64,000 nucleotides of DNA, from positions 7,438,888 through 7,502,887 of the forward strand of contig HG738138.1 of NCBI GenBank assembly GCA_000499405.2, written 5' to 3'. Source of the stretch: Onchocerca volvulus. Its lineage: Eukaryota; Nematoda; Chromadorea; Rhabditida; Onchocercidae. Below are positions 1 to 64,000 of this stretch, piece by piece (positions within the stretch are counted from its first letter, which is position 1; every line of letters starts with the position of its first letter). A program made the position numbers and the translations under genes. Under the pieces are notes generated by a model, which did not search any database, was not told the DNA's origin, and was given only the letters and a program-made list of their open reading frames with translations.

Positions 1-238
1 TAAATTTTATTTTATGTCTCTTCTTTTTCATTCAATGTGGCAAATAAAAAAATAAATAAATGAGCGAGCACTATTTAAAAAATTGTTCAGGTAGTAGTCA
101 TTTATAAAATAGTAAATTCACGAATGATATCGAGTGATGTTATATTTCATCTAATGCTTTTCACTATTTAGCCGTATATTTAGGTGTTGTATCATTTTTA
201 GATTTATTTTCTTCTGACTTCATTCACCATTTCCTGTC
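1..238. other. Sequence upstream of the TLX gene
   Basis: AT-rich sequence before the first recognised start codon. No coding exon, RNA gene or clear promoter element is visible. It should contain the 5' UTR and proximal promoter of the TLX homeobox gene, but the window ends too soon to judge. Confidence 0.5.
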
Positions 239-2408
239 ATGTCCATTGATACCGTATCAATCAATAAATTGCCGTTCGCTATCCAGACTATTCTGGGCGA
301 TGATGATGAACAGAACAAAATTTTCGAATGGAAGAGATCAATTTCTGAAAGTAATCTTTCAAGGAAAAGCAACGACAAGGATTGCTTGCCTCGATATCTT
401 CACATTAATTCCATAGTTCCACATCACTTTTCTCATCAAAGCATAATGGCTACATTCGATATTACATCTGTACTGCCTTTGACGAATCACTGTAAATTTA
501 TCCACAATCCACTATTAGCTTTTGGAACAGAAGTTCAGGATTATTGTCACTATCATTTTTTTTCTTTTTCTACACTGTATTCACCGATACGATACGGATT
601 TACTTCTAGTTCGATGGCACCGTCGAATGGATTTGCACAATTCAGCAAATTTAGTGACTTGCCTAATTTATCCGACGTAGAATTTAGAAAGTTATCTGCA
701 AATTCTTTAAATCAATCTTGTTTTTCCTTCAATTCTGATTTAACTAATTCCAAAATTGTAAAAATTCCTAGTAACAAGCAAACTGCATCACGCATTAATC
801 TAAATTATGAACATAGTGGATTTTGTTCAGATAAAAATTCTTCACCTTTTCCAACTCTTATTACGTCTTCCGGATCAGCAGCTATAGATTGTACAGAAAG
901 CTATTCAACAAAGCCACAAAAAACAAATCGACGAAATACTGTTATGGTACCACGGCGTATCGGTCATTCTTATCAGAGTCGGATTCCAGCAGGACATAAG
1001 AAACCGCGTACGTCCTTCACCAGAAAACAGGTGTGTTTTTCAAATTATTATTATATATTTTTGTGTTCCAGTTTTCCTATATTTTGTCATTGAAAATATC
1101 TTGCAGAATTCATTATAGTTATCTTTCACAATGAAAGTTTTTCGAATTTCGCAGAAAAGTTATTTTGTAAACCTCATGGAAAACAGAAATGACACTAGCG
1201 GAGTAATATCAGTATTAAACAACATAATCTCAGACTGTTAAAAAGCTGAAAATCTGTAACGCATTCGCCGGAGAAATCACAGAACGATGAAGATCTAATA
1301 ACGGGTATTTTTAACGGATAGCTTTACGACATGCATGCTAAGCAGGGATGCGATCGCATTTTTAAACAACCGCATCCTTGCTTTTCAATGTTTGACATGA
1401 AAAAAAAAAGAAAAAACGCCTCAACAAGAAGTACGCAGGACAAATCACTAGATAATTAGTCTTAGTAACCTTCCTTCCCTCTCCTCTAAAAGAATTAATT
1501 TGCTGTAAGTATGCAGCAAATTTATTCTTCTAACATCCACTTGAATTTTAAGCAATTCGATCGCCTTTAATATTTTATTCATTTCATATTATGTTATTTA
1601 CGTCAATCAAATATACATATCACTTATTTTGTTGTCATTGACTATTTTTATGCAAATATCATAATTCCGTTACTTGATATTGTTGTAAACGTTTTTTAAA
1701 TCACAATAACTTTTTTTAAATTTAAGATAGCATCACTGGAATCCAAATTTCTAGCACAGAAATATTTGGCAAATACCGAACGAGTGAACTTGGCCAACCA
1801 ACTAGAAATGAGCAATATGCAAGTTAAAACATGGTTTCAGAATAGACGTACGAAATGGAGGTAAATTTTAAGAAATAAGTCAAAATTATCTTTATATTTT
1901 GTGTAGAGCCAAATTAACGATCTAAATAATAAATTATACAGACTTTTTATCCGAAAGACAGTTCAGTTTCGAGTTCTCTCTGAAAATGGGTCTTTAAAAA
2001 CTTGGAAACCCTTTTTCTACTGTTTTTTTCATCTCAATTTTTTTTTTCTTTTTGTTCTGTTGCTAGAAAATTACTGAAAGCTTAATGAATTACCTTAGTG
2101 ATACAGCTATTAATCATGTTTAAATGAATTAAATTACGTCTTTAATTGTCTGCTGATTCGTTAGTAATAGACTTGTTCTTTTCACCGAGACTTGCAATAT
2201 CCACACCAAGGTAAAATAGATGGATTTAAATAAATAACCATTTTCATTCCACTGAAATTAGTAAGTAGAAATTGTCTGAAAAGTGAAACACACACATTAT
2301 TACAGAAAGCAAGAAGCAGAAGAGAAAGAATACGAAGACAAAGAGAAAGTCAAAGTGATGTCCTGCTATTCCAAATTCTTTTTTGCCAGGTCTGATGTTA
2401 TACTTTGA
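239..2408 (+). CDS. TLX-class (Tlx/C15) NK-like homeobox transcription factor
   Basis: Probable nuclear DNA-binding regulator. Three exons (239-1030, 1727-1860, 2306-2408) join in phase to 342 codons plus TGA. Residues 13-19 read FAIQTIL, an eh1-type motif expected to recruit Groucho co-repressor. Residues 239-250 (RRIGHSYQSRIP) match the conserved block just before TLX homeodomains. The homeodomain is about residues 253-312, begins KKPRTSF and carries VKTWFQNRRTKW; Thr at position 47 is the TLX hallmark, where most homeodomains have Ile or Val. The last exon reads KWRKQEAEEKEYE, like the TLX tail KWRRQTAEERE. Intron 1 falls between homeodomain residues 12 and 13 in phase 0. The start is the first ATG of the open frame; an upstream non-coding exon cannot be excluded. 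It converges on the NK4-like gene. Class assignment is firm; direct orthology in C. elegans was not established. Confidence 0.86.
1340..1383 (+). repeat. Inverted repeat (hairpin) in TLX intron 1
   Basis: Left arm AAGCAGGGATGCG (1340-1352) and right arm CGCATCCTTGCTT (1371-1383) are complementary over 13 bp, with one G-T pair and an 18-nt loop. It lies in the intron that splits the homeodomain. It is shorter than a usual microRNA precursor and no known microRNA seed was recognised. Confidence 0.55.
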
Positions 2409-3260
2409 CCGAATTTTTCCAGTGGATAAAGAGATGATTAGTTGAAGATAGCAAGAAGATCGTTTCAAAAACTTTTGGTACAAAACATTTCCAAGATATG
2501 TCAGTCGTTGCAACTGATTTGCCAAAGTAAGATGTAGTTGGAAATGGTGGATGACGGCTTTTCATTTTGATGCGTAATTTACATTTCATTCAGAGCTCAT
2601 TTATCTTTGCATCCTTCTAACTATTGCCACCTAATTACAAAAATTAAATCAATTCAAATCGCATCTCATATTAGGAAATTTTTTTAAAATGCATGCCCTT
2701 GAATTTTCCATTTAAAAGATTTTCGAAAGCTTCTAACAAAACACTGTCTGATTAAATTTCATTTCGTTACAAAAATGAGCACAGTAGTGTTATTTAAATT
2801 AATAGATTAGGATCAAAAAATATTCAGCATTCAGAATTCGATAACTGAAGAAATTGGAAAAATCATCTCAACAAGGTATCAGTTTGACTATTTTCAAATG
2901 ATCTCTGTATTAAATATTCGTCAAAAGGCTGAAACTACAACGAAATGAAAAAGTGAATGATCAAATTTTATGTCACTTGCTTGCTATAAATTTTCAATCT
3001 CATTTTTCCCATTCTATCCTCCTTCCTTCGCGAAAGAATTTTATTTCACTGAAATTACATCGCAGCATAATAAGGACAACCTACAATTCCGCGTATAAGA
3101 AAGTTTTGCTAATGTCGGGAGAAACGGCTGATAAAATGATAACTGAAGAAAAAATTGGAAAAAGACATTATCATGAATTCATCACAGCACAGTTGACTGA
3201 ACTGAACGTAGAAAAGCAGGTGAACTGTGACTTAGAATCAGTTGAGATGAGAGTTGCAAC
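2409..3260. other. Sequence between the TLX gene and the assembly gap
   Basis: This should hold the 3' UTR of the TLX gene and, on the minus strand, the 3' end of the NK4-like gene. No homeodomain helix 3 codons (WFQN) are visible in either strand here, so the missing part of the NK homeodomain must lie in the gap. Next to the gap the minus strand has short open frames of about 25-30 codons that could be a C-terminal exon, but none can be tied to the gene. Confidence 0.4.
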
Positions 3261-3498
3261 NNNNNNNNNNNNNNNNNNNNNNNNNNNNNNNNNNNNNNNN
3301 NNNNNNNNNNNNNNNNNNNNNNNNNNNNNNNNNNNNNNNNNNNNNNNNNNNNNNNNNNNNNNNNNNNNNNNNNNNNNNNNNNNNNNNNNNNNNNNNNNNN
3401 NNNNNNNNNNNNNNNNNNNNNNNNNNNNNNNNNNNNNNNNNNNNNNNNNNNNNNNNNNNNNNNNNNNNNNNNNNNNNNNNNNNNNNNNNNNNNNNNNN
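3261..3498. other. Assembly gap (238 N)
   Basis: A run of undetermined bases. It lies on the minus-strand side of the NK4-like gene, just downstream of the exon that ends at homeodomain residue 12, and is large enough for the remaining 48 codons of the homeodomain. Confidence 0.99.
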
Positions 3499-4368
3499 GC
3501 GCCAAATTTCAGATGGTTTGAGCCGAATTGGGCGCATTGCAAGCATAGGATTAGAAAAGAACAAATAATTATCGGGATAGTGTAACAAATTCATCAAAGC
3601 TACCTGAGATTGGGTAAATAAAACGCGCGGCTTTCGTCGCGTCTGCTGCGAACGTAGTTGTACGGAAGATTTGGAGTCGTCGTTACTGCCAGAGTGATTA
3701 GCTGTCAAATTGAGTCGCGAATCATTGTGCATATCTGGACTTGTTTGGCACAAAATGATTAAGTTTTTACTTATTCCAGGTTTATTAAATTAAAATACAC
3801 TTATCGAATGTAAATTATTGATAAAAGGACAACTAATACTAGCAACAACAACTCTATTATCATAGCTGCTCCATTATCAAGAACTCTCGAATCAGAAAAT
3901 CGAACTCATTGAATTGCTCTAAATTCCTCACTTGAAACTCTAAGTGAGCCATTCATAATCCGTTTCTTTTCCGGATTTTTATATTGAAATTTTAGCAAAT
4001 CAATCGATCAATCAATAATTCATAAATTGATGAATGAGTGATGTACACTTACTCAAGTGCGCATAAAGTGCAAATTGTGGTACAGCAGTTGTAGATGGTA
4101 ATAGTTTGGCGAGACCTGAATAGCGCATATCATTCATTAATGTTAACTGTTCTAGTGAAAAGTTTTGTAGTGGGAACACAGAAGATGATAAGTCTGGAGT
4201 TGCTGATAATGATGATAATGCTGCGCTGTTGGCCACAGATAAATTCCACGGAAATTCGAACATTGACATTCGAGAATTAGGCACCAATATTGAATTATTG
4301 TCTAGGTTTACTGCATCTAATTCAGGTTTCCGGATGTGCAGAGTTCCAGGTGAGGGACAGACAAGCAT
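3499..4368 (-). CDS. NK4/tinman-type (NK2 family) homeobox gene, partial
   Basis: Two minus-strand exons are visible: 4368-4053 (ends phase 1) and 3734-3604 (ends phase 0), giving 149 codons. The second exon ends with RRKPRVLFTQSQ, the first 12 homeodomain residues. KPRVLF is typical of the tinman/Nkx2-3/2-5/2-6 group, whereas NK2.1 and NK2.2 types usually have KRRVLF. The rest of the homeodomain is not found and presumably lies in the gap at 3261-3498, so helix 3, the diagnostic Tyr54 and the C-terminus are unseen. The intron follows homeodomain residue 12 in phase 0, as in the neighbouring TLX gene. The N-terminus is uncertain: an in-frame TGA directly precedes the ATG at 4368, and the exon could instead begin at an internal acceptor joined to a short upstream exon near 4440. 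A ceh-28-like gene is the other possibility. It is a probable sequence-specific transcription factor. Confidence 0.72.
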
Positions 4369-7344
4369 TCAGGTTGTGGAGCCAGATTTTGGTCAAGTTT
4401 GTCAGCTGTTGTTCACATTGATGATGATGATGCATAGCCATTAGTGGAGGGTTCCATGATTGAAATCATCGAATCCAATTGATGCAAGTGATGAGAGGCG
4501 CGTCTCATGTTTTCAAAAGATTCTCACGCGGCTAAGTTTTATCTTGAAATGATTTTCTAGTCCTCTTGTCCATGGATGGCATAAGGAAATAGCATGTGAC
4601 AGAGAGAAGAAAACGGGTTCTAATGGCTTCCGAGGTAAGGCGAATAGGTGTTACGGTACTGAAGTGTATTTACATAGTTGGCCAATCAGCAGTGCTCACT
4701 TCGAGGAGTTCGAAGTAAGGAAACTGGAAAATGAGAAGCGAAGAGGCGATAAAGGGGAAATGGATTGCATTACACACTTAAATGCGCCTTTCTTTGGATC
4801 ATTCGGACCTATCGCTTCACTAATTTTCAACCTTTGTATCAATTTTCATTAACTTCTTATCTCTCTGTTGATTCCATCTTCTTTCTCGTTGTATGTTGTC
4901 TCGGGACTTGCTGATGATTTGCAATAAATGAATATAAAAGATGAAGTTTAAGGCTCAATTTTCTTGAAAAATCAAAAACTAATGCGACAAATACCTAATC
5001 TCGTAGATTAGGCATTTAATTAATTTTTTAGACTTTGCAGAAGATCGGTTGCATGACATAAATCGATTCCGTAAATTCTTTGTGGTATTGGAATGCCTAC
5101 GATAATGCCTACTTACCTACAATAATTCGTTCCTCCGTACTTGCAAATATTTTAATTTTTATCTCCAACTTTCCACTTTGCATGTAGCATTATTTGAAAA
5201 CTAAATTTCAAATAAGACTTCATATTATGAAAGGTATTGCTGATTCGTCTATTTTACATATTTCCCTTTGCGACAAAAAGTTATTTTACATTTACACTTC
5301 AGTATACAAAAAATAATTTGCTACACATGGAATGACCTTTGTATCCTTGGACTGTTGAAATGACTAACCTTAGAACTTAGACTCTTGAAATAAGTAACCT
5401 TAGAACTTGGACTGTTGGAATGACCAGCCTCAGAACTTGAACTATTGAAATAACTTGCGATGACAAACAGGTCGTCAACAATTTATTGGGAAATCGCTAT
5501 GCAGAAGTGATCCTACTTCATTCATTGAATATTGAAATATCTTCAAGTGGCACTTCACAGTGTATTTTGTCTTATCACTATTATCATTATTTTTAATCAA
5601 TTAGTCATTATTAACTACATCTCAATAACTATATCCGAGTAATATAAAACAATAAATAAAGGGGTAAATTTGTTTTGCAAATTTAAATAGCTTGAAAACA
5701 TTTTAGAAGTTTTGCCAAAGTTGGAGAACTGAACAGTCCATTGAATGTAAGTAAACAGTTCTCTGACAGGCAATGCGACTCAACTGTAAAGAAAAAATGA
5801 AGAAAAACAGCCTGGTAAACAAAAAGATTAAATAAACATTACTGATAAATTTAGTGTAAAGTTACTGCTAGTTTTGACACTTTCATTCCTCGAATTTTAC
5901 TTTTACATGATTTCTGGATGATTAGTAAAAGAATAGGGTATCAAACAGATCTTTCATATGTTGCATTCCACAAGGACAATTATATATAATTGTTTACAAG
6001 CTCCCAGATGTTTCGATATTGCTTATTAGTCTCAGTTTGAAAAGACGCAACTGACTTTGACAATAAATTGATGAAACTATGGAAGTTTAACTCTATAACT
6101 TGAACATATTAATTCTTGACGATTTGAAAAAAGAGCGATAAACTTGCGGATCAATACTTGACATATACTCGTGCCTAATTTTAAATAATAGTAGAACTCT
6201 AACAATTCTCGAACAACTTTCCGTTGTCCACTTCATAGGGTTGACTTCATTTTTTATGAGCATTACTCAGTAGATTTTATGGAGAGTATTTCATCATGTG
6301 CGAAACAAATCTGAGTGTCCCTTTGCCTGATTTCTTCTATGCGTGTCTGTGTTTTGCATTCGTTGAACCGCTTAAGGTTTAATTCTGCTCGCAGTTTTTT
6401 GACCACAAATTCTCATAAAAAATTTTAGAAAATGAAAATTGTAACTTCAAAATTAAAATAGATAAAAACATTTTTGGGAAGTTGCCAACAATCTACATCC
6501 CTTTCTTCGAGGTAAATATATGCGGAATGCGTGGGAAAATGTGTTTTGGTATAACTGGCAAGTATTGGAGTAAGGGACGAAACTATTTCGAAAAATTCAG
6601 GCATGTCACTTGTGATTAAAAGAAATTCTGGTTAAATTTATTAATTTATTTTCAAAAAATTCCGATTAAACCATACATCTGAAAGGCATGAATGTGCAAT
6701 GAATAATTTCATGACTGACGCTATAATCTTTTATATCGAAGTATCAAGGTTTGTAATTTTTACAATTTTACTTAAGTATTAAGATTTTTCCATTCATTCT
6801 GCACAAATGTTTACTTACTACTGTAAAGAAATATTGCAGAAGTGAAGCAATCATGGAAAATCGTTTATTATTCGCCATGGGGAAAATAGTGTTCAATTTT
6901 ATCGCATTTTCGATTCATATCCAAAAGAAACATTTCTTGTTGATAAAAAACGAAATTCAGTGAGTTAGCAATCACCAGAAATCATGAAATAGTATCCATC
7001 AAGTAAAGTTGAACTATAGCATTTTCTCACTTAGGTAACAACAACTCCAGTTTCTATCAATGAATAAGATACATTTCTAATCGATCATAATGACAGTGGA
7101 TAAGCTTTAGAAAAATCCGTTGTAGTGTGGTGCAAATTGATCTCTAGAAATTCATTCTTTTCTAGTCAATGGTTTTTCAAAGATAACGAACAACAGGCAA
7201 TAAAAAAAATTGACAGTATGTCAGTGTAAACAATTAAACTCTTCTAAAGCCAACTTACAAATAGAATATCCTGTAATGCGATGAATTCTGAACAGAATTA
7301 AACAAGAATTTTGACAATCAGTATAATGATTAACATTGAAGGAT
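4369..7344. other. Intergenic region between the NK4-like gene and rrp-8
   Basis: About 3 kb upstream of the NK4-like gene and downstream of rrp-8, both on the minus strand. Apart from a 30-bp tandem repeat and a possible short N-terminal exon of the NK gene near 4425-4450 (minus strand), no coding or RNA feature is supported. It is the likely cis-regulatory region of the NK gene. Confidence 0.5.
5346..5454 (+). repeat. Imperfect 30-bp tandem repeat, about 3.6 copies
   Basis: Units starting at 5346, 5376, 5406 and 5436 share the pattern CTTGGACTGTTGAAATGACT then AACCTTAGAA, with several substitutions and an incomplete last copy. It is a small degenerate minisatellite in the NK4-like upstream region. 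Confidence 0.75.
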
Positions 7345-9656
7345 TTACCGTTTTTTATACAAACAAGGCTTCAATTCTAATCCAATCGGTCGTTTCTGTG
7401 CCACTTTACCAGCCTTGGTAAACTCCAAAATAACAAAATAATCACCATCTTTCATCATCTAGAATTCTTTAATACAATAATCATCTGAATATATACTATT
7501 ATTATTAAAATCCTTTCTATGATCATTTATTTATAAACTATTGTTTTACTCTTCACACAATGACAATTCAAGGGTAATACAATTTAACAAACCTTTCCAG
7601 AAAAAACAAATCCCATTTTTGTTACAGCATGCACGAACTGCTTTATATTTATGAATCGACTCGCAACTTCGGCTATTTTCAAAAAACCTCTACAAATAGG
7701 CATAAGTTAGGTTCCTTGGAATAGATTATATTCATTAATTTCAAAAATCAATAAGCGCAATATTTCTGTATCATTATTTAATAATATATGAAATGATAAC
7801 CACCCTTTCTTTAATATCCGATTCGCTTCGCTCAAATATTCGTTCAGATTGGTTCCCATTAATGAAAGACAAAAAACAACAATATCTACTGATTCACTGC
7901 ACAGCGGGACCTGCACAAAATTTATTCATCAACAAAAACAAAATTCAGCTAGAGAAAGCGGTTAAAATAAATGAATAGTAAAGTAAGTCTAAAGTATGTT
8001 CACATAACTGAAAATAGCTTTATTGATGTTATTCATTCACTCATTCGACAGGCAGAATACACTCTGTCACGAAGTAGTCTGAACTAAAGTCATATTTTGG
8101 TCATTATAAGCCTTCTCAAGTTCACTGGTATGACTTTTAAAATAAAACTAAAAATATACGGTTTTGAAATTCGCATTTGTTGAGGATATGTGCTTGTTAT
8201 CTTCCTGTCTAACGGCACTATACAAAATAAGTGAAACGTAACTCCGTTATGCGTAAGAGATTAATAGTGAACTTACATGTATCCAACAATAGAAGAATAA
8301 TGGAAGATTTAAAGAAAATCTTAAACATCTTTAACTACTATGCTACTAATAATGCTAAAATCAGTATTCTAATGTATTGATATACCTTGGACATGTCACA
8401 CGCCGTAACGCGATCATTTACAGCAACCAAATCGAACGAATGTACAGTAGCTGTATGTGATAGTGTTTCAGCAATAATTGCATTTCCACAGCCCAAATCA
8501 GCAATCACTAATCCATCATGTTTCAGTGATCTTATCCATTGAATAATGATATGAAGTGGATTGCATGGCCATTTCTTTGCCTATAAACAATCATATTATT
8601 AATCTTAACTCTCTAATCAACTATTTTCCCTTTCTAAATATGCATAATTCAAAGTTTAATTCTTTTTAATTCTTTGCAAATGTCATCGATATATTACATC
8701 ATTGCAGAAATCCACCAGCCCTCTGACTAATTTATACATCACATTAAATCATAAATCCAAATACTCAGCATCCTTCTGATAGAAATGGGTAAATCACTTA
8801 CACAATAAAATTTCTTCCACTGCATTTTGAACAGTCCTATACCGGCATTTATTCATATTTTATATAATTCCCAAACCTGCATCTGATATCCTTTATGGTA
8901 CAATTTAAAAGCCTCTGGGTCCTTCCGAAACAGTTCCATAGCTTCAGAACCATTCATTGTATATAATTGCTCGTTAATATATCGAAATAATGAAGAATCA
9001 ATTTTCTCTCTACCATTCATTTCTTGTCTATCCATTGCCACATTTTTACTTGAGCCGTTAGGATAATTAGTCTTCTTAATCCTACTTTTCTTCTTGTTTT
9101 GCATTATTTGCATACCACTTGAAATGGTGTCTGAAACAACAAATCACAGAGCAGACAAAGAAAATTAATTCCCATAGTTCTGCATTTACTCGACTTATCA
9201 TGGTACCAAAAGATTTCTTCCAACGAATAATATAACTACCTTTCTTTTCCCTCAATTTTCTTTTCGCTTCCTTAGCAGCTTTTTTACGAACTTTATTTCG
9301 CCATGGACGATGCTGCTTTCTCGGCTAAAACAATGAACTAATAAAAACATCTAGATAAGTAAAAGTTAAGGTTAAATTTCACAACTCTGCCTTCCATAAC
9401 CAGGACTGTAGTACATGCACCTTTCAGCCGATTTAAGTTAAATGCAATTGTAATTCAGTTCACTACCCAAATGATTAATTAGTTGCCAAACTTAATTTAC
9501 AGTGCTCCATTTAGTCATAATATTACAATTATAATAAGGAAAAATAAAATTAACAAACTTTACCAACGAAGTTCCCACTTCTTCACTGTAATCGATTTTT
9601 TTTTGTCTTGAAAGAATGACACTGTCCTTGTCCGCCAAGTTTTCTTTGTGTCTCAT
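7345..9656 (-). CDS. rrp-8: Ribosomal RNA-processing protein 8 (nucleolar SAM methyltransferase)
   Basis: Rrp8/nucleomethylin methylates adenine N1 of large-subunit rRNA in the nucleolus. Seven exons join in consistent phase: 9656-9564, 9324-9240, 9130-8877, 8580-8386, 7910-7804, 7689-7593, 7458-7345, giving 314 codons. The N-terminal 120 residues are basic ([15 protein letters not shown]). The conserved core starts [10 protein letters not shown], with [16 protein letters not shown] motif I is ADLGCG (171-176), followed by HSFDLV, ACDM, and [11 protein letters not shown] (about 219-229); then [11 protein letters not shown] and the family ending LKPCLYKKR. The start is the first ATG after a T-rich stretch ending TTTTGAG, a possible trans-splice acceptor. 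It lies about 640 bp downstream of nog-1 on the same strand, so co-transcription is plausible. The family match is very strong; the shorter N-terminal exons are less certain than the core. Confidence 0.9.
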
Positions 9657-10296
9657 CAAAATCTCAAAAAAANAAATGGGGAAAAGGAAACGAAATGCCT
9701 GGACGTCGCACTTGTTCGCAAACAGCGCATAATTCAACATGTCTAAAATCGCATGGCAGAAAAACTAGGTTAAAACTCTCCTAAATATTCAAATCTTCTT
9801 CGATTTTTCTAAGGTTTCTACTCTTCATCGTACAGTAGCAACATTCCCCAAATGAATCAACTTTTGCAATGGGCAAATTTCGCAACTAAATAATTACCAA
9901 AAAATCTATTTAACATCGAAAACCGAACGAGGAAATACCAAAAGGATTAATAAAGATTGTTTTACAATGATCTCGAAAAGCTACTACCACCAAGATCATA
10001 TCATTATAATCAAAACTTGGGTGAAAATTAAGTACTTTAATATACTATTCGCATAGAATATGAATGTATGGCAAATGCAGTGTATTAACAAACTTTATTT
10101 TTAAATAATTAACTACTGCAATAAAAAAGCAATAAACAGCTGTCTAAGATCACCAGATATTCGTAACATAACGAAAAACAAATAATGTGACAGATAACAA
10201 CATCATTTCAAGTTTAGCCGAATAGGGCTTTTTTATTATCACTGTACATCACTTTTTCACGGGAATCACCAAAATATGAATACTCTGACAAGAAAT
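9657..10296. other. Spacer between nog-1 and rrp-8
   Basis: About 640 bp on the minus strand between the nog-1 stop and the rrp-8 start. It holds the nog-1 3' UTR and the rrp-8 5' region. No other gene is seen. Confidence 0.6.
9673..9673. other. Single ambiguous base (N)
   Basis: One undetermined base in the T-rich tract just upstream of the rrp-8 start. It lies outside the coding model but within the likely acceptor region. Confidence 0.95.
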
Positions 10297-13200
10297 TTAC
10301 CGCCTATCTGTTTTTCCAAGTCCACGCTTGCCAGCAAATAAATGTTTCGGACGTTTTACAAAGATATGTCTATCAGCTTCACCTTTTCTTGCTTCATGCT
10401 GTAGATTTTTCTGCTTTTTTCGTCCAACTTTCTTTGTCATTTCTCGTACCTAAATTAAAGTTTGATTATTAATTTGAGCGAAATTCTAACTGCTAACGCT
10501 ATAGAGATATATCAGCGAAAAGTCTTTGTTCATTTTTATAGAAATTGATTACATTCCTGAACATCTTTTCTAGAAATGCTAATCTTTAATTCGCCATCAT
10601 TAAATGTATACTGATCCAAAAAAAAGAAAAGAGAAACTGCTAACTTCGTCATTCTTTATACCCTGCACATCACGACTTGGCGGTCGACTAGCAACTAAGC
10701 TCGGACTTTTTCCTACTCGTATTTTTTTAACTGTAGGTTCCCTCAGTTGTTCCTTAGCCAAATTCTTCAGTTGTGCTGGATGAATATCAGCACCAAGATC
10801 ACGGAATTGTTCTTCCAAACATGCCATATTTCTATCGCGTTTTCTTGTCACAGAACGACTTAGACGTGGTTTTGTTATACTTTTCTTGGCTTGTGAAGCC
10901 TGCAATTCTAAGACTTCAATAAAGCACTTAATGAGTTCAGGATATTTGTTCAAAGGATGAAAAGCGATCATAAAATGCTTAAATTGATATTAAATATAAA
11001 TATAAGATGTTTTTTATCAATTTATTTTACCATTTTCAGTTGACTCTCTTTTTCAACGATTTTTTTGGCATTTTCAAACAATTTTTTCGTCTCATCATCG
11101 TTCAAATCCAAATCATCATCATAGAACCTAAAACATATCATTTAAAAAAATCGAAAATTTCCCGGAAGCTATGTAAGATTAAAATAGATATAAATTCCTC
11201 TATAAGTTGAAAAAATCTCATACCCTGCTTGAATCTTTGCTTCTTCTTCGTCCCTTATTGACTCTAACATATCTTTAACATTTGATGCAACAAAATCGGC
11301 GATATTATGTCCTTCCCATATTTCGGGCACAACATCATATTTTTCTTCGTCATTTTTCAGTAAATAATGCTCTACAATAAGCAAATACATAGTAGATAAA
11401 ACGAATTAAAATTTTATTACAGCAAAGCAACGTCTTGTCCCTTATTCTGAACTAAAATCATAGCCGAATAATCCACATAAATTAATCTACATTTAAATTA
11501 TAACAAATGTGAAAATCGATGAAAAAAAAAAAATGTATTCAATGAATGAAAACTTACTCTTCAAATCAAGTACATATTCATCTTGCATTTCCAGTTCAAT
11601 CTGGCGTTCCAATTTTCGTATTCCTATAGTTTTCTCCTCATTGCAATTATTATTACCCAAAATCTTTTTCTTCACAACTGCTTCCGGTATAAACGGTGCA
11701 CGTACCTGGAATTCAATAGCGAGAGATAACAGCAAACTAAAAACTCTACACAAGAAAATTCCACAAAAATAAACATACTTTGTCATCTCTCGGAACAGGA
11801 TAAGCAACAAACACACGGCTTAGCACACCATCTTCAACCGTTAACTTTCTCGACTGCAATTTGCTTTCAACACGTTGTGTTAAAAGACAATTGCATGCCT
11901 AAATGGCAAAGTTTTATTTTCATTTTTCAAAATAAAACACAGTGTCCTCTTTTCTGACAAAAAAATATAAATAAGCAACTGAACACAAGCAAATTGTTGC
12001 ATGTAGATATATCGCATTAAAACAAATTCATATTCAGCATCAATATCATCTTAACAAACTCAATGTATTTTGTATTCGTTGAGAATTACTAGCCTCAGAT
12101 TAGTCTATCTTGTGCTCATTTTATAATCTAACAGTTACCTTATAATAATAACATTTCGATAGAGATGTCAATAACTCTTTTTTATGGAATTAATTCAGCC
12201 AATTTGCATTAATGTCTTTTTATTTGCTAAAACTTTTTTTTAGTAACATCGCATAATCGTTGCCTCTTTGATATGCTGTAAAATAATCAAATATGATAAT
12301 GATGCAACAAGGCTGTAAAAAAAATGACTACCATATTTCTGAAATCCATGATTCCTTCTTGCGTCACAGTACTAAGTTCAAACATAGATAAAGAATCGCT
12401 TTCTAATTTTTTAAACTGCTCCATTTTCTCCAGCTTTAGTTCATCTCGTTTTACTATATCGATCTTATTTAAACCAATTAATACTGGCTTGTTCACAAAT
12501 AATGGACGAATACTTTCAAATAATGCTACCTGAAAAGCCCAATCAAAATTAGCATTTTTGACAAGCACTGTATCAATATGATATCGTAAAGATTTATTAC
12601 TTGTTCTTCAATTGTATGATCGCATGTTTCACTTATATCCATGATGAACAAAACTGCAGCACGCAAATGTGCAAGTGCGGTGATTGCTTGCATCTCAATT
12701 GTATTACGTTCTTCCAAAGGTTGGTCCAAAATACCAGGTGTATCAATAACCTAAAATTATTCAATTATGGTAGTCTAAACACATTTCAGACTATTTTCTT
12801 TTGTTTTTCGAAATAGTACCATTTGTTTTCATGCTAGAAAAACTTCAGCTAAATTTTCATCTATGAAATTTGTAAATCGTTCAAAAATAGGAACAAATCA
12901 TCCGGAAAGACAATCAGCATTAGCACTTACCTGCCAACGAAGATATTTATAATCAAGATGCCCAACATAAAGGGATTTAGTAGTGAATGCATAAGGCTGT
13001 ACTTCAACATCAGCACGTGTTAACAAATTCATCAATGACGATTTACCAACATTTGGGAATCCACATAGTATTAATGTCCTGAAATTCGATCTATGATTTG
13101 TAATGTAAATTTTTTCATTCTTCAGCACCGACAATATTTAATTACTATGAAATATTGACAAGAAAAATATAACAGTAAATAAGCAATTTCTCCATACCTC

Positions 13201-14176
13201 GTGTTTGGATCAATTGTTGGTAGACGCGAAAGATGTTGTCGAACCTGCTCCAAATAATCAAAACTTGATTTCTGGTGTTTCAATAGCTTTACCATTCGAC
13301 CAAGTGCTGCTCGCTTTAGCATTTTACATCGATACAATGAATCGCCATATTTCATTAGGCGAACATATTCTCGTGCAATACTGAAACGTTTTTCATCTAG
13401 AATTCATTGCAACAAATTCATATTTCAATCAACGTAAATGATTTTAATCGACATTTTGACATGGTGAATTACAGTTATCACTGAAATTAAAAACTGTTAA
13501 AATTTACCCATCGATCAAATGACGAGCCGTGTTCATTTGTCCCAAGGCAATCTTGTAGTGGTCCTTATCGTATAAAATATTCATGAGATCGGCATAAAAT
13601 GGATGAACCTCCTAAAAGGCTATTCAAAATGTTTAATGGTGCACTATGAAAATCCAGAAACTAATTTTTCTCTATTTCGCTTTAGAAATTCAACAAAGTA
13701 ATCAGTTGATTTAGCACAGAAATTTATGACAATGATCAAGAAAAAAGGCAAGAAATCCAAAGAGCAATTAAAGACGAAAAACTAAGAAATCACCTCCATT
13801 TTTGGAAATTCATCGATAATTTGTGTCAATTTATCGTGCAAAACTTGCTGCAAGAATTTAATCTTTCGTGTATAAAACGATCGAATCCGGCTAATTGCAA
13901 AGTGACGGTGAACCACAGTCGGTGTTTTCCTCTGCGTTTTGGAAAGAACTATTTCTTTTAAATCCTGGAGAATAAATTTGTACTTCATAGTCTTTCATTT
14001 CGGTTGCAATCTTCAGTATAATCAAAAATTATACAAACTGTTATCTTTTCAACATCATATTTAAAAATGACAATATTTGAATAATTTAAATAACTAATGA
14101 TTGACCCTTAATAATAATTACTCACCGCAGCAGACGGAACGACTGTTATCTTCTTGAAATTGTAAATTGCCGGCAT
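10297..14176 (-). CDS. nog-1: Nucleolar GTP-binding protein 1 (NOG1/GTPBP4)
   Basis: NOG1 is a GTPase needed for maturation of the pre-60S ribosomal subunit. Thirteen exons fit in phase: 14176-14126, 13964-13794, 13611-13508, 13380-13198, 13078-12931, 12750-12601, 12529-12332, 11898-11779, 11705-11558, 11371-11224, 11127-11031, 10899-10645, 10449-10297, giving 641 codons. The N-terminus is [18 protein letters not shown] motifs: G1 GFPNVGKSS (176-184), G3 VIDTPG (220-225), G4 NKID (290-293). Later blocks are APFIPEAVV and [11 protein letters not shown], a basic region [11 protein letters not shown], and the ending [23 protein letters not shown] good acceptor (TTGTTCCAG, ending at 14188) lies 12 bp before the ATG, fitting trans-splicing. 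A small ORF ends 70 bp upstream and rrp-8 lies downstream, so an operon is likely. Length is close to the family norm. Confidence 0.93.
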
Positions 14177-14246
14177 TTGCTCTTAAACTGGAACAAACAT
14201 AATGAGGAAAAAGTACAAAATTAAAGATATCACATTTATCATGTAC

Positions 14247-14585
14247 CTAACATAGATCTGTTATAAGTGGAATTAAGTAATCGATCATATCACTATACAA
14301 TATTTCATTTGTTTTTCTCTCTTGCACCAACATTTTTATATTGCTATACAAATGATGGCCGTAACAGACCGAAACAAATGAAATAAAAGGAGAAAAGGCT
14401 GCCTTGAAAGCAACATTTCCTCGCCGTTCTGACCATCGAATCAAGTTATCATTAGATGAAAGCAAGGCGAAGAAGTGGTGGCATGCAAACTTATCACTGA
14501 GCGTAATTACACCTCCATTCAATCGAAATAGTATATCAGAAAAATATGTCTTATCTTGAAAATACCACTGAGATAAATCTTTCAT
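14247..14585 (-). CDS. Unrecognised 112-residue ORF upstream of nog-1
   Basis: A single open frame with ATG at 14585 and TAG at 14247, beginning MKDLSQWYFQDKTYFSDILF. Codon use looks coding-like and the frame has no internal stops. Its stop lies 70 bp from the nog-1 start, a spacing typical of nematode operon cistrons, and nog-1 has a strong acceptor in between. The segment YFSDILFRLNGG followed by CHHFFALL faintly recalls the start of a BTB fold, but this is not convincing. It could be the last exon of a longer gene, since an AG lies just before the ATG, or a chance frame. No function is proposed. Confidence 0.38.
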   Translation of the reverse strand: MKDLSQWYFQDKTYFSDILFRLNGGVITLSDKFACHHFFALLSSNDNLIRWSERRGNVAFKAAFSPFISFVSVCYGHHLYSNIKMLVQERKTNEILYSDMIDYLIPLITDLC

Positions 14586-17500
14586 CACGACTACATTATG
14601 ATGCCTCAAGTAAGCATTTTTCTCTATTCTACTCGCCCCTCTCTACTTGTCTTTACCTAGCGCCCATAAACCAAACGTTGAACCAAACTCAAAGTAATCT
14701 ACTGCCTTACTTGTGGCGATAGGAAAATGATGTTTCATCCATAAAATTTAGACAATGATAAGATAGTAGGATGGCATTGCGGTGATTATTGTAAAGTCAG
14801 GTAGGGCATTGATGCTGGATTTTTGGCTAACGATATGGGAAAAAATGAGAAGGAGCAGAACTGATCGATGCATTTCATGACATTTCTTGGAATTTTGGAA
14901 GTATCATTACACAATATTTCCATTCGGAGAAGAAGCAGATGAACGCCTCATTTTTTGATTTTCCATTTTTGTGTATTTGCGTACGGGTATGTATGTGTGA
15001 TGTTTGTGTGTGTTTAGCATCAACGGGGAACGCTGACGAGATTTCCGTCCCACCGGTTAATCAAGTTATCATTAATTCATCGATCACACTCTCAAAGCTG
15101 AATTCCACTGTCAAAAGAACTTTGTTTATTTTGCTTACTTTATACATGAAGCAGTACAGTAAGGAATTCAATAATAGTAACATAGATTTGACAGCATATT
15201 TTTTTAATATTATAATAAACAAAGATTAAAATTATTTTATGATTTCCTAAAATATTCTGTTCTTAAATTTGCTGGTAATTAATTAGACATTGAAATGGGT
15301 TCTCAAAGCTAATTTGTATGGCTTTTCTTTCTCTCAAAGATATTGAAGAATTATTCAAAAATGACCTTTTTTTTTCCGGTAAAATTCCACGAGCAATGAC
15401 GAATTTGCAGTCGAAAGGTTTTGTGGGATTCAGAATACTGATGAGAACATCAAAGCATGCATCATTTAGATAATTTGTGATATCCAGGATCCCATTACCA
15501 TTAGTTCAGGAATAAAGTGATCGTAAGGGGACGCGCTGATGGCAACAATTAAGCCTCTACTCAGATACAGACATAGCAAACAGCTCGAATTTGATTCGAC
15601 ATGACATCTCGGAGGCTGAACCCATCAACTAAATTAGCGTATCTTCGTCTCACTTAAATATCATCAATAGTGAGCTAACATTAACATTTTTCAGATTGCA
15701 TTCACTTCTGCTGACTAATTTCTGTTGTTTTTCAACACTTTTTTTTTTGTTTAGAAACCAAGAATCATTTAGATCCTAGATAATTCGGACAAAGAAGAGA
15801 TTTCTTATCGTTTACTGCTTGAATTCTTTTTAGATCAAATATGCTAATTTCTTCAGAGCTTTATATATGAAAAAATATCACAAGAAATCTAAAAAATTGA
15901 CATTGTCAATGTGTTCAAGGACTGATTTCAACATATTTGAACCGATACTAGTAAAATGAAATGAATAGCAGAAAAAATTAATAATAAATTCTTTTGCTAT
16001 TGATTCTTGCTATCATCACGATTTCATTATCATGATCGTAATTATGCTACCATTAATTACATGTAATATTGTCATTATTACATTACTGGCAAGCCTAGAA
16101 TGATGGGAAGAAATTAATAGTGCAATAGTCCGGAAAAAAGGATAGGGGAAGCTCAACAAGCCTAGGCTCAACTAAATCATCTTTTAATGTGCTAAATTAA
16201 CATGACCGAATTAGATAATTGATTTCACTGTCTTCGCTACCATTTTCCTTTACTGCAGCAGCGTCCAATTCCCTTCCCTTCGTGTGTTCTCCTTTCTGGA
16301 CAGAACTGTTTAATCATTCCTTTCCTCTTCCAATCTTCAGCTCCTTTCACTCTTTTCCGTTGTTTGTAACTATCATACGGTAAATCAACAGTGTTTCGAT
16401 CGGATATTTATATTAAACCATATTTTTTTGTTAATTTTTCATCTGATAATGCGATCAAAAAGTTATCCGGAATTCCGGAAACCGATATTTTTCTGCTAAT
16501 CCTATTACTTTGATATTTCGAACAATTTAAAAATTCTTCTTAGATTCTGAAAATTCCAAAATGCTTCTTGAATTAAGAAAAAGGTAAAGCACTTTAAAAT
16601 AAATAAATTTAATTGATTGCAAAAAAGGTGTTGACATCAGTAGTTGTAAGACAGCAAGATGCGATGGGAATTGAAGTTACAAAACTCAGTTAAAATAGCG
16701 ATGAAATAGCAGGTAGCCTGAGGCATTTGTAACTAATTGCTTCAACGTTTCATTCATTTAACTGCAATCGAAAAGTTCTAATTATGTCCCACTTCTTGTC
16801 CATTCCTTTTTTTATAAATTTTTCAACTTCTACACAAAATATATATTCACTTTCAATTACAAATCCAATTTCTAGAAAACAATTCTTCGGACCACATATT
16901 TGATTGATGGACACATTAGTTGCAATAGATTTACCATTACTAACACTTAAAAACCATTTTAAATTAGCCCTCTAGTGAGATGACTTGATGTGTTGATGAA
17001 CCAATCCAAAAAAAATTTCGGTGTTTTTTCACGTCCAAAAACAATTTCTTTTTCAAAACACTTATCCATGTGTTATCGATTCATTCACTTCTATCCATTG
17101 CTCATTTGTTCGGTATTGTAAGTTCTGTTTCTAATTTGTTTGATTTCAAAATTAAAAAATGAAAAAACTGCTGAGATTTGCAAAAAACACGTTTTCTTAT
17201 GCAGCTATCATGCAAATTTCTACAGTTCTTTAAGTTTTAAACACTCTTCCTGATGTTATAACCTTGTGAATCTGAAATTTTTCATCTCGTCTTATCTGTT
17301 GATGCCTTAGTAATATGGAATTGGAATTTGGGTATTTACATCTCCTATCAATATAAGCAAGTGTTTATCAAATTAGGCGAAATAGTTATCATTTAAAACT
17401 ACCACTATTAACAATGATCTATTCTGCGATTTTTAATTTGATATTTTTAACTTCGTACAAATTGAATGATGAAATATATAACTTACCAATTTGCTCCAAA

Positions 17501-18562
17501 TTGAAAGCTTTTGAGAAAATGGCTATAGCTAGAATAAAATAACCATTAACAATAGTAAAAAAATTGAATAATGAATCGAAAATTTTCAAATTTGAAGGGA
17601 AAGGAAGTTTTATTTCTGTTTATTGTATAATCATCTGAATTCAAAAAATCTTACTGCTTACAACTGGTCGAAAATTTTGAAAGTTTGCTGAAGTTTAAAG
17701 TCAAAGTTCTAAATTTTGCATTGTTCTATGATGTCTGCAAAAAATATTTCCAATAAAGGACTCACACGCAATGGAATTTTCTCATTACTTCATTTACATT
17801 AATATGGAAGATGTAATGTGAGAGTAACTACTCTTCCGGTGTCTGAAAATGATTTGTTTATTGAGATGCTTTTGAGATGATTATACAAATAAATCGTAAC
17901 AATTATGATTACCGATCAATTATACACATTAATTTGCTTTATTTATCAATTTTCATTTACCGTTATTTCTTTTATGATAGTAGGAGCTTCATTATGGCAG
18001 AGATTTTTCATATATAGATTTCCTTTGTACTACTGAAAGGCGAGATTACTTGTATCAAACAAAATATCTGTTTATTTTCAGAAACTTTGCATGTTATAGC
18101 TAATATTTATTTGCTCGAGCATCGTAAAAACCTGTCAAAAGTGAATATATTTCACAAAACAGGCTATCCAAAATTTAGGCCTTGCTAAGTTTGTCATTGA
18201 TATTTTTAAATGACAAGATAGCTTCCAAGAAATTAAAGCCATACAGATCAAACTTGTATGATAATATGTCAGAAGAATCCAAATAACAAGTAGGTCGAAT
18301 CAGAGTCACTTCGAAAAGGATGCTATAGAAAGCACTCTTGAAAAATTAAATTATCTGAAATTACCTCTTGGAAAAGTTAATGCTTTAATTTGTAAGACTT
18401 GAAGCAACACTACAAAATTGACTTGGAAGAGAATATTAGTTAAGAATGAATTTAAATTTGGAGAATCTAGTTCCGAAATTTGTTGCTAAGTTTTACAACT
18501 TTTTCACATTATCCAATCCATGGAATCGAATGTACTTGCTGTCAACGAATGAGATGTCGAAG

Positions 18563-18592
18563 CCACGCCCGTAGTCAGCATAGGCTCCGCCC
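18563..18592 (+). promoter_or_regulatory. Paired GC-box/KLF-like motifs
   Basis: CCACGCCC (18563-18570) and GGCTCCGCCC (18583-18592) lie 20 bp apart, start to start, inside a short GC-rich island in otherwise very AT-rich sequence. Both match Sp/KLF-type binding consensus. They are about 1.9 kb upstream of the HMX start. A regulatory role is inference only. Confidence 0.35.
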
Positions 18593-18848
18593 ATCCCTTG
18601 ACTGAGCGGTGACATTCTATTGAGATTAATTTTTGACTTAATCTTCTGAGCGAAAAAATACTCGCAGTAATTCAGGAATTCGTTTCTTTACTCCTTCTTT
18701 TCATTTATCTTTTACAACGTTCTTCAGCTTCATTCCCCAATATATTTCCCTACTTAATTAACTCCTGAAATAAAATTCGTCACTCACTAATTATTCGGTA
18801 TAACTTGAAAATTCATAATTTTTGGAATTATTACTTTTTTTTTTTTGG

Positions 18849-18956
18849 AATCAATTATCTAACTCTAATCAATCATTTAATACCAAAATCAATCATCTAA
18901 CTTTTTGAAATCAATCACCTAAAAAAATCATTCTTTTGAAAATAATCATCTAACTC
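18849..18956 (+). repeat. Degenerate tandem repeat around AATCAATCATCTAAC
   Basis: Four to five diverged copies of a unit resembling TTGGAATCAATCATCTAACT, with unit length varying between about 20 and 30 bp. It looks like a decayed minisatellite. Confidence 0.5.
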
Positions 18957-20480
18957 TCTCAAACTTTCTTGTAAAACGAAATTAAAGAAGCGGTTTAAAA
19001 CTCTACGTACATGTACTTTTTGTTTTTTATTAAAATGATTCGCTATCTACCGTGGTTCTTGTAAATTGCTACCGTTGTAACCACTCTAGTACGCTAATAT
19101 CGTAATACGGTGCAAACATATCAGGCACGTTGTTAGAGAATTGACATACTAATAAAACGGATAGTAATGATCTTCAATTAATTCATAAGGAAAAAAGAAA
19201 AGATTAAAAAAACTGCAAATGAAATTTACCTTAAGAAATTTTAAAGCAATATTTTAGGTGTTTTGAGCATAGAATTAATAGATTTAGATTAAGAAAGCAA
19301 GAAATATGCAGTGTAATGATCAAAATGTTTGTATGAAATGATTTGTCAAAAAAACATGGTTCAATATAATACGTTTCTATAGTGATAAATTTTGTAATTT
19401 GTATAATTCTTGCAAACAATCATCAGGAATTTGAAATAAAACCTGAATTTAAATGAAATTTGGAAAATGTGCTGTTATGGAAAAATTAAAGCATGATGTT
19501 TTGAGGCATTTTGGAAAAATAAAAGCGTTTAGATGAAAAAATAAAAAGTACTTGAGAAGCGATTGGTCCATGAGATTCCAATCGTGAGTGACATCTTATA
19601 GACTGATTCTACTATATATAGAAGTGTTTTTACACTGGAATTTTGAATAAATTATAAATTTCTCATTGTGATTTCTCATTGTAGTACTAATCTTAAAAAT
19701 GAATAATAGTAGTATTGTTTTTCGCACCTGGATACAGGTTAAGTGCAAAGGGTTGATTAAATCATAGATTAGGAGATTAATCTGAATCGCCTGTTCTAAT
19801 TGCTTACCAGTGATCTGCTATGCTAATGTATCCAACCCTCACGAACCACTAAGGTATCAATTATTTACCTGTTACTGCCCCATCATTACTGCTGACACAG
19901 CAAAGCGCACTTCTCATCTTTCTTCTTGATTCAGTCCAATTCATTTAAATCCAATTCTTTTGTTAACAGTAATGGTACAATAACAATACTTCTCCTGAAT
20001 CAAAAAAGGCTTATTGACTTTTGATTGATTACACCGCAAAATGTTTTGGTTATCTATTTCTTGGCTTTAACTAATATCACAATTTCTCTACGTTCTCAAC
20101 ATTAAATCTTGTCGATTCATATTTTTAGTCCATTACACTTCCACAGATTTATGAAAGCATTTGATTTCATTCCACCCAACTAATATATATAAATCAAAGT
20201 TCTCTTTTATGTGTTATTATCAACATTGCAAGAAAACTTGAGCAAATTGATCTATTAATTTATCAAAGAACAGGAAGAACCATGAAAACAGACATTAAAG
20301 AGAGAAAATAAAAATGCAGATTTCATGTATCGTTTTTTGTTAATCATTCTGATTACCCAAGTTTTCCAATTTTAAGGAAAATTCGGGAAAACAAAAATAT
20401 ACGTTATTTCATGAAATTATCTACGAAAACTGCCTTTTTTGAATTTTGATCATGCAGAATTAGGATCACAATTGGAAGTA

Positions 20481-23400
20481 ATGGCAGATGGTGAAAGTGG
20501 TAAATGTGATGAAGATGGGCACAAAGTTCAGCATTGGATGCGTACCGATCAAAGCAAAATTTATAGTACAATTGATGAAACTGTTAAATCCACCTCAAGT
20601 ATGATGTGTACAAAGTTATTCCAATTTCAGTTTAAAATCAAATCTTTAGTGTTTGACAAATTCTCAAAATGAATAAGCGCATCCTTTTTCTCCACTTGAC
20701 AATTCATAATTTTAGGTGATCATCAGCAGAGAGGGAAAGATCCATTAGAAGGAACGATAAGAAATCGATGCCGGTTTTCCATCTCCGATATATTAAGCGA
20801 CAAGCATCCAACAAGCCATATCAAAACGTAAATGAAATATTTATCTATATGCAAGAATGTGCAAACATGCAAAAACAAAAGATATTCTACATCATCAGTC
20901 AATTTAATCTTTTGAAAAATTAAACTCTTTAATGTGCTCATTCGTAAAATTCTGTTAATATTTAATTTGTCATTTTATGATGATTGAAGTTTCTTATTCG
21001 ATAAGCATATCCATATATTATAAAAGGAGTTAGAGAAACAAAATTCGAATCAGACAAATAATTAGAGAAAGATTTTTTGCAATGATTGAGTCTTTACTTA
21101 TCGGTAAAACGACCTATCAATTCTCATTTGTAAATTTGAGCTCGTTGCTAGCAGTATGTATTCCAGTAGAGCGTTATTCAGGCGATTAAATGGCCAACTT
21201 TTGTATATGCGCTCGTTATCGCTTCATCTCAGCAATAATAATTATAATAATGGCGCATTTTCACTACATCATTTGCAGCATTTTGCATATAAGAAATATT
21301 GAATACATTTAAATATACATATGACTTGCGTTTTCAAGAAAATTAGAATTATACCTTTCTAAAATAACTTTATATATATTCTTTAAGCGCTGTGAATAAT
21401 ATTTTGAAAATATTCAAAGTCAGTTTTTTCATTTTATCAATTTTTAGCGTATGGAAACTTTTCGGCATTGGCCCAAAATTTGTTTGGTATTTCAGTTTTC
21501 CTCAATTTGCCTCAATGCAGTTTCAGAAAATTTTCAGTATTTGATAAGTTTAACTTATCAATGCAATTTAAAATATTTAGAATGGGAAGTCTGGTAACGA
21601 AAACCTGCATTACCACTTCTACTACAGAAACGGGAAATGTTTCGGTTTTACTTCCTACAGCAGTGAGCATTAGTGATGAAGTACCATCATACATCACTTC
21701 TCAGTTACCACGATATCTTCATGCCGGTGACTTTAAATTATGTTTATGTAACTATAAGTTGTTCAATCAAAAGGGAACTCAATTTCCTGATAGAACTAGC
21801 CGTCATTTCTTCCTTTCAAATAGCAGAAAATATATGTTTGTGTAGAAATTTTACAATTCAAACAAAAATATAACGAACATCTCAAAATATTGAGAAATTT
21901 AAAGGTATCTTACAACAGTCAACACAAAATCCATGGTTTCAACCTTGGCTGTCCACAGTTCGTCCCTCAATTTCTCAAGAACAAAATCTGGCACATAGTG
22001 CTGACAAAAAACAGGCAGAAAGAGTTCATGAAATGAGTAAGTTACTTTGACACGTCATTGCGAATTCTCCAGTTTTTTAATTTCTCAGGTGAATACAGAT
22101 TTAAAATTCAATATGTATATATAATGAAGGAAACTGCATTGTAATAGAAAACTATTAAAATACTTGAAGAAACAATGATTCTGGCAGAACCAGGACACCT
22201 GTAATAAAAAAAATCATTTCATATAATAACCTTTTCTCACCTTTTCTTAGCATCACTATGTTGGAATAAACGTCTCATATTACCTTCCTAATTCTTGAGA
22301 ATTTAAGAGTACGGTTATTTGAAGACTATCATTTTTATCCAATTATTTTAAGATCTTTCTTTGAAGTATATCTTTCTAACCGAGAAGCCGCCACTCCTCC
22401 TTCCTTTTTCTTATTCATTTTTTCATTGCCGCAAGGATGCGATATAGAGAACAATGAAAACGGTAGGAAAATATTCAAGTTAGGAAGTAGGGAATCTGAA
22501 TATTTCGCGTCATACATAAGTACTGAATGAAATAGGTCATCGGTCGGTACTTCACAGAGCACTCCCCTCATTTCGGATAATTTTCGGGATGATTTCATTC
22601 TAACATGACCAACCGTTCAGGCATTCATGAACATATGAATGCAGAGAAAGTAGAAAAACAATATGTCTGTCAAATACAATGGCAATAATTATAATAGATT
22701 GTTATCTTCTTATCTCATGTTTATGTTTTCAAAGAAATTGCATTATTTTTGCGAAACGTTAGGCCGACAAATTAACTTCCCGACCTTCCCATACTTACTG
22801 TTTGTCGTTTGCTCATCACTTAATTAATTCACTATCCAAACCCACAATAAGCGAATCTCATTGTTGCATGAAGCATTTCCCTTTGACTACTCCTTTTCAT
22901 TCGATTCAAAAAATGTTACTTGAAAAATCAATTTTCAAAAGATTTAATTCACAAAATTTAAAATTACTATCAACTTTATTGATTGATTGATTTGTGAAAA
23001 TTTTTGCCTCGTGAAGTCAAAATTATCTAACATTTTTACTTGCTTCTCCTACCTTGATGAATGTCCTGATAAAGATCATTTAAAAATGATAAATTTATGC
23101 ATTTTGCTTCGTTCATCTCCCATCAATTTTATTGAATTGGTTAGTTTGATTTAGAATTTTTCATTTATTATTCTAAAATTTGAAAAGTTAATTCAAGTCC
23201 TCTTTAGTTTATCCGATATGGAAATTGATCTTTGCTGTTTTTAGATTAAAATAAACTTAATTCTTATAGTGCATAGTCTTTCAAGGGCTTCATTATCACA
23301 GAAAATGGAAGTAATTCTAATCCTAGTGAAAATTGAAATTTTATTTTTTGAATGGATCGCTTTCATTGTGCGCCTATCACTAATTAGCTTGCCGTAATTA

Positions 23401-26400
23401 ATTTGAATATTGTTTCCTTTCTTTTTTTTGCATGGCTGAACACAGTGGGAAGCGGGATATTGTGATCGTGCTGCGATGAGCTTCTCTTCCTTGTTTAGAA
23501 ATGAGCCATCTTTGACGACGGATTACTCCTAGTAATCAGATAATTACCGGTCAGACGTTATTACTGTAATTCTAAGAAATGTTAAAGGTTCAATGACTAT
23601 TATATGATTGAGCTTTCAATAAGAGTTAATTACCTTTAAATAGTAAAATTTTGATAAGTTTATGAGAAATGTTTTTAATAGTATTTAGAATTATTAAAAT
23701 CTGGAATAAGACATCAAATGAAAGCATTTCAATGATGGGAAGCTATCATCAATGTGAAAATGTGTTACACAGATGTGAGCCATGTTTGTGTTCGTTAATG
23801 ATGCGTGTAGACATTGAATTCACTGAGTTACTCTTAAATTTATTACCTTCTTAATATACCGCTCTTTTTTCTATTATCGTACTAATTGTTCAGTTCATTT
23901 CTGACTTTTGAACAAAAGACTTTCGTGATTTTTACTTCGCCATCATTTCAAAATCTGTGAGAAGTTATGTACAGAGATCTATTGGGCATTGCCATGAAAT
24001 TACCGTATTCCTTCAAAATTATATTCATTGAATTCAAATAAGAATTAATTTTTGATTCACAACTAGTAACATAATAGTTATAAGATCTATAGCTGCAAAT
24101 GATTGATTTTCACTTGCACAAGAAAGTTTTCTGAAAAAAGAAATCAATTGCAACTGGAAATAACTCCACCTCCGCAAGCTATTTACGAATTCATCTTCCC
24201 TCAATAATTTAGAAAAACCAAGATTTCATTGAATTCCTTGTAAAAATTAAAAATAATTTTAGTATTAACAATAAAAGCAACGTAGCAAAATAATTAGCTT
24301 TGAATCATTCATTAACAATATTTTGATGGAAATGGAGCGTTTCATGTTCATCAAAGCATAGACAATAATTCCTCTTATCCCTAATTCTTTTGCTGCTCTT
24401 TAATTCTCATATTGCCTTATTATGCAAATTGAGGTCATTTTGGTTCAAAGTTAATCCTTTGAATAGATTCAAAATGATCCCCCAATGTCGCTTGTTGAGT
24501 ATTTCGGGATACCTCTTAGATTGGTGCCTTTATACAGCGGACGGCGCTAAAGATCATCGAACCAAGATGCATTATCAACACAGCCTTCACTCATACATCA
24601 TAAATTGTCCATTATTTCAATATTCCAACTCAATAACTATCACGTGAGGAGAGTTATTAATAAAGTTTGCTAAAAATGAAATTTTGAGATGCAGCCACAG
24701 TGGGATGGTCTCCATGGTAAACTGCTAAAAAAGTAGAATCAGTGATGAACTCTCAAACAATTCATTTCTGCAATATCATTGAAGAGAAGACATTTAAGAT
24801 TATGTAAATTCTCTTAGTCTGATTTTTAACTCCTCTTGTTTCTTCTCGAATCCATTACTGCAGTTTCAGTTGTTAGCTGGGAGGAGAATTTCAAAAATGA
24901 AAAAGATTCGAAATGGTTTATTTCCCTTAATTTGACTATTCAGCATGTTATTTGCTATCAATTTTTGTGTTGTTAATCCAATGTTATTATATGAATAATT
25001 TTAGTATCAGCTTCCACAAAGGATCTCTTCCAGTTAGTATCCGCTTATTCACAGCGAAACAAAAATCTGCAATATGGAGCAATTCAGGTAATTCCAGATG
25101 GTGTCAGCGTTACAGAAAGCTCATCAGGAACTCACCTGGTATGCTAATCATCTTTGAATTTAAGCACTAAGGTACACTTTTACACTCCTAAATAACAGTT
25201 GTTGAATTTCAAAGTAAATTAAATTAAAAATTTTCAAGGTTTGGATAGATCTTTTGTTTAAGCCTTTAGAAAATGTAAATTCTTTTCAACACAAAACCAT
25301 TACTAGATCTCATAGAGTAGTTTTCAGTATGCTATTTGATTCTAATGAAAGTGAAGTATAAGAGTGCTTTTGGTAAATGTTATACATTTTACGGGATGGA
25401 ATCCAGACAACTATTGGTAAAGAATATTTCAGGAGCAAAAAGACATAGTTGAAAAAAAAAAAGTTCGTAGTATTTTTCTTCCTTTCAAAATGATTACTTA
25501 GTACTCATAAATTGTTAAATCATAAACTGAGATTCGAGTTGGGAGCATTTAGACTGTTCGAGAATAATAAATTCATCATCGCCTGAAACTTCGGTCTTTT
25601 TATTCTTGGATATGTTGACTTTAAAACTCTGATGTCTGTGTTTCTAAATTTCGAAACAGCAATCAAAGATAACTGATAATTCGAAAACAATGACCGATCC
25701 AGCCGGCGAATTGGGCAGTGACTGTGACGATGATAACGATGATGATGACGATGATGATGATGATGATGATGATAATGATGACGATGTTGGTGAAGATGAT
25801 GATGATGACGATATGGCAATACGTGCAAGTGACGATGAAAGTACGATTTTATTGTCTGGATCAACCATTCCACGCAAGAAGAAAACTCGGACGGTTTTCA
25901 GTCGTCAGCAAGTATCCCGACTGGAAATGACCTTTGACATGAAACGATATTTATCCAGTCAGGAGCGTGCATATTTGGCCTCAACTTTACATCTTAGTGA
26001 AACACAGGTAACCGAAACTTAATAACCAGTGAAAATCTCAACACCAGTTTACAGGATTTGGCTGTCATAAAAAAATTCATTTCTTTTTTGATAAAAAATA
26101 TTACCAAAGACAGATATATAATTTTACTATTCCTTTTTTTAGAAATTTTGAATGGCAAAACTTTCCTACCATTCCCGGACTTTTTAGATTGCTAGATTCC
26201 TTACAGAACGGCCTTACAAATTAGATCACACTGTTAATATTTCCCGCTGTCATTTTTCCGATACTTTCTATTCATCATACTATTTTCCGGCACTGCTTAT
26301 CATTATTTTTTGATAAGCAGTGACCAGTGCAATTTGCATTGTATTATAAGCACATTATGACAGTTGCTATCAGCAATATACTTATGATTGAAATGATTTC

Positions 26401-27135
26401 ATTTTAATTACCGTATCATTATCACTTTGCTTACAGTAGTACAAATATGTCGGTCCTTACTTAATGCATTTCATTCGTTATATATTACAGTTCAGCAGCA
26501 GTCTCTAACAACAGCGGATGTATTACAGGTGAAAATCTGGTTTCAAAATAGGCGGAATAAATGGAAACGTCAAGCAGCAAGTGACGTGGATAGTTCAAGC
26601 GCGATGAATATTCACCGATCACATATTTTTGCCTCAAATATGCAGCACATTAGTGATGCATCAGAACGTTTTCCCGGAAGTATTGCAGTCACGAATAGGT
26701 TTAATTCATTTTTCTTGAATTTCTGGTAGTATCTCATCATAATCTTTCTTTTTACAAATAAATTTATAATTGATATCGAATATTTAGCTTTCGAAACATT
26801 CAGCGTGAAATTATAACTCGTCTTATTCTGGACTCACTTTCTCAGTTATTTATAGAGCTATACTTTCCTCAAAGTATGACTTTATATAAGACAAACTTCC
26901 AAAATATTTCAGCTTACCAATGGCACCCTTGGCAAACATTGCTCCATCATTACTACACCCGGCAATCCTATTTCACGCAAACTCAACAACAGCAGCACCC
27001 ACGACACCAGCATCACCCCAAGCAATCATCAATTTCAGTAATGCAGAAAATGCAGCAGCTGCGGCTAAACTGTTTTACAGCACTTATGGCAGTGCCAGCA
27101 CCGGCATCACTGGCCCAAATGCACAGCTGACATGA
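20481..27135 (+). CDS. mls-2: HMX/NK5-class homeobox transcription factor (mls-2 type)
   Basis: HMX proteins are homeodomain regulators of neural and mesodermal fates; C. elegans has one, mls-2. Eight exons join with matching phases: 20481-20598, 20716-20827, 21581-21726, 21905-22036, 25005-25138, 25660-26007, 26529-26698, 26913-27135, giving 460 codons. Residues 60-66 read FSISDIL, an eh1 motif for Groucho binding. Exon 4 contains NPWFQPWL. Residues about 235-267 are nearly all Asp. The homeodomain (about 287-346) begins [13 protein letters not shown], contains [13 protein letters not shown] and [15 protein letters not shown], and is split after residue 44 in phase 0; FDMKRYLSS is an HMX signature. 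The C-terminus is rich in Ala, Pro and Ser. The start ATG follows a possible acceptor (GATCATGCAG) at 20455. Exons 3 and 5 rest on splice signals and phase alone. The symbol denotes the family member, not proven orthology. Confidence 0.88.
25729..25813 (+). repeat. GAT/GAC trinucleotide tract coding poly-aspartate
   Basis: An almost pure run of GAT and GAC codons in the exon carrying the HMX homeodomain start. It encodes a chain of about 25 Asp with rare Asn, Val, Gly and Glu. Such tracts expand and contract by slippage, so length may vary between strains. Confidence 0.9.
26291..26322 (+). repeat. Perfect 12-bp inverted repeat in HMX intron 6
   Basis: CACTGCTTATCA (26291-26302) and TGATAAGCAGTG (26311-26322) are exact reverse complements with an 8-nt T-rich loop. 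It sits in the intron between the two homeodomain exons. The arm sequence TGATAAGCAGT recurs once near 52617. It could be a small hairpin in RNA or a palindromic binding site. Confidence 0.65.
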
Positions 27136-28484
27136 GACAATACTATTCTCAGATGATACCATGACGCGGGTACTTGCTGGTTTTTCCAAGATTCCTGAAG
27201 TCGAATTACTGCTTATAATCAATTCTACATTTCCTTCTGTAGCTAGGTTCACATAAATTTCCACAATAACAAGTCATATATCACTCATGCTTCAAACACC
27301 TTTGAACGCATATGCGGGGAAATGGCTAGCAACTCCCGACAGATCGCTATTGAGCAACAAAACATTCTTACTTTGTTTCCTAGAAACTAGGTGATAAACG
27401 GTAAACTGTTTTTCTGTTTCATTATTTTGACATCAATTCAATTTTGGAAAAACTTTCCCAGTAGTTTATAATTTTTGATTCTCAGTTGTTATGTATATGA
27501 TCGAATTCGTATAAGAATTCTTTTCAACAAAATAAGAACAAACAACAACAAAAAATAATACTGGAACCTATCAACTGTTACTGTCATTTCACTTTCATTG
27601 TCATCCATCTCACATCATTGGGTATCGAACTATAGCAAAATCTCGATACTACGTAAATAAATTTCATATTATTACGTATAACAAAAAAAGACGGCAAATA
27701 AACATTTCAGTGATAGAAAGGGCAAATCAAAAATTAAGTAATAGAGATGGGAAAAGAATCGTTTCTAACCAAAGACAAAAATTATATCATATACAAAATA
27801 AAAAGTTTAAAAACGTACTGCATGGAAACTGATACATCAATTCATAATCCAGAAACCTGAGCAATGGAAACTGATAGCGAATTAACTATACAATCAAAGA
27901 AAAGAATTCAGTGCCTCTAATTCTCAGATATCATCATTTATTACCATGAATGTCCAAAGTAAGGACTTCGAATTAAAAATAATGAAGGAAGGAGAGAAAA
28001 ATGATTAGCAACAGTCATACTCTATTTTGCCGTTCTCCATTATCCTAGATTCAATTTCTTATTGATTTTTAAGATCATTTCTTTTTGACTGAAAGACAGA
28101 AGTGCAAATCTAAAATCTTTAGAAAAATACAAAAAATTTAATTCTATTATTAACTTATTAGGTCACTCATCGATAATTACTAATAACTGCTGAATGAATT
28201 ATTACAGACTAAAAGATTATTGACATGAACCATTATTAAGAAACAAAACTGAAAAAAAAAATTCAAATATTCAAATGTTAGAAAAAAAAACTGCAATTTT
28301 TTGCAATATAAAGTACAGACCATTCATTTTCTGCATTTTCTCATCTTTCAGTGGCGGCAGCAGGAATGATATGAAAATGAATTAATAAACGAATTAATAA
28401 GTGTGTGAAGTATAAAAGAAAGCAAACATTGCAAACATATAATAGAAAAAGCGAGTTCGAGCTAGCTAACGAATTAGAAAAGAG
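27136..28484. other. Convergent intergenic region between HMX and the IBTK-like gene
   Basis: About 1.35 kb holding the 3' UTRs of two convergent genes. Strongly AT-rich; AATAAA-like signals occur but none can be singled out. No gene is seen. Confidence 0.5.
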
Positions 28485-31400
28485 TCAGGATCTTGCAGCC
28501 CAAAGTGGATCATTTACTTCCTCAGTTTTCCGTTCTGTGCTAACTGTGATTGAGACACCTTGCATCGTAGCTTCACCTTCGTAATGCGCTATTAATTCAG
28601 CCATTGCTTGCTCTTCCCTGAAATTCTAAGAGAAAAATTTAAATTTTATGAAAACATGCTAAAATGGATGTCTGTGGCATAGTTGCTAAGTTCATCTATT
28701 CTCACAAAAAGAAAGAAGTCAATGCCACCCGGACACCAAATCATTGAGACAGTTTATACTGCTGCAGAAGATAATCTGCTCAACTTTTAAAAAAGGAAGG
28801 GCACTATTTTTGTTCTACTCATCTTTTCAATTGCTCTTCAGACTAACTCTAAAAAACTCAATATCTTAACTATATTAAAATGAGAATTTGTTCTATGAAT
28901 TCAAAACAAAATCTTTACACATTTATATCAGAAAGACGAGAACACGTTTGTCGCATCGTCTCCAATTGTCGAGCTTGCTCATCCTCCATTATTTGTGCAA
29001 ATGAATTCTCACATGTCATAGACTCATTCTGAAAAAAATGAAGCCTTCAAGATTATGTTCTAGAGATGCATTTTTCCTGAAGTAAGGTAAACTGAAATCA
29101 ATTCAACTCAAACAAGTTTGTAAGTGATTAAAAGGAAGACATTTTCGAATATTAATGAAGATGAAGGAAACATGGAAGAAACATATGATGTATATGTAAG
29201 AAATTCAATCAGCTTAATCTACTTAAACTTGAAAAATTCTAGTTTTACCTGAGTCCTTCCTTCCTCAAAAGTACGGTAATCATCTCGGTCAAGAACAACT
29301 TATGCTTAAACTTTTATTTAAATTCCGGGATGTTTCCAAAATAAAAACTTGAGTATACCATATGCCAGGAATTGGAAGTTCTTCGTCGAGATCCACGTAA
29401 ATTTTCTAATGTGCTGCGTGGTGAAATGTAAACATCTTTCTTCTTTTCTTGTTTTACTTTATTAATTTCTTCTCCCTCAGCCAGAATATCTGACAAAGAA
29501 ATGAACGGATGCATTTTAGGAGTATCCCTATAACAAAAAATGAGAGGGAATATTAACTCTTTTTTTAAACAAAAGCGAAAATAAGTTTTTTCTTTTTTTC
29601 GAAAATTTAAATTTGCTCAAACACACCAGTCTCGCTTTGATGTTCCTGTAGAAGGAACATTTGACAAATGGTGACAAATAATCTTCTTCGCTAAAACTGC
29701 TGCTACTAATTCCTACGTTTTTTGATGACGAAGTTTAACATAGGTATACCTATGTATACTTCTATTTCTGAAAGCAACTTTCTAAGCTGCAATTCTAAGC
29801 AAGCTAAAATATTCGAAAATAATTAATTTTAGATGAAATCTATGTAGAAAAAGTGAATTTTTTTTCAGAGAAATAAGTATTTTTAAAGTTGTTAATCAGT
29901 TCAATATGTATTAACTTACTTCCCACAAACTTCGCTTGTCGCAGCTGCAATCTATAAATACATATTTAGCGTAAAAAATACTTCTAACATTTCAAAAAAA
30001 AGAAGGATAAATTCCACAGAAAAATGAGCAAAAACCTGAACGTCTGATAGCGAAGGATATTCTTTCTCCATGTCCACGAGTTTAAACGCAGCTTTATTGA
30101 GAATATTTGGCATCTGAACACAACAATTATCACCCTTTTCATTGGTTGATAATTCCATCTGCGGTCCACAGTTTCTTACATCATCTTTTTCACCGGTAGA
30201 GAATTTCTTTTCTGATCCGGAGTTTCTTATTCTCTCCACATCGTCAACTGATGAAAATGAGATTAGAACGACAATTTTGAAATTTATCAAAATCCTCTAG
30301 AATTATAACGACTCTAGACTTTATTGTGAATGAAAAGAAAGTAATGCTAAATACTACTACCTGACGATCGCAAATGTTTGCTCCGTTTCTTCGGATGTGA
30401 ATCATTTTTTATGCTATTACAAAAATCTATCAATTTCTTCATATCCATCGGTTCTTTTACAACTGCCAATATATCCATAATGATATTTCTTACAGTTTTC
30501 TTCGGAACCATCAAGTTTTGTATACTTAATTCCTGAAAAACTACTCAGCAATGAAGTGCGATAAATTTCAAGAAAGATCAGGTTCATCATTATTAAACAC
30601 CATGATGGCAAAATTTCAAAGCCGAAGCGATTACAAATTGATCCACAGTTCGAATTATATTTTCCAAAGCATATGAATGAAAAGCGTCCTCAATATATGC
30701 AATTTCGTCAAGCGACAATTCATTAATAAATCCATTTTCCAGAAGTGTCGGAAATATTGCTGCGCAAAGTTCACTTAAACTTTTATACAGCTCCACAGAT
30801 GATAAATGACGAGCCAAACCAAAAAGATCTCGCAAATTCGATATTTCAACTGCAAGAATCAACTTCGTCGGAAAAATGAGAAATGAAAATGAAGTCTGCA
30901 CTATATGTCGAATATACTGAAATATACAGTAATTTACTATGGAATCTGATACTTCTGAATTCTGAATCTATTAACCATTTCATTATAATAAGTAACATGT
31001 GGTCTGAACTTACATGGTGGTTTAAACAATTCTTGTTTGATTGTGTTGAAAAAACTGTTACATAACAGCTTATTCGCAAATATTAATAATTCCATTAACT
31101 GCAACAACGGTACAGGAAAAAAATCCTTCAGACTGATAAAATTCGATACTCATATGATCATCGAAGCCAACAATGCTCGATAAAGAGCGACATGATTAGG
31201 TATTATCATTTCAATACGCTGTGAGCATATAAAATTTTTTGCTGTTATTGTGAGGAGAAGTAGGAGAAAGATCCGAAAAAAAGCAACCAGTATAAGCCGA
31301 TATTAAATTGCTCACAATCATTTTAAGCGGACAGCAAGTATGCCATAATATGAAATTTTACGAACAGTCGTAGTTTTTTCAGGTTTCCCTGCTCCGATTG

Positions 31401-34400
31401 TCACAGTGGCATGGTCATTTTGTAATTAACGACATCCAGAAACTGAGCTATTATGACATCTCAATGTCCTGCCTACTAATAATTTGTTACAAGCGAATTT
31501 AGCCGGTTAATGAATAAAATACTACCCTTTAGTCTGTATAGCCCTTCAGACAGACATAATTCATTAATTTTAATCTTGTCCAACGGCTGTTTAGCCATAA
31601 CTATGCTAAACAGTTTAAATTTCTTGATGATAATAATAGGAGGTAAACTACAAAATCTTATATTTCCTCACTTTTTGTATGCTCAAATCTGGACGTAAAC
31701 AGTGTTCGCAACAAAAAGACAGGAATATCTCGAGAATCTCCGGTTTCGCCGTGATCCGAATTTCATTTTTTTGATCCTTCGCCCATCTTTCGAAATACGA
31801 TAAGCAGACATCGCTCTCATGTTTCAGGACTTCTCTAAAATGAAGAACTGGTTATACTTGATTGATTCATGAACGATTAAATCCTAAACATTATTCTATT
31901 AAGAGGCAATTTTCCTTCATGCATAGCTAAATAACAATTAAAAATTCACTGCTAGCTAAAATTTAAATGAACTGTGTCAAAAAATATGATTCCGTCTGGA
32001 AGGACTAAATCAAAAACCATGAATTCCAATAATCAATTGCTGTTACAGTCCTAGGAGAAATCTCTAATTTAGAGATAAAGAAACTAGTGTTTAAAAAAAG
32101 AGACTCAGTGACTAAGTGAAATATGACAAAATAATGAAAATTTACAGAGCAATTTCATAGCGTCCCAATTCTTCACCATTTTCATCCATACATATGACAG
32201 TGGCCATATTGCAATTTGAAAACTGCAAAAATATTTAATTCACATCTTCACCTTATGGTCCTCATCATGAAAGATCTAGTTTTTTTTCTTTTTTTTTTTT
32301 GGGGCACTAGTTTTTTTTCTTCAGACGAACGAATTGAATAAGATTCTATCAAAAAAAGCTTTCTTCATTTCCACTCACAGTATTTAATGAAACTAAGATT
32401 AATTTTTTAACAGCCACTATAAAATTATCATAAAAACTGATAGAATTCACCATTTGAAAAAGTCTACCAACTACCATTAGTGACAATATTTAACAATTTT
32501 TGCAAGCACTGCAGCAAAGATGATTCTGAACAAATCTGGCCGTATTATAATTTTCTAGCTAAGGATGCTCAACCTTTGCCTCGACCAGTCTTAATTTTTC
32601 TGTTCAGAAAATACCGAAAATCTATTTCACATTTATTAATTTCCAAAAACTAAAGATAAAAAACATTTAACTAACTTCCACTTTAGATACACTTTCCGCA
32701 CAATGAATGACTGATCGTGGATCAACCTCCAACAAATTCAGTACTTTGTTTCTTCCATCTGGTGTTAAAAACGCACTTTTTGCAGGCAAAACTCCACACA
32801 GTCGATTAACCTTTACCTTTACCATATAGTCAACAATCCAAGAAGAACCTACAAATACGACCACTTCTATCATTTCCAAAATAAACACAACATAAAAAAA
32901 TATAAAAAGAAGGAATGATAAAAGAATATCATTCCAATGTGTTCGATCAGTGCTCAGTATCTATATTACTGAAAAAAGAGCCTATGACAGAATGCTCATC
33001 GAAATATGCAACCGATGCCAAGCTCTGTTTGAATGGTCTACACTCCGACCAGAACTCAAAGCAGTGTGTAAAACTAAGATTTTTAGAAACTTCAAAACAA
33101 AAGTTCTTATCTTTTTCCTTTGCATTACTTCCTCTATCGAAAAATGCCTAAATTTCCTCATTATGCTAAAAATATAAAAACACATGCCGTCGCTAGCGTT
33201 GTCGAAATATGGATCCGAAAAAAGCGTATAATGAGCCAAATTTCCTTCATAAACATCTCCCATCTCAAAAGCAATAGTTCGAAAAAAGAAAAATTGTAAA
33301 ATAAGTAATTTAAATCTTTCAATGCTTTCAACAGTAGAGTTTTGAGAGAAATTTTGATGCCACTTGAATTTTTTTCTTGGTGCTCCTGCTCTACAGTACG
33401 AGAACCTACATCATCGACGATGATTATTTGTCCATCTCGAGTAACATCCGCATTTTTCACCCCAAATATGCTTCTTTCCATTAAAGTATTATGGAAGTAT
33501 AAAGATCGAAGTAGACCAGGAATTTCTGAATCGAATAAGAATAACCCTGATGTTTCTGCATGACAACGATTTTCGTAGAAATACTTGAAACCAGAAAATA
33601 CAGCACCCTAAAATGAGAACTAATTGAAAAAGAGTTGCATTTTGTAGTGCAAGATTTTGAATTTCTAACAGTTTTAGACAAGCATTAAAGACAATATACT
33701 TTTTAAGGCATCCAGATTTAGGCAGCGAAATGAATATTTACTAATTAACAGTTTAAGGATAATTTTATTGTCATGCAATGAATTTGAAATTATTATGATC
33801 ACATTCCTGATTCCCAACATTTCAATGATATACAAGCGAATGCATGATAATTTGATTCTCGTAACAAATTAAGATTACAGTCTATTGTAGTAATACCTAA
33901 TATAGGGTAAAACGGCAAACAAAGAAATGAAAAACTTGCCAACTTTGGAGTATAATAAACTCCAATACATTCTTTAATGTTTACAGAACTAGTGATGTAA
34001 TAGTTTTTATCATCAGCTTTGACCGTTATCTGGAAAGGTAGTGACAACATTTTGAACAGTATGGAAACAATAAACATGATAACAATCAAAGAGAATGTAA
34101 TATCTAAGAAAATGTTGGTAGCATCAACTAAAAAATTGTAAATTGCTCTTTTTGTCTTTCAAAATTACCTGCGATGAATCCCCTTTAGAGTTGATACGAA
34201 CCATATATGAGTCTGTGACTGAAATGGATGACGTTCGATAAGCGTAATTATTTTTTATATGTCTAAATGTGTTGCCTGAATATTTTTGCCATAAAAAACC
34301 ATTCGATATCCCAGTAACATAGAAATCGAACTGAAAATAGAGTAATAATATAATCTTTCAAAATTTCACAATTCTGGAACAATTTTTCACCAAATACATT

Positions 34401-37028
34401 TCTTTTTTCGAATCAAAATTGCATAGAAAAATGCAGAAAGTATTCACAAAAAAATAAAAAAAAGGAAACGAACATTACTCATGATGATTACAGAGTGTGA
34501 ATCAGCTGTTGAACAATCAATGATGTAACTTGTATCTTCTTTGAGAAATCTAGCGACTGTTGGAGTTAACACAAGTCGTTTTGTGCCCAAACCTAGCTGT
34601 CCTTTATCATTCAGTCCAAATACTACGATCTGAAAAGCATTAGCAGGATTATATGCAATACTATAATCGAATGTGGAAGCAATACTAAATAAGATTTTAG
34701 AAAACGGATCCGTGAACAATCATTACAATTCACCACGGTTATTTATTACATCTGTCTTTTACATATACAATTTCTCTAAAAACAGAGTAAATAGTTTAAG
34801 TAATTGACAAAATTTTAAAACAATAGGTTAGGTAATGAATGAAAGCAGAAAAATGATAAACTGTTAAGAACAAAAAAAAGATGAAAACTTGTCCTAGGGC
34901 GACCTTTTTACGTGTGCATATGATCGAATGTGTCAGCCCAGCACAAACACAAACAATTGGCTCCCAAAATTTTATTCCCCGTATTTTGAACTGGTCTTTT
35001 TCATCTCCATGACCCAATTTCCCGTATCTCCCTAAACCACACGAAAATGCTTGTCCATCAATCAAGTAAATGGTATGGTACTTTCCAAAAGAAACCTGAA
35101 AATTGGTAGTATAAATGCTGCAAATCTGCTCTATCAACAAAAAAGAAGTGGCAATTCAATTCATTCTTTTTTTCGTAAGGACGAGAGCTACCGTTTTGCT
35201 TAACTGTGATGCAAGATCTGGCTTGATTTAAAATCCCTTCGATAGAAAAATCACTGAAAAATGAGTACTTGTGTAGCTTCTTTTCCAAAGCTGGGCTGAT
35301 CAAAGAACTGCACAGGAACAGGATATGTGGTACGCTTTCCATACATGACACCCAAAGACAGAGTGTCGTTGTCACCACAAACATAAATTCGTGCTATAAA
35401 AAACCATGAATAAATCTTACCACGATAGTTTGAAATGAAAAATAAACAACATCGTAAACATATGTAGATGTCAAAAAAACCGCTTCGGGATTGGGTGACA
35501 TTTTAATATCGTGATAAGAAAATACGTACTTCTCTGCCCAAACTCGAGTAATTAAAATTCTTCACCTCTTTTCGGTCTATTTGAAATCTTCTTCTACGAA
35601 TATTTCAGTGTGATATCCTCATCCAAATCAAATTTCCATGTCTTTCTGTTAAGAGAGAAATCTTACATAAGCAGTGTAATTTCTCGTTTTCCTCACGCTT
35701 TGCAAAACTTTTAAGAAATTCGTATGCATTAAATCCTCCAATGCCGCAATAAATACTAATATCGACATTGCGATAGAGTACAGCCAATGCCCGCAGGTGT
35801 CCTTTCATTGCGGCAAACTGTGCGGGTGTTAATCCCTCTAAAGTCTGCAGGAGTTGTCATTAAACAGTCATGAAAAAAAAAATAATTTGGAAGATAAGAT
35901 TACTTTACCATGGCTTCTTTGTAATCGAATACTTCGAGCAGAATTTCAAGAAGCTCAACAGAATTATAATATGCAGCCAAATGAAGACTTGAAAATGGCC
36001 AATGTGCTTTATCTGCTTTACAGATTGCCTGAACGCAGACCATAGCAATGGTCCGTATTTGAAGAGCTAGTTCATCGGAAACATAACCAAATTTGCTCAA
36101 ATCTGCTGAAACATACGTGAATGAAAGTGAATTCAAAGGAGAAACGAAACTAAGATTTTAATATTTTATGCTCGCTCTATGTGATACTATGCACCCTGAA
36201 AAACCAACTATAAATATTCTTTATTTGTACATCTTAACTTACTTAAATTAAGTCATTTTTGGAACTCTAATTAATTTAATTCGATTGATCAAAGCAGGTA
36301 AGAAAGGGAAAATTTTTCAGTATCCCAAATTATTAAAATGTATTTTAAATTTAAAATTTAAGAGCAGGTTTGTCTTCTCATGCTATATTATTTTTCATCA
36401 TACATTAAATATCAAATGAGCTAATGCTTCAAATAAGAAAAAAAAAAAAAAAAACAAGAGAAAAAGATATAAAATATACGTCTATGTCCAAAAAAACGAA
36501 GATTAAATAATATTAAATTAAATAGAATCGTACCCTGAATAAGCCCATATAAGCATCCCGACATGAATTTGTCGTCCGTATGCAATTTCTAGAATGAAAT
36601 GCCTTGATTCAGCTTAATTTATAAAGAATATTTTAACACTGAGCCACTTTTTCCTCGAACAAATAGATGATATAGTAGTTCACTTTCCCAGTTACTTTCC
36701 TTCATGCAAAATTCCCGTTAAATTATGCTTTAATTATGCTTTAGTTATTTCCCATTGCATTATGCTTTAACCATTTTCCACATCGTTAAAATGCTTTTAA
36801 ACAATGTCTACAATTAATCGAGATTTCCAGTGTAAGCTTACAATTAGTCGAGATTTCCAGTGTAACCGCTAATCGCTGATGATACAAGAAACAATTATCC
36901 AACAGATGTGTAGATAAAAATCAAAACCATCAAATTTATAAGTCATAAGTTAGTGGGAGGGAAAATAATTGCAAAGTATGACGACATACCGGATATTTTT
37001 TAGCGATTGTTTTCCACAAAGTATCCAT
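28485..37028 (-). CDS. IBTK-like protein: ankyrin, RCC1 and BTB segments
   Basis: IBTK proteins are CUL3 adaptors that also bind Tec-family kinase. Twenty-three exons were assembled, beginning 37028-36990, 36588-36534, 36105-35909, 35844-35667, 35393-35269, 35095-34904, 34629-34474, 34330-34169, and ending 30849-30599, 30532-30361, 30247-30036, 29951-29920, 29527-29359, 29028-28921, 28625-28485; about 1040 codons. The start MDTLWKTIAKKYP is followed by an ankyrin segment SSLHLAAYYNSVELLEILL (about 75-95). RCC1 blades follow: RIYVCGDNDTLSLG, CGLGRYGKLGHGDE, VFGLNDKGQLGLGTKR (about 158-285). A BTB-like part (ATVICMDENGEELGRYEIAL, about 587-606) continues to LRDLFGLARHL. Toward the C-terminus ISLSDILAE and SFAQIMEDE match IBTK tail motifs. 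Human IBTK is longer (about 1350). The exon ends at 33961 and 33395 and the exon 31068-31014 are weakly supported. The first BTB copy is diverged and the paralogue could differ. Confidence 0.72.
36811..36865 (+). repeat. Two direct 25-bp repeats, 30-bp period
   Basis: CAATTAATCGAGATTTCCAG plus TGTAA at 36811-36835 recurs with one change at 36841-36865. They lie in intron 1 of the IBTK-like gene, close to its promoter. Origin and function are unknown. Confidence 0.7.
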
Positions 37029-38133
37029 AAGTAAAATAAAACCAGAAATAATTCTTCTGAAATAACTTTTTTAGATAAAGACGTAATTATCTAGAACTCT
37101 ATCAATTCATTGAATGACAGATGTTACCAAGACACATAAACAGAAATAGAAAAATTCCAAGTCAGAATAATTTAAAATTATTGGTAATCACACGAAAACG
37201 AATCTTATTAATTTTCTCCGAAAGCAACGATAATTACAGCATGCAGTCCAACAAACTGCTAGCAAAAAATAAAGCAACAACAATGAACCCGGAATCTTCA
37301 GTTTATTTCAGAATAATTCTCGCCGCAATTTTCCGGCCCACAACTTACTTCTTTTCCTGTCGAATAGGTCAAAAGTCTCCACCACTGACAGACTGCACAA
37401 ATTACAAACTAAACTTAACCACAAAGCTCGCGCACGGCCTTCTCATACTGATCATTATGAACCATAGAATCTCGCTGTGCAATATCGCGTGAAGATTCAC
37501 ATCACCATCCATCGTGTGATCTGGTGATTACCAATCAATCGATCAATGATACGGACGTGATGGCAGTTCATAGACTCGATGGCGACTCATTACTTTCCAG
37601 TAATAACGCACGACTAGGTTTGCTTTTAGTGAATTCTCTGTTAAATCTGGTCCTTCAGCACTCTTTTTAGTGATATACGTTATTGTCTTTCGTGATATCA
37701 TAACTATTTATGCCGATTTCACATTTTTCTTTTATCGAAATCTTCAGGCTCACGCTGCTACTCTCCGAAATTAAATGGAATTTTATGGATACATAGGAAG
37801 TGTCTGATTCAGATGCCCGACATTTAGACCTTGCTTTACCATTTAGTACATTGCTTATGAAAGGTATTTGTACCACTATGAATAAAATTCTCGTGCCTTC
37901 AAAAACCAGCTACTATCCTTTAGCTGTTATTTCTTGTATCCATGGCAACGGTTTGTGCGTCGGCTCTTAATTACGAATTTACACTCCCTGAAAGATTAAC
38001 ATCCTCTAAATCCTCTAAATCCACCGGTAGATAGTGTAAGAATATGATTTTTTTATGATAGTGATATGTCCTGCAATAACGCCAATGGTTTGTTAATTTT
38101 CATTCTAATCCGACCTTTTTTTCTAGGAGAACG
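37029..38133. other. Shared divergent promoter region
   Basis: About 1.1 kb between the start of the IBTK-like gene (minus) and the start of the MXRA7-like gene (plus). An open plus-strand frame at 37121-37492 has no splice support or family resemblance and is probably fortuitous. It likely holds promoters for both genes. Confidence 0.45.
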
Positions 38134-39664
38134 ATGCATACATTTGAAGATTATGATGATAACTTGTATAATCCAGACACAATCATGCATTCGTTACCAC
38201 CTTACAACTATGCTAACTTTTTTCAAGAATATCCCAAAATATGTCTCATCATAGCTGCGTTTTGTACTATTGTAGTTTCGATGTATTTCTGGGGATTGTT
38301 CCAGATACGGCGAAAAGGTATGCTATTATTCATAGTTCTGTGCAGTTGCATTCGCATGAATTTTGCATTTCAATATCATTCCATTTTCTCAGCAGTTTTG
38401 GATACTGTTTGATGACAAATGATCTATTTTGAGGTAATAAGTTTCGAGAAAGTGAATAACCTATATTTTATTATAATATATTATGGTTTACATTTCAGAA
38501 TTCTGGAAGTTACCTTTTTTATAGGCAGTGAGAGATAAGATACTTAGCGAAATGTCATCACACAAAAAAAAAATAGAGCTGTTATATAATTAAGGGAAGC
38601 AAGGCCCAATTTTGAATGAGAAAAATTAAGGTTTTTCTAGTCCAATTTATGCACTGCTTTCCCCATGCGTAGAAAACATGTTTCTTCTCACTACACTGGT
38701 GTGTTTCAGAACAACTTGATAACACTGTACTTAACGGTCGGTTCAGCTCTTCAGTTTTAAACAAGGTTCATCAGAGAATTACGGACAAAAACGCAGATGC
38801 GACGAAAGTGGGTTTTTCATTGTATTTTATTTTTCATATTCTATTAGTGAATCACTGAAGAAAAAAAAACACATCCCAGCACATTACAGTCAGGAGTCAT
38901 TTTTTGAAATGAGTGGATGTTGTTTTCGGAGAATTATTGATTATTAAGAAATTGCGAAGAAATTCTGCGAAATCCAAGTCGCAGCACTTTTTTCTTTTTT
39001 TATAAATTTTCAGCTGATCGGTCATTGTCATTTCTATACATGTTTGCGGTTATGACACAGTATTTGATACGATGTATTTACTAGAACTTAATTAATGCTC
39101 TTTGCTATGTTGGTTCTTCCAATTTTTAGGATCTTATTTTTGGAATATTTGATGAATAGCATGAAATAATACGTTCCAGTTTTCGTGTGGCAAGGAATCC
39201 TTCAAGTCTGAAACATGCAATAATTTCCATGACGACGAACGGAATGAAGTAGTTGCCCCATTTAACGAATTATATGGGAAGTTAGCAACAGCAAAATTAC
39301 TGGCTAAAGCTAAAAAACTGGAAAATTCTATGACTGAGGAAGAGCGAAAAGAGGTACCTTTAGTTACTCGTAAATTTTTATGAAATTCTAGGCAAAATAA
39401 GTGGAAGTAAAGCAAATGTAGAAGGCTGTATGCAAATGAAAGTTTACCTTCCACAGTTTGCCTGTTACTTTCATTTATTATGATTTCCAGATCCAAAAAT
39501 TTCATAATTTTCCTGGTTACAGTTGGCTTTAAAATTTGTAGGAGCAGTTAATACAGCAAAAGCAGTTGGAGTCAATATGCGAAATGATCATGCAACAGCC
39601 AGAAAAGTTTGGTTTGCATAATAAATCAGAAATCACGGAGCAAATGAAATTATATTCAGTATGA
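38134..39664 (+). CDS. Small single-pass membrane protein with MXRA7-like C-terminus
   Basis: Four exons (38134-38317, 38710-38807, 39180-39353, 39542-39664) join in phase to 192 codons. A hydrophobic segment at residues 36-56 (ICLIIAAFCTIVVSMYFWGLF) is followed by RRK, so the long C-terminus is probably cytosolic. A short lysine-rich stretch with LLAKAKKLEN leads to SMTEEERKEEQLIQQKQLE, then EKFGLHNKSEITEQMKLYS at the end. This order (acidic start, EEQ helix, phenylalanine-glycine, EEQLRMY-like end) resembles the conserved tail of matrix-remodelling-associated protein 7, a poorly understood membrane protein. The ATG follows a strong acceptor (TTTTTTCTAG, ending 38126), fitting a trans-spliced 5' end. 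It is divergent from the IBTK-like gene. The model is solid; the family name is tentative and the function unknown. Confidence 0.75.
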
Positions 39665-40154
39665 ATGATGGTCATCTGATCCCAGTTTCCTTGTCCTATT
39701 CAAATATCTTCTTTTATCCCCACTTTTCTTTTTCACTTTCAATCCAAAACTCAAATTTTCCTCAGACAAATGTTTGATAATTTTCCTGTAGATAATCTGT
39801 AGATAATTTTGTAGATAATTTTTCAGAATTCATTAACTTTAGAAAAATTGTTGAGTTAATGATCTTCTTTGAATGTTCGTGCTTTAGGATGAGATGTAAT
39901 GTGAATATCAACTATATGCATGATTCATTTTATATTACTTCGAACATATCAGTGATCGAAACAGTGACTAGACTTTTGTGGTAGTGAATAATCATTTTAC
40001 ATAAATTGCTAATTTTCTTAATATATTGTTCTGCTAGCAACCGTTGTACTGTGTATGATGCCACAAAATTTTGAAAAATAGTTATATGAATAGGAAATGT
40101 ATGAGAAATACAATAATTGGTCGTGATTTTTCGGCAATAATTTCATAATTGAGT

Positions 40155-40155
<1 letters not shown>

Positions 40156-40185
<30 letters not shown>
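40156..40185 (+). repeat. Poly-T tract (about 30 bases)
   Basis: An uninterrupted T homopolymer. It could be the reverse of a poly-A tail from an old retroposition, but no flanking gene body or target duplication was recognised. Confidence 0.9.
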
Positions 40186-40186
<1 letters not shown>

Positions 40187-41109
40187 TTATATGAGATTGG
40201 ATAGGTTTAGTTTCTAATATTTAATGAGATTAGTGATTCTTGGGCATAGACATACTTCGAACAGGATATATAGAAAATTTACAACAAATTTCGTATTACT
40301 TTAAAGAAATTTAGGCTTCCTAGTCCACTTAACTTTCTATCTGTTATTTCTATCGATATAACATTCTCAGTATTTAGATTTCAAGCGTGCAACTAAACAA
40401 GAATCCAAAAGTTGGATAACTAGAAGGAGTCTGTAGGTCTGAAAAATAATTTTGTGCGTAAAATTATTACATTTTAGCACAGCTTTTCATTAATTTTTTT
40501 TAGCACAAACTACGTTTTTTGTTTAATAACAGTTGCTACAATTGTCATCTTTAAAAATTTCTTTAACATTTCGCTAATGAGGAAAGTACGTTCTGATATC
40601 TGTATTCATTTTGATCCTCTTATTAAAATGTCTCGGCTCAAAAATAAATGTTCGAAGTATTGGGCGTTGTTTTACATATTTCTCGACTTTTCAACCTATT
40701 TATTAGATTCATTTCGGAGAAGTAAATGTGTTATACTTTTAGATACAAGTTTAGACATTACTTGGTAAATACAGGAAAGGAGAAGGATGAATAAACAAAT
40801 GTAGATGGCATATATCTTATGCTCTTTTATGTAGTAGTTTTTGATTCTGAAAAAATTCAAATAGATGTATCTCTTTTCTGTCTTTTTCAAAAGCTAGAAG
40901 ATGGAGAAATCATTCATGAAGTGCACTGAATATGGCTAGAGAAAAAAATATGGTTGCCAGGAAGCAAGAAGGTGGAGAATAGCGACCAACATACTTTCTA
41001 AACTTGTTTTATAGTAGTTCCTGGTTGTCCAGCACATTCAATGCAATGCTGTGAAATGAAATTAGTTTTTTAGATCTAATTTTTATAATTTATATTCTCC
41101 TGAACACTC

Positions 41110-41334
41110 TCATCTACCCCGAATTTTCGAGAGCAATGTTTTATCATTCCTATTTGTTGCAAGTAATTTGTCAAGAATGACCAAAGAAACATTTTCATTA
41201 CCTTCATTCTCCATAATTAATGATATCGCTTGTGCTTCTTCCTCTCTAGAGGCACAAGCTTCGGCAAAAGATCTTTTCAAAAGATCGATCTTTATTGTTT
41301 TTATTTTAGACTCAGAATGAAAATCATCAGTCAT
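41110..41334 (-). CDS. Unrecognised small ORF (about 74 residues)
   Basis: Open minus-strand frame starting MTDDFHSESKIKTIKIDLLK and continuing with an acidic, Ala/Glu-rich stretch (ACASREEEAQAISL) to a TGA at 41110. An upstream ATG at 41352 is also in frame. A possible acceptor (TTGCCTTCAG) lies about 27 bp before that ATG. The composition looks more protein-like than neighbouring frames, with amphipathic helix potential, but no family is recognised. It may be one exon of a larger gene, since a GTAGAT donor overlaps the end. Confidence 0.3.
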   Translation of the reverse strand: MTDDFHSESKIKTIKIDLLKRSFAEACASREEEAQAISLIMENEGNENVSLVILDKLLATNRNDKTLLSKIRGR

Positions 41335-42148
41335 GATTGTTGAATCATACACACTTTTTACGTAATTTTTTTTCTGAAGGCAATGTTTATATAGTGTTTT
41401 TACGTAATATTTTTCAGTTAATTAAACCATACACTAATAGGTCAATCTGCGAGTTAAATAAACGGAACAGTTTGGTGGCACTTTTTTCAGGTTTAATATT
41501 ACACTGAATGATCTACAGCATCAATCAAATTATTGGACAAGTGATATGAGTGTTCTGAATCTGCAATGGTAAAACTTATAATAAAGTAAAAATAATCCAT
41601 TCTTCCGGTGTTGCTGCTGCTGTTTTAATTCACTTCAGAACAAGATTACAGACTGATGAAAGCAAATAGGCCAGTCGAATTGATTAGTGAGTGTGAGTTA
41701 ATATAAATTTTACAGTACAAAAGAGCTTATTCAAAAGTGCATTTAAAATGTATTAGCACAACGCTCAACAGCAACTAAACTGAATATAGTAATTGCTGCT
41801 ATTTGATTGATGTTTAGTCAAATTGATATAGATTTTAATTATTAGCAAAAGGATTGGTAAAATAATGACGACTATATTCCAGCTTAAATTGGTGTTAATA
41901 TTTCGACCATGTTTCATTACTTTTTTTTTTTTCTTCAATTTCTTGCATTTTTTGCACATTTATTTCGACAGATCAAAAGAGTCACATACTGGTAAGTAAC
42001 ACAAGAAAAAATTTGATAAAAAAAACTTTGCACAAATCGGAACCTGTAGTCTCATCAAGTAAAAGCGAACTGATTCATCTAATCATATTTTTTACGCCTT
42101 TTGGATAAACGAGATATGCGATAACGAATACAAATTTTAGCAGCAGTA

Positions 42149-42352
42149 ATGCATCTGCGGTATTTATATCTTCTTAGCATATGTATTATTTCATTTGTGA
42201 AAGTAGAGGAGAAATCGGAAATAAAAAAAATCTTCGGTTATGTTATACTCAAGCATCCCAAAGAATTAAGTCCTCCAAAAGTTTTTCCATTCATAAAGCG
42301 TAAACCTCAAAACATTAGAATTACACTGAAAAACCACTGTTATCTTGGATGA
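42149..42352 (+). CDS. Possible small secreted protein (67 residues)
   Basis: The frame starts MHLRYLYLLSICIISFVKVE, which has the shape of a signal peptide (basic start, hydrophobic core). It is followed by a basic, proline-containing stretch with KRK and ends CYLG before TGA. A good acceptor (AAATTTTAG, ending 42140) lies 8 bp before the ATG, as expected for a trans-spliced message. The length is only slightly above chance for this composition, and no family was recognised. It might be a first exon. Confidence 0.3.
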   Translation: MHLRYLYLLSICIISFVKVEEKSEIKKIFGYVILKHPKELSPPKVFPFIKRKPQNIRITLKNHCYLG

Positions 42353-45300
42353 GTCCAGAAGTGATAAAAGTCTACAAAAGTAATTTTTCATGGAATTACT
42401 TTGAATATATTGAATGGTTCATACCAAACAGTATTTCAGCGTTTGAAGAAAGGAGAAGTGGTGGTGAAGGAGGATTAAGAAGAAAAGGCTTGGGAAAAGA
42501 CAAGAGAAAAATTTATTGACGGTACGTTAGTCAAGTAAAACGTGATAATGACGTATGCTTATCAGTAAAAGATTCAGAAGTCCCAAAGCCAGTTTACTGA
42601 AATTTTTGTGAATGCGTCAGATTTTTTTTGCCGTCATCTCTTGCATAATGTGACTCCATTTAATCGTTTTAATGCGTATTTCTTGCTTTATGTTTTGGCC
42701 AATAATTTATTAGGTGCTATTTATTCTACACCTATTTTTGATCAAGAAGATGATGTTGGGAAAAAAATTAATCTCGAACAGTTTTGTCAATGAGTTAGTT
42801 CAAAATGGATCGTGTAATAACAGAAGTCTTAAATATTTGCAACTTATTTACCTGGAAATACTTGCGAACAAATAGTTCAGTCTTGACTCAAGAATTTTTG
42901 CTGAGGTGAATGTCGTACTGGCTCCTCATCGAACGTTGGTAGTGACCACTTAAGGACAATCATTAAACCTGATTCTCTTTAAACTATATGAAAGTTATCG
43001 AAAAACTCAGCGTCAGATTTTTTCTTGATTGCATTCAAAGAAAATCGAGAAGATGGAAAAGCTTATGAATGACTGCCTTATGACTGAGTCAATAATCGAA
43101 AAATGTTGCTTCCAAATGTCGTCTCCTCTTGTTGTCGTAAAAAATCGAAACAATTTTAGCATAAATATGTTCAAATAAATAAAGTATTGCATTGCAGAAA
43201 TTTTCTTAAACGATTCATCGCTTACAATGAATATAAATGAATGTTCCGATGTGATATCCAATTCTCATCTGTCTCCGATTATCAAGCTTCTCTTCAATAG
43301 GAAATAACGAGAACTAATTCACATGCAAATGCTTCGGTCATATAATCTAGCTTATACACAATGTTGGGAATATGATAATGCAACTTCCAATATAAAAAGA
43401 TTGCCATTGTTTGGAGAGTAAGAATTTTTCACTGAGAACGGGAATCGGCAACTCAACGATCAATATTCTTCAATTCAACTCCATCATTCATCCTTCATCA
43501 GGCAATCTCCCAACAAATATCCCTTCTATTAACAATCAAGAACACCTTATGTCCCAACTTTCGAGCGGTATTCATAACAATTATCGAAACTACAAGCGTT
43601 TAAATTGTCGTAGTTTTTGTAACTTAACCCTAACACTTTATTAATGTAATTAACTCTAACATAATTTTGTAACATATTTCAAATCTGAGGCCTATGAGAA
43701 TCCAATCATGGAGAAACAAAGAATGTGGAACAAATTACGAATCAAATGCAAAACACTCACTCAGAAAATATAGCATTTTAGGTGCGGATAAGAAATATGC
43801 TTGGAAGATATGGAATGGCAGCATTTTTAATATATAACTTTAACTTTTTCAAGGTGATCCGTTTGAAAACGATCAAGAATGAATATCAGCACATTACATC
43901 GGCTGTGACACTGCCACATGTTATATGCATGCTAGCATGTATCTGAAAAGGCTGAAAGCGACAAACAGAATGTCAAAAATGTTCGCATTTTTTCAACTTT
44001 TTTTTTTTGTTTTAAATTAGAGTTTAACAAGATGATACGAAGTGTAGCAGTTATTTAATATTTCATCTTGAAAATTTGATATTTCTTTTAATTGCTGTGA
44101 CTATGCTGAACTCATAGAAACGTTAACATTTCAGTGGAAAGGGCAAGGATAAGGAAGAGAAGAAGAATGAAGAGGTGTCTTTCTCATATTTTCTTAATAA
44201 AGCATCAGAAAGTAAATTAAATCAAACAGATCTTGTAAACATCTTCAATTAAGCAAATCTAGTCCCAACGTATTACTTTTAGCTACTTTGTCAAAAGCTG
44301 AATTCAAACTATAATTTTCTGCTTTTCAAATTATCAAAATTCATGTTTCTAAATGTCGTCTAAGGTCGAATAGTATGCCAGTAAAAACATTCAAGTGATG
44401 TATAATTAGAACCAAAATTAGGCTGACTTCGTCAAGTTCGGTTAATCATGAAGAAGAAACATCATACAAAATATGCTTAGGATTCCTGAGACCCTTTTAA
44501 TCACCCTATACTTTTAGGCTGAAAAATGTTTAAATCCAATTTTAAATGGAATGTATTCTGAACTGAATTCAACATTGGTCATTTCAGTGTCCACATGAAA
44601 GGACTGAAGAATCTATGACCACCATTCTACTTCCCATCACCTTTCCCTCGGTTTGAAGTGAAAGATTTTAATCTTGTTCGTGGTGTCCAGAAGATGACTC
44701 TACTAACCTTACCAAATATAAATCCGCTAAATAGCTTGTCAGCGGAATCCAAACATGTTTAAAGACGCTAAACACAACCGATCCCAATGGATTTTCGAAT
44801 GTAATTCCTTCCGTCAAATCAGGATCTTCTGATTTGAATTTAGTAAGATAAACTTTAAATCACACCTGTCGAAAAATGTGCCAATATCAAATTTTCTACG
44901 AGATTTTTGAATGTCTCCAGTCATCACAATGAAACTTAAAAATCTTTCGGCGTTGCATTCAAAAATCATTTGAAACATAAAATTTATTCAAAATCGCGAT
45001 TACAAATAGTAATTAAAAGATGCGGCAAAATGCTTAAGTATAATTTGATCATGTAACGTATGGTACGCAAAATAGGAAAAAAAATGCTACAAATTATCTT
45101 CAAATTAAAAAGTAGAAGAGCACAACAATCACAGAAAAAGAACGATAAAACTGCGAGAATTTTGGAGATATCGAATGAGAATATATTCATAGTCCGTTAT
45201 ATTCTATCGGCAGGTTAATTTTAAGGGAAAATTAATAATAAAATGCATTTAAGGAAAACTCAAAAGCCTGAAAACTCCCAGAATAATTCTATAAGAAATT

Positions 45301-46152
45301 GTTCTTCTCAATAAATGTGATTTCAACACAATTTACCGAAATTTTAAAGCACATTTCAAGATTTCGATAAACCATACCAAAATAACTATTGAGTTTCCAA
45401 AAAATTATCGCTTCTGAGGCCTAACGAAAAAAAGTCCTATATAATTCACAGGATTTCATGAAAACAGATGGACAAAAAAATTATTAAGTACTAAAACCTG
45501 AGAAGCGATGTGCCATGTTGATTATCAAGTTGATAAAAAGAATTGCCTGTTACAAATTACCACAACAATTAATGATAAAATATAACACAAATAAATGTAT
45601 AAAAAAGAAGGATGCACTCCATCCCCAGAGTCGCAGCTCTGAAAATTTTCTCACGAAATAGCCATTAATAATAGCAGGAATTATATCAAAATAGTAACAA
45701 GAAACCGCGGAATGAAACACTGGAGCAAAGGAATCAGTATCCGCAGGTGTGTCGCACTATGATACATTTTAATTTTCTCTATGGAAATTTATCAATCATT
45801 TTACTGAATTCTCAACGAAAATGTTTCGAAAATCCAAAGTGTTTTGAATCCAATTACGAAAACCCAAGAGAATTATAAAGATGCAATAATGAAGAACGAA
45901 AAAACTGGATACAATTTAATGCCAAAAACATTAAAAAAATACACTTTGAAAAGCATTGAAATACGGGATGATTATCTTCAGATTGACAAAAATCAGTGAT
46001 TTTTGGGAAAATAAAAATAATCTGCCTCCTTTCAGCAATCTTACTTCGTTACGTGCGAAGTAATCCCATAAAAGTGACTCAGCCCTTTCCAAACGTCCAG
46101 AAAACTTTCTAAGAAACATCTATGCTTTGGACTTGAAATTAAACCCAGAAAT

Positions 46153-49100
46153 TTAGGCTTTGTTATCAAAAAACGAATAAGTGGGATTCTCATATCCATT
46201 CACTTGCATGTCATTAACGTGCCGCTCTCCTGGAGTGCAAATGTCAACCTGAAATTGAGAAAAGTTTTTAGATGAGTCTACGGCAATGTCAATTCTTTTC
46301 ATCGAAATTTAAACTCCAAACTTCTACCAAAAACAAGATCTTGCAATAATTTATATATTTCTTTTCAAAACAAAAATCTGGAAATTTGTAAAAAAAGAAA
46401 CCTCGATGAACCCACGGCGTCGCGGTCGCTGACGAGCTAAAACGATTGCAAATACGATAAAAATAACAGTAGCAGCAGATACGAAAATCAATAACAAGTT
46501 TGTCGAAGTCTTGAACGCACTTGTTGAAGCATCTTCCGCACTCATCTGCAAAAGCATTAATTCAAAATAATCGCAATAAAATTTTAAAAAATGAATAACA
46601 AACAATAAAATGCAAAAGAGGGTTGCAACAAAGAATGATGAAACAGAACTGAACCTTGAAATGCTGCAGCGGCTCATGTCTAGCATAAGATGGTTTTGGC
46701 GGCAAATCATGCACCCTAACCGGCTCACTTATAATTGGCCCAACTTCACCATGACTTTCTCGTTCAACTGATTTGCTATTTGATAAAGGCTCTTCTTCAT
46801 TATCGATGTCGTCCTAAAATTAATGTTAAAAATCCGAACAACTCAATCTTATCTTCGTCCAGCAAATCTAACAGTTTACAGTGAAACCGTTGTAAACTGT
46901 GTAGATTTGCTAGACAAATATAAGATTATAAAAATTCCAAGACCTTCAATAAATTTCGAAGCGCTCTCGACTTGAGACTAACCTCATCATTCTCATCATC
47001 ATCATCAGTTTCATCGATGATGGGCTTGTTTTTGGTGAATTTATTATCAGGACTCCTCTGTACAATTTTCTCTATTACAATCTTTTTGGTATTACCGTAT
47101 GACTGTTTTCTTACTTCGATACTTCCACCATTGTCTTCATCTTCATCGTCATCGTCATCTTCCTCATCCGAATCACTGAGCACTTTTTTTGGCTGTAAAG
47201 TTAGATGTCCCATACGCTTACTGTTACAATCAATACACTCACGAAAACCGCATATCCAAATTTTACAAATTCCATGTGTTTTTTTGTTGAACTTCTCAGT
47301 ATTCAAAAAAAAAAAAAAAAAAAAAATGCAAAGAAAAGAAAAAATAAAAGGATGAAATCAAATTCTGAACATGAAAATACTTCAGAAAAAGGTAAAATCA
47401 CGATAATAATGAACTAAACAAAATACTAGTTTTTTAAAAATAGTTACTCGGAAGCAGTCTTGAGTAAATGAAAATAAAAAGAAAAAAATTAGATGAAATC
47501 TCACCATAAATTTATACTTAAAGCATCGGAATTTACCTCAGAAACAGTAGCTGTTGCTAATGTCGTTTTCCGCGACCGTAATGGGTTGTGTAAGCGATCA
47601 TATGAATCCTGGAAAAACGATAATTTAGAAGCCAGTAAAATGAATACGCCTTGTAAAGTAAATCTTTTCCCTCTCATTTCAATTCCTTCAAAAATCATAG
47701 AAATTAGAAATTTACAAAGACCATGTCTGAACAGTAAGTAGTAAGCATACAAAAACCGATTTTCAAGAAATGATAATTGACTAAACCACCAGCAAATATC
47801 CACTAATTTTCAAAACAATACCAATTCAATGACATCAGTCAGTACTCACTTTATAGTAATGTATAAGTCTGACATTTTGTTCATCTCCACCGATCAGTGT
47901 ATATTCGTCTCCTGTAACTTCTGGCGTATTCTCTCTACGATAATCCGTCCAAAATTCAACTGAAAAATGTATTCAAAATAAAGGCAATAAATCTGAACTG
48001 ACACGATGGACCTTTTCCTAATGATCCACGCACAGCTTAGTTTAGAATGCAGTTGCATTACTACTCGAAAATATTGGGCATTAAATACATTGATAAATTC
48101 ATGATAACTGACCAATATATCAATACGGATAAAAATACATCTAGAAGAGAATGCAAAATTTTTTTGAGTTCATATAACAGAATTTTAATACTGATGAATA
48201 AAATTTTAAATGCTTACTAGCAATCGGTCGTACTTGTCGTTCAAGTTCGGGAAAGTCACGAAGCATTGCAAGTGTACCATTTATACGAAGATCAATATAA
48301 CGTAATTGATGAATTAGTATTGGTTCGTATGTTTCTGCTTCGTCCTGAAGAGTTAAAATCTATTTTTTCGTCCAATTCACAAAATATTCTCTTGTTCAGA
48401 ATTATACTAGCATTAACACCATTTTGTGAAAACAATACCAAAAGTAGTGCAGCTAAGCAGTAACTCATATTAGTTTATAAAATTGTCTTTTCATGAGCAA
48501 ATAAATGCTTCCGAAGAGTTGGGAAAGCGAGTATTTTGTCTGTGAAATGGGAGAGAGGCATATTTCGTCACCAAGCAAGAAAAAAATGAAATCAAAAGTA
48601 ATAATTACTCGATCCACACGAAGCAGATGTCGGAATCGATTAATCATATGCGTTCGATCCTTTTCTTCAGCGCGAATATACGTCTATAACCGTTAAATTT
48701 ATTTAACCACTAAAAAATAAATTTCGATTTGTTTTTTAAAATAGTGGCCAACGACTTCATTTGCTAGATTATTCGAATTAGTAGTTGTAAAACCTATCAA
48801 AAATTTAAATCGTGCGTTATTCACTTCTTATAAATACATCTTATTTTTTAAAAAAAGGTGAGGACGAACCTTAAGTGTTTTAAGTACACTGTGTTTATTT
48901 GGTGTACCCATTTGCACAGCCAAAGCCGCACGATAATCATGAGTTGCCTAAAAGTTAGGTTTACTAGCAAAATTTCTGCATTATTTTCGTTGTTGCTAGT
49001 CATCAATAAAAACAGATCCTTATTCATGCCATTCAATGTAATTTATAAAAAGAAAAATATGAATGCTTCTCGCCACTCTAATCTAGATCCATCGATCCCT

Positions 49101-52100
49101 CCGAAAAAAAAAATGAAAATGCACAGATACTCTGAAATCGATAAGAAAACAGACAGATCAAAAGACTGGAAATTATCTCGTGCTTGTAGGGTTTCTGGAA
49201 AAAACCGCTTTTTACAAGAGCGCAAGGAACACAAGTACGGTTAAGCTTTTGTAGATCTATTTCGTGAGAAGCAAAATTGCGGCACTCATGGAAATGATTT
49301 GCCTGATTCTGTCATGTTTTGCTAGCTCCCCATGGTTGATTAGAAAATGCAGGTGAAAACTCGCACCTGTCTTTTCTTCTCATTGAGATGTGCTTGCACT
49401 CGTTCTTCATGAACATCCTCAAGTTGCTTTTTCTGTTCCTTATTCTCTTCTTCTAGTGAAGCAACCTGAAATCTCAAAAACGAGTTACATGAAAATCTCT
49501 TCTTTAACCAAAACTTCCCAGCCAACAATAAATTGGTGGGATGACCGAAATGAGCTCACAAAAATGATCAAACCGTCTTTTGGAATCGCGAAGTCATTTC
49601 TTTCTTGAACGCTTCAGCACCCTTTTCATCCGTCTTTCTCATCTTTTTGTAACGTGCTTCAAGATCGGACCATTCCCGCATAACCTATATAATTTGTTGA
49701 TTTTTACCAATATTAAATAAATTAATTTAAATTACTCCAATTATCAGCAGATGTCCTATCAATTACAAACAAAATTGTTCATCTACTTCTTGTCATTTTG
49801 TAAAGCTTCAAAATCCACACAAATACCTTGTTGATTTTAGCACGATGTCGTTTTTCCACGCGCTGTTGAGCTTCCTTGAAACGTTCATGCTCGTTGACAG
49901 GATCAGAGATCTTGAAATACGGATCTTGCAAAACACTCTTGGTCGAAAGATCCTTCCCGTCATCTAAATGAAACACAGTTAAATGAAGAAATAAGGACTG
50001 ATCCACTAGCTAGTTACAAATTAAAGGAAAAAAAAAATTAAAACTCTTACATACCATCATCGGAATCTTCAGTATATTCACCATCATCATCATCATCATA
50101 GTCATCATCATCATCATCCTCAGTTTCCTCTTCTTCCACTTGTTTTTTCACTAATTCTAAACTAATTTCATCAAAAAAGATTTTCCTCATCCCATGTTTT
50201 GTAGAAATTTCAAGATCGGTAGAAAAAATACCTTCAGTTCTATCATCTCCTGGACAGCAAACAAATTCAACCCCAGTGAACAAATCTAAACCACAAGGTT
50301 CAAGAACTGCAAATGAACGCACTGCCATTCGCTTATCATTAACAACCTAAAATTGAAAGTCATTAAAAAACTGAAGAAAAATATTTTAAAACTTAGCATA
50401 TTAATGAGATCACATTCATGAGGATATCCCAAAAATTTCTAGACGTAAACCAGTTAAATCCTCTGAAAAATTTCATATGAATGAAACTTCGTGAAATAGA
50501 CTGACTTTAGTTTTACATTGCTTGTATGCGGCATCCTTCCAGTGCGCATAATCATTGCATAACTGACGATCATTGATATGCCCAAATCGACATCCGTGCG
50601 GTACTTGAAGTGCTTCCGAGTGAAACTCGCCAACTAAATATATTTCAGAATTGTTATTTTAGAATCTTAAGTCACTGTCCAAGTCCAAGCCCTGAGCTCC
50701 TTATCCAAGATAATTGAGAAAGGAGTGTTTATTTTTATATGACGCAAATCCAAGAAAAAAAAAGTGAAAACTAGATGACAACGCCAAGATAAACTTACTA
50801 ATACACTGGTAAGGCCTCACAGTATGCGTCCATTTACATGGTGAACCCTGCTCAAGACACCATCCAGGAATTTCTACTTCATGTGAATATTCCACTATAT
50901 TCGTGACGTCCAATTTTGGATACGCCTACAAAAAGGTATTAAATATTTTTTATTAATGCAGCAACACAAAATCACCTAAAATTCAGAAACTTTTCTTCAT
51001 GCTTTCCCTTTCAACTACTGGAATCCGAAGAGTAGTTACCTGTACCTACTTCCCATGTAATATAATCTAGATGGGGTTCTAATTAGAGCATTGATTTTTG
51101 CGTCTCTAAAATTGAAACTTTAACTTTTGCATAAAGGATTTAGATTAAATTATTAAACTTGATCACAACTTCTGTAAAATACAAACAAAAATGTCTTCAA
51201 CCAACGTCAACCTTACAAAATCGTTTTGTAGCTGTGAATTAAACCATACGCTTTTAATAAAGATGAGAAATAAAATAATATTAAAACCAGTCATAAATAC
51301 AACTGCCACGCATACTGTCAACAAGTTCGATTTTCTGTCCGTAGTATATAGAAGTATTTTTTTGAAGTACATGATGTATTATCCGATTTCTTTTTTTTTT
51401 TTTTTTTTTTCGAAGAGATGCAGTGCTGACTATATTTTGGAGAATCCAACAATGGAAGGCAAAAAGTGCCAAATAATAGAAAAATATAATTAATTTTGAG
51501 CAAAAAGCTGAACAAAAATACCGAAAACAAAATGTGCGGATAAGCAGAATGGATCTAAAAGTGTCTCATAGCAAAATGGAATAATAAAAAAAAAAAAAAA
51601 AAAAACCACTTTTTTCATTTTTGTAAACGATATTATAACTGCTAAGAAAGTAAAATTTTAAAGAGATATATTCAAATGATAAGAAATATAAAAAGTATTG
51701 TTATCAGCAGCATAGATGTTTGAAGCAAAAAAAAAATATCTCAGACTGATTATTTGATTTCTTCTGAAACAACTTGTTTGATTTGTTTATAAAGGTGATA
51801 AGCAAACTAATAGATATTGAAAATTAATAATTAAAAAATCGAAAAACGTTCTTTATCTTTTAGAAAAAATTATTAAGAACTGCATACGTTTGGTCATTTA
51901 CAGGAGAAATTTGTGCTTAACTGAAAAAAAAAAAAAAAAAAATCTTTTCTATGGCAACAGAAATTGTTCAAAATCTATCAAGAAAACGAATTTTATTTTT
52001 CTGAAAGATTCGAACTGCAAAACCAGTTCTAGTAATAAACAAATACTGAAATTTCTGAAGAAAAATCTAAAACTAAGAGCACCTACTTTTCGGCAATATT

Positions 52101-53723
52101 TTAAAATATCGAGCTTTCCACTGAGACATGTTGCAAGAGTACTTGGATCGCTCATCCATTCGCCATCTTCACTCATAAATCTATTGCGGAAACCACACTC
52201 AAATGCGACTAGTGGAACAAACTTCTCGTGCTTCTTTTCTTTCCGTAAGTCTATTTTAGCAATCACACCCTGAAAATGAGAGTAAAACTACCATGAAACC
52301 TTAAAATTTCTACAAAAAATTCCAGTTAAAATCAGGTATTTCACAATATATATTTTAAAATAATATGTTCATGATTAAATAAATTCGTGAAGCTACACAA
52401 TCAATTTTTTGGACATTTACAGTAATGTCCTAAATAAGCAGAAAGATTAAAATACGAAAATTTCACAGAGTTGTTCAAACATGTCCCATTGGTAAAATTA
52501 CTGGAATTGAAACATTCAGTTTTAAAGTTCGGATAAATCACATCTCTATCATTTTCTTACTCTTACTGAAAATTGATAATTCCGTTCGCTTCTTATTATT
52601 GCCTTTCCTTTTTTCTGATAAGCAGTAGATATACCAGTTCCCAATTCAGAGTTAGTATTTTTAACTATATTCCGGCCGCATGAAGTAAGCAAAGCCTCTA
52701 CATGAATTCTTAATAGCTATCGCCACACTGCTGCAAAAAGCAATCACACCCTAACTACGGTAACACTCATAAATTCACGATACGCGTTTTTTAGCGAAAT
52801 TTCGACATTGCAGAGATCATCCTTACAGATTTAACTATATCGACTATCCATCTGTATTGCATTACTAAGCCAGCTACTTATAAATGTAAATTAGAAACTA
52901 AGTTTAATTAAAGAACAGATTTCTGTGTAGCATTTTTACTATTAAAGTGTTGCGGCAGGAAGTATTTGAGAGTAAATATCTCATGATTTAAAGTCGGCAG
53001 GCATAAATGCAAAATAATCAGAAATAGTACTAGCAGAGGAAAAGAAACAAAGCATTAATTATCAATTCTAATCACTGTCATTACTCGTTATCTATTTTCT
53101 TTGTTTTATATCTACCATCCCAAAATAACAATTCCTCAACGCACTGGACGCGCGCACCACGAATGTAGAGTCTAATAAATATCCAAGCTCCAAGTTTATC
53201 CTACCTCTAGTAACCTTAGTAACTCATTCTGTTCCAAATCCCATCGTTTCCTCTATGCTTCCGACATCCTGGACAAGCGCATTATTCAGCTTAAAAAACT
53301 GCAATGTTCGAAAATGTAAAGCGATGTGGGCTATCAAAGGACAAAAGTAACAGTGCAAAAATAAGTTTAATCTTCTCTAAGAACAAAGTTTTTAATCATT
53401 TTTCTTTTTTCTGCAGGGCAGAAGCAAGCCAAAAAAAGAAACGAAAAAGTGTGGGGAGGATAAAACTAACCAAGACACGAATATCTAATTTCTTTATCAA
53501 CTGTTCTTAAATATAAAGCACTTAAGAATCTAACCATTTTGGTTAAGACTCTTAATTTTCACTTTACTTCAAAAAAAGATGAATAATAAGCTTTCAGTAT
53601 ATTATCAATTTACAATTTAATTCCAATGTATTTCAAATAAATAAACAAGCAAACCTCGATGTGTGCATATAATAAGAACTGTACGACCAAGAGCAGAGAC
53701 GTCATCCAACCACTCCCAGCCAT
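46153..53723 (-). CDS. apl-1: Amyloid precursor protein homologue (APL-1 type)
   Basis: Single-pass cell-surface protein processed by secretases; in C. elegans its extracellular part is needed for moulting and viability. Seventeen exons fit perfectly in phase: 53723-53655, 52269-52087, 50925-50799, 50633-50506, 50346-50055, 49963-49827, 49684-49574, 49465-49367, 48947-48870, 48683-48609, 48344-48218, 47959-47850, 47608-47537, 47192-46983, 46813-46655, 46545-46402, 46248-46153; 738 codons. Order: signal peptide (1-23), growth-factor-like and copper-binding domains with all twelve cysteines (about 35-200, ending GVEFVCCP), acidic linker (about 235-266), E2 helices (about 275-480, with LRYIDLRINGTLAMLRDFPE), second acidic block (541-606), transmembrane segment (676-696), and YENPTY (726-731). 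There is no Kunitz domain and no human-like amyloid-beta segment. An acceptor CTTTCAG lies 4 bp before the ATG. Intron 1 is 1.4 kb. Confidence 0.95.
47305..47326 (+). repeat. Poly-A tract in apl-1 intron
   Basis: Twenty-two A on the plus strand (T in the apl-1 sense direction) within the intron before the second acidic exon. Confidence 0.9.
51388..51410 (+). repeat. Poly-T tract in apl-1 intron 2
   Basis: A T homopolymer on the plus strand. Intron 2 (50926-52086) also contains two poly-A tracts at about 51586-51605 and 51924-51942, so three long homopolymers occur within 560 bp. Confidence 0.85.
51586..51605 (+). repeat. Poly-A tract in apl-1 intron 2
   Basis: About 20 A in the same intron as the tracts at 51388 and 51924. 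Confidence 0.85.
51924..51942 (+). repeat. Poly-A tract in apl-1 intron 2
   Basis: About 19 A, close to the 5' end of intron 2 in the apl-1 sense direction. Confidence 0.85.
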
Positions 53724-54001
53724 CTTTCTGAAAGAATATGAAAGAATTCCACGAATCGCACATCAAGAAAACGAAAGTTTATACGCAATAATAGCCGCTA
53801 TTAGATTCATAAGTTCAAAAAGAAATAAAGTCCGTTGTAACATATAACCACTGAATTGGATAAAATGAGAAATACTATTTAAAATAATGCACATTAATTG
53901 ATAAGATGCTGTCGGATAAAGCTAGTTTCAACAACTGCATTTTTGCATGCAGAACTACAACAGCGCTGTTTATGCTCACATTAAACATTATATCCATCCA
54001 T

Positions 54002-54021
54002 TATATATATATATATATATA
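54002..54021 (+). repeat. (TA)n microsatellite
   Basis: Ten TA units, about 280 bp upstream of the apl-1 start codon. Potential length polymorphism. Confidence 0.9.
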
Positions 54022-55549
54022 GTGTTAAACATATACACATACATAAATATGATCTATATAGTAAATGGTTCTCCAAACTTATTCAAAAATAATGAAATTA
54101 AGAAGACTGGAATAAATTTTCTTTCAACTTTATTTAAAAACGAAGAATAAATCGTGCTTAGCAGAATTTATTATACAGAGTGAAATCATCTTAAGATTAC
54201 GACTTGCTCGTTATACGAAAACAATGAGTTGATAATGCACATGGTAGCTGATGCCATTGTGTTCCCCGATAGCATGCTTATTTGCTGCTAAGTGTAATGT
54301 AAAAGCAACAGACGGTAGCATATACTTTATTACAAGGAAATCTCGTCAGCCTTGCATAAATAGCCCAGAGATGAAAGGTAGCATTACTACCAGCAGTCGA
54401 TCAATAAATATATCCTTAATTTATAAGAAAAAAAACCAACTATAGTCCCGGAATTTTTCTCGTTCACTTGCAATCCATGAATAATCTTCAAGGAATCAGT
54501 GTAGTGGTACCAATGGACGTTACAGTCTTAACTTTAGACGACTGATGGAGAACGAATGAGAAGCATGCAAATGAACGTTAGAAACAGCAATCCATATACA
54601 TCAAAATACTTCATTATGGACATTTCTAAAATGTATACGATTATTTATAAGACGCTTGTTAGCCCAAAAACTTTATTAGCAATTCTCAGCAAAAAAAGAA
54701 GGAATAGGAATACAGAAGGGACGTTAAGAAAATTCACGAAGTCAACTTGGGTAATATCTTCTCGTTCCTCTTTTCAATATCTGTTCTCACCAATTTCGTT
54801 TTCGGCTTGCTGAATTACTATGTCTAGACCCTTTCTGATGTTGCGTCAGTCGATATTACTTCTTTTTCCTCCTCCTTTTTACGGATATTTCTGCCAACTT
54901 TCACAACTAATTTCGAAGGAAACTATGACAATTCTGCGCCAATTACGTTTATTCAAATTGGCTTAAACCGCCGCAAATTAACTGTTGAGATTACGGATTC
55001 CTCATGTGAAATAACACTTCAAATACATATGGGGAAAAAAGAATGAACGAAGATGAAAACGGACACAACATTCGATAGGTCGCCTGAAATGATAGCAGAT
55101 ATGAATGAATCATTCGAACCAATGTCTTTCTTTGTATGGAGGCGTGAATGCGCGCATCGCGCTGCATGTTTGCATAGAGCACCTCCTGCGCAGACCATCT
55201 CCTACTGTATCTTCTGTAGCAGAGCTCTTTCCTGCAGGATTTGTCGTTACTCCGGCGACGTCCTTGTACAGTCCCTTATTTGATCCTGGTATATGTGATC
55301 GGCTTGGATAGTTTTGAGGCTAATTACAACGAGTCTTAATCTGAAGCAAAGAAGCATGAGCTACTTGAGGTCATTCTACTTCAGTGTACTACATCAGTGA
55401 CACATTCCTTCTATTGATCATCCACAAATTTCTACTTTTTTGTCCCACCGATGATTTTAATTTTATTCGAGTAGAAATGTAATATTTTTTGGCAATTTAT
55501 TGGGATATTTTTGAGTACCAAATTTGCATATAAATCGTATTTATTTTCA

Positions 55550-55630
55550 GGAATTTCAAAAACACGCATATGAAGCTTTCAGTAGCTTGGGGGATTTTGA
55601 AAAGATTCTTTTCAAATGCCTCAATTTGTT
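55550..55630 (+). other. Orphan exon-like segment
   Basis: An 81-base open segment beginning EFQKHAYEAFSSLGDFEKI lies exactly between a good acceptor (TATTTTCAG, ending at 55549) and a donor (GTAATG, at 55631). Twenty-seven codons in phase 0. No partner exons with matching phase or family identity were found on the plus strand, so it may be chance or a remnant. Confidence 0.25.
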
Positions 55631-58600
55631 GGTAATGCAGAAAGAGCATTCTCACCACACTATGCCCTCATTTTTTTCTGCTAATATCATCTTTCGAATA
55701 TCGAATGATTCGATTCCCATAGCGTCTGTCTAGTCATGTCTGAAAGTTTTCGAAATATTTTAATCATTACTTTTCCATCTTATGTACATCGTTCTTTAGC
55801 ATATCTATACGCTTTCAAAGGGAAATTTATCAGTTCTTGGATTGCATTCGGCTATTTACAGATATATTTCCCTGATATAAGTTTTATCAGTAAGAGAAAG
55901 AAATGATAAGTATTTCCAAGAAATTGTGCACAATGTTTTCATCGTTAGAAGATACACAATGCGATTTCAAATCTAACAAATGCAGCGGAACAGATATAGT
56001 TGGTAATCTAACCGGAAGCTTCGAAAAATTTGGAATGTCAGAAAATTCTCATAACGATATAAGAAGATAAGGGCTGAATTTAAAACTCTTTTAAATCTGA
56101 AAGATTGTACCTTCTTAACCATGGCAGTTATCATAGCTGAGGATAAATTTCAGGTTAACAATAAGTTCTGCTCCGGCTTTGAATGGATAAAGAATACTGA
56201 CTACACCTCAACCTCCAGATCTCATTTCTTTAAATGACAAAAGCAAACTGCCCACAAGACAGAAAAGTAAACCGTTGTTCCATATTTATGTAGTTGTCGG
56301 CTTATCAATGAGACACAAATCAACAACTGCATTGATAGCAACAGCTAGCAGCTGATTTATAAGAAAAATACCTCTTTGTATGTATATTCAACAAACACTG
56401 AACCACTATCTCCAACTTTAACGGTAGACTGTAAATATCAAATTTGAGACGACCCAACATTCTTCTTAAAGTTATTTCCAACTGAACATTTGAATCTTTC
56501 GGAAAAACTTATTACGAGGATTCAAAGTTGCTATTTGTAAAACTTCAAGCTAAATCTTGTAGAGCTCGGATTACTTCAAGTCACAGAATGATCTATAAAA
56601 AGTTGAAATGACGAGAAAACCTGATTAGACGTCAAGAGTTTGAGATCTAAGTTTTTGTATTCAGATAGCATTCGCTCTATTTTAATTTTTTCTTTCTAGT
56701 GGATGTTTGCTAATTATTGCTGCATAGCCAAAGAGAATAGATGGCAGAGAACGGAAAAAGAAGAAAACCAAAAATGAAGAGAAGATAAATATTAGCAAAT
56801 ATTTGGATATGATTTGGGGAATCAAAAAAATAAAACTATTAAGTTTCTTATTAAAGAAAAGAGTTAGTTAGATGACAATGAGAAATGGAAAAAATGACAG
56901 AGAAAGACAAATATTTGAGGAAAACAAGAGCAAAAGTGAACACTTCTCACTTGCAATGCTTATTCACTTTACGAAAAGCTGTCCTAAAAACTTTTCATAG
57001 AATTTAAAAACAAGATTAGTTCGAAGAAAAAAAATCACATCCATTTCCTTAAAAAGTTATTGCTTTTATTCTGTCCTTAATCCTAAATCCACTTAGTTAA
57101 CCTATAAATATCACTTTGTCGTGAAAGGACCAAAACTAATTCTTGAGATGCAATTTTCAGAACAAAATTGTTGTAATATAAACGACAACTTTCATATTAA
57201 GGCCAAATTGAAAAAAAAAAAATCTAAATGTTTGCATCATGAGAAAATGACAAGTTTTCCCTGAAATAAAAAACGTTAGCGCTTTCCCATAATTAAATGC
57301 TTGAAAAACAAAATGAAAAAGCACAGGAATATATTTAGGACATAAAAAATGAAATGACTAGCAAGGATGCTTATTAAAGTTGCCGAGTGAAAGCAAATTT
57401 AGTTTACTTCACTTCTTATCTGCAACAATCCAATTAATCCGTTTATGATGAATATCTGCTTCCGCTTACTTTGTCATTCAGTTTATTATCAAATTTTATT
57501 ATATGGAATAAATATGACCTTTCGAATCCAGAAAATCTTTCATAGCAGGAAATTTGAAGTTTTGCAAAAATAAATTGTAATGTACTTTTGAAAAAAACAT
57601 TAGCATTTTATTTTATAAGGAAAAACTCTGAGCATGGCTGATGCTAATGATGAACACAGGAAGGAAAGATGACTATCATCACCATCACCACAATTCTGAA
57701 TACTATAAAAATAAACTTAGAAAAATGATGAATTCTACGTATAGTGCAACAATTACTTAAAAACTATTTCGTTATCAGTATAAAATTTCCTTATACACTA
57801 CTCTATCATGACAAGAAAATGAAAATGGTCACTGTAACCAAGAAATATGGTACAAGTACAGGTTCTGTTTTGAAAGCTTTAATCAAATTAAACAAAGATT
57901 CTAGGTCCTGTAGCACAGGAATATATCGATAATGTTCAGCCCAATCAGCCAATAAACAGAATATCGAAGTGAAAAGTGGTTCACTTCTTGACATACATAT
58001 GCAGTTATAAAACTTAGTGAATAAACAAATCAACAGGGATTCTATACCTGAAATAAAAAAGCTAGCAAGAAATACATTGGTAAGTGGACTATGGCCGAAA
58101 AATCTATTCGAGAATTATGATAGCAAACATGAAATGCGGTTAAACTACATTATCGACATGAATAAAAATGATCTTCGCACTGTTGAAAGGAGAATCCTAC
58201 AAGCATCTAGTTCGCACAGTTAAGCCTTCTCATTTTAGTATGCCTCAGTGTGGGATTTTTTTGACAGGAATAGGAAGACGATAAATAGAATCGAAGTTTT
58301 ACTTTAAAAAAGCTGGAAATGATATAAAAGAGGAAGAATACGATGAATGTCGTCAAATATATCGCCTGCAAACTGACAAGAGAAAGCTTAAAGAAGAAAT
58401 CGAGGGTTAGAAGCGTCTCTGAAGGAATGAAGAAACGATATGCTGCTAAGAGGCAAATTTATCAATTGTTTGAGCAACGAAATCGTTGCCTGAATTTGCA
58501 TCGTCAGAAAGAACACAAATTCAGTAAAACTTCTTCATAAGGATGCATAAAACATAGAAACGGTATAAAGGACAACGCATATCATAACTATGAGTGAGGT

Positions 58601-59578
58601 AGAGGAAAAACGACTTTATAGAAGGCGAAAACAACATATGGAGACCGAGACCGATACATACATACCTGTTTTTGAGAAGCAAACAGCAGTCAGTCTTCGT
58701 CGATTCTCATTGCCATTTCAAAAAGAACCTTCTAATGTACTTTTTTATAATGCTGATATAACTGCTGCCTATCTAGTAGCATCGTGCACTCTTTGCAGTG
58801 TTCAAATATAAATAAGCCACCTTCACCCATGAAGTAAACCTGTGCAAGTCGTTATGTGCGCGAAGACATCGAGCTGCGCATCTACCATTCAAAAATTCTT
58901 CCAACAGAAAGAAGCCTGTTTTTAAAACTTTTCTACAATCACTTAAGCACGAATGAAAATGCAATCCTGATGGTGACATCTAGCGTCGAAATATTCTGCA
59001 CCTAAATTTTGTATAACTCTTTGATTGAACGGAACAGAGCATATAATTCTAAACAAATTGAATAATCCATATTCAAATTTAATCAATAAAACACTTCAAC
59101 CTTCTCCTGTAGTACAAAGCAAAATTAAGAATTACTGGGAAATGCACAAAAACGCAGTCCATTAGTAAGGAAAATGGACGAAATTCAAGAAAAAATTCGC
59201 TTTTCCATCTATGTTCTCGCAACAGCAGAACTATATCCGCTCGATAAGAAACACGTTTCCTATGAAGAGATGTAAGATCGATCGATAGACTATGAGATTT
59301 GTAACACAGAATGTGAATGGTAAAACAGAACTGTAACAGGATTGGATACGCAACAGAATTGCAAGAAATTTTAATATGCTGCATTCTTCGGGTATGACAT
59401 CGATTAGCATGGATGGTGAAATGGCAATGAAGACTGATAGGGTTTGTAATATGGGAAGTTGCTAGAAATGATAAAGGCTAGGAATTCAAATACATTAATT
59501 GAAAATATGAGATTAACTAGACTAGAACAAAATGGACTTCGTTTACTCTCATAAAATCCACTTAAGTTCATTTTTGAA

Positions 59579-59876
59579 TTACGAAGATGTCCAAGTCCTA
59601 CAGAGTTTGGAAGTTTTTTTGCGGAGTTCCGAGTCCTACATGAAAAATTTGAAGACTTTATGATTATCAGTCACAACTGTTCAAGAGATAAATTATATTT
59701 TATTGAGAAGACAAGGATAAATATGTGATACTGATTTAATAAACTTCAAAAAATACTTGAAAGCATGTTATCGGAAATATTTTCTTCAAAAAAACGAAAA
59801 AGATAACAAAAAAACTCTGATAACGATTGCTCAGGATGCGAAGAAATTTAAAGGACCTGCAGCTGAACCAAATTAA
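59579..59876 (+). pseudogene. Possible frameshifted coding remnant
   Basis: A plus-strand frame containing FGSFFAEFRVLHEKFEDFM runs to a TGA at 59726-59728. The +1 frame opens at the same place (59727) and continues for 49 more codons with a protein-like, lysine-rich composition (FKKYLKACYRKYF, IAQDAKKFKGPAAE) to TAA at 59874-59876. One base change would join them. No family is recognised. It could be a decayed gene, a sequencing error, or chance in AT-rich DNA. Confidence 0.25.
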
Positions 59877-62659
59877 ATTCTATTTTTGAATTAAAGTAAG
59901 GATTAGTTAAACGATTTATTTTAAATTAAATTTAATGTGATGACAAAATAAGATCTCGTTTTAATTGAACTGAAGAAAAAAAACCAAAAATTGGTTCAGT
60001 AAGGAAGCTAATAAAGAATGGTAAGTAACAAGGACCAATTCGAATGAAATATTGAATAGGGGTGGATGAAAGCCAGTTTGTAAACATAATGATGTGAGGA
60101 AAGTCAAATACGGAACTGTTATCTTTCTCTCTCTCTCGTTCGTTAATCGGAATTCAAATTCAAATGAAGCATTAAAAAATTCTTTTTTCAAAAAAAAAAT
60201 GAATACATTGTAATGTTTTCAAATCACAAATAGACACAGAGACACAATTCTTATCTGTCTTGACGGTTGCTGAATGCATAAAGTGAATGATAATCGTACC
60301 ATCATCATCATCTCATCCCATCGAGCAAATAAGTTACTACTGATAAGCGACAATACAACGGTTTCTTCGTTCTCGTTTTGCTGATTATCAGTCCCGCAAA
60401 ATTTTTCATTTCATCAAAGGGGTGAATGAAGCAACCTAATTTAATATGCTAAATCAATGAGTGGTGCGCATCTCAATCCAGAAGTTTCTGGAAATTAATT
60501 CCCTGAAATCGTTCCTTAAACTTCGATAACTGCTTACCCATGTTAAAGTTATTATTTGAAATTCGAGAAATTGCACAAGTGATCTGCAAAACATACTATC
60601 ATATTATTTTGTGACAAATGAAACGACTCCAAGAATTAAAATGCCTTTCCAGTAGGATATTTTAAAGATGGAAACAAGATGGACGAAGCTTATATTTTAC
60701 AGCATAGCGCAGTCGACGGATAAACCTAAAGTTCGAATTATTTAATATTAACAAAAAATATGCAGAGATGTTAAAAGATGTAATTTCTAATACTGCAAAT
60801 AGATTAATAAATAATAAAAAAATAATAATTAGTAAATTGGTAAGAAAAAAATTAGTAGATGTCAAGAACGATATCTACTGATTTTCTGCGATTTCATATT
60901 CTAACTATACAACCAAATCCATCTGACATGCGAAGTAATCCAGGAAAGTAAGATAAGATTAATGAGAAAAAGCCTATGAAGTCTCCTTCCAAATTTTTAC
61001 GCTCATTGGTAAATGATGGCTATAACACTGGTTGAACTGATACAAATATACATCCTTTTCTGTAGGCTTGAATAATCATATAAATCTCGTAACTTCCAAA
61101 TCTTTGTAATTCAAGAATTTTCCTAAATTACGAGTAAACATTAATTAAAGCAGACAACTATGAATAGGACTGCATTTCTTCATGAATTACTGCATTCAAT
61201 AAATGATTTAAAATTGATTTTCAATTTTCTTGGGAAAAAGTTAGAATGCATCAAGTAAAACTATTAAAAAGGAAACTTTCATAACAGAAATATAGCTGCA
61301 TTCGGTTAAAGAAAATGAGTAAACATAGACTGATTTGCTGAAATTCCCGAAAGACAGTTCTCTGCGAACAGCTTGCTGAATCTATTCATAGGTCAAGACC
61401 TTTCTAGAGAAAAGTTCTTCTTAATGCAGCATCAACAAATGTGTTATGGAGGAATGAAGCAGCGATAACACAACTACTGCTTACATAGTAATACTCTACC
61501 ATCTTTGGAAAACTTACAACTCCAAATCCATAGTTCCAAACACCTTTCGTAAATATCTTAAGTAAATGATAGTCTGAAGATCCCAGGACACTTCATTCAT
61601 TGAAAACTTTCCACAAATCCACAAATAAACAAATGAAATCCTGTAAAACTTCATTGGCAGTTGTTATGAAGGACCTTAACTTTACGCCTAAAGATTATTG
61701 GAAAGAAAGGAGAAAAAAAGTTATAAACTACTTATTTTTCCATTTCTATTTCATACGAAATTCAAGAACCGTAGAAAAATAAAAAAGGATACTCTAATCA
61801 GCGAGGTTGCCGAGTTTACCTCCTTCCTACCTAAAATCTCATAAATCTAGCATGAAATTCGATTGAAGTCCTAATCACATTCCTAGTCATATCCAATGTC
61901 AACAAAACATATCTTACAGTTTGAATTATCTTGCTTCTAACCTCCAACAATAATCTGAAAAAGTTCAGAGATGTTCCAATCAGTAAAGAATTCTAATTTC
62001 TGTTCGGGCAGTAAACCACAAATAAAAAAAAATTTAAACTTTCTCTAACGAACATGTGTTTTTCAAAAATTTTTTATTTAAAAGTTAAATTTTTGAACAT
62101 ATAATTTTCATTCCGTTGTAAAAATGACAGTTAAAATATCCGTTGTACTAATAGTTCGCGAAAAAAAAATTGCCTAAATTTGCAAAAATTAATAGAAGGG
62201 AAAACAAATGAATATTAGGTATTACATGTAGACAGTTTCTTCCCATACTTCAGCAAAACTTTGCAGTGGATAAGAGAAAGAATAAGAGAAGATGAAGATT
62301 ATAATTCCGCGAAGCATCGGGTAGAAGTCATCTTCTGTTTCCTACAAGATCTTTTTCGGAAACTTCAAAATTATCTGCTTTAGGCAAGCATTGCGCTATA
62401 TTATATTCCGAAAGCAACTTCTTTCTGAAATAGATATTCAGAATCATTCTCAATAAAAACCATAGAAATATCCACATAATATTCTTTTTCAGGGTTCAGG
62501 CTAAAGTAAAGATAAGGTGAAATAGTATTGTTCAAAAGATTGCTAGTATCAAATAATAGAACAAATTTATTTTCCTTATTGGAAAAGAAGTATTTTTGCG
62601 CGTTTTTTGGAGTAGCAAAAAAAAAAATAAAGGGAGTGAGGTTTTTCTTTGAAATCGAC

Positions 62660-62682
62660 AAAAAAAAAAAAAAAAAAAAAAA
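62660..62682 (+). repeat. Poly-A tract
   Basis: About 23 A in the apl-1 upstream region. Confidence 0.9.
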
Positions 62683-63447
62683 GTGTAATGAGGACGATAT
62701 TTCCATGTACCATGAATACCTCACTGATTTAATTTCTGTATAAGCTCTGATCTTTTCACGAAGCGCGGAAACAAAGAATCACTAGAAATTATATGATACA
62801 TTTGTTCCTGTCCATTGATTAACGTAAGACTCACTCATCGACTTAGCTACAAACAACATCTGATAATAAAAGAAATACGTATGCGTCGATAGTGAATATC
62901 CAAAACTTAAGCTCTAATTTCCACTCCAATACTTCAACCCTATCATGCCGCTCTTTTTAACCATTATAACTCCTTATTTCCTCCAATGAACAATAACAGA
63001 AAAGATAGATCTTATCTGAGACTTAAGGCCTTCGAGAAAGGAATATCATTTTCACATCACCAAATAATATCCCATACTTACAAGTAACTGTATAATTGTC
63101 TTAACTGACGAGAAATTTTTAGCCTCATCCAGAGAAGTTGAAAACTTGAGTCATTCAAGCATGTAGCTGGCTGGCTTAGATGGAAATCAAGAGAAAAGAT
63201 AGGAACATTTTTTCCGCTGCTTCCACTTTTCAGTTCAAGCATTATGTTCACGCATTTTTCTAACCTCGAATGCAACTTGAAAAATGGTAAATTTGCGTCT
63301 TTTTCTGCAAAATTGTGAGGACCTTCTTTTTTCTTTTTATCACTGCCGAATATATGCCCGCCCGATTGCTCCTCTTCCAACTGTCTAGTAAATGACCATT
63401 TTCATACCAAAATGACCTTGAAATTCGAAATCTATTAAATATATATG

Positions 63448-63465
63448 AAAAAAAAAAAAAAAAAA
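63448..63465 (+). repeat. Poly-A tract
   Basis: About 18 A, preceded by a short ATATAT stretch. Confidence 0.85.
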
Positions 63466-63900
63466 GCATATAGAAAAGCTTTTCCAGTGCAACACTCTTG
63501 AAATCACAATCTCCACTTCACGCTCTGAAAACAGTTAAGTTTCTACATTTCATATATTCTTACTCATTGATGCAAGTGCAATTTTTTCTTTAAATCAACA
63601 TTTGGTAAAAATCCGCACACAATGTTATTCAAGTAAATAAGAACTATCAAGTTCGGGAATGAGAATCCGATCACCAAGTGTCAAGGATGGTAACTGAATC
63701 GGAATCCATAAACTTTTTAAAAAAGTGAATCGATATTTCGATTCCTGATTGTTACTCAAATCATGTATCTAAATATTGCAAACAGAGGAAATTCATTGCT
63801 TCGCAGTTATCATAGGAAAGTTTTGCAGGCTTTTCTACTTTTATCCTAGCTGTAGAGACAAACTTGAAGAAGAGATGAAACTGAAGGAGGAGAGAATTTA

Positions 63901-63916
63901 CTCTCTCTCTCTCTCT
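63901..63916 (+). repeat. (CT)n microsatellite
   Basis: Eight CT units. A shorter CT run occurs at about 60128-60139. Confidence 0.85.
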
Positions 63917-64000
63917 TATGCTATTAAGTAGTTGGCAATTCTATCAACAGAACAGAAAAGAAAGTGTGGAACCGCTGGAATGAAGAAGAGTGTCAAAAGC

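Follow-up and report, generated by a model that had tools for sequence, protein, structure and literature searches.

In the accessible portions of the literature cited here, arguments about NK-cluster gene order draw on arthropods, onychophorans, tardigrades and chordates (PMC13088399; PMC4604119; PMC6050708). In those portions, the Drosophila NK cluster comprises slo, tin, bap, Lbx and Tlx (PMC4604119), Epiperipatus carries seven NK genes in order (PMC13088399) and five NK genes of Ramazzottius span >2 Mb on a single scaffold (PMC6050708). The 2026 panarthropod study, as far as its available text extends, describes the ancestral order Msx-NK4-NK3-Lbx-Tlx as common, pairs HMX with NK1 in its ancestral orders and does not contain the word nematode in the main text (PMC13088399). 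C. elegans is described, in the part of the source available, as being without large-scale homeobox clusters (Hench et al., 2015). Among the literature matches listed (titles and the beginnings of abstracts, from coverage outside of which most subscription journals fall), we found no work on the NK cluster or TLX in nematodes.

We identified three NK-like homeobox genes, TLX, NK4 and HMX, within a 64,000-nucleotide stretch of chromosome X of Onchocerca volvulus (C3:7438888-7502887; hereafter the window), where they span ~27 kb. We assign a probability of about 0.7 to the reading that this trio is left over from the NK homeobox cluster of bilaterians, with TLX, NK4 and HMX as its tight core. 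As in the insect and onychophoran clusters, TLX and NK4 share a chromosome with other NK-cluster genes, and the surviving classes are the same. Unlike in those clusters, NK3 and LBX were not found, NK4 and TLX are direct tail-to-tail neighbours, HMX lies beside NK4 and the remaining genes are 1-3 Mb away. The O. volvulus arrangement also resembles that of the tardigrade Ramazzottius, which in the accessible part of its description is a stretched, broken-up cluster that occupies a single scaffold and is interspersed with many non-NK genes, but the tardigrade keeps NK3 and LBX, whereas O. volvulus has a tight TLX-NK4(-HMX) core (PMC6050708).

Three homeobox genes of different NK classes

A preliminary description of this DNA had proposed that three NK-like genes of different classes lie within 27 kb of one another. 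Exons and protein matches bear this out, and the assignments to TLX, NK4/tinman and HMX/NK5 are upheld by named relatives and, for NK4 and HMX, by trees. By a rough formula that assumes random placement, the chance that three given genes fall within 27 kb in the 94.7-Mb genome is ~2e-7, rising to ~4e-6 for 110 kb. Homeodomain rows are otherwise not enriched on this chromosome, which holds 17 of 64 (hand count) against 26.9% of the genome; 6 of these 17 rows belong to the NK-cluster genes themselves.

The TLX gene (T-cell leukemia homeobox or Drosophila C15-clawless class) occupies positions 239..2408 of the plus strand, with exons at 239-1030, 1727-1860 and ~2306-2408, and its product matches O. 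volvulus A0A8R1XXR3 at 100% identity. Relatives in Toxocara and Dirofilaria carry the name T-cell leukemia homeobox protein 2. The homeodomain (VKTWFQNRRTKW) has Thr47, which named TLX proteins also show and which we, like the earlier reader of this DNA, take to be a mark of the class. The pre-homeodomain motif PRRIGHSYQSR and the eh1-like N-terminal motif LPFAIQTILG are matched in TLX of Tribolium, Ixodes and Owenia by RRIGHPYQNR or RRVGHPYQNR and similar N-terminal motifs. The C-terminus, FFARxDxxL, runs across window position 2400/2401. Of 12 aligned spirurine entries, 8 have it, counting that of the window, and 4 stop earlier; it is recognisable also in Toxocara, Steinernema, Dracunculus, Plectus, Trichuris and Romanomermis. 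Nematode TLX forms one clade (97/93) in the homeodomain tree and the nearest rows to the window gene are TLX. Over all rows TLX is not one branch; neither a single TLX clade (p-AU 0.43) nor a placement of TLX with LBX (p 0.16) is rejected. The best chain in a PDB search was 3a01_A (listed as a homeodomain-containing protein, 88.7 bits), with TLX2 (3a03) third at 68.5.

TLX had been described as not known from C. elegans, and the 120 matches listed include no Rhabditina species. These same matches place TLX in at least 25 nematode species, which does not fit a relict of this one species. O. volvulus resembles Caenorhabditis in possessing orthologues of NK4 (ceh-28) and HMX (mls-2) and, as far as these 120 matches show, differs from it in possessing TLX. 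Judging by this distribution, a transcription factor kept by other nematodes seems to have been lost in the group of the model worm.

NK4 (tinman / Nkx2-5 / ceh-28) lies on the minus strand only, at 4368..3182, with exons at 4368-4051 and ~3735-3604 and a C-terminal tail at 3259-3185, past a 238-N assembly gap inside the gene (3261..3498). The window shows just the first dozen homeodomain residues (RRKPRVLFTQSQ), and the remainder falls within the gap. A near-identical inverted copy has 547 bp at this place, including the missing homeodomain exon (C3:7549434-7549688). The preliminary description had called the class from 10 residues (RRKPRVLFTQ); the class stands, but its demonstration comes from the homeodomain read from the second copy and not from the window alone. 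That homeodomain shows RKPRVLF and NRRYK, ceh-28 is among the relatives, as are entries with the name Nkx-2.6 or tinman, and nematode NK4 including ceh-28 forms one clade (100/95). NK2 falls among the NK4 rows and NK4 over all rows is not one branch, with a single NK4 clade not rejected (p 0.44); PDB scores of the homeodomain are equal for Nkx2.1 and Nkx2.5 (83.5 and 83.0 bits). NK2 and NK3 identities of this middle gene were both rejected (p-AU 0.003 and 0.002, respectively). The homeodomain at C3:7549434 was also considered as a fourth NK gene and rejected, being the second copy of NK4.

HMX/NK5 (mls-2) extends over 20767..27134 of the plus strand, with homeodomain exons at 25651-26010 and 26526-26696 and a last exon at 26911-27132 plus stop. 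An exon with an FSISDIL-type motif was read by eye at ~20767-20830, and a match to the Loa protein places other exons ahead of the homeodomain from ~21.5 kb onward (~21.6, 21.9 and 25.0 kb). Relatives include MLS-2 and HMX1/3, and HMX rows form one clade in both trees (97/94 and 94/93). The best chain in a PDB search was an engrailed construct (6m3d), with no HMX chain in the best 60. Each of the three genes is predicted to encode a separate sequence-specific homeodomain transcription factor. HMX, like TLX, carries an eh1-like motif; motifs of this type recruit Groucho co-repressors.

TLX and NK4 are arranged tail to tail, with ~770 bp between their stop codons and no unrelated gene in between. 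NK4 and HMX are separated by a GTPBP4/Nog1-like gene (10300..14170, minus strand), labelled by its match to what we take to be the human GTPBP4 sequence. A Pfam scan of 10 neighbouring open reading frames gave matches in two, to RCC1 repeats and the amyloid A4 N-terminal domain.

An inverted duplication in the assembly carries NK4

In this assembly, the second NK4 copy belongs to a 12.2-kb inverted duplication. Arm A (2401..14564) contains the last 8 nt of TLX, NK4 and the complete Nog1-like gene; arm B (C3:7537992-7550472) lies 84.5 kb further on, beyond HMX as seen from the window's TLX-NK4. The arms are 99.9% identical, differing by 7 substitutions plus one N/8-T run over ~11.9 kb. The preliminary description had feared a misjoin at the 3261-3498 gap, but this worry was misplaced, as arm B runs unbroken through the sequence on either side of the gap. 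Since the gap lies inside a segment present twice, the junctions that matter are instead those at window 2400/2401 and 14564/14565. TLX reads naturally into arm A, and the TLX-NK4 junction at 2400/2401 thus looks genuine, as judged from the sequence.

We see even odds that the duplication is a partial assembly artefact, in which arms A and B are one locus represented twice (through allelic contigs or a reused contig) and one NK4-Nog1 copy does not exist. The handful of differences between the arms, the 238-N gap in one copy against 547 bp in the other, the presence of a 1.4-kb arm fragment at exactly two places in the genome and the presumably short reads behind the O. volvulus assembly all favour this explanation. 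It has to contend with four junctions to unique flanks that are all without an N gap; if one copy were false, two joins would have to be unsupported. Were the duplication an artefact, the trio would still be linked, within ~27 or ~110 kb.

A real inverted repeat on X, to which we give a little under an even chance, would mean that the NK4 and Nog1-like segment was copied in reverse and kept alike by gene conversion. The gap-free state of all four junctions speaks for it, as do the content of the copied piece (two complete genes plus the end of TLX) and the location of 2 of the 7 substitutions at most 21 bp from the end of one arm, a pattern that fading conversion would produce. With so small a number of differences, however, variation between alleles or in sequencing accounts for them equally well, and no relative with two distinct NK4 loci is present among the aligned entries. 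A real repeat would give O. volvulus two NK4 genes and a flippable stretch around HMX. Two D. immitis NK4 entries were considered as possible duplicates, but they have a common N-terminus and look like isoforms.

TLX-NK4 linkage recurs in other nematodes

Linkage in other species was judged from locus tags and from equal contig sizes, the latter given per 90%-identity cluster, as a stand-in for gene maps. By this measure, TLX and NK4 contigs are equal in size in 6 of the 10 species listed with both genes, including Toxocara, Thelazia, A. viteae and B. pahangi. The four species with differing sizes are O. flexuosa, C. johnstoni, Loa and D. immitis. Short scaffolds are involved in three of them but not in D. 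immitis, whose contigs (6.8 vs 27.5 Mb) come from differently named records that may stem from two assemblies. A Strongyloides TLX entry (species name incomplete, 894 kb) mismatches the S. ratti NK4 contig (3.7 Mb). TLX and NK4 have consecutive locus tags in S. carpocapsae (L596_003387/003388) and S. hermaphroditum (QR680_001744/001745) and neighbouring UniRef accessions in Elaeophora (A0A0R3RVY8 and A0A0R3RVY7).

The position of HMX is more variable. All three genes are on one 144,932-bp contig in Thelazia, NK4 and HMX are on one 46,029-bp contig in Loa, and both are on a 10-Mb contig in C. bovis (equal size). NK4 and HMX contigs are also equal in size in Ancylostoma duodenale and Nippostrongylus, where the locus tags of the two genes differ by 572 and 742, respectively. 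In Steinernema, HMX is on a contig of TLX-NK4 size but ~275 and ~460 locus tags away.

Origin of the grouping

The proposal that a linked trio was retained here and lost in model nematodes is upheld in part: linkage recurs in other nematodes, but the closeness of HMX may be secondary. Since TLX-NK4 linkage is seen in Steinernema as well as in Toxocara, Thelazia, A. viteae and B. pahangi, the pair seems older than their split. Both Spirurina and Steinernema show the linkage, which makes a minimum of two major nematode groups, and the tail-to-tail pair is probably inherited, its linkage retained from the ancestor. LBX and NK3 have no distinct match in the O. volvulus genome (NK3 without a query of its own), and the nematode lineage seems to have lost both. 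Such a loss would leave NK4 and TLX as neighbours, and the pair would then be what remains of an ancestral NK4-NK3-LBX-TLX series. Shared enhancers or slow rearrangement of the chromosome region might have kept the genes together. With a pair common to filariae, Toxocara and Steinernema, nematodes would become informative about the ancestral order, which is disputed.

Thelazia and Onchocerca have HMX close to the pair and Loa has it close to NK4, but in Steinernema it lies at a distance from the pair, so HMX could be a retained or a re-acquired neighbour. Its closeness may be secondary, because it is absent from both described ancestral orders and HMX is far off in Steinernema. A broader version of this idea, which we hold to be possible but the less probable course, is that NK genes were dispersed along one ancient chromosome and that intrachromosomal rearrangement toward Spirurina rejoined the trio, making the chromosome linkage ancestral but not the trio itself. 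The locus-tag distances of HMX in Steinernema, Ancylostoma duodenale and Nippostrongylus agree with such a reunion, and neither ancestral order in the accessible part of the panarthropod study has HMX next to NK4 (PMC13088399). The consecutive TLX-NK4 tags in Steinernema and the equal contig sizes in the four species above argue against it.

Other NK-cluster genes in O. volvulus

An NK7-like gene (6.43 Mb), an NK1-like gene (9.50 Mb) and an MSX-like gene (10.40 Mb) are found on the same chromosome as the trio. We treat these labels, and that of NK6, as presumptive. NK7, TLX, NK4, HMX/NK5, NK1 and MSX, or 6 of 9 cluster genes, thus lie on one chromosome within ~4 Mb. Of LBX, NK3 (without a query of its own) and MSX, which had been suggested earlier as genes to look for near the trio, only the MSX-like gene was found, on the same chromosome but 3 Mb away.

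We compared this order with the Wotton and Chan orders as given in the accessible part of PMC13088399, where the Chan order of NK1 and NK5 is ambiguous. With NK4 at its window position, the Wotton order has 3 of 5 adjacencies in common with O. volvulus, which does not exceed chance (P 0.20); the Chan order has 4 of 5 (P 0.033), or 3 of 5 in a variant reading (P 0.20). Placing NK4 at the distal copy instead lowers the common adjacencies to 2 of 5 (Chan) and 1 of 5 (Wotton) by hand count. A stretched six-gene cluster NK7-TLX-NK4-NK5-NK1-MSX on X, derived from NK5-NK1-MSX-NK4-(NK3-LBX)-TLX-NK7 by a single NK5-NK1-MSX inversion and loss of NK3 and LBX, is in our view unlikely. If true, it would make nematodes an independent witness for NK1 and NK5 on the MSX side in the bilaterian ancestor and would contradict the conclusion of the panarthropod study, as stated in its accessible part (PMC13088399). 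NK6 is located on an unplaced contig.

Identity and arrangement of the linked homeodomain genes

Three linked genes in the window encode homeodomain proteins of known classes, and there are signs that the linkage of two of them, TLX and NK4, is conserved among nematodes. An inherited remnant of the NK cluster on the O. volvulus X chromosome is the best explanation, to which we give a probability of about 70%. We take the window (C3:7438888-7502887) to be part of the X because it lies on C3, a contig of 25,485,961 bases in a genome of 94.7 Mb and 115 contigs, and PMC5310847 identifies the 25.5-Mb scaffold OM2 as the O. volvulus X chromosome.

The TLX gene (239-2408, + strand) is present once in a search of the genome, and its protein matches an O. 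volvulus UniRef entry at 100% identity across 342 residues. HMX, on the + strand with a stop near 27134 and a homeodomain split at 26010/26526, is also present once, extra matches to the HMX query being confined to a low-complexity stretch. Its upstream exons were located by match to the Loa protein, and an exon encoding FSISDIL was read by eye at ~20.77 kb. Between NK4 and HMX is a gene (10300-14170, - strand) that we take to be Nog1-like from its match to a human GTPBP4 sequence. The homeodomain exon of NK4 (4368-3182, - strand) is missing from the window because a 238-N gap covers its place; a second copy at C3:7549434-7549688 supplies its sequence. Annotations in O. flexuosa, Loa and others give NK4 an N-terminus further upstream than the start of our O. 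volvulus reading; the corresponding sequence would lie upstream of window position 4368 on the - strand.

Class assignment

The preliminary description had read the three classes from homeodomain motifs. In a 66-row homeodomain tree, in which 23 rows are background references, the HMX call holds (one clade, 97/94), and nematode NK4 sequences group with C. elegans ceh-28 (100/95). Forced placement of the window NK4 as NK2 (p-AU 0.003) or NK3 (p-AU 0.002) was rejected in a 39-row tree with 11 background references. Against solved structures, the NK4 homeodomain scored 83.5 bits with NKX2.1 and 83.0 bits with NKX2.5, which does not separate NK4 from NK2.

The TLX call is more qualified. Nematode TLX sequences form one clade (97/93), but across all rows of the larger tree TLX and NK4 are each split, with NK2 falling among the NK4 rows. 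In the smaller tree neither a single TLX clade (p-AU 0.43) nor a single NK4 clade (0.44) was rejected, and a grouping of TLX with LBX was likewise compatible (0.16). Homeodomain trees have few columns, and the TLX call therefore leans also on flanking motifs and named full-length matches. The protein carries an N-terminal LPFAIQTILG, PRRIGHSYQSR ahead of a Thr47 homeodomain, and a C-terminal FFARSDVIL; full-length matches in Toxocara and Dirofilaria are named T-cell leukemia homeobox. Each of the three proteins would be a regulator that binds DNA, in keeping with its class.

Conservation across nematodes

Among the best 120 of 1151 matches, TLX occurs in at least 25 nematode species with full names, plus one Strongyloides entry; these span filariae, Plectus, Trichuris and Romanomermis, with none from Rhabditina. 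The best 120 NK4 matches include 17 species that we assign to Rhabditina, so their absence from the TLX matches is not a sampling gap; a diverged Rhabditina TLX could still lie below the listed matches.

Identical longest-contig sizes within a species (given per 90%-identity cluster) served as a sign of a single contig, and were counted by hand among the best 120 matches to each protein. TLX and NK4 sizes agree in 6 of the 10 species with both (A. viteae, B. pahangi, Thelazia, Toxocara, S. hermaphroditum and S. carpocapsae) and disagree in O. flexuosa, C. johnstoni, Loa and D. immitis; the Strongyloides TLX entry, which has a truncated species name, would add one more mismatch should it belong to S. 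ratti. NK4 and HMX sizes agree in 8/17 species (Loa, Thelazia, D. immitis, both Steinernema, A. duodenale, N. brasiliensis and C. bovis). Several of the nine NK4/HMX mismatches (O. flexuosa, B. pahangi, T. canis, Anisakis, N. americanus, C. nigoni, C. auriculariae, C. brenneri and Teladorsagia) involve small scaffolds or perhaps different assemblies. For all three genes the sizes agree in Thelazia, at 144,932 bp, and in the two Steinernema species, at 18.4 and 20.9 Mb. In the two Steinernema species TLX and NK4 have consecutive locus tags and HMX is ~275 and 460 tags away.

The linkage noted in the preliminary description is correct and, by shared contig sizes and consecutive tags, common to other nematodes. 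Its further proposal, that the trio is a retained ancestral arrangement, stands most firmly for the TLX-NK4 pair, our best-supported claim; a tight TLX-NK4-HMX trio is only likely as the ancestral state, given the hundreds of tags separating HMX in Steinernema.

The proposed wider NK cluster

By-eye labels with the aid of background references place NK7-like (6.43 Mb), NK1-like (9.50 Mb), MSX-like (10.40 Mb), NK2.1-like (14.67 Mb) and NK2.2-like (20.25 Mb) genes on C3, while C15, an unplaced contig, carries an NK6-like exon; homologues of BarH, Bsx, Dlx, Emx and engrailed, labelled likewise, are on other contigs. At C3's 17/64 share of homeodomain rows, which counts the cluster genes' own rows, all six placed cluster genes would fall on C3 with P ~3.5e-4. 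LBX has no distinct match in the O. volvulus genome, and no distinct NK3 match appeared among the matches to the other homeobox queries. Of LBX, NK3 and MSX, which the preliminary description proposed to look for near the trio, an MSX-like gene alone was found on C3 by these queries, at a distance.

In PMC13088399 the ancestral core runs Msx-NK4-NK3-Lbx-Tlx and then NK7; NK1 and NK5 are put either behind NK6 or ahead of Msx. As in that order, NK7 is on the TLX side in O. volvulus, and loss of NK3 and LBX from it makes NK4 and TLX neighbours. The linkage would then be inherited, and the direct TLX-NK4 neighbourhood created by these losses. Of the two proposed orders, one shares 3/5 adjacencies with O. 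volvulus (P 0.20) and the other 4/5 (P 0.033), a reading-dependent value computed after seeing the data with NK4 at its window position; with the distal NK4 copy, the 4/5 drops to 2/5 by hand count. Our confidence in an NK-cluster remnant is slightly lowered by the further TLX/NK4 mismatch and the provisional gene labels.

An inverted duplication

Window positions 2401-14564 (arm A) recur inverted at C3:7537992-7550472 (arm B), a 12.2-kb segment at 99.9% identity that carries NK4 and the complete Nog1-like gene. In ~11.9 kb compared between the arms there are 7 substitutions and one N/8-T run; a 1.4-kb piece of the arm occurs exactly twice genome-wide, and the 84.5-kb loop between the arms contains HMX. 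The duplication may be either genuine, as a palindrome-like repeat on the X, or an assembly duplicate, and NK4 copy number and exact distances hinge on the status of the duplicated arm.

In either case, arm B looks from sequence comparison like the added copy. Arm A takes in the final 8 nt of TLX, including the stop codon, and the TLX C-terminus across this junction is matched in 8/12 aligned spirurine entries (the window's own counted; the other four stop short) and in six less closely related nematodes; arm A is therefore natural on its TLX side. In Loa loa, NK4 and HMX share one 46,029-bp contig size, which fits the ~16-kb spacing of the window copy but not the ~82 kb of the arm B copy.

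Other genes in the window

A Pfam scan found an RCC1-repeat ORF at 34796-35155 (- strand). An ORF at 51949-52287 (- strand) matches the amyloid A4 N-terminal heparin-binding domain (Pfam) and is probably a nematode APP-like gene.
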